Assembly: GCF_001316265.1 (NCBI RefSeq)
Contig: NZ_BBDN01000004.1
Location: 62,001 to 126,000 of the forward strand
Length of the DNA: 64,000 bases
DNA from: Vulcanisaeta sp. JCM 16159
GTDB lineage: Archaea > Thermoproteota > Thermoprotei > Thermoproteales > Thermocladiaceae
Direction: 5' to 3'
Positions 1-64,000 of the stretch are shown piece after piece (position 1 is the first letter of the stretch; each line of letters begins with the position of its first letter). A program made the position numbers and the translations under genes. The notes under the pieces are model-generated. The model saw only the letters and a list, made by a program, of their open reading frames with translations. It had not been told where the DNA came from and did no database searches.

Positions 1-1282
1 GGCGTAGTACAGAAGCATGCCCCACGTTGGGTACTCAGAGCCAGCCAGGCCAAGGAAGTTTATGGACGCCAGAGTCAGTATTGCACCGGGCACGTTAGTA
101 ACGAGTAAGTATAGTATGTACGGAATTATCTGGGGTAGAATGTGATTCCTCAATATCCACATCCTACTTGCGCCTGCAATCACTGCTGATTCTATGTATT
201 GAGCACTCCTTATCTGCATGATCATTGCCCTAATGATCCTAGCCGATGCGCCCCAGGACACGATTGCTAAGAACACCACAGCGTCCCAAATACTCCAGCC
301 AAACAGGACCGAGAAGACGATTAGCAATGGGAAGGCTGGCAGTAATATCACGAAGTCCGTAAGCCTCATTAATGACTCATCAACAAACCCACCGTAGAAT
401 CCAGCCATAATACCAATTATTACCGCTATAACCACTATTATCAATGCAGAGAGGAGGCCAATGGCGAGGTCTATTGGGAAGCCTGCCAAAAGCCCGAGCC
501 ATAAGTCATGGCCCTCATTATCAGTGCCCATCAAACCATATACCTGCCCCTGAAATACAATCTTTAGGTCATTCCTATTAATAACGGTAGAATTCTGCGA
601 AAAAAACATAAAATACCAGGACGAATTGATACGGTCCCTTCAATGGTACTAATTTACTGTCATCAACCGTGTAAAATATGTATGGAGTTGCAGATGACCC
701 AGTAGGCACTATACTACTCATGTGATACTCATCATTATAGAATAAGTTAACCTGACTTACGACCTCTGAGGTAACCCCAAGAGCGGTTACCCTACTATTA
801 ATGGGTAATGGACCGAGCATGATTTTACTTCCATCGGGTCTATAAACTGTTATTGACAACACCGGAGGTTGGGACATACTATATATGACTGGGTTGTTAA
901 CTACGATGAATATTTCACTCCATGGTTTATCATACTCATAATTAACGCTAAATGTCACTGTAATATAAGTAATACCGTTCTGCCGTTGCACATTGAATGC
1001 GTAATTATTTACATAGATCTGCTGCGAATACACAGGACCTATTATTGAATCAATCCAAGCAGGTGGTGCATATTGCGGATTCAGTTCCCAATATTTCGGA
1101 TTATTCCAAACACTTGCGAAGTTTGGTGGTAAGACTATGAGTGCATATATTGATACCACAACTAGGACTATGAATAATGCAGCAGCCACCTTACCTACGC
1201 TTGATGAGAAGAACTCCTTAACGATTTCACTGGGCGTCATTCCAAGAATCCTAAACTCACGCTTCTTCTTGGCCACATCCAT
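1..1282 (-). CDS. dppC: Peptide ABC transporter permease, DppC-type (3' end cut by window)
   Basis: Inner-membrane permease of a di/oligopeptide ABC importer, partner of the DppB-type permease just upstream. The N-terminal part has a cytoplasmic stretch, one membrane helix at about residues 32-52, and a large extracytoplasmic domain before the transport core; this enlarged domain is common in archaeal DppC proteins. The core (about 577 down to 1) has the family's helices and a typical EAA-like loop (SWGASARIIRAMIMQIRSAQ). The reading frame breaks at a run of seven A (600-606 on the plus strand); with six, the protein reads through. ATG at 1282 follows the dppB stop by a few bases with a GAGGTG ribosome site, so the two are co-transcribed. 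The C-terminus lies outside the window. Substrate is inferred from family only. Confidence 0.88.
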
Positions 1283-1286
1283 CACC

Positions 1287-2397
1287 TCACTCCCTGAGCC
1301 TTGGGTCGAGTATTATATATACTATTTCCATTATAAATATTATCACAATATAAAGCAATGTTGATGCATACGTTAATGCAACAACCACGGGTAAATCAGG
1401 CGTCGGCGATTCAACAATAGCTATATTATACACATAACCAAGACCCCACCATTGAAACACCATCTCCGTGACCAGGAAACCACCGAATATTATGAATGGT
1501 ATTGTTATGAAGATACTCGTCAATATAGATGGAGCGGCTGGCCTTAGTATGTACCTATTCACAACATGGCTCTCGGGTAACCCCTTAATTTTTGCGAAGG
1601 TCACGAAATCCTCCTGGGAAATGTTAAGTACAACAGTCCTTGCGAAGTATGCCCAACTACCAATATTAATTATTAGCACTGTTATTAAGGGTAGTGTAAG
1701 GTGCCATAGCAGGTCAAGGACCGCCTGTGGTATTGTGAATACCTTGGCTGGGTCTGTTAGCCACAGCTCATAGTACTTAGGGCTTACTATACCACCTGGT
1801 GGGAAGTAGATTGGCGAGTGAATCTGTGCCAGGTAGAATGAGAATACTATTAGCATGACAATGCCAAGCCACCACTGAGGTATACCATTAGCTAATGCCG
1901 CATAATACATAACGGCTTTATCTGACTTAGAACCGTACTTAAGGGCCGACCTGAGCCCTATTTCAATTCCTATAAAGGCACTTAGCAATATCCCTAATGT
2001 GTCAAGAAGTATAGTACCTGGTAATGCTGATAATATTATATCAACAACCTTTCCACCACCAACATTGCCGTACTCACTTGGGAAGTATGAATAACCCCAG
2101 TTAAAGACGACCATGTTATACATTATGTAGAGGGTCCTAATAGCAGGCGGTTCATTAAGACCATAGGCATTCTCTAATTCGGTCATTATCTGAGTTTGCA
2201 ATTGCTGTATCTGCGTTGAGTTATAGTGACCGTGCATCATTAAAGTCCTAATTATTGACTTCGTCTCCATTAATATCTCATCCTTAAGTATTTGTGACGC
2301 GGGACCCGCCAGTGCAAAAGATATTACAAAAAAGTACTATAAATAACAAAATAACTAATGTCGCTGCTCTAACGGCCAGCGTCCTCGCAAGACCCAT
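1287..2397 (-). CDS. dppB: Peptide ABC transporter permease, DppB-type
   Basis: Membrane permease forming the channel with the downstream DppC-type protein. Six predicted helices; the cytoplasmic EAA loop is visible around SQEDFVTFAKIKGLPESHVV, followed by the conserved YILRPA segment and the ending DPRLRE typical of DppB. The obvious open frame starts at 2270, but the family N-terminus (MGLARTLAVRAATLVILLF, a first membrane helix) is encoded upstream from ATG 2397 in another frame. The frames join if the run of six A at about 2329-2335 has one base fewer. This and the similar A7 break in dppC suggest homopolymer miscalls. The extracytoplasmic insert after helix 1 is longer than in bacterial DppB. 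The peptide substrate is inferred. Confidence 0.88.
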
Positions 2398-2516
2398 CGA
2401 GCCTAGAAAAACTTTTGGCGTTATTTAAGTCTTACTAACATTATGTAGGTAAATCTAAAATAAATAAAGTAAGTATAAGAAATTATTTTAAAGGAATATT
2501 ATATTTACAAACTTAA

Positions 2517-5187
2517 TTATCTTCTTCTTCTAATAACTAACCAAATGCCGACTGCAATTATTATTATAATTATTACAACTATTATAGCGATTAATAGCGT
2601 TGTGCTCATCGTAACAGCATGCGTGGTTACAGTCGGAGTCACAGTTGTTGGTGGAGGCGGTGACACTGTTAATGATGTTACGTACTGCACAGGTATCTGA
2701 ACTACATTGGTGAATGCGTAGAGTAATAGTTCGTAGGTACCGGAGTCAATGTCGCAGTTACATTGCTTGGTATAGTCACTGTTAATACGCCGGGTGTTGT
2801 CGATGATGCAAAGGTCTCATAAATAATCTGTCCAGTGACCGGGTTGATCAAGTATACGTATGCCTCTGGGTTACCGACAGCGCTTACTGTTACGTTCAGT
2901 ACATTTGTGGTGTTAGTGTATATCGAAGATGGTGATACCGCGGTTATACTCGGTATCAGATTGGTCGGCACCGACGTGACACCCAACTTAACAAAGACCT
3001 GGTTGTACCAATACGTATAATTATATGGATAGCCGCTCCAACTAACGAGTATCGCGGATTGCGGTGTAGCCGTGGTTATGCTCTTGAGTATGTATGGTCC
3101 ATTACTGATCCAGAAGTTGCCATAGGTGTTGTAGAAGTTAAGGGCATCCTCATAGTCCTGGATAGCCGTTGCGGTTGCGTTTGGACCCAGGAAGTTATAG
3201 CCGTTGATTATGGCCCACGAGCATTATCCCATATGTATCCTGTATTAATCCAGTTCTGAAGCACGCTAGCAAGGTACTGGTTGAACTGTGGCGACCTGAA
3301 GTCAGCCTGTGGTATACTTAGTGATTGAGCTTCACCGCTCGTGAATGCGTACTTACCCTGCTGATATGCGTAGAACTCTAGGGCGAGGTCAACCCATGGG
3401 TTAGCAAATGATGGGAAGCCAGGTGCATAGTAGGCTGCCACGAAGTTGGGGTCTGGGAACCAGTAGTTACCGTAAATCACTACCGTGCCATTCGGGAAGA
3501 ACTGCATACCAACGATTGAGCTTACTGTTGGTGCTATTATGCCACCAACATCACTTGCGGTTGCTTGGTTATGACCCAAGTCTAACGCGCCGGTTGTCGT
3601 TGTTGCTGCTAGGTCAAACCACGTGTAGTAGAAGAATATTATGTCGGCCATGCTTATTGGCTGGCCATCCTGCCAGTACTGGCCTAGCCAGGTGCCGTTA
3701 AAGTACAGGTAAACGATGGACTTGGCGTACTGTCCAGGCCCAACATCCTGCCACTTCTCAGCGGTTGCATTCCAAATAACGGCATTGGGCGGTACCGGGA
3801 ATATCGCTGAGCCATTCGGGCTAATTATTGCATTCCAGGCACCCCTAATTGGCATTGGTTCGCCAGTGAATGGGTTGTAGAAGGCGAATGGGTCGCTCGT
3901 GAACTCCTGAATGACGTCATATGAGTAGGTATCTATTGAGACGAACCATCCGAAGTTATTCCATGGGAACTCGCTTACGTGGAACATGCCGACATTGAGC
4001 ACATTGGGATGAACCGTTGAATATGCGAACTTAATACCTAGAGGCCACTCGAGGCCGAAGATGCTGGGCATCCAGTTGGTTAGGTTCTGTATTGGGTATG
4101 GGAATGTGGCTGCAACGAGCCATACCCTAACGGCCTGTTGGAAGCAGTCATAGAGGGCAGTCTTTGAGTAGTCCTCGAACTGCTGGAGTGATGTGAAGTT
4201 ACCCGTGGCAGCCCACGTAGTTAATGTATCGATTGTTGAGTTGGCGTACTGCCAGTAGCCAGTTACGCCCCAGCCAGGCATGTTGCCAGTCCATGATGCG
4301 CAGAATGAAGCACCGGCATAGGTATCCCAGGCTCTGGGTATATGGTCCAGGCCTCAGTGTATATTTGCCACTCCATCTGTGCTGGGTTCGAGCCATAAAC
4401 CATCGTTAAAGCCTCCGATAAGTCGCCATATATTGGCTTAACTGTAAAACCAAGGCTTTGAAGTTCCGACATGAAGAACTGCCCAATGGCGTATCTGAAT
4501 GGGTCGTCCTTCCTAATGAAGAATATTATCGTGACAGGCTGCGGTGTAGTGCTATTGGGTGGTATGTAGTACCACTGGTGGTTAATGTATAGTATTCTAC
4601 CAACCCATGGGTTGTACATGCCGTCAAAGTTTGCAGTCGTGTTTATCGCCTGGAAGAGGGCAAAGATTGACTGATTAACATACGTCGGGTTATAATGAAT
4701 ATTTGCCTGGACAATCATTGGTTGGATTAAAAGCTGGCTATCTATTGCGAAGGGCCCGGGCCAGTCATACATGGGCGTTGCATAGCCTGAGAAGACCTGG
4801 GTTATTATTGCATGCCTATCGACTAGGTAGTTCATTAGGAACCTGAACTGCCAGTAGGCGAATGGGTTAAACGTGGTGTTGCTTGGGTATGGATTGAAGA
4901 GTAGGTCGTAAGCTGAGGTTACCGCCGGGCTAACCATCTGTATGCCCGGCGTTGTGCTTAACTGCGACAATATATTAGGCGGTAATGCAAACGGGTTTAG
5001 GTAAATATCTATCCTACCTGATGTGAAGTATTGAACAGCCTCGGTCGGTGTGACTTCGTATAGGTTTACCGTTGATGGCATTGTCTGCTGAGCATTAACT
5101 ATGAGACTCACCATTAGTAGGGCTGTTATTAGCACTGCTGCTGTTAGTATGAACACCTTGTTTTTTTATTCCCCCTTGTTTAGGCAT
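2517..5187 (-). CDS. Extracellular peptide-binding protein of ABC transporter, C-terminally membrane anchored
   Basis: Solute-binding lipoprotein-like component (SBP family 5) that delivers peptides to the DppBC permeases encoded downstream. It has an N-terminal signal/anchor helix (FILTAAVLITALLMVSLIVNA), a long Asn/Tyr/Trp-rich two-lobed domain, then a Pro/Thr-rich stalk (SPPPPTTVTPTV), a single C-terminal helix and an Arg tail (RRRR), the usual crenarchaeal architecture for surface-anchored binding proteins. About 890 residues. Frame breaks occur near 5161 (seven A where six restore frame and a start MPKQGGIKN at 5187), near 4275, near 3220-2990 and near 2715. Many NxT/S sites fit N-glycosylation by the AglB homologue in this window. 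Ligand not determinable. Confidence 0.82.
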
Positions 5188-5211
5188 ACCATGCTTTCCT
5201 GAATTAAGTTT

Positions 5212-5706
5212 TTAAGCTTTTCCATGTATATTAATTATTGATTCTATAAATCCAATTATTAATAATGCAATTACTATTATAAATAATATTGCGAGTATTA
5301 TTGTTAATACATTAATTATTTCAGGTCTATAAATACCAATTACCATAATTTCCCCATTACCTACCGATGTTAGATTGAGCATGGTTATTGTCGTGAAGCT
5401 CAGTTCCTTTGATTGATAGGGACCTAGATCAGTTACGTTATAAAGTGTTACTGTTATATTTGTCTCAGGTATCCATTTAGCCACCGTTATGTTTATGTCC
5501 AGGTTACTATCATTAGTTTCCAAAATGAGAAATACTGTTTCTGATGGATTTATTGTGAATGAGTCATTAATAGGTGGCCCTTTATAATAATAATTAACGC
5601 TAAATGGATTTATGATTAAGTATATGGCAAGTATAACCGTAACTGCACCAATAATGTACGCGGTAATTATAAACCTGTTTCTGAAAATTTCACGAAGCAT
5701 TGACAA
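5212..5706 (-). CDS. Small two-helix membrane protein of unknown function
   Basis: A 164-residue protein not assigned to a family. An N-terminal helix (about residues 13-33) and a C-terminal helix (about 135-155) flank a roughly 90-residue Asn/Thr-rich beta-like domain with several potential N-glycosylation sites, so the middle should face outside. It lies 25 bases upstream of the peptide-binding protein gene on the same strand and could be co-transcribed, possibly as an accessory of the transporter; that is positional inference only. ATG at 5706 or 5700. Confidence 0.6.
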   Translation of the reverse strand: MSMLREIFRNRFIITAYIIGAVTVILAIYLIINPFSVNYYYKGPPINDSFTINPSETVFLILETNDSNLDINITVAKWIPETNITVTLYNVTDLGPYQSKELSFTTITMLNLTSVGNGEIMVIGIYRPEIINVLTIILAILFIIVIALLIIGFIESIINIHGKA

Positions 5707-5718
5707 GCACTTTTAATA

Positions 5719-5874
5719 CTATACCTTAAGTTTTGTTCTTCTCCATAGCCTCCTGGCTGGGTTTGTTAAGACTTTTCTATCGGTCTTTGCGGTTACCCAA
5801 ATTGGCGGCGCCCTGTTTGACTTGCCCGCCGCCGCGAGCCTTAATTTCTTACCCAGTGGTTTATTCCTGGCCAT
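5719..5874 (-). CDS. rpl39e: 50S ribosomal protein L39e
   Basis: Structural protein of the large subunit lining the peptide exit tunnel. A 51-residue, strongly basic peptide beginning [18 protein letters not shown] and ending [11 protein letters not shown], matching the family in length and motifs ([10 protein letters not shown]). It directly follows the PDCD5-like gene (stop of one and start of the other 5 bases apart) in the common archaeal order eS19-PDCD5-eL39. Confidence 0.93.
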
Positions 5875-5879
5875 AATCC

Positions 5880-6245
5880 TCACCTATACCTTATCCTGAA
5901 CTCCCTATGGGTCTGTTTATAAATTGTTTCCAGTATCTTCTTGAGGTCCTCATCGGTTATGGGAACCTTAATCCTGCCAGACTGGGCCAGGGCAATTAAC
6001 TGCTGCTCAAGGGCATCAACGAGTTCGGGCTTAACTACCCTTAGATTATCAAGTCTTTCGCGTGCCTCAGGTGTCAGTATCGCCCGTAGAACCGCCCTCC
6101 TTTGTGCAGCTAATTCCTGCCTCTTTTTCTCCTCCTCAATCTGCTTCTGGAGTTCCTGGATTTTCCTCTGTCTGATGGCTTCAAGTTCATCCTCACTCAT
6201 TTCCTGATCACCCCCCGTCTCCTCATAATTATCATCAATAGACAT
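5880..6245 (-). CDS. DNA-binding protein of the PDCD5/TFAR19 family
   Basis: Archaeal homologue of human PDCD5, a small helical nucleic-acid-binding protein of uncertain role. 121 residues: an acidic N-terminus, a Gln/Glu/Arg coiled helix ([19 protein letters not shown]), then the three-helix core ([19 protein letters not shown]) and a basic tail ending HREFRIRYR. Length and order of elements match the family. It sits between the genes for eS19 and eL39 on the same strand, as in many crenarchaea. Confidence 0.9.
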
Positions 6246-6309
6246 GACACAACAGAGGCAGTGAGCCTATTTATTAACCTTAAACCTTTATGAGGCTATC
6301 AATTTAATT

Positions 6310-6788
6310 TTACTCAGTAGTCGTATTAGGCGTTAAGTACTTAGCCAATTCAGGCCTTTGCTTAGCCATCTCCTTAAGTATGTTCAGGGCTATTTTATCA
6401 AGTAGTGACCTTCCCTGGGGCGTTATAACCCTACCCTCCTTAGTCTTCGTTACGAGGCCGGCAGCTCGAGTTGATGAAGTATATTCCTAATTATTGCACC
6501 ACCGGCCTTCCTCGTCCTCTCACTCCTAACGGCACTACCAACCTTAGCCTATAGCTAAATGCCATTCTCAAGCTGCCAAGCCTACCGGACCATTTAGGTA
6601 AATTTTTCTTAAAACGGCGGCGGCCTTATGTACCACCAATCATCCTGCATTGGAGGCCTATCTTTATTCGGCCCGGTCTTAACGAAGAGTGCCCAATCCG
6701 ACGGCTTTACCTGGGGTACATTCTCCCTTAAGTACTTAGCTAGTTCCCTAATCAATAGGTCCGCTGGCACGTCCTTAACGCTTACCAA
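6310..6788 (-). CDS. rps19e: 30S ribosomal protein S19e (two frame breaks)
   Basis: Small-subunit ribosomal protein. The N-terminal part VSVKDVPADLLIREL ... WALFVKTGPNKDRPP ... WWYIR is diagnostic; the frame then shifts (about 6615) into a segment containing GRLGSLRMAF and again near 6470-6540 into the C-terminal winged-helix part (HQLEAAGLVTK ... KYLTPNTTTE). A TTG at 6788 gives the family N-terminus; an in-frame ATG at 6845 would add about 19 residues that do not resemble the family. First gene of the eS19-PDCD5-eL39 cluster. Loss of this protein is implausible, so the breaks are probably sequence errors. Confidence 0.85.
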
Positions 6789-6886
6789 GGCTGATCGGGA
6801 ATACGGGGTAGTTAGGGTTAATAAGCATTTACTTGGCGTGGCCACTTAATCTTAACGGTGCTAATTCCTCTATTTAAGTAAAAGAT

Positions 6887-7063
6887 TCAATGCGGTACAT
6901 GCATCATTGGGTTTATGATGTTCTCTGTAGTGATGATTGACAGTGTTGATGTCAGCATCACTGTTGCATCTAAATTCATGGCCGTGGGCACCATAGTGCC
7001 CCAGGCACGGGCCGGCATTGGCGCGGTGGCAATGCAATAATGCAACTCCTGGAGATTCCCCAT
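6887..7063 (-). CDS. Possible 58-residue leaderless small protein
   Basis: Starts with ATG at 7063 exactly 26 nt downstream of a TTATAAAA box (minus strand), the spacing of leaderless archaeal genes. It encodes MGNLQELHYCIATAP ... IINPMMHVPH, rich in Met and Thr, with no recognised family. The same DNA can form a strong hairpin: GGGCAC, a CATA loop, then GTGCCC, inside a longer imperfect GGCCGT/ACGGGCC stem (about 6980-7015), so a structured RNA is the alternative. It occupies most of the gap between eS19 and TFS. Protein coding is not demonstrated. Confidence 0.35.
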   Translation of the reverse strand: MGNLQELHYCIATAPMPARAWGTMVPTAMNLDATVMLTSTLSIITTENIINPMMHVPH

Positions 7064-7179
7064 GGTTTAATAAGCCCTGAGTTTTATAAGTGTTTGACCA
7101 CCGCTTATTTCCAAACGTATAGGTTTGTTGGTTAATGATTAGAAGAATTAATAAATAGGTTGCTTTGTGGATTTGTGCA

Positions 7180-7518
7180 ATGGCCATCAAATTCTGCCCG
7201 AGATGTAAAAGTGTAATGGTTTTAACAAAGAAGGATGGGAAAGCCGTTTGGAGGTGCCCGAAGTGTGGTTATGAAGAGGAGGCTAATGTTAATGGTGCGA
7301 AGCTTGTTGAGAGGACCGCACCGGCCAGGAAGGATGATAGGCCAATAGTGCTTACCAAGTCTGGTGAGGAGGCGCTGCCCAAGGTTAGGAAGACCTGCCC
7401 AAGGTGTGGCTATGAGGAGGCGTATTTCTGGGTTCAACAGACCAGGGCAGCTGATGAGCCACCAACCAGGTTCTATAAGTGCGTTAGGTGTGGGTACGTT
7501 TGGCGTGAGTACGAGTAA
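7180..7518 (+). CDS. tfs: Transcription elongation factor TFS (TFIIS/RPB9-like)
   Basis: Stimulates RNA cleavage by backtracked archaeal RNA polymerase. 112 residues with an N-terminal zinc ribbon (CPRCKS ... CPKCGYEE) and a C-terminal one (CPRCGYEE ... CVRCGYVW); the catalytic acidic pair is present in the loop RAADEPPTRFYKC. ATG 7180 gives the family N-terminus (MAIKFCP) and lies about 28-30 nt after an AATAAATA box, so the mRNA is probably leaderless. First gene of a plus-strand replication/translation block. Confidence 0.94.
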   Translation: MAIKFCPRCKSVMVLTKKDGKAVWRCPKCGYEEEANVNGAKLVERTAPARKDDRPIVLTKSGEEALPKVRKTCPRCGYEEAYFWVQQTRAADEPPTRFYKCVRCGYVWREYE

Positions 7519-7593
7519 AACCGTAATTACTAAGTAATACTGTTTCTGCTGAGGATGTAGAGTTTATATTTGAGTGTTGGTTAGGTAGCAGTA

Positions 7594-8347
7594 ATGTCTG
7601 AGGTGAAGATTACATATCCAGATGCGAGGGAGTTTTCGCAAATAATAGACGCAGTATCTGCACTAATAGAGGAGGCGAGTTTTAACTTGGCTAGTGATGG
7701 TCTTAAGTTAAGAGCACTGGACCCATCTAGGACAGCGATGATTGACTTATTAATACCCAGGGAGGCCTTTGAGGAGTTCCCCGAGAGCCTTAGTGAGGAG
7801 GTTAGGATTGGCGTGAACTTTGATGACTTCAAGAAGTTGCTGAGGAGGATTAAGAAGGGTGATAAACTGGGCATGGAGGTCAGTGAGGGTAAGCTTAGGG
7901 TTAGGCTTGTTGGTAAGGCCTCAAGGACAATGACACTGCCGCTCATTGACATTGGCGCTGAGGAATTACCAACACCAAAGGTTGTGTATACAGTACTTGC
8001 CAAGGTATCCAGTGATGCACTAAATGAGGCGCTTAAGGATGCGACGTAATTGCTGATGCAGTTAAGTTCGACGCTAAGGATGATGGTTTATACGTGTCTG
8101 CAAGTAGTGATAAGGGTGATGTTGAGGTTAAGTTTGAGAAGGAGGGTGAGGTGATGTTCGAGTATGATCTCAAGGAACCGGCAACGGCTAAGTATAGCTT
8201 GATTACTTGGTGGACACGGTGTCAAAGGCATATAGGATTAGTGATATAGTCACTATTGAGTTTGCCACGCAGAAGCCCATTGCACTTACGTTTGAGATTC
8301 CAATGGGTGGTAAGTTAACGTACTACATAGCTCCAATGATTGAGTAA
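7594..8347 (+). CDS. pcn: DNA polymerase sliding clamp PCNA (two frame breaks)
   Basis: Ring-shaped processivity factor for archaeal DNA polymerases. Reads SEVKITYPDAREFSQIIDAV to LKDAT in one frame, then continues after a missing base near 8049 (IADAVKFDAKDDGLYVSAS) and again after a missing G near 8205 (LDYLVDTVSKAY), ending YYIAPMIE. Total about 250 residues, the family length, with both PCNA domains. The two single-base losses in an essential gene point to sequence errors. It precedes the primase and GINS genes, a natural replication grouping. Other crenarchaea carry several PCNA paralogues, so which paralogue this is cannot be told. Confidence 0.9.
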
Positions 8348-8432
8348 TTTCATGCCATAAATAATTAAATAATACGTTTTTTACGCTGTAAAAATGATTT
8401 TAATGTAGAAATTAATGGTATAGGTGTTTCAT

Positions 8433-9475
8433 ATGCCGGGCTTCATTGATTTAGTTAAGGTATTATTTAGGAATTACTATAGGGGTGCTGATCTATCTGA
8501 AATTAATGATTTGGAAAGAAGGGAGTTTGGTTTTCAATTCTTCGATAAGGAGGGGATGGTTAGGCACATGGCCTTTAAGAATAGTGATGAATTGAGGCAT
8601 TACCTGGTGAGTAATGTTCCATCCCACGTATACTACTCATCAGCTCTTTACAACGACCCAGCCAACCAAGACATGGACGCCAAGGGTTGGCTGGGTGCCG
8701 ACTTAATCTTCGATATAGATGGTGATCACCTACCCACACAGAATTGTCAGGGCGTTGAGCTTATGACCCTTGAGTGCCTTAGTGATGCCACTGAGGAGGT
8801 TAACAAACTCGTTGATTCACTAATCGAGGATTTTGGGCTTTCCGATTCATCGATTAAGATCTTCTTCAGCGGTCATAGGGGCTATCACGTACATATTGAA
8901 TTGCCCGATGTTCGGGATTTAACGGATGAGGAGAGGAGGGAGATAATCGATTACTTGCTGTTACGGGGCTTTGATATTGAACGTTTAATTAGGGCAATGC
9001 CGTCCTCATAGATGCTAGGTTAAGGGGTATTGGCGGTAGGTTGGCATCGTTAATTCATGAATTAGATCCTGAATTACTTAATAGCCTTAGTAACAGGAAG
9101 AAAATAGGCAAGTACTTAATTCGAATGCTCGGTTCCTTAAATCACGTAGTTAGTGAACGCTTGTCCACACACATCGATGAGGTTGTGACCATGGATGTTC
9201 ATCGACTAATTAGGCTGCCTAACTCACTGCATGGCAAGACTGGGCTCAGGGTCATCAGGGTTAGCCCAAGCGATTTGGAGAGGGGGGCTGATTTCATCGT
9301 CGATAAGGCAATACAGTTTAGGAGGGGTTCATTATCGCTGAGACTTACAAAGAAATTGCCTGTGAGGAGGGTCTTGGGTGAGGACATTAATGGTGATGAG
9401 GGGAGTGTTATTAAAGTGCCTACCTATGTCGGTATATACCTGGTAATGAGTGGTTGGGGTGAGCCAGTTGATTAG
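8433..9475 (+). CDS. priS: DNA primase catalytic (small) subunit PriS (one frame break)
   Basis: Synthesises replication primers with PriL. The segment GWLGADLIFDIDGDHL carries the catalytic acidic residues of the archaeo-eukaryotic primase fold and FSGHRGYHVHI the conserved SGxRGxH motif. The frame breaks near 9001-9010 and resumes at LRGIGGRLASLIHEL. The C-terminal part contains VTMDVHRLIRLPNSLHGKTGL, typical of PriS. About 347 residues. Start taken at ATG 8433 (MPGFIDLVKVLFRNYY); ATG 8424 is possible. The 3' end overlaps the GINS gene. Confidence 0.92.
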
Positions 9476-9968
9476 CGATGTGCTTAGGAGGTTAATGGAT
9501 TTCGCAAAGCTTGAGGTGAGTACTGAGGAGATCCAGAGACCGCCGTTTGAGTCTTATGCTCAATTGGTACAGGAGTTAAATAGTAGGTTGTCAATGGGTG
9601 GTAATGTGCTTGATAAGGAATTGATCGAATCCGCGATGAGCATGGTTAGGGAGACGGTGGCCATCCTCGTTAGGAAGAGGATTGAGAAGATAATGAGGTA
9701 CTACCAAGCCGGTAAGGAAGTACCGCAGGATGCATTACTCCCAGAGGAGAGGAGGTTTCTTATGCCATTACTGGAACTCAAGATTACTGAAGCACCTAGG
9801 AGTGAGGTTCAGGGATTAGCGATTGTATCGTTCAAGAAGGGGTTCCCAGTACTTTATAGTGTTCGTTTGGTGACCATTGGCCCATTTTCTCAATTTGATG
9901 TCGCGGTAATGCCTAGGAGTGATGCCGAGGAACTACTGCGTAGGGGGGTTGTTGACATTATTCGTTAG
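9450..9968 (+). CDS. gins15: GINS complex subunit (Gins15/Sld5-Psf1 type)
   Basis: Part of the archaeal CMG replicative helicase, linking MCM and primase. 172 residues: an N-terminal helical domain (VREtvAILVRKRIEKIMRYYQ) followed by a C-terminal beta domain (EVQGLAIVSFKKGFPVLYSV) that carries a short linker, the A-B order of Gins15. GTG start at 9450 overlaps the end of priS by 26 bases; this priS-gins coupling is well known in Sulfolobus. The assignment rests on fold-like pattern and context. Confidence 0.82.
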   Translation: MVGVSQLISDVLRRLMDFAKLEVSTEEIQRPPFESYAQLVQELNSRLSMGGNVLDKELIESAMSMVRETVAILVRKRIEKIMRYYQAGKEVPQDALLPEERRFLMPLLELKITEAPRSEVQGLAIVSFKKGFPVLYSVRLVTIGPFSQFDVAVMPRSDAEELLRRGVVDIIR

Positions 9969-10016
9969 GATTAACGGAGGTAAAAATATAAAAGGGGTCT
10001 TATCCTGTGGTACTTC

Positions 10017-10301
10017 GTGAAGTTTCCCAAGGTTGTGAGGGTTTATTGCCCAAGGTGTAATACGTACACGGAGCATACAGTGACTATTTACAGCCATGGA
10101 AAGAGGAGGGATTTATCTGAGGGCCAGAGGAGATACTTGAGAAAGCTTAAGGGTTATGGCTCCAGCAGGAAGCCCAAGCAGAAGAGGTTTGCCAAGACAA
10201 CGAAGAAGATAGTCGTTAAGCTTCAATGTAGGCAATGCGGCTATGTGTTAATGAGGCCGATAGGTAGATTGAAGAAACTTGAGTTGGCTGAGACAAGGTG
10301 A
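10017..10301 (+). CDS. rpl44e: 50S ribosomal protein L44e
   Basis: Zinc-binding large-subunit protein. 94 residues starting [19 protein letters not shown] with a CxxC ... CRQCGY zinc ribbon and the characteristic [14 protein letters not shown] region. GTG start at 10017 lies about 28 nt after a TATAAAAG box, so transcription begins close to the start codon. It is followed within 8 bases by the S27e gene. Confidence 0.95.
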
Positions 10302-10308
10302 GGTGGCA

Positions 10309-10515
10309 ATGCCCACTAACTGGCGATCGGTCCTTGTTCCAAGGCCGAGGTCAAGGTTCCTGAGGGTTAGGTGTAATAATTGTGGTAATGAGCAAGTGGT
10401 CTTTGATAGGCCAGCCATGGTTGTTAGGTGCTTGGTCTGCGGCAACGTTCTCATAGAGCCCACTGGTGGTAAGGGTAGGATCGTTGGAGCAACGGTAGTG
10501 GCAACCTACGAATGA
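10309..10515 (+). CDS. rps27e: 30S ribosomal protein S27e
   Basis: Small-subunit zinc-ribbon protein, 68 residues ([17 protein letters not shown]). The zinc ligands are CNNCGNEQ and [18 protein letters not shown] ribosome site precedes ATG 10309, which decides this start over an upstream in-frame one. Lies in the conserved archaeal series eL44-eS27-aIF2alpha-Nop10. Confidence 0.95.
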
Positions 10516-10557
10516 AAATAGTGAAAAGATATAAATTGAGTCTCATTCCTTTCATAG

Positions 10558-11414
10558 ATGATGAGTAAGAGGGAGGAGAAGGTAGATGACATTAAGAAGA
10601 ATGTATTAACGGTCAGGGTTGCGAGGAAGGAATTACCTGACATTGGTGAACTGGTTATTGGGACAGTATATAGGATATTGGAGCACGGGGCATACGTGCT
10701 TCTGGATGAATATGGAGGTTTAGAGGCATATGCACCAATCAATGAGGTTGTTCAGTCCTGGTTTCACGACATTAAAGATTACTTAAGGCCTGGGCAAAAG
10801 ACCGTGTTTAGAGTTATCAGGGTTGATGCCAGGAGAAAACTCGTTGATGTTTCGTTCAGGAAGGTTAGGGAGGAGGAGAAAAAAAAGAAAAGCTGACCAG
10901 GTGGAAGAGAACACTCAGGGGTGTTAAGCTCCTTGAACTTGTTGCCAAGAAATTAAACATACCACTTGACAAGGCTCTTCAGGAGTTTGGATGGAAACTG
11001 GAGGATTACTACGGGGACTTCTTATCGATCTTCGAGAACGTGGTTAAGTACGGCCCTGATGACCTTAGGAAATTAGGCCTTAGTGATGATGTTATTAATG
11101 CCATTATGGAGATTGCCAAGGAGAGGGTTGAGGTTGAGCCCATGGAGATTTCTGGAATAATTAGAGTAATTAGTATTAAGCCTGACGGTGTTAAGCATGT
11201 TAGGGACGTACTGCTCAAGGCCATGGAATTGGCTAGAAAAGAGGGTGCCGAAAGCGTTAAGATATACACAATCGGTCCCCCTAGGTATAGGATAGACATT
11301 GTTGGTAAGGATCCAAAGAAGCTCGAGCAGCTACTCAAGGATGTGGTTAACCTGGTCACCACCGAGATTAAGAAGAGGGGTGGTGAGGCAAGTTTCACAA
11401 GAATAAGTGAGTAG
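10558..11414 (+). CDS. eif2a: Translation initiation factor 2 alpha subunit (one frame break)
   Basis: Alpha subunit of aIF2, which brings initiator tRNA to the ribosome. The N-terminal S1 domain (GELVIGTVYRILEHGAYVLLDEYGG) is followed by a helical domain and the C-terminal alpha-beta domain (IRVISIKPDGVKHVRDVLL). The frame is lost in an A-rich run near 10878-10890 (GAG-AAA repeats) and resumes at LTRWKRTLRGVKLLEL. Combined length about 285 residues is normal. Two ATGs at 10558/10561 serve as start. Confidence 0.93.
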
Positions 11415-11440
11415 TTTGGGTGTTGGTTATGGATTCAATA

Positions 11441-11658
11441 ATGAGGAGATGCAGGAACTGCGGTAGGTACACAATGAGGAGGATAAGTGCCCATACTGCG
11501 GCGGCGAACTCGAGGTACCGCATCCACCCAAGTACTCACCTGATGATAAGTACGGTAAGTATAGGCTGATCATGAAGATAATGAGCGGTAAGATTAGACT
11601 TAACCAGGATATTATAAATGCAATAATTTCAGGGCCACCAAGTCCTAAAACTCAGTAA
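11441..11658 (+). CDS. nop10: H/ACA ribonucleoprotein subunit Nop10 (one frame break)
   Basis: Component of box H/ACA particles that pseudouridylate rRNA. Begins MRRCRNCGRYTMR; after a missing G near 11483 it continues EDKCPYCGGELEVPHPPKY and SPDDKYGKYRLIM, the zinc-ribbon-like and basic Nop10 signatures. The usual protein is about 60 residues; here about 12 extra residues (IINAIISGPPSPKTQ region) follow. It directly follows aIF2-alpha, the classical archaeal neighbour, and ends 2 bases from the convergent aglB gene. Confidence 0.88.
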
Positions 11659-11659
11659 G

Positions 11660-14027
11660 TTATTGCGTCAGTGTTTGATTACGTGCTAATGCCTCAAGAA
11701 CACTATAATTAATCTTATAGATTATAACCCAACCATACGGCCTAGATACATAGACCAATTGGGCCCAGGGCGGTGGTTGCAGTAGGAGGTATGGAGGTGT
11801 TGTTGGCCCACTATAACCAGGTGCAGGAAGATACTCTAATTTAAGGGTGTAGTTTGCCCCTGGCATAAGTACAGGTACACTTTCAAATGCCCAAAAGGCC
11901 GGTATATCATTAGACGTGCACGTGGCCCATACGAAGTATGACGATTCAGTAACCTCCGAGTTAAACATTAGGTTATAGAGTGTGACATTGTAAGCTGCGT
12001 AGTAATTCAATGCATCATTAGCATATGGTACATAAATATAACTATTCAATATACCTGGTAAATTAACTTGTTCATACGATATGAAGTTACTAAATATGTA
12101 ATTGTTTGTGTAGCCGGCTATTCTAGCCATCCAATAGCTCTTTGCAAAGTCGCCACCCGCCGGGTACTCAGGTATGAGAATGCATAATTCCGGGTATAAT
12201 GATTCCGCCCCATAATAGTTGTTGTAATAACTTGATGCGTTTACGATTATCATAGTGTATGGTTCAAAGATTAATATGTACTGGGGATCATGAAGTTCAT
12301 TTAGTTTCTCCAGAACGCCCGTATAATTATATGGGTTAGACATGAAGAAGCTACCTATCAATGCTATCTGCGTACTATTCACAGTTGAGTTATCAGCCAA
12401 GCTGGTCCTATTTCCTATTATTGAGATCCAGTACCCATAATCCCACCATGAAAGCACGGTTGCGTTTGTGGGCGTGTTATACGATAACCATCGAAGTGCA
12501 TCTAACCAGTCAGGTGTCGGTATTGGTGGCGATACTGTACTAACTATTTGCTGAGGCATGATGGTTGTCGAAAGCGCAGGTTGTATATTAATTATTAGGG
12601 CAATAGCCATCACGATACCGAGTAAAGACGCTATGGATAATCCAATAATAATGCGCCTATTTAGGCAAGTTCCGTGAGCTTCACGAAGCCGTATGCCGTG
12701 GCGGGCACCCAGAATAGTCCGAGCAGCATGAATAGCCAGACCTCAGACGATGCGAAGTAAGCCGCGGCCAGTGACCCAAGGCTAATTAGTATTGCTGGGA
12801 GTGATAGTGACATTATCGAGAGTAGTATTGTGTATATTACGAATGGTACTGTTATTGAGACATTATACATACTTTGTTGAAGAGGCGATGGGGAGTGCTC
12901 AGCAACGCTCTGTACGATGGCGTTCCTGGCGAGTGGTGATAATGCGCCAAGGAACTTACCACCTATCGATGTGAAGCTTAGTCCTATTACGGCAACCACG
13001 AGCACGACTATCGCTATAAGGAAGTACCTGACCACTGGAACCATGATCCTCGGGTACTTTGGGTATAGCTTAATTAGAGCATAGGCTATTATTGAAAATA
13101 GCAATGCAGCGTTCGCCACACCACCCATTCCGGATATTAATGTGTGGAAGCCATACCTAGGCGTTATGGCTACAAAGGCCGAGAATCCAAGGTCAGTGAG
13201 TACGTAGGTTATGACCAACTTATCGATAGTGAATGGTAGGCTCTGTCTCCTGGCAATCCTAATGAGTAGGTAAAGCAGTATTATTATTGTGAATAATCCA
13301 TAGAAGTTCCATAGGAATACGTAGGAACCCCACACCCAAGTCGTTATTCCATTAAATATTGCCGAGAGTACGGCAAAGAGTATCCAATAATTATCCTTTC
13401 TGATTAATGACTCGATATAGAAGGCAATGCCTAAGGTGGCTATGAATTGGAATATTGGCTCAGCCGCGAACCAACCGGCTGTACCTCTCTCAAGAAGCAT
13501 TGTTGAAAATACTGACCATAAAGCCGCCAATAGTCCAACGTACTTGCCACCAAGTCTATAGCCGAGGTAAAACATCGCTGGGACGACTGCCGCATTGGCT
13601 ATTGCTGGGAGTAGAATAACTGACTGTAGTAGGTCGAAGCCGAAGTGCGATAATACCTTATACGTAAGTACACCGAGCCAGGAAACACCTGGCGATAGTA
13701 TTATAGTCCAATTAACACCCCACGGATACCAGAAGTGCGTGAATAATGCGCCGTAGCCCTTATGAAGCCACCAAAGGAGCCCCTTGATAGTTCCGTACTT
13801 AAGCATTTGCTCGGTCATGAAGAGCCTTATGTATGGGTCGAACTCGTTTATATACCAACCATAGAGTAGCACGGGTATAGCCTTAGGTAGTAGGCGAGTA
13901 ATGTGAAGGAGGCTATGGCTGAGAGTATGGCAATCCACTGCGTAACCCTCACGTCAAGCGGTACGGTAGGCATTACCTGAGCAATAGTCTCCACCCTAAC
14001 CTTACCAGCTGTCTTCGCCTTACTCAT
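11660..14027 (-). CDS. aglB: Oligosaccharyltransferase, STT3/AglB type (two frame breaks)
   Basis: Transfers a lipid-linked glycan to Asn-X-Ser/Thr of secreted proteins. From the start MSKAKTAGKVRVETIAQ (14027), a first helix is followed by the acidic catalytic motif INEFDPYIRL, about ten more membrane helices, then a C-terminal soluble domain with the hallmark WWDYGYWI. Total about 789 residues. Frame breaks lie near 13890 and near 12650, between the membrane and soluble parts. Surface proteins nearby (peptide-binding protein, 44924 gene) are rich in NxT/S sites. The gene ends 2 bases from nop10, tail to tail. Confidence 0.93.
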
Positions 14028-14107
14028 TACGGCTTGATCAAATAATCAATTTAAAAGTATTTTTCACAGGCAGGGTACGAAAAACAAATTAGTATGCAGA
14101 TGAGGCG

Positions 14108-14920
14108 TTGACCGTGGAGTGCATCGAATTGGGTAACAATGTTTCTCAAGCCATAATATGCAGGAGGGGTGCGTATTTACTCAAGTGGTCTGTCTTGGGT
14201 AAGGACGTGATACTGCCGGGTAATCGCGACAAACCGACGTGGAGTGGTATGGCGATAATGATACCGTTCGCGAATAGGGTGAGGGGTGGGGAGTATGAGT
14301 TTGAGGGTGTAAAGTATTACCTGCCCAGGAATGAGGAGGGTCACGCAATTCATGGGCTCGTCCTGAATGAGGAGTGGGATGTCATATCCATAGGCGAGGA
14401 TAATGTAGCACTTAGGTATATTCTTAACCACCCTGGTTACCCGACTGAATTAACATCAATAATTAAGTACGCACTTAATGATAGGGGTCTTAATGTTGAG
14501 ATTATTGTACGAAATACGGGACTCAGAAATGCACCGCTAGTTGTCGGTGCTCACCCATACTTCATAGTTAGTGATGATTGGCGGATGAGAGTCCAAGGGA
14601 ATACGCAGATTTGTGAGTCGATTAACAAAATACCAACTGGTAAATTAATACCATTTAACTTAAGCGATGCTGTAAGGAGGGAGTTCGATGACTGCTTCCT
14701 AATAAGCGGCGACATAACGTTGGAATCCCAATACTCAATCATAAGGATAGTAAGGCGCAACATGCCCTATGTCCAAATATTCACGGGAGTACCCAACGCA
14801 GTTGCCATAGAGCCAATGAGCGGCGCGCCGGATGCGTACCACAATGGTATGGGATTAACCATAATAAAACCAGGTGAGGAAGGGAGGTACGGCTTCACAG
14901 TAAATATCTTGAGGATCTAA
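14108..14920 (+). CDS. galM: Aldose 1-epimerase (galactose mutarotase)
   Basis: Interconverts alpha and beta anomers of hexoses, feeding galactose into the Leloir pathway whose galK and galT lie at 50.6-52.8 kb. 270 residues with family motifs PFANRVRGGEYEFEG, GHAIHGLV, VVGAHPYF (catalytic His) and AIEPMSGAPDAY (Glu). The start is TTG 14108; GTG 14114 is an alternative. Complete, single open frame. Transcribed divergently from aglB; substrate range beyond galactose or glucose cannot be told. Confidence 0.88.
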   Translation: MTVECIELGNNVSQAIICRRGAYLLKWSVLGKDVILPGNRDKPTWSGMAIMIPFANRVRGGEYEFEGVKYYLPRNEEGHAIHGLVLNEEWDVISIGEDNVALRYILNHPGYPTELTSIIKYALNDRGLNVEIIVRNTGLRNAPLVVGAHPYFIVSDDWRMRVQGNTQICESINKIPTGKLIPFNLSDAVRREFDDCFLISGDITLESQYSIIRIVRRNMPYVQIFTGVPNAVAIEPMSGAPDAYHNGMGLTIIKPGEEGRYGFTVNILRI

Positions 14921-14960
14921 ACGAGAAAAACTAAAAAAATCAATAATCTACACCATACTT

Positions 14961-15035
14961 GGCCCCGTAGCTCAGCATGGATAGAGCGGCGGCCTTCTAA
15001 GCCGTAGGTCGTGGGTTCAAATCCCACCGGGGCCG
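14961..15035 (+). tRNA. tRNA-Arg (anticodon UCU)
   Basis: Complete cloverleaf without intron: acceptor GGCCCCG/CGGGGCC, anticodon stem GCGGC/GCCGT around the loop CTTCTAA giving anticodon TCT, T-arm GTGGG-TTCAAAT-CCCAC, discriminator G. No CCA is encoded. A T-rich tract follows and probably terminates transcription. Confidence 0.95.
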
Positions 15036-15231
15036 CTAGTTTTTGCTTTATTCTCATTTTTATTCTCATTACTTCATTTACATGCTATAACGGGCTTCTC
15101 GTTAACCGAATTAATTTTAATCGCTTCGCATTACATATGCGATAATGGGTGATAAAGGTTTCTGGTCGCTGATTAATGATGAAACCCTGCCCATCATGAT
15201 AAAGAATCAAGATATTACATTACTACAGGGG

Positions 15232-15711
15232 TTAGGTTTTATTTAGGTTCTTCAAAAATTCTCTCAATTTCCCTATTAACTCAAACACAGTCTCCCTATG
15301 CGCCTCAAATTCCTCCCTATCCATGAAGTTATGGTAGAAGTTTGCCTGTAGTCTCTTAACCATGCTGAAGTTCGTTAGGATTAATTTATCCTTTGTCTCC
15401 TTGTACAGCCTTCCAATTATTACGTCGTAGTCCCTGTGGCTGTAGTGTTCCCAGCCCCTTGACTCGTCTATGGCGTTGAGCAGTGCCGTAACCGCGCCCC
15501 AGTACTTCTCGCCGGCCTGGGCAAGGTCGCCCTTATTATACAATTCCTCAGCAGCCCTGAGGTAATCTTCGTGAAGCCTCAGGTACAACTCAACCCTACG
15601 TTGAGTATCAAGCCTCTCGGCCACTAAATCAACTATGAACTCCTCAATATCTCTACCGTTAGCCAACTCCCTAAGTAGCTCTGTGATCATGGGTGATAAT
15701 GCCAATGCCAT
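15232..15711 (-). CDS. PaREP1 family protein
   Basis: Helical protein of 159 residues resembling the PaREP1 (Pyrobaculum aerophilum repeat 1) family, an expanded crenarchaeal group thought to be HEPN-like. Visible features are LHEDYLRAAEELYNKGDLAQAGEKYWGAV, the family's amphipathic helices, then the Trp/His-rich middle and a C-terminal helix (ETVFELIGKLREFLKNL). The role is unknown; paralogues often lie in accessory regions. A second, frame-broken member occurs at 57743-58253. Start at ATG 15711. Confidence 0.75.
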   Translation of the reverse strand: MALALSPMITELLRELANGRDIEEFIVDLVAERLDTQRRVELYLRLHEDYLRAAEELYNKGDLAQAGEKYWGAVTALLNAIDESRGWEHYSHRDYDVIIGRLYKETKDKLILTNFSMVKRLQANFYHNFMDREEFEAHRETVFELIGKLREFLKNLNKT

Positions 15712-15749
15712 ATATTAAATAAGTGCTAGAGATTTTAATTGGTAGGTCT

Positions 15750-16679
15750 TTACTCCTCGCTGATGTACTTACGTAGTGCGAATAGTACTCCTAGTGTCAT
15801 TAGTAGTACCATGAATGACGTTATGTACTCAATATTCATTGGCAGTACGAAAATACCCCCTCTCCTCAACCCAGATAGGAGCATTCTATACGCTAGGTAT
15901 GAGAATATTGAGAGGAGGAGCGCCTTTATTGTGGAGCCCCTGGCCTTGGGTAGTATGTGCGTTGATACGTTAGCGCCAATCACGATACCCATCACTGACG
16001 CCATCGCCATGAACGGCTGTATATAGCCAAAGAACCAATAAAGCGTCCCGCTCGTCGCCGCAGTTACGCCAACTATTAGGTTACTGGTTGCTGAGGCCAC
16101 TTTAATGGGTAATTCCGCGGCCCAGTAAAGGGCTAGCATGTTTATTGGTCCACCGCCAATCCCAAGGAGGCCCGATATTAATCCACCGAAGAGCATTATC
16201 CCCCATGCCCTCATTAAACCGCCTCTCCTTACTCCATAATTAACATACACCTTCAATGCCTGATCAAGATAGGAACCAGTGATTACGTAAGAATCCCTTA
16301 CACTTATTGGTAATGCAGTCATTACATGCTGCCTAGGCTTAGCTACGAGAGCCATGGCCATGTACATGACGCCGCTAAATATTAAGTAAAGTATCCAATT
16401 ATAGCCGGAGCTGATTATGTGATACGCCATTAACGACCCTATTATAGCCCCTGTGGTCCCCGCCGAGGATAATACCATGAACACCCTAACGTTTGGTATC
16501 CCCATCCTCAGGAACCTCGAGCCAGCCACTATTGACGTAGATAACGCCGACACCAGACTAATGCCTGCCGCGTACTGTATTGGCAAGTTGAGCAGAACCG
16601 TCAATAACGGCGTCAGAATGACTGCGCCCCCAAGCCCAAGTAAAGCACCAAGTAAACCTGAGACTAACCCGCAAATCAT
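15750..16679 (-). CDS. TauE/SafE family anion permease (second copy)
   Basis: Membrane permease of the sulfite exporter TauE/SafE (DUF81) family, members of which move sulfite, sulfoacetate or related organosulfur anions. 309 residues and about eight helices in two repeats, each with the glycine-rich signature (GLLGALLGLGGAVILTPLL and GLISGLLGIGGG). The region just upstream in frame (PSLAILGL) continues the first helix, so the true N-terminus may be some residues earlier with a non-ATG start or a frame break. It follows the DUF1634 segment of a paralogous gene. Sulfite export fits the genome's sulfate reduction, but the substrate is not shown. Confidence 0.8.
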   Translation of the reverse strand: MICGLVSGLLGALLGLGGAVILTPLLTVLLNLPIQYAAGISLVSALSTSIVAGSRFLRMGIPNVRVFMVLSSAGTTGAIIGSLMAYHIISSGYNWILYLIFSGVMYMAMALVAKPRQHVMTALPISVRDSYVITGSYLDQALKVYVNYGVRRGGLMRAWGIMLFGGLISGLLGIGGGPINMLALYWAAELPIKVASATSNLIVGVTAATSGTLYWFFGYIQPFMAMASVMGIVIGANVSTHILPKARGSTIKALLLSIFSYLAYRMLLSGLRRGGIFVLPMNIEYITSFMVLLMTLGVLFALRKYISEE

Positions 16680-16729
16680 TATTAATCCCAGGATTGCCAG
16701 GCTTGGGTGAGTACGTACATGTTTATCAC

Positions 16730-18144
16730 CTATTTATGCAACACCATCAGTGGTAACACGAATATTGCGAGGAATAGATTGATCAGCGTCACTGCCGCAA
16801 GTACCGTATACAATACATCCCTTTCCATGGCGAATCTAACGAGGTTCAGCGACACCATTATCACAGGTATCGCAATAAGCACCAGTAATCCTGTGAGCAT
16901 CATGCTTAGTCCGTCAAGTTTCAAATCGCCAGCAACGACGCTCATTATTGATATTGCCGAGGTGTCGACATGAGCATTGGGATCAACGATCTTATTAAGC
17001 GATATCCCTAGCCCACCACCGTGGATGAAGATGAGTATGAGCCTAGCACTAATAGGGCAATGCTTATGAGGACTCCATACTTAAGGAGACTACTGGTTAT
17101 GTTTATGAACTTAAGCTCAATCCTCCCCGGGTTCTCAGGTTGAGCTTGATAAATACTTAACGTGATGTCCTGGATTTCCTTATACTTATACGTGAATATG
17201 AAGTAGAGAGAAATTATTATTACTGACGCAAATACTGCCGCAATGATGTTTCTCTCCATTGACGTTATTGGCAGTATGCCCTCCCTACCGAGGCCCCTAA
17301 GGACCATCCTAAAGCCCAAATAGGCCAGTATTGCCACGAAGACCCACCTAACCTGCCTATTGGTCACGTACATGAGCATCCTAGTGCCAATCCTTGAACC
17401 CAATAGAACGCCTATTGCCGTGCACGCAGCTATGAATGGGCTTATGTAACCAAAGAACCAATACAGCGAGCCACTGGTCGCCGCCGTTACCCCTATCATG
17501 AAGTTGCTCGTTGTTGTGCTCACCTTCATGGGTAGGTTCATTCCCCAATCCATGGCGAGGACCTTTAGGGCGCCACTACCAATACCCAACAAACCACTAA
17601 TGAAGCCGGCAAACAGCATTATTAGCCAACCAAGCCACCACCTAATTCCCCAGTACCTGTACCAAATCTTCAGTGCCGGATCATAACATACGCCATAGAG
17701 TCTAAACGCCCTCGTGGTCCGGTCGGGATTCCTCGGTGGCGGTAATTCACAAGTGCTTCTTTGTACTGTGGGGATTATCGACGCCAGGAGTACTAAACCA
17801 AATATTACGTATATTATCCAGGTAAGGTGATGAGTATATACGTAGTTCGCAGTTAACGAACCTACTATTGCGCCGGTCGTTGTTGCCGTTACTAGGCTAA
17901 TGCCTATCCTATCATTAGCCAATCTCTTCCTAACGTAGACACTAGCCGAGCCTGCCGATGTGGATATTGTCGATATTAATGCAGAGCCTGTAGCATATAT
18001 TATTGGTACACTCAGAAATAGTGTTAATACCGGTGTTAGAACGACACCGCCACCAAGCCCAGCCAATGCGCCAAGGATACCAGCTACGATACCGGCTGCT
18101 ATGAACTCCAACATTTTTATCAAATCAAAAATGAGGCTCATCAT
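16730..18144 (-). CDS. TauE/SafE permease joined to a DUF1634 domain (one frame break)
   Basis: The first 330 or so residues are a TauE/SafE permease (GILGALAGLGGGVVLTPVLTL and FISGLLGIGSGALKVL motifs). The same frame runs on without a Met into a segment whose helix KYGVLISIALLVLGS begins a DUF1634-like membrane domain; after a frame break near 17005-17050 it continues (GLGISLNKIVDPNAHVDTSAI ... LVLIAIPVIMVSLNLV ... INLFLAIFVLPLMVLH). DUF1634 proteins usually accompany TauE/SafE permeases as separate small genes in archaea, so this may be a fusion or two overlapping genes. Paralogue of the next gene downstream. Confidence 0.75.
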
Positions 18145-18356
18145 TAGTCAAAAGCTTGACTTCACGATATATAAATATTGTTACACAACCTTGTACGTTA
18201 AACGGAAAATAATTTAGTAATTATCCTGAAAACTATTGAATAATTTAATCATAATTGAATGCATTAATTAATAATTATTCATAAATAGTTAATAATTAAG
18301 AGAATTGAATATAAATATGAACAACTATTTTAATTCTATATAACGTATTTGCATCA

Positions 18357-20856
18357 TTACCTAGAAATGCCAAATCTTCCAAGCATTAGCTTCGCCTTAT
18401 CATTAATTGCGAAGTTAACGAATAGGCAATAGAGCGTTATTGCTGCATATTCCTGCCAGGTTATCGGCGTTAGTAAGTGTCCCCATGGCCCGGGTAGTCC
18501 CGTCAATGCTATGAATGCAACAACGACGAGATCAACTATTGATGATATTACTAACCATTTACCAGGCCTTGAAACCCAGAATGGCCCCCTCTCCCTGACT
18601 ATGAATGGCGTAAGTATGCCCATGTACATCATCGCCGTGAAGTAGTAGGTATGTAGTACATGTATGTTACTTATGTGGAAGTAATCCAGGGCTAGGAATA
18701 ATAATCCAAACATCTCGGCAACAGTGAATACCCCAAGCCCGACACCGAGCTTCACGAGCTTAGGCACATCCCACTTCTCTGGCGTTGGTGATCCCTTAGC
18801 ATTGTCCGTGGATAACGATATGGTTACGAAGTCTATCAGGAATAGGAAGAGGGTCACGTCGAGGGCGGAGACTGTGTATATCGGGTTATGCCAGAATAGT
18901 GCCGATATTAGGAATGCCAGGGTTACGAATACGGCTATCTCAAAGGTCTTAACAACCTTATTTAGTATCCACGTAACAATCCTTTGGAACGTGGATCTAC
19001 CAATCCTAACAAGCTCCACAATACCCGCAAGGCCCTCCACGGTCAATACAACACTAGCGGCCGCCTTAGCCACATCGGTCGCATTACTGACGGCTATACC
19101 AACCTCGGCTTGCTTGAGGGCTGGCGAATCATTAACGCCATCACCCGTCATGCCGGTTATCTGCTTAGCTGCCTGAAGGCTCTTAACGATGAAGTACTTA
19201 TCCTCTGGTAGATCTCAGCAAATACGTCAGCCTCCTCAGCAAGCTTGGCCGCCCTCTGGGGATCCTTCTCCAGTAATTCCTTCAATTCCTTACCAGATAC
19301 TACATTCTCGCCCAAGCCTATCATCTTGGCGATCTCCCTAGCGATGGGTTTAGCATCGCCGGTCAGCATCTTAACCCTAACGCCTAGGTTCCTAAGCTCC
19401 TGAATTAGCCTTGGCGTATCCTCCCTGGGCATGTCGTAAAGCGCCACCAGGCCTACCATCTCCCAGTTATCGCCATCCTCGGACTTGGCTACGCCGAGAG
19501 TCCTATAGCCACTAGCCGCGAAGGAGTTCATTATGTTCTCGATATCCTCACTCAGCCTAACCTTACACAATTCCTCGGCCAAAGTCCTAACGGCGCCTTT
19601 AGCCACCCTTAACATGCGATTGCCGTTATTCCTATCGACTACTAATGCCTCCGTGCGCCTTGTTGATGGGTCAAATGGTTTGAACTCCTTAACGTCAAAG
19701 TCATTAATTGGCAATTTCCTCTCCCTGGCAGCCCTAATGAAGGCTAGGTCTATTGGGTCCTGGTTAGCCTCCTGACTGGCCAGCGCACCGTATAGTAACA
19801 CATCATCCTCTGAGTAACCCTTCATGGGCACTACGTGGGTTACGGTGAGCCTATTGTACGTCAGGGTGCCCGTCTTGTCCGCGCAGAGTACGGTCATGGA
19901 GGCCGCATCCTCGACGGCGCTGAGCTTAGTTATTAATGCGCCCTTCCTGGCCATTTCCTGGGCCCCAACCGCCATGGTCGCCGTGAACATGGCAGGTAGT
20001 GCAACCGGTACGGCAAATACAACGAGCATTATCGCCAGTGGCAGTACGTAATCGGCTAGGAACCTTAGGCTGTGTAGGTAGAAGTAAGTTAGTGGGAACA
20101 TTACTATTACGAGAATTGAAACCATGATTAATAAAGCCGAGACAACCTTAGATATTACCTCCTCCATGTGTAGCTTAGGCCTCGCCGTTTGGACCAGCTG
20201 TACTGTCTTGCCAAAATACGTGTTTAGGCCTGTCCTTATGACGACCGCCGTAGCCTCACCCCTCCTCACGATCGAGCCTGAGTACATTACGTCACCCCTC
20301 CTCTTAGCCACAGGCATGCTCTCCCCAGTTAACGCTGATTGGTCAACCTCAACCTCCTCATTGGTTATTATCTTGGCGTCCGCCGGCACTATATCGCCAG
20401 CCCTAACCCTAATTATATCGCCGGGCACCAGGAACCTCGCTGGTAGTGCCTGCCAAGCACCATTCCTAAGGACCCTAGCCATTACCTGAAGCCTCTGCTT
20501 AAGCAACTCAACAGCCCTCGCGGCGTGCTCCTCATGAATAAACCCAATTAATGCATTAACAACGAGTAATGCGGCAATTATGTAGGCATCAACTAATCTG
20601 GCAGGGTCTATTGTTAAACCTAGTACTATGCAAACCACCATGGCGGCCTCCAACATCCACGCAGTGAACCCGGTGAACTTCTTAGCAAACTTTTTCGCTG
20701 GATGTTCCTTCTTCTCAGGTACCTCATTATAGCCATACCTCTTAACCCTCTCACTAACCTCAGTCTCACTGAGCCCAGTACTTGGTTAGTACCTAATTCT
20801 CGTAGAACTTCCTCCACAGACATAGTCTCATAATTACGAGACTTCTCAGACGACAT
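18357..20856 (-). CDS. P-type proton-exporting ATPase (three frame breaks)
   Basis: P3A-type plasma-membrane ATPase that pumps protons outward at the cost of ATP. Motifs in order: actuator TGES (DQSALTGESMPV), phosphorylation site CADKTGTLTYN, nucleotide domain with FDPSTRRTEA, MLTGDAKPIA, and the hinge MTGDGVNDSPALKQA, then the C-terminal helices with FLIDFVTISLS. About 830 residues after joining the segments at about 20770, 20660 and 19150-19210. ATG 20856 lies downstream of a TTTATAAAA box; ATG 20823 is the other candidate, immediately preceded by an AGTCTC...GAGACT palindrome. An operator-like TTATTCCAC site lies at the promoter. Proton specificity is by family resemblance. Confidence 0.88.
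20824..20843. promoter_or_regulatory. Palindrome AGTCTC...GAGACT at proton-ATPase 5' end
   Basis: AGTCTCATAA followed by TTACGAGACT: ten-base arms with one mismatch. It abuts ATG 20823, one of two possible ATPase starts. The core TCTCATAATTAYGAGA recurs as a perfect palindrome before the 21785-22411 gene, suggesting a shared operator or RNA hairpin. Confidence 0.45.
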
Positions 20857-20896
20857 AATAAAGTCATGTTTTTGACGTAATGAGGTTTTATAAATT

Positions 20897-20918
20897 TTAT
20901 TCCACATTATAGGAATTA
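20897..20918 (-). promoter_or_regulatory. YGTGDAATAA-type site before proton-ATPase gene
   Basis: On the minus strand TGTGGAATAAAA, directly upstream of the TTTATAAAA box of the ATPase promoter; the flanks form TTCC-N8-GGAA. Same motif and orientation as before the apr and dsr genes. Confidence 0.45.
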
Positions 20919-20989
20919 ATTTAGTATAAAATTCAATAATTTTGACAATTAATAAATAATAGTGAATAGAAATGCCTGTGAAAATGTGC

Positions 20990-21684
20990 CTAACCTAGCT
21001 TAATTATCGTACTTGTCAATGGCACATCCCTAAGGAGGCCCAGGTAGAAGTAATCCTCATTAGCCTCAATAACCACTAGGTTTTCATTGGGTAGTAACCT
21101 CCTGAGTATTTCATGGATTATGAAGTACTGCGTGTATGATGGTCTTTTCAACTCGTTATTAAGGATCCAAGTCCTTAACCCGTTGTAAAAGTCGGTAATT
21201 GATGCGATTATGTGCTTGGATAATTCATTCAACGCCTTATCAACCTCCCTATCATCCTTAAACTCATTCTTGAAGAGCCTTATTGTTGCACCGTTATTTA
21301 GGGCCTCATCATAAGCCATACGATGTGATCAAGGACGTGCCTACATATGAAATAGCCGTTAAAGAACCTCAATGCCTTAATGATCAATTCTACGTAATTA
21401 ACCACCAATTGCTCCTTATTCCTGGCCTTACCCAACTTCCTGCCAAGAGTCAGGGAACCATCCTCACGCATCTTTAAGTAGTCCTCAATTCGCATTACCG
21501 ATGGCCCTATTAATGACAGGTCAATTATGTACGCAGTGGGCACTAACGCGCCCCTTTCCACCCTGACTAATTGTTCCATTGGAACTATGTGAATCTTAAT
21601 AAATAGGTCGGCCCTCTCCCTAATCAATGAATTTGGTTCGAACAACCTGACCTTAGCCACTGCGCCTTCAATGATGCTATTCAT
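20990..21684 (-). CDS. Conserved-looking protein of unknown family, paralogue A (one frame break)
   Basis: No family recognised. About 231 residues from ATG 21684 (MNSIIEGAVAKVRLFEP), which sits just after a TATATATT box. Shares with the next gene upstream the block ADLFIKIHIVPMEQL (there AELFIKIHIVPID) and FNGYFICRHVLDHIVWL (there FRGYLLCGDVLNYLIWA), so the two are tandem duplicates. The frame breaks near 21305. Mostly helical; no membrane segment. It lies between the proton ATPase and its own paralogue, and has an ATTCCACA-N5-TGTGGAAT operator-like repeat at its promoter. Confidence 0.65.
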
Positions 21685-21733
21685 TATGCTGGTGTTACTC
21701 ACAATAATATATACATAAAAATATTTATTAATA

Positions 21734-21756
21734 CTATTCCACAATTCATGTGGAAT
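21734..21756 (-). promoter_or_regulatory. Perfect inverted repeat ATTCCACA-N5-TGTGGAAT
   Basis: Eight-base arms around ATTCA (21736-21756), just upstream of the TATA box of the paralogue A gene. Arm sequence and 5-base spacer are the same as in the repeat before aprM (31816-31835). Confidence 0.6.
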
Positions 21757-21784
21757 TAAGTATGATGAAACTGCAATAGAATGA

Positions 21785-22411
21785 TCAGTACAGGCCCGCG
21801 TAGGTACAATCATCGTTAAGCCTCAGCAATATGAGGGTCGAATTCCTAAGGTCCTTAAGGATATTACCAATTAATTCATGATCCGCATGAGCCTTACTTC
21901 CTAGTACGTAATTAACCAAGTTACAGGTTATTGCATTGAACAATTCATTTAACATCTTTATAATGGACCTTCCCTTAACGCCACGACTCACTAATTCGCT
22001 CACAAGGTGCCTACCCATGACTTGGTCATAAGCCCATATTAGGTAATTAAGTACATCACCGCATAGTAGGTATCCTCGGAACATTGTTAATAATTTCATC
22101 TCATAGTTTAAGTAAGGATTTAGTAATTGTGAGTGCTCCTCCTTTAGGCGTGCTCTACATGGCTTGATATCACCTATTAATGTTAACGCCTCCTTAATTA
22201 TCAATCCTCCCTCAACATTAATCTTAACCCTAATACCACCGTTGGTAAACTCAATGAATGCGTCTATCGGTACTATATGTATTTTAATGAATAACTCGGC
22301 ATTCTCCCTAACCCTACTGCTTGGGTCATGCGTCTTAGCTAGGTTTATGGCGTTATTAATTAATTCGTTAAGCTCATTGGGCATGCTTAATTCAACACAT
22401 CGCCTCCCCAT
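21785..22411 (-). CDS. Protein of unknown family, paralogue B
   Basis: About 208 residues from ATG 22411 (MGRRCVELSMPNELNEL); GTG 22417 is possible. No family recognised. Sequence blocks shared with paralogue A (AELFIKIHIVP and a Gly-Tyr-Leu-Leu-Cys segment) show a tandem duplication. Helical, soluble, few charged clusters; the C-terminus (LILLRLNDDCTYAGLY) is unique. Complete open frame. The promoter region is shared with a divergent winged-helix gene and holds both a CCACGTG site and a perfect TCTCATAATTATGAGA palindrome, so it is probably regulated by one or more DNA-binding proteins. Confidence 0.65.
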   Translation of the reverse strand: MGRRCVELSMPNELNELINNAINLAKTHDPSSRVRENAELFIKIHIVPIDAFIEFTNGGIRVKINVEGGLIIKEALTLIGDIKPCRARLKEEHSQLLNPYLNYEMKLLTMFRGYLLCGDVLNYLIWAYDQVMGRHLVSELVSRGVKGRSIIKMLNELFNAITCNLVNYVLGSKAHADHELIGNILKDLRNSTLILLRLNDDCTYAGLY

Positions 22412-22422
22412 TATCACTCTAG

Positions 22423-22438
22423 TCTCATAATTATGAGA
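22423..22438. promoter_or_regulatory. Perfect 16-bp palindrome TCTCATAATTATGAGA
   Basis: Lies 12 bases upstream of the paralogue B start, downstream of its presumed TATA element (TTTTAAAT), where a repressor would block initiation. The near-identical sequence occurs at the 5' end of the proton-ATPase gene. Confidence 0.55.
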
Positions 22439-22448
22439 TTTAAAATTA

Positions 22449-22465
22449 ATTCCACGTGAAATAAG
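22449..22465 (+). promoter_or_regulatory. TTCCACGTGAAATAA site between divergent genes
   Basis: Contains GTGAAATAA (22456-22464) facing the 22497 gene and, on the other strand, CGTGGAATTAA facing paralogue B. The central TTCCACGTGAAA is an almost perfect palindrome. Confidence 0.5.
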
Positions 22466-22496
22466 TATTTTTAATTCGACAACTAGGAAATATTAG

Positions 22497-23171
22497 ATGA
22501 TACCTGGTGTTGGCATTGACATTGTGCACTTAATGATTTTAAAACTGGTACTTCACGCTATTCGCGAGACTTCGAGGGATGATAATGCAAATCCACTATG
22601 GTTATCACTGGCTGGGCACATTAGTAAGGCGACATTCTATAGGAGGGTCTCCGAGCTAGAAATGATGGGGCTTCTAGAAAGGATCAGCAGGAATAAGTAC
22701 TTAATAAGTATTGGCGGTTACCTATTACTAGTCTTTGCGTACTTCATGCGTATTAACGGTATTGATGAGGATACGGCGAGGGCAGCGATTAGCGCGATTA
22801 AAGGTAGTTGGGGATTGACGGACTTTAATGATTATGAGGTTGAGAGCTACCTAAGGTTACTTTACCTAAGTAGTGGGGGTAAACTCAATAGTGATGCTAT
22901 TTCGTTGTATCAGGAATTTCCAAGAAACGTTTTGCTCGTGTTACCCAACGATCTTAAGCTTACAAATACTGATTCGCTATATGAGGCATTAGTTAATGAG
23001 TATGGAAGTGCCGATTTAATTAATGGAGCAAGGAGGGTTATCGCCAAGGCACTAATTGAATACTTCCCAACCACAAACATTAATGGGTGTAGGTCTGTGG
23101 CATTCATAGGCAATGATAATAGGGTTAGGGTATTAGCAATGCAATGCGATAACGATTACATACTTAACTGA
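22497..23171 (+). CDS. Winged-helix protein, possible transcription regulator
   Basis: 224 residues, not assigned to a family. The N-terminal 70 residues look like a winged helix: LVLHAIRETS, then LAGHISKATFYRRVSELEMMGLLERI with a recognition-helix pattern, followed by a basic wing. The remaining 150 residues are helical with no recognised domain (FNDYEVESYLRLLYLSSGG). It is transcribed divergently from paralogue B, with a CCACGTG site and a palindrome between them, and may regulate that gene. Its 3' end overlaps the convergent dsrN-like gene by 16 bases. ATG 22497 is the only good start. Confidence 0.6.
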   Translation: MIPGVGIDIVHLMILKLVLHAIRETSRDDNANPLWLSLAGHISKATFYRRVSELEMMGLLERISRNKYLISIGGYLLLVFAYFMRINGIDEDTARAAISAIKGSWGLTDFNDYEVESYLRLLYLSSGGKLNSDAISLYQEFPRNVLLVLPNDLKLTNTDSLYEALVNEYGSADLINGARRVIAKALIEYFPTTNINGCRSVAFIGNDNRVRVLAMQCDNDYILN

Positions 23172-24535
23172 GCCTTGCTCTTTAGTATCCCCCTCATTAT
23201 CTTACTAACTACGTCATAGGTGTCTGGGTGAATGTGCAGATAATGTGCATAGGCATTATTTATTTGAAAACCATCAAAGCCGTTTATCCCTGCACCCCTC
23301 TCATACTTAATTACGAAGTCGTAATTGCCATGCAGGATTAGTGAGGAGTAATGAAACTCATGCCCCATCAATACCAAGCCGGCATTACCAATGATGGAAT
23401 CCCTAATCACCCTAGCCCTTGCATAACCATACCACACGGGCCTTCTATGCATTACTGTGACCGCGTCTATGGCGCCCACCATCTCGTACTCCTCATTATT
23501 GTATATAATCGAGTTAGTTAAGTACATCAAGCCCCCGCACTCGGCGTATAAGTGCTTCCCCGAATCTATGAACCTACGCACATCAGCTAAGCGCCCTGTT
23601 CTTCTCAAGGGCTTCCCCATAAACCTCGGGAAAACCACCACCAATTAGCAATAGGTCTATATCACCGAGCCCCTGATCAACCTCCGGGTCAATAAACCTG
23701 ACATTCCTCGTGAGTGATTGAACCCTTTCTATCGTCTCTGGGTAATAGAATGTAAAAACCCTACCACTGAGTATACCCACCCTCAATTCATCACTAACGA
23801 TATTGGGCATTTCGGGAATTACATCACCCCCAACATCGAGGGGTTCAGAGTACTCCCTAGCTACCTTAACGACCTTATTAACATCTATGAACTTCGACGC
23901 GTCATTGAACACCTTAATTAGGTGTTGCTTATTGATCTCCTCAGCATGTATTAGGCCTAAATGCCTATACTGCATTGCATTCTCAAGATCGTCACTCCTT
24001 GGTACATAACCAAGGAACTCCAGGCCCTCGCCCTCCACGGCAATCCTCAACTTATCGACCTGTCTCTGCGTAGTGTTGGTAATTATGGCGCCTACGATCT
24101 TCACATCGCGGTCGAAGTCCCTCAATCCCCTGATTATCGCCCTCACGGTCCTATTAATCCTCTCACCATTAATGACCAATATGACCGGCGCCCTTAGTAA
24201 TTTGGCTATTTGGGCGGTGCTACCCACCTCACTGATGCCGTCAAAGCTGTCGTAAAGCCCTGAGACGCCTCAATAATGGCGATGTCTGAGTTCAAGGAGT
24301 ACCTATAGAACCTCGTTATTACCTTATCGCCCATCAGTACGTAGTCCAGGTTCCTACTTGGTGCATTTACAATTACTGAGTGGTAACTTGGGTCTATGTA
24401 ATCGGGACCAACTTTAAACATGGATACCCTAAGCCCTGCCTTAATTAAAGCATAAGTCAGCGCTAGGGTTACTGTGGTCTTACCGTTCCTGCCCTTGTAT
24501 GAAGCCACGACAAGCCTAGGCACTGTCACCTCCAT
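23156..24535 (-). CDS. CbiA/DsrN-like glutamine-dependent amidotransferase for siroheme (two frame breaks)
   Basis: Cobyrinate a,c-diamide synthase family: ATP-dependent amidation of tetrapyrrole acetates using glutamine. The N-terminal P-loop VVASYKGRNGKTTVTLAL is followed by FKVGPDYIDPSYH; the C-terminal glutamine amidotransferase part has the nucleophile in YAECGGLMYL and the His in MGHEFHYSS. Segments join near 24210-24240 and 23590-23640; total about 460 residues. In sulfur bacteria the family member DsrN amidates the siroheme of DsrAB, and here the gene overlaps cobA in a sulfate-reduction island with no other cobalamin genes, so DsrN function is the better inference. Confidence 0.82.
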
Positions 24536-25166
24536 GCCCATCACGCCTCACTATGAAGATAAGTGACGGGGCCTTCACATTATCAGTGTCAGAGCTATTA
24601 TTAAGTCTATGAAACTCCTCGTCTGGGTATGTAACCCTACTAACTATTAAAACCTCGTGATCACCATCTAACTTGCTAATTAATTCCTTAATCATCCTCG
24701 TGCCCATGAAGACGATCTTAACGTCAGCCTTAACATCGTAGTCAATGTCTGGATATGCCATCAACGCAACCACACCTCTCAATTCAACCATGTACTTGGC
24801 TGCGGCTGCCGTAAAACTACTGACCCCCGGCACTATTTCACAGGGAACACCATTACGTAGGGCCTCCCTGCAAATCTCAATTCCTCTGCCAAATATTACT
24901 GGGTCCCCATTCTTGAGGAAAACCACGTTAAGTCCTTTCCTGGCTAATTCTATTGCCTTAATTACGTACTCCTTATGCGCATCGCCTCTTACGTGCCCCA
25001 TGAATATTTTCCTGGCATTTGGCGCGTACATGTTTATTATCTCCTCATTAACTAATGAGCCGTAAAACACAACGTCAGCCCTACTCAATACCTTAATAGC
25101 CTTCACGGTAATAAGCTCGGGATCCCAAGGACCGGCACCAACAACGTAAATTGGGATAATAATCAC
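24516..25166 (-). CDS. cobA: Uroporphyrinogen-III C-methyltransferase
   Basis: Methylates uroporphyrinogen III at C2 and C7 to make precorrin-2, the entry to siroheme. 216 residues with tetrapyrrole methylase signatures: VGAGPWDPELITVKAIKVL, ADVVFYGSLV, FLKNGDPVIFGRG and VPGVSSFTAAAA. GTG 25166 is the first start after an in-frame stop. It overlaps the dsrN-like gene, so both are co-expressed. Siroheme is needed by DsrAB and is also the precursor used by the AhbAB homologue at 47.8 kb. A TGTGTAATAA site lies upstream at 25207-25215. A C11-methylase of the same fold is the alternative but the SUMT-like motifs fit better. Confidence 0.85.
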   Translation of the reverse strand: MIIIPIYVVGAGPWDPELITVKAIKVLSRADVVFYGSLVNEEIINMYAPNARKIFMGHVRGDAHKEYVIKAIELARKGLNVVFLKNGDPVIFGRGIEICREALRNGVPCEIVPGVSSFTAAAAKYMVELRGVVALMAYPDIDYDVKADVKIVFMGTRMIKELISKLDGDHEVLIVSRVTYPDEEFHRLNNSSDTDNVKAPSLIFIVRRDGHGGDSA

Positions 25167-25206
25167 CCATTACTTAACCTATTGGTTTATGGTAATTAAA
25201 TAATGG

Positions 25207-25226
25207 TTATTACACATGGCATGTAA
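25207..25226 (-). promoter_or_regulatory. TGTGTAATAA site before cobA
   Basis: TTACACATGGCATGTAA forms an inverted repeat TTACA/TGTAA; read toward cobA the half-site is ATGTGTAATAA, the same variant as before dsrA. It is 41 bases from the start codon. Confidence 0.4.
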
Positions 25227-25234
25227 AAATCCCA

Positions 25235-26029
25235 TTATTCTAAAATACGAATCTTCCTCAATTCCTTAATTTCACGTAGTAAAACACAATCATGGCAATC
25301 ACTTAGTATTTTCATACCCATGCATGATTTCCCGCAAAGCCTGCACATGTAAACATACGCATTACCATCAAGGCCTATATTAACCACGAATTTATCATTA
25401 CCAATTAGGATTGATGATTTCGTAATTATACCGCCATCAATAATTAACCTATTAATCAAATAATGCATTGCCATGTTAATTACATCATTAAGTATGTCGT
25501 ACTTAATTAATGACTTTAATTGATCTTTACGCTCGAGTATTACCATCATGACTGTCCTGGGGTCGTCAATTACTCTCATAATATTGCCATCAATGCTTAT
25601 CAACGCAGGTAATACATTTATTATCTTCATGACCCTTTGACAGCAATAACTCCTTAGATGCCATTTTTGGCATAGCTTATTAAAAATCATATCTTCATCG
25701 TCAACGCAATCGAGGGCCAGACACGTCAATAGGCCCTTAACCGTTGATACGTATATATTTCTCTCACTATTGACTTCACCAATACTTAATGACCTTATTA
25801 GCCCATATTGAATCATTTTCCTAGCCTTCTTATAAACCGTTGAGATGGCGAACCTCGTATTCTTGGAAATCCTATATAACGTCACTGGTTCGTTATAAAT
25901 AATATAAGCCAGTAGATCCTTGATAGTATCGTCAATATCCATCTCGGTCTGGAGTCGCTGCCGTAGTAATCGAATAGTATTAACGTGCTCATCATTGATT
26001 ACAGATCTATTCATCAACATGGTGCTCAT
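25235..26029 (-). CDS. Winged-helix regulator with C-terminal Cys cluster, copy 1
   Basis: 264 residues. A helix-turn-helix lies at about residues 40-85 (ITLYRISKNTRFAISTVYKKARKMIQYGLI in pattern; here VTLYRISKN..AISTVYKKA), followed by an effector region with GLLTCLALDCVDDE and a C-terminal cluster CRLCGKSC ... DCHDC. The cluster, CxxCxxxC plus CxxC, could bind a metal or an iron-sulfur centre. The gene at 31988-32775 is a clear paralogue with the same order of elements. The two copies flank the sat-apr operon. A GTGCATAAAATGCATT palindrome lies just upstream of its TATA-like element. A redox or sulfur-sensing role is inference; no named family was recognised. Confidence 0.7.
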   Translation of the reverse strand: MSTMLMNRSVINDEHVNTIRLLRQRLQTEMDIDDTIKDLLAYIIYNEPVTLYRISKNTRFAISTVYKKARKMIQYGLIRSLSIGEVNSERNIYVSTVKGLLTCLALDCVDDEDMIFNKLCQKWHLRSYCCQRVMKIINVLPALISIDGNIMRVIDDPRTVMMVILERKDQLKSLIKYDILNDVINMAMHYLINRLIIDGGIITKSSILIGNDKFVVNIGLDGNAYVYMCRLCGKSCMGMKILSDCHDCVLLREIKELRKIRILE

Positions 26030-26069
26030 CAGTTACGTATATATTCAGATGAATAAATATGATTTGATC

Positions 26070-26086
26070 AGTGCATAAAATGCATT
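26070..26086. promoter_or_regulatory. AGTGCAT-AAA-ATGCATT palindrome before Cys-cluster regulator 1
   Basis: Seven-base arms with one mismatch, about 41 bases upstream of the start and immediately upstream of an ATATTTATTC promoter element. Related palindromes occur at 32816-32837 and 57380-57394. Confidence 0.5.
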
Positions 26087-26123
26087 AAATAAAATCCCTT
26101 ATAAATAAAGGGCATGTCTCTAT

Positions 26124-26705
26124 TTAAGGATTCTTCTTAGTATTTAATATGCACGTCATTACATCTACCGTGACATTAACATTATCGCCAAATGAATTAC
26201 TCACCTCAACTAAGTAGAGACCCGGGTCAAACCTTTGGGACCACATCACATTATTCACGTCAAAGTAACCAACGAGTATTACATCCTCTGCATAGTACGC
26301 ATTATCACTTATGGGCTCACCAACCCTCTTTATTAATAGGGTTACGTTGCCTAACTGCGTTAATACTGTAATTAATGAAACACCAATGAAGTCTCTGGGT
26401 ACCATTATTGGGCAGTAAATAGACTCATGTCTACGTAATTGAAACCCAACCAATCTACATGAACTAATCATCGATAAAAACCGCCTAATATCCTCCATAC
26501 CCAATGCAGCAAGCGGAGTTTCAGAAAGGACCTGAGCAATTAACCTGGCAACCTCCTTAGCCTGACCTAATGGTACGTGTCTCTTCCTCAATTCACTTAT
26601 ACATATTTTAACCTTATCAATCTGTTCATCCGTAACATTAATACCTCGATCTCTAAGCTCCTCCCTTAGTGTCTTAATGACCTCTTCCTCATAGTTATGA
26701 AGCAT
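26124..26705 (-). CDS. Protein of unknown function near sat
   Basis: 193 residues, no family recognised. The first 90 residues are helical (TLREELRDRGINVTDEQIDKV), the remainder is beta-rich and ends in a sandwich-like segment (YLVEVSNSFGDNVNVTVDV). No membrane helices or signal peptide are seen. It lies downstream of the sat-orf unit on the same strand, 57 bases after it, and upstream of regulator 1. ATG 26705. A role in sulfate reduction is possible from position only. Confidence 0.55.
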   Translation of the reverse strand: MLHNYEEEVIKTLREELRDRGINVTDEQIDKVKICISELRKRHVPLGQAKEVARLIAQVLSETPLAALGMEDIRRFLSMISSCRLVGFQLRRHESIYCPIMVPRDFIGVSLITVLTQLGNVTLLIKRVGEPISDNAYYAEDVILVGYFDVNNVMWSQRFDPGLYLVEVSNSFGDNVNVTVDVMTCILNTKKNP

Positions 26706-26761
26706 AGGTAAGACCTTATAATGAAAATATTTCTATTTTTAACAAGACCAAGGCGCTCCTC

Positions 26762-27135
26762 TCACTTCTCTTCAGGTAATGTAGGTGGTGGTAAGTACTC
26801 CTCCTCCTTAGCAGCTAACTCCTTAATCCTGCCTAGTCTCTCAGGCTTCAATAATTCATCAAAGACCTCCCTACCAACACTTTTCAACTGAGCAATAACC
26901 TCAAAGAGCTCCCTCTTAAAGGCCACAGGCGTCTCCTCAATGAAACCCCTGGCATCAATCCTAGCCTCGGGAATTCCTTCAAAATCCTCTGGGCAAAGTC
27001 GTCGGGGACCTCAAGTTCAATTACCTTAAGATAGCCACCGTATAAATCCTTAACCAACTTCTCCAGAGACGTCCCCCTTATCCTCTCGAGTCTCGTCTTA
27101 TCCAGTATCACGGAGATCTTGTAGGGCATGCCCAT
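26762..27135 (-). CDS. Small protein co-encoded with sulfate adenylyltransferase (one frame break)
   Basis: About 124 residues: MPYKISVILDKTRLERIRGTS ... ELEVPDDFAQRILKEFPEAR, then after a missing base near 26977, GFIEETPVAFKRELFEVIAQL and a Pro-rich acidic end (EEEYLPPPTLPEEK). Overlaps the sat stop codon, so it is translationally coupled. In Archaeoglobus a small open frame of similar size also lies between sat and aprBA, but I cannot confirm homology. Function unknown; a partner of Sat or AprBA is plausible. Confidence 0.6.
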
Positions 27136-28507
27136 CACCTCCTCAACGGCACCTCCATTGGTGGTACATCAACCTCAAGCTCTCTCTCCTTTAACTCAAG
27201 GTACTTCTTATTAACGAATGGATAGCCATAAACCCTCCACCACTTAACAATCACCCTATAAACCTCGGGCCTAAAGATTATTGGTGGTGGCTCAACACCC
27301 TCCGCAATTAATCCCCTAATGAAACTACCACTGAACCTCTGGCTATGTCGGTGTGCGCGCACGTGTCGCTATAGGTAATTTCACCGCACTTCGGGCAATA
27401 CCAGAACTCCTTAATGTTAACAGGCCTAATCTTAAGTCCCTTGTCAAGATCATAGGGTGGGGCGTTGAGACCGTAGCTCGGTATGCCCTTCTCCCAAAGT
27501 ATCTGTGTTGCGTATGGGTCGTAGTAATCGCCGACAGCTGCGTGGTCCCTACCAAACATGTGGTGCGTACAACCCATGTTCTGCCTAATTATACCGTGAA
27601 GTAACGACTCAAGTGGATTGCCATACCTCATATCCCATAGCGTGAAGGTAACTATGTGTCTCCTCGGACTTATATAGCCATACTTATTAAGCGCCTCGTG
27701 ACCCTCGAGTATTGCCTCATCGACGAAGTCGCCGAGCCTCTTGGCACCGATTATAGCATTGACGAGTATTCCATGGCACGGCTCAATATCGCCTAAGTAG
27801 GTGCATTCTTCATTAAGTGCTCATGGCCTGTGTGCGGCACATTCCTAGTCTGGTGGGCGATGACAGTCCTCCAGCCCCTCCTCTGTATCTCCTCGCGGGA
27901 CTTGGCAGGTGGGTACCAGAATCTATTATACGGCTCCTTAAACACAGGCTCATTAATCACGTAAACCTTACCTGCCAATGCTGTGCCGGTCATACTCCTA
28001 TATATCAACCAGCCGGGGTGCTTCTCATCAAACCTCTTCTTAACAACCTCGGGATTCCTCTCTGGCGTTCCAAACGTCCTATCAGCCAAGTCCTTGGGAT
28101 CAAACCTCCAAATCTCCTCGACATCAAGTATTGCAAACGGTTGTCCCTTAAGCCTAAGTAATAACCTATCACCCTCCTTAATACTAAGCTTCTTCAGATC
28201 ATCCTCACTTATATCAAATATTATTGGGAATGGGAACAACCAACCATCGAGGAGCCTCCTCTCCTTAAGCACATTCTCAACCTCATTCCCAGTCATGAAC
28301 TATCCAGTGGCTGAAGAAGCCGTAGGCGATGGACATTATCTCCCTATACACATTCCTAATGGGTAAGCCACTCACTGGGTCCCTAGTGGCCTTTATGTCG
28401 TATGGTACTGCGCCAGCGGCCATGTTAATTGCCTTATCCCTATCCTTAACCACCGCATCCACCAGTTTTCCACCGTGTGGGGGTGGCATGTAGACCTTGA
28501 GACTCAT
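27135..28507 (-). CDS. sat: Sulfate adenylyltransferase (ATP sulfurylase; several frame breaks)
   Basis: Activates sulfate with ATP to adenosine 5'-phosphosulfate, the first step of dissimilatory sulfate reduction. In order: N-terminal PUA-like domain (YMPPPHGGKLVD ... SGLPIRNVYREI), the active-site stretch QTRNVPHTGHEHLMK containing HxGH, PCHGILVN, GRDHAAVGDYYDPY, a zinc ribbon CPKC...C..T, and the end FSGSFIRGLI. About 457 residues over the joined frames, with breaks near 28296, 27800 and 27330. ATG 28507 has a GAGGTGGT ribosome site. Downstream of aprA in the aprM-aprB-aprA-sat unit. Confidence 0.93.
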
Positions 28508-28517
28508 ATCGACCACC

Positions 28518-30419
28518 TCATGGGAACTCTATTATGTGTATCACGGGAACCTTCCATAACTCCCACTGACCTGTCTTCGCATCATACCTTGAGTTAACGA
28601 ATACGTGCCAATTCTCATCGTCGAGCGCTGGGTAATCCGCCCTAACGTAGTAGCCGGGCCACCTGGTCTCCTTCCTAAACAGCATGTGCCTAACCACGGC
28701 CTCCGCAGCCAATATCCTATGCCAAAGCTCCCAAACCCTCATTAACTCGTGCCAGTCCTGGGCGGCGGCGTAGTTAAGGAAGTCCTCCTTAAGGAACTGC
28801 AGTAACTCTAGACCCCTGTTGAGCATGACTTCATTGGTCATGTAATAATTAGACCAACCACCTGCGCATTCATCCATGATCTTCTGAAGCCTAAATAAGC
28901 CCTGTTTCCAGTACATCTTAGTTGGGTCTATTGGATGCATGTAACTCGGGCCGGTGACAACGCTATACTTACCCTTCTGGTAACGCTCCAGTGGTTCCAT
29001 TACCTTGGCTATTAATGAATCGACTTGTGCCTTATCCACCTCAACCTTCTCATCACTGTGATCCATCACGTATAATACGGCGGACTTACCCGCCAACCTG
29101 CCTTCAGTAAATGAACCACTACTAAACTTATGCGGATTAGCGCCGCATGCATCACCTGCGCAGAATAAGCCATCCAGCGTTGTCATCCTGTTATAACCCC
29201 AGTAATACTGGTATCCCCTATCATCGGGTAAACCCTCGATCTTCCTGGGCGCCAGATCCTCAGGGCCACTGGGCCATGCACCGCACTCGGTAGCGTGGCT
29301 ACCCATCACGTAGGGTTCCGTGGTAATTACCTCATATGCCTATCGGCAGGTTCATGGTTCTGCCCAGCCCATATAACTACCTGGCTTATGGTCATGTCAA
29401 GGAAGTCCTCATAAGCTATTGCCTCACTCTCCGTACCCCTCTTGACGGTTTCGTCAGTCCTCATGAGGCTTGGCCCACGGCCAGCCATCCACTCAAGGCG
29501 TTGGGCGAATACCCTAAGTGTTGTTGGAGTAATGGGTAAGTCTGCGTACTTACCCTTACCGCTGTATAGCTTCCTTATCTCATCGACATGAGGCTTCCAG
29601 AAGTCCTGGCCATACGCATTAGTAATTCTCGTCTTAAGTAATAGCTGATATGCACCAACAGGTCCATAGCCGTCCTTAAATCTTGGTACCACAAACCTGG
29701 CCTCCATCATTGTCATCACAGCGCCAGCTTCAATCATCATACCATAGGATGAGGCCGAGGACCACGGCGGATACCAACTCCTGCCAAGTCCCTCACCCTG
29801 GACCTAGGCTATAAATCTGTGAACCACCGCCTGCGGCTAGTATGGTTGCCTTTGCCTTGAATACGTAAAATGTGCCGTCATTAACGTTAAAGCCTATGGC
29901 GCCAACAACCCTATTGGGATTGCCAGGGCTCTTAAGCAGATGCGTAACCATTACCCTATTAAATATGTTCTCATCACCAAGGGCCTTCCTGGCTGCCTCA
30001 GCAACTATCGGCTTGTAGGACTCTCCATGAATCATTATTTGCCACTTACCCTCCCTAACATAGCACCCAGTCTTTGGCTCGGGCCATATTGGTAGTCCCC
30101 ACTCATCGAATAGGTGGACTGTTGAGTCCACATGTCTTGCATAGTCGTAAACGAGGTCTTCCCTCACTATGCCCATTAAGTCGCCCCTGACGTACTTAAC
30201 GTAGTCCTCAACCGTGTTTTCCTTGCACTTTAGACCCATGTACGTATTGATTGCCGATAGTCCCATCGCCACCGCACCGCTCCTATTAATATTCGCCTTC
30301 TCAGCCAATACTATTCTACAGTTTCTACACCAATACCTGGCCTCCCAAGCGGCTCCACTGCCGGCCATCCCACCGCCGATTATTAAGATGTCCGTATCCA
30401 CATACCTAACCTTCGTCAT
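28518..30419 (-). CDS. aprA: APS reductase alpha subunit (two frame breaks)
   Basis: FAD subunit that reduces APS to sulfite and AMP. The N-terminal FAD motif is DILIIGGGMAGSGAAWEARYW; conserved AprA stretches include INTYMGLKC, YDYARHVDSTVHLFDEWGLPIW, EAGAVMTMMEARFVVPRFKDG and FCAGDACGANPHKFSSGSFTEGR in pieces. About 634 residues. Breaks near 29745-29790 and 29310-29325. Starts 4 bases after aprB ends with a good ribosome site, so strictly coupled. Electron entry is through AprB. Confidence 0.94.
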
Positions 30420-30423
30420 GTTC

Positions 30424-30912
30424 TCACCCCCTCACCTCGACCTTAACCACCTCCGGAACCTTCATCCTTGGTAATTCAACACCGAGCTTATTACCACCAA
30501 GTTGCTCATGCTCGCAGGATAGGTACGGCGTCCTTAGGAACTCCTTGAGTGGTTCTGGGTACTCCTGCGGTGGCTTTATTGAGCCCCAGGGCGTTGTCCT
30601 TATTGGGAATACGAAGTACTTAACCGTGCCGTTCCTATACCTAATCGTCCAGTAAACCCTGTTCGTCTTTTCATCCCTATAGACCTCAACGGCACCACCA
30701 AGTGGTGTGAAGTCCATGTAACCCCTTATCTGAACAGCGCCCTGCGGACAATGCTTAACGCAGTTGTAGCACTCCCAGCATGACTCCGGCTCCGCGTTAT
30801 ACGCCTTCCTACCGAATATTCCAGACTTTGTGAACTTCATTATGTGGCTCGGGCATACGTTAACGCAGTCCCCACAACCCGTGCACTTGGCTGGGATTAC
30901 GTAGGAGGGCAT
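30424..30912 (-). CDS. aprB: APS reductase beta subunit
   Basis: Iron-sulfur subunit passing electrons to AprA. 162 residues with two [4Fe-4S] ferredoxin motifs, CTGCGDCVNVCP and CWECYNCVKHCP, and the C-terminal extension seen in AprB that wraps AprA. ATG 30912 follows a GAGGTG ribosome site 10 bases after the aprM stop; a longer frame back to 30963 overlaps aprM and is not needed. Complete. Confidence 0.95.
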   Translation of the reverse strand: MPSYVIPAKCTGCGDCVNVCPSHIMKFTKSGIFGRKAYNAEPESCWECYNCVKHCPQGAVQIRGYMDFTPLGGAVEVYRDEKTNRVYWTIRYRNGTVKYFVFPIRTTPWGSIKPPQEYPEPLKEFLRTPYLSCEHEQLGGNKLGVELPRMKVPEVVKVEVRG

Positions 30913-30922
30913 GCACACCACC

Positions 30923-31789
30923 TCATGAGTGCTTCTTTGGATGACTTGGTACGTGGGACTCAAGCGCTCTCTCGGCTAACTCGCCACTCCACGGCCCAAG
31001 CAACCTGGGCTCCACGCCTTTCCAGGTCCTATACTTATCGTATAACTGCCATATGTACATGTAAATTGCATGTCCAAACTTAGTCCAGGGCATTGTGGCG
31101 AACATCATGGCCACTAGGAATATGTGCACGCTAAATGCCGTCGCCAATGCGTAGTAGTTCAATGGCATCGTTAACTCAATGCCCATTAATGCAAAGCCGC
31201 TTAATGAGACGAAGAAGGCGGTCCAGAGGAAGAAGTCCGTAACTGCAGACTCACTGGTCGGCCTGGTCCCCTGCCACCTAGCGATCATCATAAGTATAAA
31301 CCCAATAATTATCAAAACGCCACCAACGGCGCCAGTACCTATAACGGCGTATGGACCCATGGGACCAAGCTTACCACCCGGTATGAAAGCCACGAGACCA
31401 GGTACATCACTCGAAACCCACTCATCATAAATGAAGCCTAGGACCGTTGATATCGCCGCAAATACGAAGCCCCACCAAATTAATGCATGTGCCACCGCCT
31501 TAACCCTAGGTTTCCTTAAGTATAGTGATTGTGTATGGCATGAGGTCATTGGCGCGCCATAGAATGGGTATAGGAAAGCCATGACTAAGCCGGCAATAAA
31601 GGCGCCCGCGGAGCCCCAATTCCTCGTTGGACCCTTTATCGGTAATACCCTACTTAAATTTGAAAGGGCCAGTACACCTCTGCCTATCTCAACGGCGAAG
31701 CCAATAACCATCTCTATAACCAGCGCTATGGCTCCGTAAATTATCCATAGGTGCGGTATTGGTAGGTACAGTTCGATCATCAATTTCAT
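30923..31789 (-). CDS. aprM: AprM-type membrane anchor of APS reductase
   Basis: 288-residue integral membrane protein with about seven helices and several His residues in helices (HALIWWGFVFA, HIFLVAMMFATMPWTKFGHA) as in quinone-linked cytochrome b-like proteins. It is first in the order aprM-aprB-aprA, which in many sulfur oxidisers replaces QmoABC as the membrane link of APS reductase. No qmo genes are in the window. The likely role is exchanging electrons between the quinone pool and AprB; haem binding is not proven. Upstream lies an ATTCCACA-N5-TGTGAAA repeat. Confidence 0.78.
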   Translation of the reverse strand: MKLMIELYLPIPHLWIIYGAIALVIEMVIGFAVEIGRGVLALSNLSRVLPIKGPTRNWGSAGAFIAGLVMAFLYPFYGAPMTSCHTQSLYLRKPRVKAVAHALIWWGFVFAAISTVLGFIYDEWVSSDVPGLVAFIPGGKLGPMGPYAVIGTGAVGGVLIIIGFILMMIARWQGTRPTSESAVTDFFLWTAFFVSLSGFALMGIELTMPLNYYALATAFSVHIFLVAMMFATMPWTKFGHAIYMYIWQLYDKYRTWKGVEPRLLGPWSGELAERALESHVPSHPKKHS

Positions 31790-31813
31790 ATTACTTTAGT
31801 TAAAAAAAATTAT

Positions 31814-31835
31814 TTATTCCACATTGATTGTGAAA
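31814..31835 (-). promoter_or_regulatory. ATTCCACA-N5-TGTGAAA repeat before aprM
   Basis: Arms at 31816-31823 and 31829-31835; read toward aprM it gives TGTGGAATAAAT, ending 25 bases before the start codon. Same spacing as the perfect repeat at 21736-21756. Confidence 0.55.
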
Positions 31836-31987
31836 GCTTATATTATGCATATAAATTATTACATATAATAATAAATATAATTGAATATAATATTAATTCT
31901 TTATTAATACGGATATATGATTATATTATACCAATTTCTCCAGTAAAAGTTTAGTAATTTTTCTAAAATAAAATTATTAATAATTAA

Positions 31988-32775
31988 TCATTTTATCAGA
32001 TTTGATATATCTTTATTTAATTCACTAATTAATGGGCAATTATTATTGCATGTCGTATACGTTAACACGCAGTTTTTCTCACATAATCTGCATATGTATA
32101 CATAAAGCATCTTATTGTTCCTGTAGTATCCTACTAGGAATGAGCTGTTACCAAGTATTATATCTGGCCTTTTAATGTTTGATGTACTATTTATTATACT
32201 ATTTACCAGGTAATAAATCGAGGTATTCTTTACACTGGTTATTGTTGTCTCGTCGATGAGTTTACTATTTATTGCTGAGTTATTAATTAACGTACTTAAT
32301 GCCGTTATCATTAGCGTATCTATATTCTCAATTATCCTTAGCTCTCGCCCTTGACTACATACGGTAATATCATCAGTATTGATATTAACCTAATGTTATC
32401 ATAGTTCCTTAAGTTCCATTTAACCTTAAGTCTATTCAATATGGCATCATCATCGAGACATTTATAGGCTAGGCACGTTAGTAATCCCTTAACTGTAGCT
32501 TCGTACATGTGCCTTCCATTTAATTTATCATCCACTTCCTTAGCTATTATCAAGTTGTTCTTGACCATGTATTTAGCCTTTTTATAAATTGATGAGATAC
32601 TATACGGTGTTTCTCTGGAAATTCTGTATAATGTAATTGGCCCCCTCATGATCACATAGGCAAGTATATCATTTACTACATTGTCGTACTCAACATTTAC
32701 GAGCCTTCGAAACTCCAGCCTTAGGCTTTCTGGAATCAAACTTGCGTTACCTGTGATGATATCACTGTATTTCAT
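31988..32775 (-). CDS. Winged-helix regulator with C-terminal Cys cluster, copy 2 (one frame break)
   Basis: Paralogue of the 25235-26029 protein: helix-turn-helix ITLYRISRETPYSISSIYKK, the block GLLTCLAYKCLDDD, a region with the same helices, and a C-terminal cluster CRLCEKNC ... CNNNCPL. Frame break near 32325. Start taken at ATG 32775 (MKYSDIITGN), about 30 nt from a TTTTATAAC box; ATG 32796 is the alternative. It sits between the dsrMK1 module and aprM, both on the same strand, and its own promoter carries the perfect TTAGTGCAA/TTGCACTAA palindrome. Likely a local regulator; ligand unknown. Confidence 0.7.
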
Positions 32776-32815
32776 TAAATGTTCATATATATTCATTTGT
32801 TATAAAATCAGTTGC

Positions 32816-32837
32816 TTAGTGCAAAAAATTGCACTAA
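32816..32837. promoter_or_regulatory. Perfect inverted repeat TTAGTGCAA / TTGCACTAA
   Basis: Nine-base arms around AAAA, directly upstream of the TATA-like TTTTATAAC of Cys-cluster regulator 2. Core GTGCA/TGCAC is shared with 26070-26086 and 57380-57394, so autoregulation is plausible. Confidence 0.6.
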
Positions 32838-32901
32838 ATAGCGATAAAACATAAATGGTCGTTTTTCAGTGGAAAAAACATTAATTAATATTCAAATGCA
32901 T

Positions 32902-34317
32902 TTAAATAACCAACGCTCTATAAACCAAGTCCATAAGCCCTGAATACTTAATCTCCTTACTATACATTTTATTTAGGTATGGAACAACATGACTGAGTTG
33001 AGCTTTACAAATTGAACAAGGCCTAATAATCCATTGAGCATTCTTCTTAAGTGCTTCCTCATACCAGAGCCTTGCGTATTGCGTGACTAATGGTACTACC
33101 TCATCCGTTAGATTCCCTCCTTGACCTCCACAGCACCAGTCCATGACCTATTATGTTCTGGGTCAACCCACTTCTTAACAACGTGACTAAGTATGAACCT
33201 TGGTTCCTCCGTTAAGTCCCCTCCCTAGCATATTGGCATGGGTCTTGATACATATAGATTATGTCGCCATTGGCCTCAGGGTTTAGTTTTATCTTTCCGT
33301 TTCTTATTGCCTTCGCGACGAGGTGGTGTATATGCACTAATTCTATTCCGTATTCTTTAAGCCTTGGTAATGTATAATTCTTGTGAGCTCTCCATGCATG
33401 GCCGCACTCACCAGCAATTACTAACTTTACGCCTAATTCTCTGGCAACGCTAACGTACTTTTCTGCTAATCCCTGGAGGTGCTTAGGATGTAGGAATAAT
33501 CCGAAGTTGGCCACCTCTACTGCCTTTGTGCTTAATGTATAGTCTATACCGGCGGCGTGTAGGAATAGTAGATAGCCCTTGAGGGTCTCCATATTCATGA
33601 AGTAGTCGGCTGATGACGGTAGTAATAAGGCGTAGGCTGGTTCATCGATCTTGACCTTAAGTTCAACTCCTTTTTCCTGCTTTATTTCCTTGACTACGAA
33701 GTCGATTATGGACTTAACAGCCCCAGGAGTCAAATTCATGTTATTACCACTCTTCCAATGAGCATCTACCGTTAATGCCGTGAACCTAGACGCCATACCT
33801 ATTTCATAAAGTATCGCCCTAACAGCCTAGTTACATCAGTCTGCTCAACACCAAACGGGCAGGCATAGCCACACCTCCTACATATTAGGCATAGCCAGTA
33901 ATACGTATAAACCTTCCTTATATAATTCATATCAATCTTCTTAACAGCACCGACAGCCTTACCAAATAACTTACCGCTGACCTTATCCGCCTTAATTACG
34001 GCCCTTATTAACTCAGCACGCCCGACAGGTGAGTTATACGGATCACCAGTCGTTATGTATGTTGGACAGGCACTCATGCACTGACCGCAATGAACGCATA
34101 CATCCACAGCCATCTTAACATTCTTATTATTGTTATACTCCTCAAGTAGCCTTTTCTTAAAGTACTCTACCTTCTCTTCGTCGGTAATTGCTGTTTGCTT
34201 AAATTTAATGGTCTCATGAAGTCTTGAGACCAGCTTTTCATCAGCCATGTAGTGCATAAAGTTTGATACATCACCCCACTTGAATGGTCTTTCCTTGAAT
34301 ACCTTATCGTAGGCCAT
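32902..34317 (-). CDS. dsrK: DsrK-like iron-sulfur subunit, copy 1 (three frame breaks)
   Basis: HdrD/DsrK family: catalytic iron-sulfur protein that reduces the DsrC trisulfide. Two ferredoxin motifs CVHCGQCMSACP and CLICRRCGYACP, then the CCG domains with AGECGHAW, DPCQYAR, WCCGGQGG and RPCSICKAQL. About 470 residues over frames joined near 33797, 33212 and 33150. Starts 6 bases after dsrM1 ends. The proteins are smaller than the bacterial DsrK of about 540 residues. Confidence 0.88.
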
Positions 34318-34323
34318 AACCCA

Positions 34324-35136
34324 TCACCTCATCTCTGGTACCTTCACCTTTATCGCTGGCCTTGCTATTGTTGGCATGAAGAGGAATGAGAATGGGTGCA
34401 TCATCTTGCCCCATGGGAAGTAAGCTATGAAGATCATGGCAAGTAATGCATGTACCTGGAGTATTGGGTAGTTAATTATTGGTTGGATGTCTGGATGAAG
34501 CATGACGAGGGACCACATCCACCTACTGATAATATCAATATATGCTGGATTATACGGTGTTATACCAAGTGTTTGGTAAAGGCCGAGAACTATTATTGCT
34601 AGAAGTATTGCCACTGCAAAGTAGTCATCGAGAAAGCTAAACATACGTAGAGGGATGCGTACCTTATACTCATTCATTACCCTCACGGTAATTGTTCTAC
34701 CGGTGATTCTCCTAGCGATGAGAATTAATAATCCAATTAACGCTATTGTACCTGCTGTACCACCAACATACAATGCGATTATGTGGTGAAGACTTGGTGT
34801 TAATCCAAACCATTCCTCTAGGTACGTACCTGGGATTATTATGCCGAGATGCCCTATTAATGCGATCCAAATTCCCCAATGGAATAAGAAGGAGCCTATG
34901 AACAATGACTGATCCCTGTCCCTACCAGGTAATGTATAGAAAATGAATATTCTTTTAAGAACCTCTATTGTCGTTGAGCCCCAACCATCCCTATATAGGC
35001 AAACATTAGCATTGTAAAGCCCCACTAATCCCTTTGCTGATACCCATGTGGCCATCCTATATATGATGCCCACTAGAAATATTATCACCACAACGTATGG
35101 AATATATCCGTATAGAATGAGGTAGAGCTCGTTCAT
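34324..35136 (-). CDS. dsrM: DsrM-like membrane cytochrome b subunit, copy 1
   Basis: NarI-like quinol-oxidising membrane subunit partnering DsrK. 270 residues and about six helices; His residues placed for haem b ligation occur in FLFHWGIWIALIGHLGI, SLHHIIALYV and QVHALLAMIFIAYFPWGKMMHPF. Complete open frame. Transcribed with dsrK1; the promoter region holds TACGTGAAATAA (35170-35179) on this strand. The window has a second dsrMK module. Confidence 0.85.
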   Translation of the reverse strand: MNELYLILYGYIPYVVVIIFLVGIIYRMATWVSAKGLVGLYNANVCLYRDGWGSTTIEVLKRIFIFYTLPGRDRDQSLFIGSFLFHWGIWIALIGHLGIIIPGTYLEEWFGLTPSLHHIIALYVGGTAGTIALIGLLILIARRITGRTITVRVMNEYKVRIPLRMFSFLDDYFAVAILLAIIVLGLYQTLGITPYNPAYIDIISRWMWSLVMLHPDIQPIINYPILQVHALLAMIFIAYFPWGKMMHPFSFLFMPTIARPAIKVKVPEMR

Positions 35137-35169
35137 TGCCGCATCATTCTAAGGAAAAATAAAAAAACA

Positions 35170-35179
35170 TTATTTCACG
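35170..35179 (-). promoter_or_regulatory. CGTGAAATAA site before dsrM1
   Basis: Minus-strand TACGTGAAATAATG, ending 34 bases from the dsrM1 start, in the divergent region shared with the 35230 gene. Confidence 0.45.
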
Positions 35180-35229
35180 TAGTATGGGCAAAATGGAATA
35201 AAAATATGGCATTATTATCCAATATAGTA

Positions 35230-35763
35230 ATGAGTAATGATGAGGATGAAAGAAGCAAGGAAATACTCGAAATAATAAGGAGAGCTAAAGATGCAGGTTT
35301 TATCGAGGAAATCAGTATATCTGATGTAATCGAAGATGTAATAAAATCAACAGAGGAGGTTAACATCATATTGTATATGCAGAGCAGTGCACCTATATTA
35401 ATAAACGCAGCTAAGGAAGAGGGTTACGTATCACTTGCCCTACTTGATTTAAATCTCACAATGAATATCAACCTTGAAGAATACCCCGCTATCGCGCAGT
35501 CTTTTACGAATCTTGAAGAGATAACTACAAGGATAGGTTATGAGTTGTATGGAGATAGGTCAATTGCGCCGTTTCTATTTCCACTTAAACTTAATATGAA
35601 TGATAAAAGAGCAACCATTATCTGTGGAATAAAGGCTGCGATCACCGAAGATTTATTTAATGAAAACTTCATAGAGGGTTTAATAGATAATCTAGAGCTT
35701 AATTATACTGAATATTTTACAAGCATTTTAAATAATATTGAGGTCACCAAGAAAGGAGAATAG
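35230..35763 (+). CDS. Unknown protein embedded in the dsr island
   Basis: 177 residues from ATG 35230 (MSNDEDERSKEIL), about 26-36 nt after GGAATAAAAATA, a good promoter element; ATG 35206 would leave no room. No family recognised. The N-terminal third is acidic and helical, followed by VNIILYMQSSAPILINAA and a C-terminal helical part. No Cys motif, signal or membrane segment apart from one hydrophobic stretch (CGIKAAI). It is the only plus-strand gene between 25 and 38 kb, divergent from dsrM1 and overlapping the convergent dsrE gene end by 20 bases. Role unknown. Confidence 0.6.
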   Translation: MSNDEDERSKEILEIIRRAKDAGFIEEISISDVIEDVIKSTEEVNIILYMQSSAPILINAAKEEGYVSLALLDLNLTMNINLEEYPAIAQSFTNLEEITTRIGYELYGDRSIAPFLFPLKLNMNDKRATIICGIKAAITEDLFNENFIEGLIDNLELNYTEYFTSILNNIEVTKKGE

Positions 35764-36096
35764 AGTTCTTAGCGGTTTCAAATAAATCCTTTGGTTCCGC
35801 AATGATTACGCCATCTATAAGTTCTTCCCTTTTAACATTGAAACCCTCCATGCAACCTTACAAGCCATCACCTTAACATTATTCTTTATGGCCTCCCTTA
35901 CCATATTCCTTGTGGTCTCACTTAATTTTTCAAACACGCCCCTCTTAGCAATTAGTATAGAGTGAAGTGCTAGGTATATAAAAACATCGTAACCTAAGGA
36001 TGAAGCAATCAATGCGAGCCTTAACACGGCTTGAATGCGATCCTCCTCTGAAGGGGGCATGGTTGTAAAGAAAATAATCCTACCCTTTTCGCTCAT
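35744..36096 (-). CDS. DsrE-family protein (one frame break)
   Basis: Small sulfur-carrier-like protein of about 117 residues. Pattern matches the DsrE fold: IIFFTTMPPSEEDRIQAVLRLA, LGYDVFIYLALHSI, and the Cys-containing strand VKVMACKVA; after a frame break near 35860 it continues MEGFNVKREELIDGVIIAEP. The Cys would be the persulfide-carrying residue. It lies downstream of dsrK2 on the same strand with its own promoter-like region containing a 10-base inverted repeat. Another DsrE-type gene lies at 56919. Confidence 0.75.
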
Positions 36097-36126
36097 TGAT
36101 GATTAGCAATGCCCAGGTTATTTTGC

Positions 36127-36155
36127 TTTTATTTCACATAAACCATGAAATAAAA
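36127..36155 (-). promoter_or_regulatory. Perfect inverted repeat TTTTATTTCA / TGAAATAAAA
   Basis: Ten-base arms around a 9-base spacer, overlapping the last codons of dsrK2. Read toward dsrE it gives ATGTGAAATAAAA, 33 bases before that start. It could instead act as an RNA hairpin ending the dsrMK2 transcript. Confidence 0.5.
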
Positions 36156-37768
36156 GGAGTACCTATTCTTTTTTTAATTAGGAAGTCGAGGTATGGTTCC
36201 TTCAAATCAACCATTGCGTTAACCACAAGTTCTGCTAAACCACCATAATGTATATTGTAAAGTTTCGTTGCATTATAATGCGCTAATACGTCCCTTAACT
36301 CTCCCTTACAGTTAGAACAGGGTGCGCATACGTACTTAGGTATCCCTGAATCCACAACATCCTTAAACGCCTCAAGTATCTGCTTAAACTTCATCCTTGA
36401 TGCCACCTTCACCCTCCACTCGGTAAAGTTCATCGAAGTCATGATTGCGAACCCACTACCACCACCACAGCAATAATTATATACGCCATGCGGTTCCATT
36501 TCCCTAAATAATGGAGCAATCCTCCTAAGGATCTCCCTCTGTGGCTGAACTATCCCTGCCAGCCTAACTATATTGCATGGATCATGTAGTGTAACTGGGA
36601 AATTATTTTTGTTGGGGTCAAGGTTAAGCTTATTACTTAATACGATATCTCTCAATAATGGAAGAACGCTCTCCCTCGGTATTCTATATTCGCCCTGAAG
36701 GATTCTATCCGCAACGACAATAAATGCCTTGGTGGCATGGCCGCACTCTCCAACGACTATTTTCTTAACGTCTAATTTTCGGGCAACCTCAACATGCCTA
36801 AGGGCTATTCTGGCGAGTTGAACATCATCATACCAAACACCGTAATTAACGGCATCATAACCAACCAACTCACTGCTTAATGTCCAGTTTATGCCTGCCT
36901 CCTCAAATATTATAGCATATGCCGCTGGATTTTCAGGCCATGATAAGTATTCACCAGCGTTATGAATAAGGAGTATATCAGCGCCCTTTTCATCAACTGG
37001 AATCTTAATTTTCTTGCCTGTCTTCTCATATATTAAATCCTCCATGTACTTAACCATATTAAGGAACGCCTTAGGATTCATACCTGTTGATGAACCAGTC
37101 TTTAATTGAAGCATTGTGCCTCTTTCATGAAGTGCCTTTGGTGCTATTCCTAATTCCTGGGCAAAGAGCTTTCTTAATTCATGAGTTATTAAGCCATTAT
37201 CTATACCAAGCGGGCAGACTTGAACACACCTTCTACATAGCGTACACCTATAGGCTAGCTCTCCCAATCTTAATATTGTATAAACGTTCAGTTCAATATC
37301 GACCCCAGGTTTCTTAGCAATATACTTATTGTAAATTCTCCTCAGTACCTCAGATCTATACGTTGGCCTGTATATTTCCTTTCTACCGCTCGCCACGTAT
37401 ATTGGGCATGCCTCAGCACAGTTCTGGCACTTGGCACAGTATTCAAGGGCTAACAGAAGTGGTTGTAGGAAGGTCCAGTTATCATTTTTTGATGTCAACT
37501 TCCTTAATCCATCAAGGAACTTCTTAACTAACCTGTCTTCCTCATCCTTACCCTTTGGCTTCCACGGTATGTCAATTGCTATATAACCATCAAGTTCAGT
37601 AACGTAATTCTTACTCCACTCAGGCTTTGGTTCTGTCATTAGAGGTTCCATATCCAGTTTATCATATGGTGGAGGTAGGGGCATTAAGTCCGTGAGACTT
37701 ATCCTGATTAATTGGCCACCGGATTTACTAATATCCTTAATTTTAACTATGTTGTGCTTATCACCCAT
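36134..37768 (-). CDS. dsrK: DsrK-like iron-sulfur subunit, copy 2
   Basis: 544 residues, intact, with the full DsrK architecture: ferredoxin motifs CAKCQNCAEACP and CTLCRRCVQVCPLG, CCG domain 1 with VGECGHATKAF, and CCG domain 2 with HDPCNIVRL, YNYCCGGGSG and CAPCSNCKGEL, which hold the noncubane cluster of HdrB/D-like enzymes. Overlaps dsrM2 by 8 bases. With an uninterrupted frame and the standard length this copy, next to dsrAB, is probably the principal DsrK. Confidence 0.92.
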   Translation of the reverse strand: MGDKHNIVKIKDISKSGGQLIRISLTDLMPLPPPYDKLDMEPLMTEPKPEWSKNYVTELDGYIAIDIPWKPKGKDEEDRLVKKFLDGLRKLTSKNDNWTFLQPLLLALEYCAKCQNCAEACPIYVASGRKEIYRPTYRSEVLRRIYNKYIAKKPGVDIELNVYTILRLGELAYRCTLCRRCVQVCPLGIDNGLITHELRKLFAQELGIAPKALHERGTMLQLKTGSSTGMNPKAFLNMVKYMEDLIYEKTGKKIKIPVDEKGADILLIHNAGEYLSWPENPAAYAIIFEEAGINWTLSSELVGYDAVNYGVWYDDVQLARIALRHVEVARKLDVKKIVVGECGHATKAFIVVADRILQGEYRIPRESVLPLLRDIVLSNKLNLDPNKNNFPVTLHDPCNIVRLAGIVQPQREILRRIAPLFREMEPHGVYNYCCGGGSGFAIMTSMNFTEWRVKVASRMKFKQILEAFKDVVDSGIPKYVCAPCSNCKGELRDVLAHYNATKLYNIHYGGLAELVVNAMVDLKEPYLDFLIKKRIGTPFISWFM

Positions 37769-38700
37769 GAGCAGTCACCCCAAGCACATTATTCACCCAG
37801 GTATCGCCAGACTTAATGTGAGGATCACTCCAGGATAAGGTTAGCTTAAGTAGTTCCTGAATTCTTCTATCTAGCTGTCCAATGTTTGGTTCATCATCCC
37901 AAAGCACCTTATGGTAAGTGAAGTACTTACCTATAAAGTGTGTAATTCTTGAGAATGGTATATAGGCAATGAGGATCTGAAGTATCGCGAGATGAACCAT
38001 GGTTATTACATATAGACTTGGCGATGATGATGATAACGGGTTAATTAAACTGCTCATGAATTCCCTAGCCAAGTTAAAATCTGGGTCAAAAAAACCATGC
38101 CAAGAACCCACTTAATAATGCAAGTAATATAATAATTAAATTGAAATAGTCAGGTATTGTTGTGTAGTCCCTTAGTACTGGGTCAATTAACCTCCTAGTC
38201 AACAATCCTAAACCTCCTATTATAGCAATTAAGTCACCCACCACGCCAATTACTATGGTGGCATAATATACAAATAAGGCCCAGTGGTTCGCTGATGGTA
38301 TGGGTATACCTACGTATGTAATTGTAATTGCACCTAGAAATACTAAAATAAACCAAATTAATATCAAATATATGCCTAAGTGAAATAAGTATGATAAAAA
38401 CCATAATCTCTTATTATTCCTGTATATCCTTACTATAAAGAGCATCTCCTTAAGCATCTCCTTAAGTTCACCAAACACTGAAACTAGGCGTCCTTTACTC
38501 CACCAATTAACTTCTTCTAAATAACTACCACCATACTCAGCCTTAAATGCCTCATGGGGGACTGGATAAAGCTCCCACCTTAGGTGTAAGGGCATTGATG
38601 ACCACCTCCACCATTTATACGCGATGCCAACCACAAAAATAATAAACGAGATATACGACGTATATCTAAACACTAATGCGTAAATCATCAATTCGTACAT
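37761..38700 (-). CDS. dsrM: DsrM-like membrane cytochrome b subunit, copy 2 (one frame break)
   Basis: About 313 residues. Helices at YALVFRYTSYISFIIFVVG, FLFHLGIYLILIWFILV in pattern (SYLFHLGIYLILIW), and MVHLAILQILIAYIPFSRITHFIGKYF, with His residues suited to two b haems. The frame breaks at a run of seven A (about 38088-38094 plus strand); six would give LAWFFDPDFN in one frame. Followed by dsrK2 with overlap. Transcribed divergently from dsrA; the shared intergenic region has motif sites facing each way. Confidence 0.88.
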
Positions 38701-38720
38701 TTCGTTTATTTATTTATCCT

Positions 38721-38731
38721 TTATTTCACAT
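38721..38731 (-). promoter_or_regulatory. ATGTGAAATAA site facing dsrM2
   Basis: Minus-strand GCATGTGAAATAAAG, 21 bases from the dsrM2 start in the dsrM2/dsrA divergent region. Confidence 0.45.
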
Positions 38732-38750
38732 GCATCGAAGTAATATACGT

Positions 38751-38765
38751 TCCACGTGTAATAAG
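38751..38765 (+). promoter_or_regulatory. TCCACGTGTAATAA site facing dsrA
   Basis: Contains CCACGTG and GTGTAATAA (38757-38765), 40 bases upstream of the dsrA start and just before an AT-rich promoter element. Confidence 0.5.
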
Positions 38766-38804
38766 CTTTTCAAAATAATTGTACTGAACAATCTATGATA
38801 AGGC

Positions 38805-40048
38805 ATGGGCGTAGAAACTTCCCAAAAATCGAGCGACCTAGAACGTGGTATGAAGATGCTTGAATACCTTGAGAAGGGTCCCTGGCCTAGCTATGTCACA
38901 GAACTTAAGAAGACGAAGTACCCACTTGAACCCTACGCCGAGGGCCTAGCCAGGAAGTACACACCATGGTATAGTGGTTCCTTTAGGGTTAGGTATGTAT
39001 TCAGTGGTATATTGGCTAGGAGGAGTAGGGATGGTAAGTTCGTGGAGATTCACTTCAGGACCTATGCACCAGCCGGCAGATTCTACTCAACTAGTTACCT
39101 GAGGAAGGTTGTCGAGGTTGCCAAGAGGTATGGAATTGGCTTAGTGGAGTTCGGTGGCAACACGGGCGCGTTGGTCATGAATATGATTGCGGAGAAGGCT
39201 GATGAAGCTGTTGATGCCATTAGGACCATAATGGTAGTGACGTTGGTGGTTCAGGCGATACGTTCAGGGAATTCTACGCATGCCCGGGGCCAGCCCTTTG
39301 CGAATTTACATTATACGATACATTACATGCAATGGATTACGTTAGGTCACACCCAGCGGTTTATAGGTACTTAAACACGCAGATGTTCCCGTACAAGATA
39401 AAGTTCAAGTTCAGTGGTTGTCCAATGGACTGCGCCACGGCAAATTCCAGGGCTGACTTCGCATTAATCGGCACCTGGATTGGTGCCCCTGAGGTTGATC
39501 AGGGATTGTTTAGGAAGATGGTTGAGGAGGGTAAGATAAATCCGAAAGAAATTGTTGATTCATGTCCGTCAAAGGCCATTACCTGGGATGAGGAAAAGAA
39601 GGAGCTTAGGATCGATGGCTCTAAGTGCTTAAAGGCTATGAATTGCATTAGGAAGGCATTCCCAGCAATAAGACCAGGTAAGAATAGGAAGATCGCTTTG
39701 CTCGTTGGTGCTCATGTTCAGGGGCACTTCGGACCTAAGCTTGCAAGAGCCGTTGCCCTGTTGGACTCTATTGAGGAAGTTATTCCATTTGCCACAGAAT
39801 TAATTAATAAATACATGGAGCTAGCTCCACGTAGGCATAGAATAGGCGACATGATAATTAAGAGAGGTTTTAAGGTCATTAGTGAGGTTGCTGACAAGAC
39901 TCTACCAAATAAGCCCAAAGGAACACCATCATCACATTTGAGGATCTCAATAGGGACTAATTTAACCGATGATGAGAGGAAAATGTATGAAGATTGGGCT
40001 AAACAAATAATGAACGAATACTTTGGAGGTGGTTCTAGTTCGAGGTGA
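38805..40048 (+). CDS. dsrA: Dissimilatory sulfite reductase alpha subunit (one frame break)
   Basis: Reduces sulfite with siroheme and [4Fe-4S] clusters. About 414 residues. After the substrate-domain start (PSYVTELKKTKYPLEPY, IHFRTYAPAGRFY) the frame slips near 39232 and continues SDVGGSGDTFREFYACPGPALC, the CxxxxxC motif, then FKFSGCPMDCATA, the CxxxC motif binding the siroheme-coupled cluster, and a ferredoxin-like insert with C...KCLKAMNCIRKAF. The ferredoxin domain shows fewer Cys than usual. dsrB overlaps its stop codon. Confidence 0.94.
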
Positions 40049-41181
40049 TGGGTATGAGTCTCTCCATAACTCCTGAACCTAGGGATAGGTCAAATAAGAG
40101 GTTACCAGTACCGTTCTCGGCCCAATTACCTGAAGTTATTAGGAGTAATTATGGTAGGTGGATTGATAGGAAGTTCCATGGTAATGGAATCATTGAACAT
40201 ATATCCGAGACTGGTGATAAGGTATTCACGGTTAAGGTTGGTTTACCGCCAAACAGCAGGGTTAGTGTAGATACTCTTGAGAAGTTCATAGAGATTGCTG
40301 ACAAATATGGTTTAGGCGTTGTTAGGGCTACTAGGGGCATGAACCTTGAGTTCATAACTGACAGTTTAGACAAGGCCTTGAAGATTAAAGAGGAGGTTGA
40401 GAAACTCGGCTTCCCGGTGGGAGGATGGGGGGAATCTCTATGGCATATAACATCATGCACGGCTTACCTAACTTGTACAACAGCGGTTGTTGATGCACCA
40501 TCAATAACCCAGGTACTCTATAATCACTTAAAGCCGTTCTTCACTGGTGAGGTGAAGTTACCGGCTAAGTTAATGATTTTTGTGGCGGGTTGTACAAATA
40601 CATGTGGCGGTACGCTAGCCGGTGACATAGTGATTGTTGGGCACTATGGACAAGCACCAAAGCCTGACCCAGAGAGGATAAAGTTCTGTCTACCTACTAG
40701 TGCCGAAGCTCTCAAGAAGGTTGTACCTGACATAGCGGCTGTATGCCCTGTTGGTGCAGTTAAGCTCTTTGGTAAGCCAGATGGTTCGGTAGGTATCGAA
40801 ATTGATGAGAGGAAGTGCATAGCATGTGGTAGATGTAAGAATGTCTGCGATTACCTTGATTGGGATCCATCAAAGATTGGCGTTGCAATATTCGTGGGCG
40901 GTAAGACGAGTAATACGGGCACAGGACCGAGGTTACCCTATAAAGTAATTCCATGGTTACCGGTCAACCCACCCGAGTACAGGGAAATCGTGGCAGCCGT
41001 AAGAAAAATAATCGATGTGTGGAGGAGAGAGGCTAAGCCTGGCGAAAGACTTGGCGACTTCATTGATAGGATAAGTATTGATGAGTTCATGAATAAGCTT
41101 GGCGTTCCAAGGACTAGACATAACAGGTGTGAGGAGATTTCCTGGAACTTTGGTGTTAGGCAGTTCATAACATATATGTAA
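40048..41181 (+). CDS. dsrB: Dissimilatory sulfite reductase beta subunit
   Basis: Partner of DsrA in the alpha2beta2 enzyme. 377 residues, intact frame. The siroheme-cluster motifs are CTAYLTC and AGCTNTCGGTLAGD, with the ferredoxin domain CIACGRCKNVCDY and AAVCPVGAVKLF. ATG 40048 shares its A with the dsrA stop (TGATG), so translation is coupled; ATG 40054 with an upstream GGTG is possible. Confidence 0.95.
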   Translation: MGMSLSITPEPRDRSNKRLPVPFSAQLPEVIRSNYGRWIDRKFHGNGIIEHISETGDKVFTVKVGLPPNSRVSVDTLEKFIEIADKYGLGVVRATRGMNLEFITDSLDKALKIKEEVEKLGFPVGGWGESLWHITSCTAYLTCTTAVVDAPSITQVLYNHLKPFFTGEVKLPAKLMIFVAGCTNTCGGTLAGDIVIVGHYGQAPKPDPERIKFCLPTSAEALKKVVPDIAAVCPVGAVKLFGKPDGSVGIEIDERKCIACGRCKNVCDYLDWDPSKIGVAIFVGGKTSNTGTGPRLPYKVIPWLPVNPPEYREIVAAVRKIIDVWRREAKPGERLGDFIDRISIDEFMNKLGVPRTRHNRCEEISWNFGVRQFITYM

Positions 41182-41258
41182 TTATTTGATGCCCTTGTTA
41201 AAAATGATTAAATTATTTTTATCTTTATTTGAAATTCCAATGAATTTATGTGTTTAAA

Positions 41259-42185
41259 ATGATAAACATAGTTTTAACTCCACCAGGGATTGAATACATT
41301 AAATACTTAAGGGAGGTTGCATATCACTATGATACTTTCATTGCTGAGGTTCCTAACGTTGAGGGTGTTAGACGGTATTTAAATGGTGAGATTGATTTTA
41401 ATCAATTGCTTTATGAGATTGAGTATTTTGATGTCGATTATTCCAGGGAGTTTTACGGGATGTTAAGGGGACTTATTAATAACGGTATTAATGTGGTGCC
41501 TATTGATCCCTATGGCTCAATTAGTATGAGGATTAGGGTTAGGGCAATACTTAATGATTTGGGTCATGTGTCATTAAGTAATGAGGAGGGGTATATAGCC
41601 TTCATAGAATTGAGGATCGCCGAAGCTTATAGAGGCTATAATTCAGCATTGCTTAGGGGTAGCTTTGAGGATGCTGTGAGGTATGTCTTGAGGTATGCGA
41701 GGCTCGATGCGGAGAGGATAAAGTTTAGGTCTGAGTTGAGAGCTAGGGAAATAGTGAAGCTATTACGTAGTTTAAACGGGCATCACGATGTATTGATACA
41801 CGCGGATCATTATAATGAGGTCCTTATGGATTACTTAAGCAGAAAATTAATGTGTAAACCAGGTGTCATAAGGCTTGGTGATGCGGTAAGTAAGAGGTTG
41901 GGAATAAGGCCATGGGCTCATCCAGGAGTTAGGCTAACTAATAATTACGTTTATGAGGTATCCATGGATAAAAATGGGGAGTATCTACTTGCGTCTCGGG
42001 CATTAATATATGCATTATTAAAGGTGAGGGTTTTTAGAAGGGTTGATAGGGGAGTGCTCGGTGATAGGGCTATACTGATTGACAGTTCGTTAATGAGGTT
42101 AGCATATGGATTGAGTATTGATGATGCTAGGGGCATTTTTAGGAAGTTAGTGATGCCGAGGAATATGTTTAGGATAAGAGTGTAA
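41259..42185 (+). CDS. Unknown protein between dsrB and dsrC
   Basis: 308 residues from ATG 41259 (GTG 41250 is an alternative). No family recognised with confidence. Alternating strands and helices: TPPGIEYIKYLREVAYHYD, then VVPIDPYGSISMRIR and an RARE-containing helix followed by HHDVLIHADHYNEVL. The overall pattern faintly recalls the TIKI/TraB/ChaN superfamily, but this is weak. Soluble. Its position between dsrAB and dsrC on the same strand suggests a role around sulfite reduction. No known dsr gene corresponds. Confidence 0.55.
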   Translation: MINIVLTPPGIEYIKYLREVAYHYDTFIAEVPNVEGVRRYLNGEIDFNQLLYEIEYFDVDYSREFYGMLRGLINNGINVVPIDPYGSISMRIRVRAILNDLGHVSLSNEEGYIAFIELRIAEAYRGYNSALLRGSFEDAVRYVLRYARLDAERIKFRSELRAREIVKLLRSLNGHHDVLIHADHYNEVLMDYLSRKLMCKPGVIRLGDAVSKRLGIRPWAHPGVRLTNNYVYEVSMDKNGEYLLASRALIYALLKVRVFRRVDRGVLGDRAILIDSSLMRLAYGLSIDDARGIFRKLVMPRNMFRIRV

Positions 42186-42213
42186 AGAGTTTATCGTCAT
42201 GCAATTACACATA

Positions 42214-42226
42214 TCACGTGAAATAA
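42214..42226 (+). promoter_or_regulatory. TCACGTGAAATAA site before dsrC
   Basis: The octamer TCACGTGA (42214-42221) is a perfect palindrome and extends to CGTGAAATAA, 42 bases before the dsrC start. Confidence 0.5.
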
Positions 42227-42267
42227 CCCTTTTACAACATGCCACGTTTATGACCTTGGTGAATAAC

Positions 42268-42602
42268 ATGCCAGTAACCTGCCCAGGTGAGTATGAGGTA
42301 AATGGGAAGAAGGTGATACTTGACGAGGATTGCTTTCTTCAGAATCCTGAGGTTTGGGATGAGAAGGTTGCCGAGTGGATGGCTAGGAATCTTGAGGGTG
42401 TTCAGCAGATGACTGAGAGGCATTGGAAGGTTGTTAGGTACCTTAGGCAGTACTGGGAGACTTACGGCGTATGCCCACCAATAAAAATGCTCCTAAAGGA
42501 GACCGGAGAAACACTGGAGGAATATACGAACTATTCCCAGATGGACCAGCCCACGGAGCATGCAAAGTAGCGGGGGCGCCAAAACCAACAGGATGCGTAT
42601 AA
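42268..42602 (+). CDS. dsrC: DsrC sulfur carrier (one frame break)
   Basis: Carries the sulfite-derived sulfur as a trisulfide from DsrAB to DsrK. About 111 residues: CPGEYEVNGKKVILDEDCFL, WDEKVAEWMARN and TERHWKVVRYLRQYWETYGVCPPI are diagnostic. Near 42517 one A is missing; the restored frame ends LFPDGPAHGACKVAG ... PTGCV, giving both C-terminal cysteines spaced by ten residues as in active DsrC. The start at ATG 42268 has a GGTGA ribosome site. Confidence 0.93.
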
Positions 42603-42640
42603 TGAAATATAAAAATCCATAATATACTTAAAAATCCTCT

Positions 42641-43074
42641 TCATAATCCACCTGCTTCATTAAATAACTTTTTAACCAATAAGAGAACCTTCTCAGCATC
42701 ATTAAGCGCCCGCTCAGCATCTATCCTAGTGTGCAACTCCTCAGGAGGTATTCCGCTCTCTTCATCACCATACATTGAGAACTCCCTCTCCTTTCTCAAG
42801 CTCCTTGATATTGACGCCAACTCATCGATATATTCCTGAAACTATCCAGGGAACTTACTACGTTCCCTTCTGAGTACTGGACCAACATCATGCCACCTCG
42901 CAGCTCCACGCCGACAATTCTCAGTGCAGCCTTAAGCAGTAATTCAACGGTCTCCTGGCACTGTCTAACTACGTATGGATAATTACCACCGCTTAATGCT
43001 TCTCTTGCATGCCTTATCCTTTCCATAGTCTGGCTAATATAAGACCTGGTCATCTCAAGATTATTCAATTTCAA
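42641..43074 (-). CDS. HEPN domain protein (toxin-type partner, one frame break)
   Basis: About 145 residues, helical: MERIRHAREALSGGNYPYVVRQCQETVELLLKAALR is the HEPN pattern, here with YPYVVRQCQE; after a break near 42890 it continues PGWFQEYIDELASISRSLRKEREFSMYGDEESGIPP in the second half. The motif usual for HEPN RNases (RxxxxH) is not clearly present. TTG 43074 overlaps the end of the nucleotidyltransferase gene, the classical MNT-HEPN arrangement. Confidence 0.75.
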
Positions 43075-43579
43075 TCACTTCGCCGAATCTATAGTCTTTC
43101 TTTAGGACCCAGTACCAAGCTTTATCACTAACCCAGACCCTCATCGCGCCCAATTCCCTTAGCCTGTTGATTATCCTTGTGAGTACACTCTCAAAAAAAT
43201 CCATCCTTATCATAGACAATCACGGCATCCTCAGTCATATCCAGATAAAGCGGTGAGAATCTTTTAGCCTCCTCCCTAGTCTTTATTAATGGGGATGATG
43301 TAATGGCGTAGCCCCTATTCATTAATTCATCAAGTAATGGCTGAACTTCATCCTCGGCCCTCTCAAGCATCTTAATCCTATCAGAAATGGGCTTGGGCAA
43401 CCCCTCAAAAATCACCAGCATGTCAATATCGCTATCCTTACGTTGATCACTCCTCGCAGCACTACCGTAGATAACAAGTGAAACTAGGTTATCACTGTAT
43501 AACCTAATCAATGAGTTCAGTAGGTTCTGAATGACCGTTCTATGGGCTCCTTAACAAGGTCAAGGCCTTTCCTAAACAT
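43061..43579 (-). CDS. MNT-type nucleotidyltransferase (antitoxin-type partner, two frame breaks)
   Basis: Minimal nucleotidyltransferase with the signature VIYGSAARSDQRKDSDIDMLVIF (GSxxRxxxxxxSDxD) that binds Mg-ATP. About 172 residues once breaks near 43520 and 43190 are closed: N-terminus MFRKGLDLVKEPIERSF, C-terminus ELGAMRVWVSDKAWYWVLKK. Paired with the overlapping HEPN gene. In characterised pairs the MNT protein AMPylates and silences the HEPN RNase. Confidence 0.78.
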
Positions 43580-43633
43580 TTAATTAAACCCGCCATAACT
43601 TATTCGTAAAGGCAAAATTTTAACTTGACGCCC

Positions 43634-43906
43634 CTAAATCTGGCGGAGGTTACAGAGACCTGTAGATGCCCCTGCCTTATCTGTGATGTGAATTATCGTT
43701 GAATAACCAATTATCTCGAGCCTAATTAGACCCAGGTCCTCAAGCCTATACAGCATGTCCATGACCTCATTAATATTAAAACCAGCTATCTTAAAGCGTT
43801 CAGAAACCTCCTCAAGCTTGACGCTATTCTGGCCCCTCCTATCACAGGCGTCGCCAATAATCCTCAGGACCGTCCTTTCCTTCTCGCTTAATTCCACGGA
43901 CATCAT
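43634..43906 (-). CDS. Small winged-helix protein
   Basis: About 90 residues. MSVELSEKERTVLRIIGDACDRRG, a middle helix (KLEEVSERFKIAGFNINEVMDML) and a terminal strand pair (LGLIRLEIIGYSTIIHITD) form a winged helix typical of archaeal regulators. Single gene just upstream of the MNT/HEPN pair on the same strand, with a 54-base gap. Targets unknown. Confidence 0.6.
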   Translation of the reverse strand: MMSVELSEKERTVLRIIGDACDRRGQNSVKLEEVSERFKIAGFNINEVMDMLYRLEDLGLIRLEIIGYSTIIHITDKAGASTGLCNLRQI

Positions 43907-44074
43907 TTTACCTATTACATAGCACTTATTAATAAGGATTTTTATATTTAGACCAATTTAATTCAATACACATATTTAATAATGAATAATATTAAATTAA
44001 TGCGGTAATTCAGTATAAGGACTAATTCATTAGGTCTTCGGCATAACCCTTATAAGCTTCATGGATATGCTTTC

Positions 44075-44921
44075 ATGATACTCATGCCATTAAATCGGGA
44101 TACTAAGTACGTAAAATCAATAAACGGCAGGGTTTCCGTAATTGGAATGGGCACGTGGGGCATCGGTGGAGGTTTCTGGTCACCTGACTACTCAAATGAC
44201 GAGGGTTGGATCAGGGCATTAAGAAGGGGTATTGAGTTGGGCATGACGCTTATTGATACGGCCGAGATGTACGGTGGCGGGCATTCAGAGGAACTCGTTG
44301 GTAAAGCAATAAGGGGCTTTCCACGGGAGGAGCTCTTCATAGTAACTAAGGTTTGGCCTAACCATGCCCGTTATGATGACGTCATTAGGCGGCCAGGGCG
44401 AGTAGGGAGAGGCTGGGCACGTACATAGACCTGTACCTGCTCCATTGGCCTGCCACTGATGTGCCTATTTGCGAGACGATGAAGGCCTTTGAGAAGTTGA
44501 TTGATGATGGCGTAGTTAGGTTTGTTGGCTTGAGTAATTTTGATGTTGAGGGTATCGAGAGGGCTAGGCAGTGCTTCAGTAAGTATGACATTGCCGCTGT
44601 GGAGAATAGGTATAGCCTTCTCCATAGGGTTGATGAGACCTCGGTAATACCATACGTGCAGAGGAATGGCATGCTCTACCTGGCGTATACGCCACTCGAG
44701 AAGGGTGAGTTTGCCAGTAATGATTTCCTGAGGAGGATTGGTGGGAAGTATGGTAAGACTGCAATACAGGTTGTGCTTAATTGGTACATAGGCATTGATA
44801 ACCTCGTGCCAATACCAAAGGCCGGTAGGATTGAGCATGTTGAGGAGGATGCGGACGCATGGGTTGGAGGTTAAGTAAGGAGGATTGGGATTCAATAAGT
44901 AATTATTTCCGTAGGGTTTAG
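44075..44921 (+). CDS. Aldo/keto reductase (two frame breaks)
   Basis: NAD(P)H-linked carbonyl reductase with a TIM barrel. Catalytic tetrad visible: Asp and Tyr in LIDTAEMYGGGHSEE, Lys in FIVTKVWPNH, His in LYLLHWPATD; the nucleotide-binding end is PIPKAGRIEHVEE. Frame breaks near 44395 and 44855; the restored C-terminus is MGWRLSKEDWDSISNYF, stop at 44921. About 281 residues. ATG 44075 is about 25 nt from a TTATAAGC box (leaderless). Substrate unknown. Confidence 0.88.
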
Positions 44922-44923
44922 CG

Positions 44924-45697
44924 ATGCCGAAGACCTCAACAATCATTAATTACTTGGAAATTACATCACTAATAATATTGATCATAAGTTTATTATTGCT
45001 GGTGATACCAGTAAGTCAGGGTGCAGTCATTACATACACATGTGTAAATGGTGAGTTAAGGGGTAACACAACCTGCGTATTTCCCAGGGCGGTTGAAATT
45101 AATAATTCCGTAATTGGCAATGTACTAGTCTCGATAAATAACGGGCAACTCGAAAGGCTAAATAATGGTTCGGTAGTGGCTCGTGAAATCACGTTAATAC
45201 CGATAGCAAGTTATGTTAGAGTAAGTAATGAGTCGCAGGTCGTGATTAACATCTATAACCCAACGAGTAAGTGGGTTAACATTACGTTGCCGGGTTCATG
45301 CATTCTCACGGTAAACGCCACAATACTTGGTAGTGGGTATGTATCAATTACCGTATTGAGCAATGGAAAGGTCATTGACTATACACCCTACACATACTCA
45401 CTATTCATAACAACATACGCTAATAACAACATCAATATATTGATTAAACCAGCCGTTCCATTATCATGCCCGTGTATAAACACGATAGTTAATGTGCTTG
45501 TGGATGGCGCATGCATTGAACATGGTAATGCCATCGTATCATCAATCGCATACATGAAAAGCAGCACTGCCGGTAACTCCTATGGGGCATATGCATTGGT
45601 ATTATTGCTAACTTCATTAATAGTCCTTGCCATCTCATTAACCTTAAGATTAGGCAATCTCATGGGGCATAAAGTATTTATAATTTGCCGGTTATGA
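44924..45697 (+). CDS. Surface-anchored protein of unknown function
   Basis: 257 residues with an N-terminal signal/anchor helix (about 12-33), an extracytoplasmic beta-rich domain with many NxT/S sites and a few Cys (TCVNGELRGNTTCVF, SCPCINTIV), and a C-terminal helix (about 220-240). No family recognised. It starts 2 bases after the aldo-keto reductase stop and may be co-transcribed. N-glycosylation by AglB is plausible. Confidence 0.55.
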   Translation: MPKTSTIINYLEITSLIILIISLLLLVIPVSQGAVITYTCVNGELRGNTTCVFPRAVEINNSVIGNVLVSINNGQLERLNNGSVVAREITLIPIASYVRVSNESQVVINIYNPTSKWVNITLPGSCILTVNATILGSGYVSITVLSNGKVIDYTPYTYSLFITTYANNNINILIKPAVPLSCPCINTIVNVLVDGACIEHGNAIVSSIAYMKSSTAGNSYGAYALVLLLTSLIVLAISLTLRLGNLMGHKVFIICRL

Positions 45698-45704
45698 GAG
45701 GTTG

Positions 45705-45842
45705 ATGCCAGGGATTAATGAGATTGTTCAGGAGGAGGCGAAGAAAATTGTGAATAAATACCTTGAGCAAATAAATGAGAGGATAAATAAATCTAAGGAG
45801 GAACTACTGAAGAAGGTTGAGGAGATAAAGAATATTAAATAA
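45705..45842 (+). CDS. Small coiled-coil protein (45 residues)
   Basis: ATG 45705 follows GAGAGGTTG and a TTTATAAT box about 28 nt upstream. The product MPGINEIVQEEAKKIVNKYL ... KKVEEIKNIK is one long amphipathic, Lys/Glu-rich helix. It overlaps the end of the convergent A-ATPase subunit C gene by 8 bases. Similarity in composition to ATPase stalk subunits may be only compositional. Confidence 0.4.
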   Translation: MPGINEIVQEEAKKIVNKYLEQINERINKSKEELLKKVEEIKNIK

Positions 45843-46905
45843 CTTGGCCATAGAGCTTAGCAATAAAATCCCTGGGTACACCCTCCAGGAATGCATTTAA
45901 TAACGTAATAACAAGTTCACTCTCGACAAAATTAAAGTGCACGGCAGCCAGGGCTGCGCCTGGCGAGAATTCCGTAAATAGTGATATCATTGAGTCCTCA
46001 AGGTCCTTAGTAAACCTGTAACTGAATGGGCCAAGGTACTGAACCAATAACCTAAGGTCTGAGGAACCAGCCACTTTAATTAATTGGTCCACGGGTGGAA
46101 ATACTGAAGCTACTTCCTCGAGAATTCTCGTGGGTGATTCGCCGTAGATTTTCACAGCGGTAACAAACACATTGCCTGAGTGTATTGTTAGTTCATTAAT
46201 CAACTCCTGTGATACACCCCATAACTTGCCCCTCAATACTACATTAAGGTTATAGAAATCAACAAGCCCCTTAATGAATTTACCAACCGAGTAATCAATT
46301 CTCGCCAAACGCATTAGGTACTCTATGAAGGCCTTATCAATTAATGTATCGATAAGCATTACATTATATTGAGGATTCTGCTTGCCGACCTTTATGAAGG
46401 TGTCAAGCGCTGGGCCGGCTGGATGCTGAAGCTCCATTAACTTATTACGTAAATCCTCAACATCCCTAACACCCATTATCGCGGCCAAAACATGCCTTCT
46501 ACCAAGCTCTTCCTCAACCGTTACGTTGACTAGACCTTCCACCGACCCAACACCCTCTAACCCCCTCATTAATGATTTGGCAATTACCTTAACATTCTCA
46601 AGCTCAAACCTCATTAGGTACGACCTCAGGACGGCGGATGCCGGTGATGGTACTGACGATGCCAATGAACTTATTGACCTAATTACGTGGGACCTAACCT
46701 CATTAGTTACTTGGGCCTCATCAACTATCTTACCCAACCTCTCAAGGACATCTCCATACTCAGTACCCTTTAGCACGTTTACGGCATCATCAAGCGACTG
46801 CGCTAGTATTAACGCGCTTAATTTATCCCTACTCAAGTACCTAGCCCTTAACCCCCTAACCCTAGGGCCAAGTGCTGTTAATTTAATTACGTAATTACTC
46901 GACAT
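45835..46905 (-). CDS. atpC: A-type ATP synthase subunit C
   Basis: Central-stalk funnel subunit (V-ATPase d homologue) coupling the rotor ring to the A1 motor. 356 residues, all-helical, with three repeats; visible family features include ALGPRVRGLRARYLS, LENVKVIAKSLMRGL and FKD-type ends (FIEYLMRLARIDYS, NAFLEGVPRDFIAKLYGQ). Complete frame. Lies directly after the subunit H-like gene on the same strand; the catalytic A and B subunits lie elsewhere. Confidence 0.85.
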   Translation of the reverse strand: MSSNYVIKLTALGPRVRGLRARYLSRDKLSALILAQSLDDAVNVLKGTEYGDVLERLGKIVDEAQVTNEVRSHVIRSISSLASSVPSPASAVLRSYLMRFELENVKVIAKSLMRGLEGVGSVEGLVNVTVEEELGRRHVLAAIMGVRDVEDLRNKLMELQHPAGPALDTFIKVGKQNPQYNVMLIDTLIDKAFIEYLMRLARIDYSVGKFIKGLVDFYNLNVVLRGKLWGVSQELINELTIHSGNVFVTAVKIYGESPTRILEEVASVFPPVDQLIKVAGSSDLRLLVQYLGPFSYRFTKDLEDSMISLFTEFSPGAALAAVHFNFVESELVITLLNAFLEGVPRDFIAKLYGQVI

Positions 46906-46910
46906 TTCCC

Positions 46911-47228
46911 TTACTCACCAATTAATGCCTTAACAACCTCATCAACGGTTTTATCAATTGCGTTATTGACCCTCCTCCTGAACTCCTCAACCTCCTTACG
47001 TAACTGCTCTGAGTACTTTCTCACTTCATCCTCAATCTCCCTAGACCTGTTCTCCCTGTACTCATTAATAATCCTCTTTATGTACTCCTCAACCTCACCC
47101 TGAACCTTAACCTTAACCTCATTTATTAACCTAGTAATCTCGGCATCGCTACTATCCCTTAGCTTGTACACCTCATCAACCTTACTATCAACCTTCCTAA
47201 GAATCTCATAAAGCCGTTCTAAGGACAC
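46911..47228 (-). CDS. A-type ATP synthase stalk subunit (H/E-like)
   Basis: 105 residues forming one coiled coil (LRKVDSKVDEVYKL ... VEEYIKRIINEYRENRSREI ... EEFRRRVNNAI), the character of the peripheral-stalk subunit H of archaeal ATP synthases. Precedes atpC by 5 bases. Low-complexity coiled coil makes the exact subunit uncertain (H more likely than E, which is about 200 residues). Confidence 0.7.
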   Translation of the reverse strand: MSLERLYEILRKVDSKVDEVYKLRDSSDAEITRLINEVKVKVQGEVEEYIKRIINEYRENRSREIEDEVRKYSEQLRKEVEEFRRRVNNAIDKTVDEVVKALIGE

Positions 47229-47352
47229 GATAAGGATTCTACGATGAGGCCTTAAAAATATTATTGCATTATAATTGATCCCGAGCCACGGTTTATTATT
47301 AAATGATAAATGATGATAAAGACCTAAAAATGCCTATTGAAGTTCATGATTA

Positions 47353-47778
47353 ATGAACACTAAGGATATTGTGAGGGCTTTTAGGTACGTAAGCATTGCA
47401 TTGTATGTGGTAATAATAGTGATAACCGTGATATTAGGTGCGGTGGCATTATACTTAGCCATTAAAGATATTATGTCGTTAATGTCAACCTCCTCAATAT
47501 CCGACGTAGAGATATTGAGCGCCCTATCTGGAGTATTCCTAGTGGTCATAGCCCTAGAGTTCGTTGACATGTTCCTGGAATACATAAAGACCGGTACCGT
47601 AGTCGTTGACCTAGTACTTGCCGTGGTTCTCACGGCAATCTCAAGAGAACTACTACTCTACATCGCGTCACCAAGTGCCTCCTTTAACTACGGTGTGCTA
47701 CTGGTTGCAAGCATTCTCGTACTTGCGTTGGCATATTGGTTAGTTAGTAGGGCAAAGGCACCATCACGTATTAGTTAA
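47353..47778 (+). CDS. PsiE-family membrane protein
   Basis: 141 residues with four membrane helices. The block FLVVIALEFVDMFLEYI ... VVDLVLAVVLTAISRELLLYI is the PsiE (phosphate-starvation-inducible E) signature. Role in archaea is unknown. Divergent from the ATP synthase stalk gene; its 3' end overlaps the convergent ahbAB-like gene by 15 bases. Complete frame. Confidence 0.75.
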   Translation: MNTKDIVRAFRYVSIALYVVIIVITVILGAVALYLAIKDIMSLMSTSSISDVEILSALSGVFLVVIALEFVDMFLEYIKTGTVVVDLVLAVVLTAISRELLLYIASPSASFNYGVLLVASILVLALAYWLVSRAKAPSRIS

Positions 47779-48740
47779 CTCGAGCCTCCTCGCCATTTCA
47801 GGCAGTAAATTCCTGATGCTATAAAGCACTTCGTACTCATTAATACCGAGTCTCCTCATTATATTGCCTATTGCATTCTCAAGCACATCCCTACTAACAC
47901 CATGTATCATGAAGTAACAATTATATGGCCAGGAACCAAGGGTCACCTCCCTAAGCACCACATGCGTCGCCTCCTCAATCAACGCAGTCCTCTCGCAAAT
48001 TTCTGGGATTGCTTTAAAGACTACCATGGCATTCTCTCTAAACCCCACTTTGTCCGAGTCTAGGGTTGCGTAGAAGTCCCTTATTATACCGACCTTCATT
48101 AGATTACTGATTAAGTCCCTCAACCCATCAACGTTAGTGCCTGCCAGATTCGCCAATTCATTGAAGGCTCCTGCTCAATGCCTATTGACCTTAACTTCCT
48201 AAAGAACTCCATCGGGAGTCCTGTTGATTCTATAGACGGTACATTAAGTGGTAAAATCATCGACTTCGTTCTGGATACCCCGTTAATTAAGTCGAACTTA
48301 ACATCTATCTTATAGGTCCTCAATGCCGTTAAAATCACGAAATCATTAATTCCAAACCTTGTCAGGGTACTGGAGACCTTCGTTATTAATTCCTCCTTAC
48401 TCTTGGCCTTCGTAACGAACCACACGTTGTACCTGGCATGCCCCCTAACGAAGTTATGCGATACCTGTGGGTCGGAATTTATGGCCCTAGCAACATCATC
48501 TATTAATTCGCTCGGTACATTAACACCAATTAGTGCTGATACCAATCCTCTTGATCTGTAATTCACGAGGGCGCCAATCCTCTTAATCAAACCATTACTC
48601 ATTAAGTTCCTCGTTTCATCCAATACCCAATCTTCATCCTCACCAATCCTCCTGGCTATGTCAAGGAATGGCCTTCTCGTTATTGGAAAGTTGTATTGAA
48701 GCTCCATTAACAATGCCCTTCTCTTATCGTTAAGCTCCAC
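47764..48740 (-). CDS. Siroheme decarboxylase, fused AhbA-AhbB (one frame break)
   Basis: Decarboxylates siroheme to 12,18-didecarboxysiroheme in the alternative haem pathway of archaea and sulfate reducers. Two Lrp-like halves are present: MELQYNFPITRRPFLDIARRIGEDEDWVLDE ... VSHNFVRGHARYNVWFV, and LAGTNVDGLRDLISNLMKVGII ... WPYNCYFMIHGVSRDVL. The halves normally form separate AhbA and AhbB chains; here they read as one protein across a frame break near 48130. GTG start 48740 lies in a CCACGTGG palindrome. Siroheme from CobA feeds this enzyme; the haem would serve DsrM cytochromes. Confidence 0.82.
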
Positions 48741-48834
48741 GTGGCATTATCCTCAGTCCCATTTAAAAAAAATGATTTGCGTTTGCGCTCCAGTGAAAAA
48801 CTGTTATAAGGGCCTTAATTATAATACACACTGT

Positions 48835-49188
48835 ATGGAGGAGTATGACTCAAGGATCATAAAAGCGCTCGTTGATTTAGTAAGTAAGAGTAGGGGCAGA
48901 AGGGTAACCATTAAGGCAAGATCATTACTGAAGTTTGCAGGGCTTAATGACAAACACGCAGACATATTGAAGACGGCTAAGGTCCTCGGTAAATTAGCAA
49001 ACGATGGTTATGTCAGAGTTGAGAGTAATAAACCCGTCAAGACCAGGTCCAGGGTCCTTAGGTACATAATTACTGAGAGTATGGAGTTGTGGAAATTGGC
49101 TAAGGAGAACCCCAATAATGCCGTTAACATTTTACTGAGGAGGTTAAGGGATTTAAGCAATTACGGTGAGACACAGACCCAAGCTTGA
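48835..49188 (+). CDS. Small helical protein, possibly nucleic-acid binding
   Basis: 117 residues from ATG 48835 (MEEYDSRIIKALVDLVSK), rich in Lys/Arg, with a winged-helix-like pattern (ARSLLKFAGLNDKHADILKTAKVLGKLANDGYVRVE). No family recognised. The next gene starts at the base after its stop, so it is co-transcribed with the RNA methylase, which suggests a role in RNA or translation. ATG 48772 would add a Cys-rich stretch that looks untranslated. Confidence 0.6.
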   Translation: MEEYDSRIIKALVDLVSKSRGRRVTIKARSLLKFAGLNDKHADILKTAKVLGKLANDGYVRVESNKPVKTRSRVLRYIITESMELWKLAKENPNNAVNILLRRLRDLSNYGETQTQA

Positions 49189-50395
49189 ATGATAAGTAAC
49201 ATGACCATAAGGAAGGAGGTGGAGGTCGTTAAGGGACATAGACTAGATTATCAATTATATAAATACCTCCTACAATACTTCTCAGAGAGTGAACTGGAGA
49301 ATATTTTTGATAGTGTGAGGAAACCACCAAGCAGGTATTACGTGAGGGCTAACACAATGAGGATAAGCCCCGAGGAATTGATGAAACTACTACGTGAAAA
49401 ATCCATAGATATTTACCAAGATGAGCACTTGCCTGAGGCGCTCTGGTTCCCCGTTAAGGGACCCAATAAGGTGCCATCGGCACGTAAGTACGTACTTGCC
49501 GATAAGAAGGCCTCCGAGAGCGTTTACGTGGGCGCTAACTTATACGTACCTGGCGTTATCAAGATGGATAAAGACATTAGGAGGGGTGATGAGGTCAACG
49601 TCATAGCCCCAATGGCGAGGTCGTGGCCTTTGGAATTGCCGAGGTTGATGGTGATGAGGCCCTGAATACTAGGCGCGGCATAGCGTTAAGACATTGGTTA
49701 GTGTTTATACCATGCCTAAGGTTAGGGAGGTGAGGGAGTACGAATTGGGCCTTTTCTACGACCAGAGCTTACCTGCCCAATGGGTTGGTCATGTACTTGA
49801 TCCAAGGCCTGGTGAGGTTATCGTTGACATGAACGCAGCGCCTGGTGGTAAGACAAGCCATATAATACAATTGAGTAATGGTAAGGCTATTGTTCACGCA
49901 TTTGATAGAAGCGAGGGTAAGGTTAGGGAATTAATCGAGACCCTAAGTAGGCTCGGCATGGATGGTCTTTATAGGGTTGAGGTTAGGGACACGAGGTACC
50001 TGAATATTGATAGGCCGGACCTAGTTAACTCCGTGGATAAGGTATTGATTGACCCACCCTGCACAGACATGGGCGTTAGGCCCAGGCTCTTTGATGTGAA
50101 GACCATGGAGACCGTAAAGTCCACAGCAGAATACCAGAGGCAGTTCATTAAGGTTGCATGGAGATTGCTGAGACCCGGGGGCATTCTCATTTACTCAACA
50201 TGTACAATACCACCCCTTGAGAATGAGGACAACATGGCCTATGCCGAGAGCCTGGGTTTCGAGATAGTCGACATAAGCATTCCCAATGCATCTGGCGGAT
50301 TAACCGATAGGTATAGAAAATCCGTTGTTAGGTTCTATCCTCACGTACATGATACACCAGGTTTCTTCATAGCTAAACTCAGGAAGCTTTATTAA
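49189..50395 (+). CDS. RNA cytosine-C5 methyltransferase, NSUN/Sun family (one frame break)
   Basis: S-adenosylmethionine-dependent m5C methylase of tRNA or rRNA. N-terminal PUA-like part (LPEALWFPVKGPNKVP, ASESVYVGANLYVPGV), then the catalytic domain with NAAPGGKTSHI, FDRSEGKV, DPPCTDMG (release Cys) and YSTCTIPPLENEDN (nucleophilic Cys). A break near 49640 separates them; total about 402 residues. Target RNA not identifiable. Confidence 0.85.
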
Positions 50396-50595
50396 AGGCA
50401 TAATTGGTATAGTCCTTAGTGGTTCGTTAATTCCTAATATTGATACTTACTAATGTACTCTTAGATCCACCGCCACGTAGCACATGGTCGTTTTCTAATA
50501 TTAATGGATCCATAAAGGGGCACCAACCCATAATGACATTCTTACGCACCCTAACCACCAATATCTAATCAATAAGTGATCCTTTAATACCATGA

Positions 50596-50619
50596 TATAA
50601 AGACACACTTCAGTAGTTA
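50596..50619 (+). promoter_or_regulatory. Leaderless promoter of galK
   Basis: ATATAAAG at about 50595-50602 is 23 bases before ATG 50619, typical TATA-to-start spacing for a leaderless crenarchaeal mRNA. The 200 bases upstream hold no other convincing feature. Confidence 0.55.
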
Positions 50620-51872
50620 TGTCTATAGACGCGGTTACTAGGGAGTTCAGGGAATTCTTTAATGACAAGCCAACTCTGGTAACCTCCGCACCCGGCAGAC
50701 TGGACTTCCTTAATACGCACCAGGACTATAAGGGGTTACCCGTAGTCGCCGTAGGCATTAACCTAAGGACTTACATAGCCATTTCTAAGTCCCAGGGCGA
50801 GTTTACGGTGGCATCAGGTAATTTGAGGGATGATAATGTGGAGTATGTCGATAAGTTCTCACTGGGTGAATTGAAATTGCTTGGTGGTAAGTGGTTTGGC
50901 GATTACGTTAGAGCCTTGTAATGGCATTTATTAAGCGTGGATACTCTGTCAATTCCTTCAGGGCTTGGATACGCAGTAATGTTCCAATAGCCTCAGGACT
51001 TGGGAGTAGTGGGACATTATTGGTTGCGTTGGCCTCGGCGATCAATGCCATTAATGGGTTTAACCTTGATAGGAAGAACATGGCAGAGATAGCTTATGAG
51101 GCTGAACACGACGTTATGAACATACCCTGCGGCAGGCTTGATCAATACGCGGCTGCCTTCGGCAATATTGTTGTTATAGAGACTAAGCCTCCTTACAACG
51201 TCGAGGTCTTACCACGCCTTAATGGGGTATTCCTCGTCGTTGACACTGGCATTAGGCATAGTACCGCGGATATACATCCTAAGCGTCAACAGGAGATTGA
51301 TGAGGGGCTCCGTAAATTACTTAGTATGGACATACCTGGGAATTTGAGGAGAAAGCTTGGTGCCATTATTGGGAAGTTCGTTGGGACGAGATAAGGGAGG
51401 GCGAAATAAGTCAATTTATTGAGGAGTTGGATAACGCATCTAAAAGGAGGATATTATATACATTGAGGGCTAACGAAAGTACGAAACTGGCATTGAGCGT
51501 TATTAGGGAGGTAATGTCGATATTAAAGACCTAGCGAGTACACTCAACCTAAGTAGTGCTGAGGTGGATAGCTTGATTTCCCGTTATGACTGGAGGGAGG
51601 CCATGATTGGTAAGGTCATGACCTATCAACATAAATTACTCAGTGAGTATTATGATGTTAGCTTACCTGTAATAGATGAGTTGGTTAACTTCCTGGTAAG
51701 TGAGGGCGCCTATGGGGCTAAGTTGTCCGGGGCGGGTTTAGGCGGTTCAGTCATTGCGCTCGTTAGGGATGAGACTACCGCCAGGGAAATACTGAGCAAG
51801 GTCTTAAGTAGGGGCTTGGCCCCGAGGGGCTGGGTCGTCAGTATAGATAATGGGGTGATGGTGCATGGTTAA
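50619..51872 (+). CDS. galK: Galactokinase (three frame breaks)
   Basis: GHMP kinase phosphorylating galactose. Motif 1 APGRLDFLNTHQDYKG, motif 2 IASGLGSSGTLLVAL, and motif 3 KLSGAGLGGSVIAL are present in order. Pieces: 50619-50918, 50921-51391, a central part (to about 51540), and 51564-51872; total about 417 residues. The frame breaks near 50918, 51390 and 51530. Overlaps galT by 8 bases, forming a Leloir operon. Confidence 0.9.
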
Positions 51873-52845
51873 TAAGCCCGTCATGGAGCTTAGGTGGGAC
51901 CCAACACTTAGGGAGTGGGTTTTGGTGTCAAACATTAGGCGTTTTAGGCCGTGGCAACCAAGTAATTACTGCCCATTCTGCCCCGGAAATCCAGAGACTG
52001 GCTATGGGTGGAGAGCCCTAATACTTGAGAATAGGTACCCAATGCTCATGGAGAATCCGCCCGAACCCACTAATCACTGGTTTTATAGGACCGGTAAGTC
52101 AGTGGGTAGGTGCTACGTGGTTGTTGAAACCCCCGAGCACGACATTGACGATATTAGTGACCTACCCATTGACCAGATCGAGTATGTACTAAATATGGTA
52201 ATTAATAAGGTGAGGGAGGAGTCAAGTAGGGATTACGCGCATTACTTTCTTTGGTTTAGGAATAGGGGTAGGGAAATAGGGGTATCGTTAACGCACCCTC
52301 ACAGTCAAATATACGTATTACCATTCACGCCAAGTAAGGTGGAAAGAGAACTCGATAGTGCCAGGGAGTACTTCAATGAGCATAGTAGGTGCTTGTTTTG
52401 CGACATCCTAGGCGCTGAGCTCAGGGACGGCGTGAGACTAATCCATAGTAATGATTATTGGGTCTCATTCATGCCCTTCTACTCGCATTGGCCCTTTGAA
52501 GTTCACATCTACCCAAGGAGGCATATTCAATTAATTACGGAACTTACTAAGGAGGAGGTTAGGGGCTTGGCGGAGATCCTTAAGGTGTCGCTGTGTGGAT
52601 TAACGCACGTGTTTAATAAGTCAATGCCATACATATTAGTGTTGCACCAGGCACCGCTGAAGGGTGATTACCCGTACTATCACCTGCACATTGAGGTTTA
52701 TGGCATATTGAGGGAGGAGGATAAGATTAAGTATGCGGCCGGCATGGAGACCGGTGGCGGTAATTTCACGTACGACTCAGTGCCCGAGGAGAATGCACAG
52801 AGGATTAGGGATTCCGTGTTAAGAAATTGCATTCACAATGGTTAG
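51865..52845 (+). CDS. galT: Galactose-1-phosphate uridylyltransferase
   Basis: Second Leloir enzyme. 326 residues, complete: LREWVLVSNIRRFRPWQ, zinc ligands CPFCPGNPETG, and the active-site HPH in SLTHPHSQIYVLPF. A second zinc pair is CLFCDIL. Overlaps galK. galM at 14.1 kb supplies the anomer. Confidence 0.93.
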   Translation: MVNKPVMELRWDPTLREWVLVSNIRRFRPWQPSNYCPFCPGNPETGYGWRALILENRYPMLMENPPEPTNHWFYRTGKSVGRCYVVVETPEHDIDDISDLPIDQIEYVLNMVINKVREESSRDYAHYFLWFRNRGREIGVSLTHPHSQIYVLPFTPSKVERELDSAREYFNEHSRCLFCDILGAELRDGVRLIHSNDYWVSFMPFYSHWPFEVHIYPRRHIQLITELTKEEVRGLAEILKVSLCGLTHVFNKSMPYILVLHQAPLKGDYPYYHLHIEVYGILREEDKIKYAAGMETGGGNFTYDSVPEENAQRIRDSVLRNCIHNG

Positions 52846-52892
52846 TAATTAGCTGCGTTAGGTTTTTATTGAATTCCATCTTTTACGGCTCA

Positions 52893-53900
52893 ATGGGCAG
52901 TACATTTAAGATATCAGTTACTAAGATGGATTTTGGAGTTAGTGAAGAGTTGACGGGCAAGGTATACGACACGGTAATAATCGGTGGAGGACCGGCGGGC
53001 ATGTCGGCAGCCATATACGCGGCTAGGTACGGCATGAGCACAGTAATAATAACCGAGGAGGTTGGCGGGCAGGTGGCTAAGGCTGGCTGGGTTGAGAATT
53101 ACCTCGGCTACACAAGGATTATGGGCCCAGACCTAGTGACTAAGTTTGAGGAGCATGTTAAGTACTACAACGTGCCCATCGTGATCGATTCCGTAGAAAA
53201 CGTGGAGAGGGATGGCGACCTATTCAAGGTTTATACACTAAATGGTGATGAGTACACGGCTAGGACCATAATAATCACCGTCGGCGAGAAGAAGAGAAAG
53301 CTTAACGTACCTGGCGAGGATACATTCAACGGCAGGGGCGTCAGCTACTGCGCACCCTGTGATGCGCCGTTGTTTAAGGGTAAGGTCGTCGCGGTGGTCG
53401 GTGGCGGCGACTCGGCGGCGTCAGCGGCATTGTTATTGACCGAGTATGCCAGTAAGGTTTACATGATACACAGGAGAAATCAGTTGAGGGCCCAGAAGTA
53501 TTACCAGGACCTGTTGCTTAAGAATCCGAAGATAGAGATCATGTGGAACACCGTGGTTAAGGAGTTACAGGGCGATAAACTGCTTAGGAAGGCAATACTG
53601 CAGAGGGTCGATACAAAGGAGGTGTTTGAATTACCACTTGATGGTTTATTTGTCGAAATAGGCGCGGAGCCTCCAGTCGACTTATTTAAGAGGATTGGGC
53701 TTGAACTCTCGCAGGACGGATACGTAAAGGTCAATCACCTAATGGAGACAAGCGTACCGGGCATCTACGCAGCAGGTGACTGCGTTGACTTAACGCCAAG
53801 GGACTTTAGGCAGATAGTGGTGGCTGCTGGGCAGGGGGCCCTCGCCGCATACTCGGCCTATAATTACATAATCAAGAGGTACGGGTTTAACAGACACTAA
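52893..53900 (+). CDS. trxB: Thioredoxin reductase-like flavoprotein
   Basis: NAD(P)H-dependent disulfide reductase. Two dinucleotide folds (VIIGGGPAGMSAAIYAARY and VVAVVGGGDSAASAALLL) flank the redox active site CAPCD; the FAD end is PGIYAAGDCVDLTPRDFRQI. About 335 residues. Start chosen at ATG 52893, about 26 nt after a TTTTTATTG element; the upstream in-frame ATG overlaps galT. Preference for NADPH or NADH cannot be read. Confidence 0.9.
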   Translation: MGSTFKISVTKMDFGVSEELTGKVYDTVIIGGGPAGMSAAIYAARYGMSTVIITEEVGGQVAKAGWVENYLGYTRIMGPDLVTKFEEHVKYYNVPIVIDSVENVERDGDLFKVYTLNGDEYTARTIIITVGEKKRKLNVPGEDTFNGRGVSYCAPCDAPLFKGKVVAVVGGGDSAASAALLLTEYASKVYMIHRRNQLRAQKYYQDLLLKNPKIEIMWNTVVKELQGDKLLRKAILQRVDTKEVFELPLDGLFVEIGAEPPVDLFKRIGLELSQDGYVKVNHLMETSVPGIYAAGDCVDLTPRDFRQIVVAAGQGALAAYSAYNYIIKRYGFNRH

Positions 53901-53946
53901 GACGGAAAGAAAGTTTATTTATTGATTTCACAGACCTTGATTTGAA

Positions 53947-54816
53947 ATGATTAATAGACGCAATGAAGAAGAGGAAACAATAGGTGTACTCGAGGAATTA
54001 CCTCTCTCGGCTAGGTTAATCCTCAATTACCTGGAGTTCGAGCATTTAATAAATAATAAGACCTACATCACGTTTAAGGAGATAATAGATGGTACGGGGC
54101 TTGGGGCTAGAACCGCCAGGAACGCCATTAATCTGCTGCGCAAGAGGGGGTTTGTTGAGACTTACCTAGACGTGAAGGAGAGGAGGAGGTACATGTATAG
54201 GCTTAACTTCAGGAATCTTACTCAGGATAGGGTTGACGTATCGCCTGGGCTCTATGTAATAGATGTTGGGCTTGGCACAATACCAAGCATGACATTTAGG
54301 ATTTACAGGGTGTTAAGGGCTACGGCTGTGGCGTTTTACACGGATAGCGTCCCAACAAGTTATCTCGAGTTCACTAAATGTACCTGCGCAATGCAGAGGT
54401 TAATTAATTATGAACCGCAGGGCTTTGAGGAGGTTGTATACACGGTAACGAGTAACGGGGGCTCTGCGGCATTGGTCATGGATGCATTACTTGATTCCCA
54501 AGTTGTGAAGCCATACATAGATGCCGTATATGAATCCTCTGATCATAATCACGTAATGATATACAGGGTTGTCGGCGTCTCACCAATTCAGGTAGCCCTT
54601 GAATTACTATTAATGGGTAGGGAGGATAAGGTGTCGTATAGGAGGGAGAGCACCATAATTCGAATAATAGTGACTAGGGAAAGGCTTCAATTGAAGGATT
54701 ACATTAAGGCATACGTCCTGGCAATGAGTGATGATGGATTAACACTTAAGGAGTATGACCAGGATCATGATTTTAATGGAATGAAGCCTACATTATTTAC
54801 TCAAAGACGTAAATGA
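53947..54816 (+). CDS. Winged helix fused to a tetrapyrrole-methylase-like domain
   Basis: 289 residues. The first 90 are a winged helix (LPLSARLILNYLEFEHL, GTGLGARTARNAINLLRKRGFVETYL) and the rest starts SPGLYVIDVGLGTIPSMTFRIYRVLRA, echoing the tetrapyrrole methylase/DphB opening (VGLG...). No full catalytic GRG motif is visible, so this may be a ligand-binding domain. Divergent from none; it faces the SQR cluster tail to tail. A role sensing siroheme, haem or a related pigment is a guess. Confidence 0.55.
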   Translation: MINRRNEEEETIGVLEELPLSARLILNYLEFEHLINNKTYITFKEIIDGTGLGARTARNAINLLRKRGFVETYLDVKERRRYMYRLNFRNLTQDRVDVSPGLYVIDVGLGTIPSMTFRIYRVLRATAVAFYTDSVPTSYLEFTKCTCAMQRLINYEPQGFEEVVYTVTSNGGSAALVMDALLDSQVVKPYIDAVYESSDHNHVMIYRVVGVSPIQVALELLLMGREDKVSYRRESTIIRIIVTRERLQLKDYIKAYVLAMSDDGLTLKEYDQDHDFNGMKPTLFTQRRK

Positions 54817-54827
54817 AGCCCTTTAAT

Positions 54828-55460
54828 CTACTTAATTTCACTTTCAGCTAATTGCTTACCGAGGTACTTAGCCGCTAGTAATAGGAACCTTAATCCTCTC
54901 CTGGCATCGTTATCCCTTATCAACTCATTCACTGTCTCAATGACGGACTTACCATCAACAGCAACCTCCCTAGCAGCATTTAGGGAAGCCACATAGGCGC
55001 AGCACCTGATACGTGCCATGAACTCCAACAATGCATCTAGGTTCGTCATTAAGTACATGCTATTATCATTAATTAAAGTATGTACCAATTCATTCAATAC
55101 CTCGGGATCCCCAAGCACGTCTTTTAACGTATCAAGAAGGCCAACATTACCCATTGCGCCTATGAGGTCAAGGGCCTTCTCAACACCATCCCTTATGCTG
55201 GGTTCCGTGAACTTTGCCATTATTGATAGTAATTTGTCATATTCATTTAGTAATTTAATGACGTTTGTAGTTAGTAGGTTTTTCACTAAATCCTTAACGA
55301 CCTCATTGTTTAGTAAGTCATTTAGTGAATCGAGTATCCCAAGCTCATCTAATCTCTTTATAACCTTAAGGAATTTAATAAGCGGCTCTAGGTATTCGGG
55401 CGTTAATACCTCAAGGAGCTTACTCTCAAACTCTAGCTGGTTCCCAACCACGTCACTCAC
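54828..55460 (-). CDS. DUF1641 protein associated with sulfide:quinone oxidoreductase
   Basis: 210 residues, helical, matching DUF1641 in the segments LIKFLKVIKRLDELGILDSLNDLLNNEVV, and LLDTLKDVLGDPEVLNELV. Overlaps the end of the SQR gene by 4 bases. DUF1641 genes commonly accompany SQR or formate dehydrogenase; role unknown, perhaps an assembly or electron-transfer accessory. Confidence 0.8.
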   Translation of the reverse strand: MSDVVGNQLEFESKLLEVLTPEYLEPLIKFLKVIKRLDELGILDSLNDLLNNEVVKDLVKNLLTTNVIKLLNEYDKLLSIMAKFTEPSIRDGVEKALDLIGAMGNVGLLDTLKDVLGDPEVLNELVHTLINDNSMYLMTNLDALLEFMARIRCCAYVASLNAAREVAVDGKSVIETVNELIRDNDARRGLRFLLLAAKYLGKQLAESEIK

Positions 55461-56650
55461 CTATATAGGTAACGTAGCTTTGCGGGTTCCGTAGCCTCGA
55501 AGTAAGCCTCGAATATTGGATCCCAAAGCTCTGGGTATAGTATCATGTCCCAGTAGGTCGCCGCAAAGGCAACCTTAAACAAATGGTTAATCCTGTTTAT
55601 TGGGTATTTAATTGTTGAGTTATTGTAGTCACTTATTACGAATGTGCCAAGGCCATAACCAACATCAAATGGGCAGTTAGTACGGCCCGTGTTACGGGCA
55701 TCCTCACCCTGAAGAATCCTAGCCACAACACCAGCCTGTAGGTGAGCTGTAACCCCCGTTTTGGCGACGGGAAGTGCCGAGGCATCACCAATCACGAACG
55801 CATCATCGAACCCCTTAGCCCTATTCGTGAATTTATCCGCCTGGACAAACCTATCACTATCCAACACATCCTCAGGTACGTACTTAATATCAACACCAAC
55901 GTGCGGTGGTACGACTATCGCAGCATCGAACTTAAGCTCCTCGCCCTCCATGGAGTAGGCGACCCTCCTCTCAGGGTCTACGTGGTCAAGCGTGTAGAAG
56001 GTTATGTACTCAATACCCCTTTCCTTAAGCAGCGGCTCTATTAACTCATTCATGGGCTCGGCGGGGTACGGCCTTGGGTAGAAGGTCGCAAAGACTATCC
56101 TCACCTTATCCCTCAAGCCCCTCCTCCTGAAGAATTCCTCAGCGAGGAACGTACCCTCCAACGGGCTTGGTGGGCATCTATAAGCGCCCGGAGCCAGTAT
56201 GATCGCCAAGGTGCCCTCCCTCATGCCGTTCAATGTCTGCCAAACCCTCCAGGCATTCTCCTCGTTGCTATGGTAATTACCGAACATCTCCGTGACCTTA
56301 TCGAGACCGGGAACCCTCGAGTAATCCACAGTGGCCCCTGTGGCTATCACTACGTAGTCATACTCAAGCCTCTTCCTGTTCTCAAGCTCCACGTACCTGT
56401 CCTGAAGATTAACAACCCTTACGCCGGACTGTATGAAGTTTACCCAGGGTTTAAGCACCGAGCGTATCTCACGCTTAATGGGCCTCCTGGAGCCCCTGAA
56501 GGCTATGTAGAGTAGCCAGGGCCAGAAGTAATTATAGGGTTGTTTATCTATAATCGTAACCTCAAACTCATCCCTTGGGAGCCTATTAGCGAGCATTGCG
56601 CCGCCTGTGCCGCCTCCGATAATAATTACCTTCTTTTTAACCGTGGACAT
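55457..56650 (-). CDS. sqr: Sulfide:quinone oxidoreductase-like flavoprotein
   Basis: 397 residues, complete. FAD fold VIIIGGGTGGAMLANRLP, a second Rossmann (VVIATGATVDYSRVPGL), Cys candidates in APGAYRCPPSPLEGTF and GRTNCPFDVG, and GDASALPVAKTGVTAHLQA. This pattern fits SQR/flavocytochrome c-like sulfide dehydrogenases that transfer electrons from sulfide to quinone. First of its operon is the DsrE gene upstream (minus strand): dsrE-tusA-sqr-DUF1641. It would remove sulfide or make polysulfide when electron flow reverses. Confidence 0.85.
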   Translation of the reverse strand: MSTVKKKVIIIGGGTGGAMLANRLPRDEFEVTIIDKQPYNYFWPWLLYIAFRGSRRPIKREIRSVLKPWVNFIQSGVRVVNLQDRYVELENRKRLEYDYVVIATGATVDYSRVPGLDKVTEMFGNYHSNEENAWRVWQTLNGMREGTLAIILAPGAYRCPPSPLEGTFLAEEFFRRRGLRDKVRIVFATFYPRPYPAEPMNELIEPLLKERGIEYITFYTLDHVDPERRVAYSMEGEELKFDAAIVVPPHVGVDIKYVPEDVLDSDRFVQADKFTNRAKGFDDAFVIGDASALPVAKTGVTAHLQAGVVARILQGEDARNTGRTNCPFDVGYGLGTFVISDYNNSTIKYPINRINHLFKVAFAATYWDMILYPELWDPIFEAYFEATEPAKLRYLYR

Positions 56651-56665
56651 GATAAATCGCCTTAA

Positions 56666-56908
56666 TCACTTCTTGGCAGTTACCTTAATCACGGCTACTA
56701 TTTTATCAGACTCCTTCCTAAGTTCCAGGAGTTGATTGCCAGTCCTCTGTATCCAAGCCCTTATGTCCGGCTCAAAACCTGGGTCCGTGGCCCAGACCTC
56801 GATTAAGTCACCATTCCTCGCATTCCTATACGCCTTAACAACCTCGGTAATGGGTCCCGGGCAGGCAATGCCCCTGGCGTCCACGAGGATCCTATTGCCC
56901 TGGCTCAT
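56666..56908 (-). CDS. TusA-type sulfur carrier
   Basis: 80 residues with the signature LVDARGIACPGPITEVVKA; the CPGP Cys carries persulfide. Start ATG 56908 after a GGTGATGG ribosome site. Lies between dsrE and sqr, as in many sulfur-handling clusters. Complete. Confidence 0.88.
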   Translation of the reverse strand: MSQGNRILVDARGIACPGPITEVVKAYRNARNGDLIEVWATDPGFEPDIRAWIQRTGNQLLELRKESDKIVAVIKVTAKK

Positions 56909-56918
56909 GTCCATCACC

Positions 56919-57335
56919 TCATATGAAGAGTACCTGCCCTCCCTTGGCCATTTCCAGGAATGTCGTTACGCCAACAACATCATCAACAAGTGATGGGTCA
57001 AAGTCCTCCTTCTTAAGGCCGGCTGCCGACGCCATCATTGAGCATACGTAGACCTTGGCACCCATTTTCTTAGCCTCCCTGAGCATGTCGAGCCATGTCG
57101 GCGCCTTTATCCTAGCCATACCCTCCTGAAGCTTAGGCACAAACTGCTCAAACTCCTTAGGCCAAACGGGTGGTGTTGGGTTCTTCAGTAGCTTAAACAT
57201 TGCCCATCCAGTGAAGAAGATATTCACCTCATAACCAAGCGCCGTAGCCGCCTGCGAAATCACACCGACCGGTATTAACCTGTCCTCAGTCCCCGAGAAC
57301 ACGATCATGCTTATTTTATCCTTACCCGAGCTCAT
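56919..57335 (-). CDS. DsrE-family protein with extended loop (DsrE3-like)
   Basis: 138 residues: IVFSGTEDRLIPVGVISQAATALGYEVNIFFTGWAMFKLL, then MLREAKKMGAKVYVCSMMASAAGLKKEDFDPSLVDDVVG with the Cys strand. This is the DsrE2/3-like subgroup found with TusA and SQR. ATG 57335. First gene of the sulfide operon. The promoter carries a GTGCAT...ATGCGC palindrome. Confidence 0.85.
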   Translation of the reverse strand: MSSGKDKISMIVFSGTEDRLIPVGVISQAATALGYEVNIFFTGWAMFKLLKNPTPPVWPKEFEQFVPKLQEGMARIKAPTWLDMLREAKKMGAKVYVCSMMASAAGLKKEDFDPSLVDDVVGVTTFLEMAKGGQVLFI

Positions 57336-57379
57336 ACAAGGATACGAAGTATTCAAATGAATAAAAATAATAAAATTAA

Positions 57380-57394
57380 GCGCATTTTATGCAC
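57380..57394. promoter_or_regulatory. GCGCAT-TTT-ATGCAC palindrome before dsrE of the SQR cluster
   Basis: Read toward dsrE it is GTGCATAAAATGCGC, close to the palindrome before Cys-cluster regulator 1 (GTGCATAAAATGCATT). It precedes the TATA-like TTTATTATTTTTATT of this operon. Confidence 0.5.
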
Positions 57395-57407
57395 CTGAAA
57401 AATAATC

Positions 57408-57649
57408 TTATAAAACCAAACAAAAGACTAAGAAAGAATATAGATAAAAACAAAACAATGCGAAAGAATTCATTAATTTATAATTGCCATGCCGCGTAAT
57501 TTTATCGTGAAGACCCCTAATAATGTTGAGACCTACGTTGTAACCCTTCAATTCAATTTTTCCAGTTAATACCCCCTTCCTCATCTTATCAAGCGACTCT
57601 GTACAACATCAAGACAATCAATACCCTTAAGAGATTCAACAATATTCAT
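57408..57649 (-). pseudogene. Possible small gene or fragment (C-terminal dehydrogenase-like)
   Basis: From ATG 57649, about 30 nt after TTTATATC, the frame gives MNIVESLKGIDCLDVVQS and, after a break near 57603, LDKMRKGVLTGKIELKGYN, which is reminiscent of the last residues of zinc alcohol dehydrogenases. No other part of such a gene is nearby. The rest of the 57336-57742 gap is AT-rich and holds only the operator described above. Very tentative. Confidence 0.22.
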
Positions 57650-57742
57650 AGTAATAGTTAGGTTATGAGCCGTAGATATAAATGACTAATTAATGTAGGA
57701 CTAGGAGATTTTATTAAGGTATTCGTTACTGATTTTCAGAAA

Positions 57743-58253
57743 ATGGGCGAAGGCGTAGTACCCCAGGTTAAGGACCTAGGGAATTACGTAAAATTCAGGC
57801 TTGAGGAGGCGATAATCGAGCTTAACCTAGCCATTGAACTCCTCGAGAGGGGATACAGCAGAAAAGCATCGCAAAAGGCATTCATGCGTGGAAAGCCATA
57901 GTTAGTGCCCTAGTCTCACTGAACATGGATAATATGCCTAAAGACGAGAAGGAGAGAGAGTGGTACAGAAAAATAGGTTTTCTAGCCCTAACAACAGGCT
58001 CAACGTAATAGCGAGAAGACTAGAGGAGCTGGGCTATAGGGAAGCCGTAGGCATAAACTCACTGGCCCTAAAACTACATAGGTATGCATATAACGGGCTC
58101 TACCGTGGGGCCAGCGACTATGCGGACAGGAAAGACGCGATAGAGGACCTAGTAGTACTGATTAAGAAATTAACGCAATTAATAGCCGAGCTAGGCAGGG
58201 AGAAGGAAGCCAATGAAATACTAAAGAAGATAGAAGGCCCAACCCACGGTTAA
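57743..58253 (+). CDS. PaREP1 family protein (two frame breaks)
   Basis: LEEAIIELNLAIELLERGYSRKASQKAFM and AWKAIVSALVSL are the PaREP1 core; the second part NVIARRLEELGYREAVGINSL ... KLHRYAYNGLYRGASDYADR completes it. Frame breaks near 57884 and 57975; total about 170 residues. Second PaREP1 gene in the window. PaREP1 proteins are mobile-looking, HEPN-like genes of unknown role; this one sits 700 bases before the CRISPR array. Confidence 0.75.
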
Positions 58254-58474
58254 TGAACCAAGACACGGCCCAACCAAATCCCCAAGCAACGCACAAACAA
58301 CTCAAGCCAAAACCCCCAAAAAAAAGCGAGAAGTCACTTTGTTTCTTTGGCTCTTGTTGGTACGTCTTTCTGCTCCTGACCCTTGCGTTTCTTTTTTTGT
58401 TGTTTTCACGATATTTCTACCCCTAAACACCGAGCCTGCCCCAACGATACTTAATACATTGTAAAATAGAGAGC

Positions 58475-58680
58475 ATGAGATCGCGCATACTCCTTGGCTT
58501 TGTCGGTGGTGCTTCTTGGGGATTTCCCTGATTACGCATTATGTCGTGCCTGCCGCGTCTCTCCCCATGAACCACGTGAGTGCTTATTACTCCCTAGTTC
58601 ACTCCCTCTCCGTGCTTGGTAGGCTTCTTGATAGGGTTAGGGTCTTCGGCGTTTGGGGATTTACCCATAGAACTTCGTGA
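58475..58680 (+). pseudogene. Broken short ORF beside CRISPR leader
   Basis: MRSRILLGFVGGASWG, then after a break near 58528, SLITHYVVPAASLP and LVHSLSVLGRLLDRVRV, ending HRTS. The start (hydrophobic strand, Gly-rich turn, Trp, then a Tyr and Ser-rich helix) resembles the beginning of CARF-domain Csx1-type proteins, but the match is weak and the frame stops quickly. If real it is a remnant of a CRISPR ancillary gene. The 58254-58474 stretch before it is A/C-rich and shows nothing convincing. Confidence 0.28.
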
Positions 58681-58921
58681 CCGGCCCCAGGAGGTTAGGG
58701 GGTTAGCCTCGAGTACTTACCCACGGCATCCCATGTTAATGTCGTTGGAACAAACTCGTTTTTGAGAAACAGAATGATAACGCGAGAACAATATTACCTA
58801 TGTCGCAAACACCGTCGGAACAGGCACACAACATGAACAAACACGAAGTTTAAAGTTCCAACAAAAACCAAGAGAAGGGGGTAGATAATGCTTATAAAGG
58901 GCCTAATAAAGTAACGCCTTG
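58681..58921 (+). promoter_or_regulatory. CRISPR leader region
   Basis: No convincing gene. An AT-rich purine-dominated end contains CTTATAAAGG (about 58891-58900), a TATA box 22-30 bases before the first repeat, so the array is probably transcribed rightwards. The intact repeats lie next to this side and the degenerate ones at the far end, consistent with leader polarity. Confidence 0.55.
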
Positions 58922-59301
58922 GTAGATTTCAATAGAATATTGAAAGATCTTCTCCGGGAGTCCCAGGGGGCTCTGGGTAATCGCGGGCGGGTAGATTTCA
59001 ATAGAATATTGAAAGCTTTCCGGCAGGTAGGCAATGCCTTCACCCACCCTTGTATAAGTCTGTAGATTTCAATAGAATATTGAAAGAAAAAAAGCATGCC
59101 GATGACAGTGAAGTAATTATTACTAACCATCGTAGATTTCAATAGAATATTGAAAGTTGATATTCATCAAGACAATCCCTAACGACCCATCGGACTACGC
59201 AATAGAGGATTTCAATATAATATTGAAAGTTTACCCCCTGTAGTATGTACCACCCACACCTCTTGCCTCTTACTAGGAAGATTTCAATAGAATATTGAAA
59301 G
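58922..59301 (+). CRISPR. CRISPR array, six 25-bp repeats, five spacers
   Basis: Repeats start at 58922, 58990, 59062, 59132, 59205 and 59277. The first four are identical, consisting of GTAGA then TTTCAATA-GAA-TATTGAAA then G. The fifth differs at three positions and the sixth at one. Spacers are 43, 47, 45, 48 and 47 bases and unrelated to one another. The repeat contains a perfect 8-base hairpin with a 3-base loop, and ends ATTGAAAG as many crenarchaeal repeats do. No cas gene is in the window. Confidence 0.95.
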
Positions 59302-59510
59302 TGAAGGCAGCTTATCGATTACATAAGACCTACGGTGACATGGGCTAGGTCAAGTTAAAGAAACACACAGAATCTGCGGTCAGGGCCTGTGAAGTACTAA
59401 GGTGAGTGTTCAATGATGCGACGAGTGAGGGCAGCGAAAAGATCGTGAAGAAGATCACCAAGGTAATGACGAAAACAGGCAAAACTGCCCAAACCCACAG
59501 GCCGAAATAA
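59302..59510 (+). other. Degenerate coding-like stretch after CRISPR array
   Basis: One frame reads VKAAYRLHKTYGDMG, stop, VKLKKHTESAVRACEVLR, stop, VFNDATSEGSEKIVKKITK to a TAA at 59508. The composition is protein-like and Lys-rich but two stops interrupt it and no family is recognised. It may be a decayed gene or chance. Confidence 0.2.
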
Positions 59511-59543
59511 CTAAAACAAGACCTTAACCCTCGTCGAACGTGG

Positions 59544-59636
59544 AGCCCCGGCGGATTCGAACCCGGGAAGATTGGGTGTCCGCGTTAGAAACTGAACGCT
59601 GCAGCCCAACGCCTTAGGCCGCTCGGCCACCGGGGC
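59544..59636 (-). tRNA. tRNA-Cys (anticodon GCA) with 21-nt intron
   Basis: Acceptor GCCCCGG/CCGGGGC with discriminator U and a CCA following in the DNA (59541-59543). Anticodon stem TTGGG/CCCAA. The loop is interrupted by 21 bases at the canonical 37/38 site; a bulge-helix-bulge is visible: central helix CTGC/GCGG, 3-base bulges AGC and ACA, inner helix GTT/AAC. After splicing the loop reads CTGCAGA. The T-stem lacks one C (CCGGG against CC-G), probably a base-calling loss. Confidence 0.82.
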
Positions 59637-59859
59637 ATTATTATGTGTTTGCACGGGAGATTTAAGCCTTTCGGTAAGTTCAATATTAGATTAAGTAGGT
59701 TTTTATCCTTTGTAATTCGAATCAAGTTCTATTAATGCCCTAATTAATCATTCCCTCCCTTTTCTCATTACTTGTTTCAGTCAAGGCTGAATTCATCACT
59801 TGTCAGGGCAGGGGTTTCACCATCAGTGAGATTTAGTGCGGTGGTTCCCATTTAAATTA

Positions 59860-61275
59860 TTACTTGATTTTGTTTATTAATTCATTCCTTATTTCCTTAC
59901 CAAGTTTCATGAGTGTACCCCATGCCGCGAGTACGCCCGTGGCCGCCGCCACGTTTATGCCCCTGGAAAGCCCTGCTCCGTCTCCTGCAGCGAATACACC
60001 ATCTACCGTGGTCTCCATGAACCTATTAACTACTGCCCTCATGCTGTAGTACTTAATCTCCGGTGCGTAGAGTAGGGTGTACTTTGAGGCTAGTCCAGGT
60101 ATTACGTTGTCAACCCTGTGGAGGAACTCCATTAGGTTATCGAGTACCCTATGTGGCAGCGCCATACCAATGTCGCCTGGCGTCACGATTTTCATGGTGG
60201 GTTCGATGACGTTTCTCCTGATCCTATCCCACGTGGACCTCCTACCATCCTCGAGATCACCAAGTCTCTGGATTATTGGCCTACCGCCGCCTAATTTCGT
60301 GGCTAGCCTCGCAATTGACTTGCCATACTCAATCGTGTCCTCCATTGGTCCGTGAGCCTAATTGACGTCAGTAATGCGAAGTTCGTGTTGTTGCTCCTCC
60401 TATCCACGTAGGTCTCTCCATTAACGCCAACCGTACCATCGTCATACCTCTCCATGACTACGAAGCCCCCTGGGTTAACGCAGAATGTCCTGACCTTGTC
60501 GTCATGGGACTTCGTGTACATTATGATCTTTGGGTCCATGTATAGATTAGTCACTGGGTCCATGACGTACTTGGGGACCTCAACCCTAACACCAACATCT
60601 AGTGGGTTAGGCATTAACTCAACGCCCAACCTCCTCGCCTCATCCCTAAACCACTCAGCCCCAGCCCTGCCAGGCGCCATGATTATGGTCTTAGCTCGAT
60701 AATGCCCCTCCTGGTCTTCAGTATGAAGTGCCCATTACTCTTCTCGACATGCTCAACCGCGGTACCAATGGCGAATTTAATGCCGGCCTCGGTTAGGTAA
60801 GATACAAAGTTCTCAATGACCCTTGTGGAGCCATCAGTACCAATATGCCTCTGTCTAATGGGCACGAGTTGAGCACCAACCCGAGCCAGCGACCTCTGAT
60901 ACTCCTCGAAGGTAGGTCCCTTGGGCTCGAAAACCCTGTCCTGAGGCGCCCCAAACTTCAGGAATACATTATCGATATAGTCAATGAGTAGGCTAGCTGA
61001 GTTCCAACTATTTAGGATTTCCTGAAGATCGCCACCAATGTCAGGCCTTAGATTAATGATGCCACTACTGAATAGCCCCGCACCGCCAATGCCATGGGTT
61101 ATGTGGCACGGCACGCACACGCACTTCCCAATCCTGGCCAAGGGGCAATGTCTCTGCCTAGCATGTAGCCCTTATCAATCAATAAAACACTCACATCCCT
61201 CGCATTCTCCACAATCTCATACGCCGCAAACAGGCCTGCTGGGCCGCCGCCTACTATGGCTACGTCGTAGATCAC
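59860..61275 (-). CDS. FAD-dependent dehydrogenase of COG2509 type (three frame breaks)
   Basis: Uncharacterised flavoprotein. GTG 61275 gives [21 protein letters not shown], the FAD-binding fold; after breaks near 61140, 60690 and 60350 the protein contains [55 protein letters not shown] and the FAD end [24 protein letters not shown]. About 471 residues. It overlaps the purA stop, being cotranscribed after purA. Physiological role unknown. Confidence 0.78.
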
Positions 61276-62285
61276 GGGCCCATCACCTCACGCCTCATGT
61301 CGATCATGTCCATGGAATCCTCCCCAGTCCCTATTAACGTGATTGGGACCCTCAACACCTCACTGACATTCTCAAGCCACCTCCTCGCCTCAACAGGTAA
61401 GTCACCCCACCTCCTCCTGCCGCGGGCGTCTGGGAATAATACGTCGAACTTCGTAATGGCTATTTGAGTCGGCCTATTAAGCATGACAGCCCTCCTAGCG
61501 AGGTCCATGTTAAATGGCGCGGCGCGCCTGGGCCTGCCCGTGACCGTGCCCCTCTCAGCCCAACCCCTGGCAATGACCTCCTCCATACTCAACTCACCGG
61601 GTAATTCACCAGCCCCAACCCTAGTAACATACGCCTTAAACACAAGGACAATGTCGCTAACGAGCCTCGGGCTAACCCCAACCTCACTAATCACGCCGGC
61701 TGCGTGGTGTCCCTGGAGGTTACGAATGTACGTACCGTGATAAAGGCTTAGGAACGTCCCCTGTGTGCCCTCAATAATTACCTCGCCACCCCTATCCAAC
61801 TCCTCATTGACCTCCCTACTAACGTCAGTTATTAATTCCCTGAGCTCCGGGAAATCCTTAGCCGTCTTCAAAACCCTTAATACCCTATCAACCATTGCCG
61901 CACCCACGCCCTGACCCGTTGAACCAATGACCTTCATCAAGTACTCATTACTCCTCTCACTCTCCACGTGCCTATCCTCAATAACGCCGGCATTAGCGTC
62001 AACCCAAACCCTACCCCTACTGCCTATCTCCTCGATCTCCCTGAACAAAACATCAATCTTAAGTAACGCGCCCGGCGCTATCATGAGTTTCGTTGTTTCA
62101 CTAATGAAGCATGAGGGTAATATCCTAAGCTTCCAAGTCCTCCCATTGTAATTAACCGTGTGGCCGGCATTTATGGAGCCCGTCCTAACGCAAATGCCCG
62201 GTTTATCCGCAAGACCTAGGTAGGACACTACCTTGCCCTTACCCTCATCGCCAAACCATCCACCAACAACAACCGTTAGCGGCAC
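61272..62285 (-). CDS. purA: Adenylosuccinate synthetase
   Basis: Condenses IMP with aspartate using GTP in AMP synthesis. 337 residues, the short archaeal length; N-terminal VVVGGWFGDEGKGKVVSYL, RTGSINAGHTVNYNG, STGQGVGAAMVDRV, and EGTQGTFLSLYHGTY. Complete open frame. purB is divergent about 110 bases away, so purine genes share a regulatory region. Confidence 0.94.
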   Translation of the reverse strand: MPLTVVVGGWFGDEGKGKVVSYLGLADKPGICVRTGSINAGHTVNYNGRTWKLRILPSCFISETTKLMIAPGALLKIDVLFREIEEIGSRGRVWVDANAGVIEDRHVESERSNEYLMKVIGSTGQGVGAAMVDRVLRVLKTAKDFPELRELITDVSREVNEELDRGGEVIIEGTQGTFLSLYHGTYIRNLQGHHAAGVISEVGVSPRLVSDIVLVFKAYVTRVGAGELPGELSMEEVIARGWAERGTVTGRPRRAAPFNMDLARRAVMLNRPTQIAITKFDVLFPDARGRRRWGDLPVEARRWLENVSEVLRVPITLIGTGEDSMDMIDMRREVMGP

Positions 62286-62395
62286 TTTTTAACATATGAT
62301 ATTAACACTTATTTAAATATTGCCCCAATAGGCAGGTGTAATACAAGTCATCATTGTTAAATAAGTTTTTTTAAATAACAGTACGAATAGGCACC

Positions 62396-63711
62396 GTGGG
62401 CTACATATCACCGCTGGATGATAGGTACTACGATGAATTAAGGGATTACGCGGCTGCGGTTTCCGAGAGGGCATTCGTTAAGTATAGACTGAGGGTCGAG
62501 ATTCTATACCTAGACTTTATAGTTAATGTATTGAGCAGGGTAGGCTTACTGAAGCCCCTTGGCGATGAGGAGAGGATGAGGCTTTTATCATTGAGTTTTA
62601 GTGATAATGACTATACACTGTTTAAGGAGATGGAAAATAGGCTTGGTCATGATGTAAAGGCTGTTGAGTACTTATTAAGGGAGAAATTGAGCGGCGTAGG
62701 TCTCGGCAATATTACGCACTTGGCGCATTTAGGCTTGACCTCTGAGGATGTGAATAATCTAGCCTTGGGGTCCTCATTAGGATTGCCATTTATAGATACT
62801 TAATGCCTGAGTTGGCCATGTTATTGAACGTACTGATGAACCTTATGGAAAAGTACGCCGACCTACCAATGCTTGGGAGGACTCATGGACAGCCAGCAAC
62901 ACCAACAACCCTTGGTAAGGAGATTGCATACCACGCCTGCAGGTTAACCTACTGGCTTGGTGTGACCACCGACATTAAGTTGCAGGGCAAAGTTTCAGGA
63001 GCTACCGGCTCAATGGCGAGCTTCCCAATGATTAGCAGGGACATTGATTGGATTGATGAGTTGAGCAGGTTCGTTAGAGAACTTGGCTTCGAACCCGCGA
63101 TAGCCACAACCCAAATATTACCACCCGACTCAGTGGCTCACTTGCTAACGTCCACTGGACTAATGTCCCAGGCACTCATTAACCTAGCCCAGGACCTGTG
63201 GATGTACAACATGCTCGGTTACATACATGTCCGTGGTAAACCAATAGGCTCATCCACAATGCCTCACAAGGTCAATCCAGTGGACCTAGAGAATGCCGAG
63301 GGTAATCTGAAGCTCGGTTCCTCAATACTTATGGAGATAAGTAGGCATATCCAAGTGAGTAGGCTTCAGAGGGATTTAAGTGACTCAACCATTAAGAGGA
63401 ATATTGGGCTTGGTATTGGCCACGTGATCCTTGGGGTAAGGAGGCTGAATGCCGTATTGAGTAGCGTCGACGTTGATGAGGACGCCATAAGCAGGGATTT
63501 AAATGATCATTGGGAGGTGCTCAGTGAGGCTGTCCAGGTTAGGCTTAGGGCATTGGGCATGGCCGACGCCTATGAAAGGGCGCTAGCAATATTCAGGGGG
63601 TCCAGAATGGGTGCGGAGGATTATGGAAGGGCACTGGGTGAATTAGGTGTTAATGATGATACCCTGCGTGCATTGAGCCAGGTAAATACATTGGTTATGC
63701 CAGGGAGTTAA
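62396..63711 (+). CDS. purB: Adenylosuccinate lyase (one frame break)
   Basis: Cleaves adenylosuccinate to AMP and SAICAR to AICAR. GTG 62396 (GYISPLDDRYYDEL); LGLTSEDVNNLAL, GRTHGQPATPTTLGKE (catalytic His) and GSSTMPHKVNPVDLENAEG (fumarase-superfamily signature) are present. A missing or extra base near 62790-62803 separates residues 1-133 from the rest. About 438 residues. Confidence 0.93.
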
Positions 63712-63713
63712 CC

Positions 63714-64000
63714 ATGAACTGCGTGAACCATTGTAAATACGTGTTGGAGGTAGTTAAGTCCAGGGTAAATTATGAGGTAAATACGATGAAGTCCCTCGGA
63801 TTCCTGGAACAGTAATATTGCTTAACATGTTTAATTAAAATAACTCAGCAATAATTAAAGCCGTTAATGAACATGGTTATGTGCAGAGCAATAAGTATGA
63901 ATTGAGGGAGAGGTTGTTGGGCATTACCGTGAGGGAGTTGGACATGGTGATAGTGGATAATGAGCGTACATTTAGATTGATGATTAAGAGCGATGATGAT
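63714..64000 (+). CDS. Possible gene running off the window
   Basis: ATG 63714 (MNCVNHCKYVLEVVKSRVN) opens a short frame of 33 codons; a different frame from about 63855 (AIIKAVNEHGYVQSNKYELRE ... IVDNERTFRLMIKSD) is open to the window end. Together they could be one broken gene after purB, but no family is recognised and no start for the second part is clear. Confidence 0.25.

Follow-up and report, generated by a model that had tools for sequence, protein, structure and literature searches.

The regulators Rex and HcpR of bacterial sulfate reducers control sulfate-respiration genes through GTG-containing inverted repeats of the type TTGTGA...TCACAA. In the open-access literature consulted, no account was found of an operator or regulator that controls dissimilatory sulfate reduction in Vulcanisaeta or in related archaea. 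Among Archaea, a comparison is offered by the TrmB, TrmBL1 and Tgr regulons of the Thermococcales, in which, according to a review, palindromic sites lie upstream or downstream of the BRE/TATA element, and sites upstream of the BRE accompany activation (PMC4158304).

Here we analyse a 64-kb stretch of Vulcanisaeta DNA (the window), in which a preliminary description had recognised a short oriented motif, YGTGDAATAA. This motif is one half of a 19-letter palindrome, TTNYAC-N7-GTGNAA; on its right-hand side the palindrome borders on the BRE ahead of the TATA box. Sequence comparison makes it very likely that a regulator binds the palindrome and switches the sulfate-respiration genes as a unit.

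Sites of the window

YGTGDAATAA has ten strict matches in the window, all of them at 20897-42226, the remaining ~43 kb being free of them; shuffled versions of the window contained 1.16 on average and at most 4 (0/100 shuffles reached ten). The whole genome (2.249 Mb) holds 46 matches, ten of which fall in this 21-kb island; at the frequency seen elsewhere, 21.3 kb should contain 0.34 matches (Poisson P for ten or more = 5e-12). Genome-wide, the motif is no commoner than the reversed pattern (48 matches) and is therefore not a general promoter element. Counts of the half-site were 4 in 400 kb versus 10 in 22 kb. Three operator matches on contig C11 of the same genome lie close to other genes.

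All ten sites listed in the preliminary description are present and face the genes named there; the motif ends some 20-49 nt short of the probable start codons, in agreement with the 20-50 nt given for them. Outside the island, where it names galK, the aldo-keto reductase and eL44 as lacking the motif, the window contains neither strict nor one-letter-relaxed matches. The listed sites are not identical to the ten strict matches: one strict match, 35623 (+), lies within ORF 35206-35763 and was rejected as a promoter site because it is coding, and the listed site before paralogue A (parA) reads TGTGGAATAG. A relaxed match at 24833 falls inside the cobA ORF. The sites and the genes behind them are as follows:

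20897..20906, minus strand: half-site TGTGGAATAA before a P-type proton ATPase, followed by the TATA box TTTATAA; kept in 5/5 aligned genomes
20656-19157 and, N-terminal, 20907-20626, minus strand: ORFs encoding the P-type proton ATPase; TIGR01647 is the best-scoring model but stays under its cut-off in this split ORF
21737..21755, minus strand: operator, N7 form TTCCACATGAATTGTGGAA, before parA; half-site in 7/7 aligned genomes of the genus
22450..22461, no strand assigned: operator, N0 form TTCCACGTGAAA, between the divergent parB (minus) and wHTH gene 22497 (plus)
25210..25228, minus strand: operator, N7 form TTTTACATGCCATGTGTAA, before cobA (siroheme C-methyltransferase, 24516-25166); full form in 8/8 Vulcanisaeta rows
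31817..31835, minus strand: operator, N7 form TTTCACAATCAATGTGGAA, before the apr genes: aprM (30923-31789) followed, in the same orientation, by aprB, aprA and sat ORFs
35170..35179, minus strand: operator half-site CGTGAAATAA before dsrM1
36129..36138, minus strand: operator half-site TGTGAAATAA before ORF 35815-36096
38721..38730, minus strand: half-site TGTGAAATAA before dsrM2, with no clear second arm
38750..38764, plus strand: operator, N0 form TTCCACGTGTAA plus TAA, before dsrA
42205..42226, plus strand: operator, N7 form TTACACATATCACGTGAAA plus TAA, before dsrC

The site at 22450 has a TATA-like element on either side and, read from the opposite strand (GTGGAATTAATTTTAAA), points towards parB as well, a site absent from the earlier list. 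The operator of dsrC lies within the longest ORF (42199-42570), so that translation probably starts from a later ATG. As to gene names, aprM resembles QmoC with a score below the model cut-off, aprA and aprB were named by eye or from the preliminary description, and ORF 35815-36096, called dsrE there, has no NCBIfam match. Pfam returned nothing for parA, parB and HP41250, and sub-threshold matches only for the other seven ORFs scanned. No site was found in the rows of HP26124 (0/9), and a half-site in 1/7 rows of HP41250.

Palindrome, spacing and conservation

Four places in the window carry the strict form TTNYAC-N7-GTGNAA (21737, 25210, 31817, 42205) and two carry the N0 form TTNYACGTGNAA (22450, 38750). 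The second arm matches 4/5 fixed positions in the window at the dsrM1 and dsrE sites and is perfect in relatives, at dsrM1 (TTGCAC-N7-GTGTAA) in G017, G018 and G021 and at dsrE in G019; at the ATPase and dsrM2 sites it is not recognisable in the window (best 3/5). When half-sites with an AATA tail were scanned for spacing in 354 kb of dsr loci, N7 was found 41 times and N0 seven times, each against 0 in the control, and other spacings 0-2 times. The sites of the preliminary description are real, several of them already placed there in larger palindromes; the single oriented 10-mer that it took as the unit is incomplete, and the palindrome describes the sites better. The operator abuts the BRE on its upstream side, so that in most cases TATA begins 10-16 nt downstream of GTG: a TATA score of at least 6/7 starts there in 8/11 promoters of the window.

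Across 25 genomes of the family the N7 palindrome yielded 61 rows versus 9 control rows, two of the N7 rows occurring in G002. In the five 99%-complete genomes (G001, G014, G017, G018 and G024), 17/19 N7 rows belong to palindromes before predicted regulon genes, with 3 rows in the control. Within the genus Vulcanisaeta the palindrome is conserved at the apr, dsr and cobA promoters. In a second genus (g2) cobA, at 49-52% identity, is relocated, and the operator is present there in 5/5 genomes. A dsrE2 gene outside the island carries the operator in five Vulcanisaeta genomes and one g2 genome; in the genome studied here, tusA- and hdrA-like genes stand behind this dsrE2, in an operon separate from the island. 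Between divergent dsrA and dsrB genes a central palindrome is found with N7 in g3 (G009, G010) and with N6 in all three genomes of g4; the operator had appeared to be absent from g4 and was in fact missed by the N7 pattern owing to this difference in spacing. The N6 pattern shows no clear enrichment overall (18 rows versus 10 control rows in the 25 genomes), and in g4 it gives six rows, which correspond to three palindromes read from either strand, each of them at dsr. The half-site GTGNAATA is present at the main dsr promoter in 19/19 dsrB-bearing genomes, with a second arm that, taking the better of N0 and N7, is perfect in 9/19 and matches 4/5 positions in the other 10. The operator stands on two separate DsrB lineages, Vulcanisaeta DsrB belonging to a different lineage from that of g3 and g4.

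Outside Vulcanisaeta no site was found at dsrC rows (0/5) or dsrM-like rows (0/7), nor at the cobA-like rows of G009, G012 and G013 (0/3), and the second dsr set of G024 (G024:C6 and C1) is without the operator. Farther away in the order (f2, f3) the regulon is not generally shared: 20 genomes gave 7 N7 rows versus 2 in the control. Four of these seven were retrieved (G027, G028, G029, G035); judged by eye, that of G027 precedes a DsrE2-like gene, and that of G028/G035 looks coding. A scan of 20 DsrB-fetched loci from f3 genomes gave a single palindrome (L193), already counted above, as well as scattered half-sites, including one before dsrA in G044.

What is conserved is an inverted repeat of fixed spacing at orthologous promoters, as in a transcription-factor operator, though not at every gene or in every genus. 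The proposal of a sulfate-respiration regulon that includes siroheme supply gains support from the conservation across genera, the relocated cobA, the dsrE2-tusA-hdrA-like operon and the strict spacing relative to controls. Its extension to the tandem paralogues and to gene 22497 is borne out within the genus by the parA half-site and by the half-site towards 22497, retained in 5/7 genus rows; for the proton ATPase the conserved element is a half-site only.

Candidate regulators and mode of action

The operator, its spacing, its position and the conserved gene set are established here. Candidates for the protein that binds it, and a second type of palindrome, lie in the island itself:

25235..26029, minus strand: wHTHC1, winged-helix protein with a C-terminal Cys cluster, candidate regulator
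31988..32796, minus strand: wHTHC2, paralogue of wHTHC1; two ORFs in the window, one open frame in the relatives L022-L026
22497..23171, plus strand: gene 22497, second wHTH-like gene, behind the operator; weaker candidate regulator or downstream regulator
26072..26084, minus strand: palindrome TGCA-N5-TGCA at the predicted transcription start of wHTHC1
32820..32833, minus strand: palindrome TGCA-N6-TGCA near the predicted transcription start of wHTHC2

The likeliest binder, as far as gene distribution can tell, would be the wHTHC family. It has matches in 19/19 dsrB-bearing and 1/6 dsrB-lacking genomes of the family; the latter are only 54-88% complete, so that absences there are weak evidence. 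The wHTHC1 of G016 has 92% identity. For g3 and g4 the matches are weak, at E 7e-6 to 1e-12, and fall mainly on the HTH; the Cys cluster is missing from those of g2, g3 and g4, and the g4 gene lies off the dsr contig. The predicted structure of wHTHC1 contains a winged helix (block pLDDT 86-89 over residues 31-80) and is weak outside the DNA-binding domain; with a mean pLDDT of 62, the top Foldseek matches to the model are MarR-type proteins, none reaching E 0.001. Scores for TrmB (PF01978) stay below the cut-off of 25.6 bits in wHTHC1 (13.6), wHTHC2 (13.8), gene 22497 (20.0) and the g2 relative in G001 (22.9), and that of wHTHC1 for the F-93 winged helix (PF22194) is 23 bits (E 8.6e-5) at a cut-off of 28. 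The G001 relative exceeds the cut-off for HTH_24 (PF13412; 23.5 versus 21.9 bits), for which the window proteins are not listed, and Pfam detects nothing at 0.01 in the g3 protein from G009. Pfam detected no other HTH proteins among the 9 (G009) and 8 (G001) dsr-locus proteins scanned. The operator was not found at the wHTHC genes' own promoters, which have a different palindrome with downstream geometry.

We favour, as a probable though far from certain explanation of the whole, that the operator of a sulfate-respiration regulon is an inverted repeat (TTNYAC-N7-GTGNAA, with N6 in one genus and N0 at some promoters), of which YGTGDAATAA is the half nearest the gene, and that a dimeric winged-helix wHTHC protein binds this operator and acts by activation. 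The bound regulator would aid TFB/TBP binding beside the operator, and in other genera, where dsrA and dsrB diverge, a single palindrome would serve both directions. Apr-sat, dsrAB, dsrC, dsrMK-like genes, siroheme synthesis and the dsrE2-tusA-hdrA-like operon would be switched together, to which the Vulcanisaeta regulon would add the proton ATPase and the small-gene cluster. The signal may be redox or sulfur status, sensed by the C-terminal cysteines that the Vulcanisaeta proteins carry. A bolder reading, which we put forward tentatively and which may well go too far, is that sulfur or redox state is sensed by a family of regulators not described before, which commands dissimilatory sulfate reduction throughout the archaeal family by way of BRE-adjacent operators whose half-site spacing (0, 6 or 7) is interchangeable; that this control outlived a change of dsrAB, leaving the same operator on two DsrB lineages; and that the two Vulcanisaeta paralogues repress their own genes via the second palindrome on the transcription start.

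The operator might instead be real and bound by another regulator, for example the wHTH-like protein of 22497-23171 or a factor encoded elsewhere. Across most of the genus gene 22497 is itself preceded by the operator, as the wHTHC genes are not, and the wHTHC similarity is weak in g3 and g4. Yet 22497 is matched in 12/25 genomes, with no match in g3, g4, G001 or G003; wHTHC is matched in all of the operator-bearing G001, G003, G007-G010 and G011-G013, and 22497 in none of these nine. We regard a different binder as unlikely, if a serious contender.

A protein that touches the BRE could also block TFB, and the right arm of the palindrome does extend into the BRE region; a repressor would then exclude TFB and be released during sulfate or sulfite respiration. 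Most archaeal DNA-binding regulators are repressors according to the review, but the TrmB-type repressor sites described there fall downstream of BRE/TATA (PMC4158304), whereas here the arm stands upstream of TATA at the nearly constant distance given above, and it is the different palindrome of the candidate regulator genes themselves that has the downstream geometry. Activation therefore seems likelier than repression, and we doubt that the site is a repressor operator.

The preliminary description had also allowed that AATAA is simply a BRE/TATA variant. It does coincide with the A-rich BRE, followed by TATA, and ordinary promoters have an A-rich BRE; the GTG arms are not BRE, GTGNAA being found in 1/157 TATA-aligned ordinary promoters versus 2/157 for the reversed control. 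The motif does not occur at promoters of unrelated genes in the manner of a core element. The genome-wide (46 versus 48), 400-kb and 157-promoter controls led us to reject the plain BRE/TATA reading. The idea that an alternative TFB recognises an extended BRE could draw on the TFIIB-family matches of this genome (three places, two clear and one weak), but was set aside because of the mirrored upstream arm and its exact spacing, which are not expected of a BRE, nor is a single palindrome between divergent promoters; either version is very improbable. Chance, or functionless shared ancestry of near-identical sequence, can practically be dismissed: some of the Vulcanisaeta genomes compared are close, as the wHTHC1 of G016 illustrates, but the operator is conserved across genera with 41-46% DsrB identity, on different DsrB lineages and at the relocated cobA, with controls near zero.

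Comparison with described systems

The site supplies a concrete DNA sequence, together with a list of genes and a protein that may bind it, which makes the switching of archaeal sulfate respiration directly testable, and it predicts regulon membership for the tandem paralogues, gene 22497 and the proton ATPase. It also suggests that regulation persisted while the lineage of the core enzyme differed. Compared with the operators of Rex and HcpR, the arms of TTNCAC...GTGNAA stand in the opposite order, and the bacterial promoter machinery differs. The TrmB, TrmBL1 and Tgr regulons differ in their operator sequence and in serving sugar rather than sulfate respiration, and none of the proteins here matches TrmB above the Pfam cut-off. 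What is shared with these regulons, as the review outlines them, is a palindromic operator upstream of BRE/TATA at several promoters of one pathway, together with a candidate winged-helix protein, and the likeness extends to the start-site palindrome at the candidate regulator genes (PMC4158304). The mode of action proposed here, in which a protein bound just upstream of the BRE would contact TBP or TFB and so activate, is that outlined in the same source for the activators Ptr2 and TFB-RF1 (PMC4158304).

An inverted repeat at the promoters of the island

All ten sites that the preliminary description listed upstream of apr, dsr and neighbouring genes are present in the window. Two motif matches lie in coding sequence rather than in promoters, namely 35623 (strict pattern) and 24833 (relaxed pattern). 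The strict pattern, YGTGDAATAA, matches ten times in the window and never outside positions 20897-42226 (the island); the shuffled window yields a mean of 1.16 and a maximum of 4. In the own genome it matches 46 times and its reversed form 48 times, and the motif as such is therefore not enriched genome-wide; 10 of the 46 fall within 21 kb (P ~5e-12 from the rate outside).

Aligning the sites revealed a mirrored arm upstream: GTGNAA is repeated in inverted form, and the two arms, mostly 7 bp apart, make up the unit (TTNYAC-Nx-GTGNAA, here called the operator, with N7, N6 and N0 forms named by spacing and the gene-proximal arm as half-site). TTNYAC-Ns-GTGNAATA was counted at spacings 0 to 25 in 26 dsr-locus stretches that total 354,203 bases and include part of the window: spacing 7 gave 41 matches, spacing 0 seven, spacings 18 and 25 two each, spacing 17 one and all others none, counts that are not independent events because closely similar sites of related genomes enter separately, as do the two strands of near-perfect palindromes. 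The backward-read control motif matched once in all, over the same loci and spacings. Strict N7 forms precede parA (the first of the tandem paralogues parA and parB), cobA, aprM and dsrC in the window; N0 forms lie between parB and gene 22497 (22497-23171, winged-helix-like) and before dsrA. At dsrM1 and dsrE the second arm agrees in 4/5 positions and is perfect in some relatives; at the ATPase and dsrM2 no second arm is clear. Upstream of parB, at 22425-22436, lies a further perfect palindrome, TCATAATTATGA; it is largely conserved across the genus, G018 excepted, and does not occur in 400 kb of control sequence from the same genome.

The suggestion that AATAA is simply a BRE/TATA variant proved half right. 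In 157 TATA-aligned promoters from the 400 kb control, A-rich sequence directly precedes TATA, as expected of a BRE, and GTGNAA occurs in only one (reversed motif: two); AATAA therefore falls on the BRE, whereas the GTG arm is something else. On both strands, the half-site occurs 4 times in the control (reversed 10) versus 10 times in the 22 kb island (reversed 1), and the N7 palindrome once (reversed 1) versus 7 times (reversed 0). Measured from the first G of GTG, a TATA element scoring at least 6/7 starts 10-16 nt downstream at 8 of the 11 promoters in the window; the best TATA of parA starts at 21 nt, and those of dsrE and dsrM2 are weak.

Occurrence among relatives

Within Vulcanisaeta, counted as aligned rows having the half-site or a GTGNAA form, the site is present in 8/8 rows at aprM (7 with a perfect second arm, G024 with a poor one) and in 8/8 at cobA (second arm perfect), and in all aligned genomes at parA (7/7) and the ATPase (5/5). 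It is found at dsrE in 4/4 rows, dsrM2 in 2/2, gene 22497 in 5/7, dsrA in 8/9, dsrM1 in 9/10 and dsrC in 6/8. The misses at these last three all come from G024: second copies of dsrA and dsrM1, and both copies of dsrC. Neither the second dsrAB of this genome (G024:C6, L129) nor its further dsr-like set (G024:C1, L072) has an operator. The site is absent at the ORF HP26124 (0/9 rows) and nearly so at HP41250 (1/7); the sat ORF likewise lacks it (0/7), yet a half-site precedes the full reading frame of G024 sat.

Across 25 family genomes the N7 form with AATA occurs in 61 rows versus 9 control rows. The five genomes that are 99% complete contribute 19 rows, of which 17 belong to palindromes before parA, cobA, aprM, dsrM1, dsrC or dsrE2; of the remaining two, one precedes a flavoprotein oxidoreductase (named by eye) in the G024 dsr region and one, in G014, is without gene assignment. 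The main dsr promoter carries the GTGNAATA half-site in 19/19 dsrB-bearing genomes, with a second arm (better of N0/N7) perfect in 9 and at 4/5 in the other 10. Outside the island, the operator precedes dsrE2-, tusA- and hdrA-like genes in the own genome (G000:C2:93668), and dsrE2 has the same site in G017, G018, G019, G021 and G004, the last from g2, one of three other genera of the family (g2-g4). All five g2 genomes have it before a cobA 49-52% identical to that of the window, in G001 ~0.4 Mb from dsr. In g3, the divergent dsrA and dsrB of G009 and G010 enclose one palindrome, flanked on both sides by a TATA-like element, and in G007 and G008 it lies at dsrB near a contig end; g4 (G011, G012, G013) has the arrangement of G009 and G010 with a 6-bp spacer, these being the only N6 matches in the three genomes. 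Outside Vulcanisaeta the site is absent at dsrC (0/5 rows), dsrM-like genes (0/7) and the cobA-like genes of G009, G012 and G013 (0/3), which makes the regulon look wider in Vulcanisaeta than in the other genera.

Three further operator matches lie on another contig of the own genome (G000:C11; L118 5433, 9735 and 14314), each followed by a TTGAC...CAA-type palindrome; their neighbours are two TetR-like genes and two permeases, TauE/SafE-like by eye, one of which was compared with NCBIfam without receiving a name.

In a tree of 36 DsrB rows, which carries a long-branch warning, Vulcanisaeta groups with one of the two lineages of f3, a more distant group of the order (100/98), and g2-g4 group together elsewhere (100/100). 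Identities of Vulcanisaeta DsrB agree (41-46% to g2-g4, up to 65% to f3). Read with the distribution of the operator across the family, these sequence comparisons indicate two DsrB lineages under one operator within one family; in the f3 genomes the operator is generally absent.

Reading frames and candidate binder

DsrB and DsrC score above the cut-offs of their NCBIfam models; DsrK, DsrM, the QmoC-like AprM, CobA and the split ATPase match below cut-off. Sat was named through its G024 relative, and AprA, AprB and dsrE from the preliminary description or by eye. Genus-conserved beside the dsr genes are parA and parB (21298-22417), without Pfam match, and HP35206 (35206-35763), with a sub-threshold match only. 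Besides the two genes named below, cbiA, sat, aprA, dsrK1 and dsrA are split into ORFs.

Split-ORF regions of the window
19157-20907, ATPase
23156-24544
27793-30419
31988-32796, wHTHC2
33212-34317
38805-40048

Relatives of some of these genes, e.g. wHTHC2 and dsrA, have a single open frame, and assembly indels are the likely cause.

The leading candidates for the binder are the winged-helix protein wHTHC1 (25235-26029) and its split paralogue wHTHC2, although the link to the operator is circumstantial. The predicted structure of wHTHC1 has a winged helix (helices 34-46, 51-57 and 62-74, strands 78-82 and 91-95; block pLDDT 86-89 over 31-80), and most Vulcanisaeta members have a C-terminal CxLCxKxC...C cluster that relatives in g2-g4 lack. 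Matches occur in 19/19 dsrB-bearing genomes versus 1/6 without dsrB, the latter being 54-88% complete. In g2 the gene lies at most 4 kb from dsrB and in g3 it is a close neighbour; in g4 it and dsr are on separate contigs. A Pfam scan of 9 proteins from the G009 locus and 8 from the G001 locus, without dsrA and dsrB and, for G001, without dsrK, found no further HTH protein. The main other candidate, the winged-helix-like product of gene 22497, has no match in g3, g4, G001 or G003.

Proposed mode of action

Searches of the open-access literature, mostly by listing and largely without subscription papers, showed neither an operator nor a regulator described for sulfate respiration in Vulcanisaeta or its relatives; for Archaeoglobus, the accessible part of one paper suggests transcriptional control through a pyrophosphatase gene and gives no operator (PMC3949148). 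The wHTHC genes are without the operator at their own promoters, where a different palindrome is found.

TGCA-N5/6-TGCA palindromes at the promoters of both wHTHC paralogues
26072-26084
32820-32833

It occurs at 17/18 wHTHC genes of the genus (one with TGTA); as exceptions, L029 has it only at a long distance before the start, which is truncated, and L028 has none. In 13 of 16 scanned genes a TATA-like element precedes its start by 20-22 nt. Since the 400 kb control contains 15 such palindromes, the evidence for it is limited to its position and conservation.

Archaeal TrmB-type regulators, as far as the accessible part of the source describes them, act as activators when bound upstream of BRE/TATA and as repressors when bound downstream of it (PMC4158304). 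The main rival reading is that the operator-bound protein represses by blocking the BRE, on which AATAA falls; the geometry of the operator, however, fits the upstream, activating sites of the TrmB type. We favour a regulator that would activate its regulon from upstream of BRE/TATA and may repress its own genes, the position of the TGCA palindrome at the wHTHC genes fitting, in turn, the downstream, repressing sites of that same type (PMC4158304).
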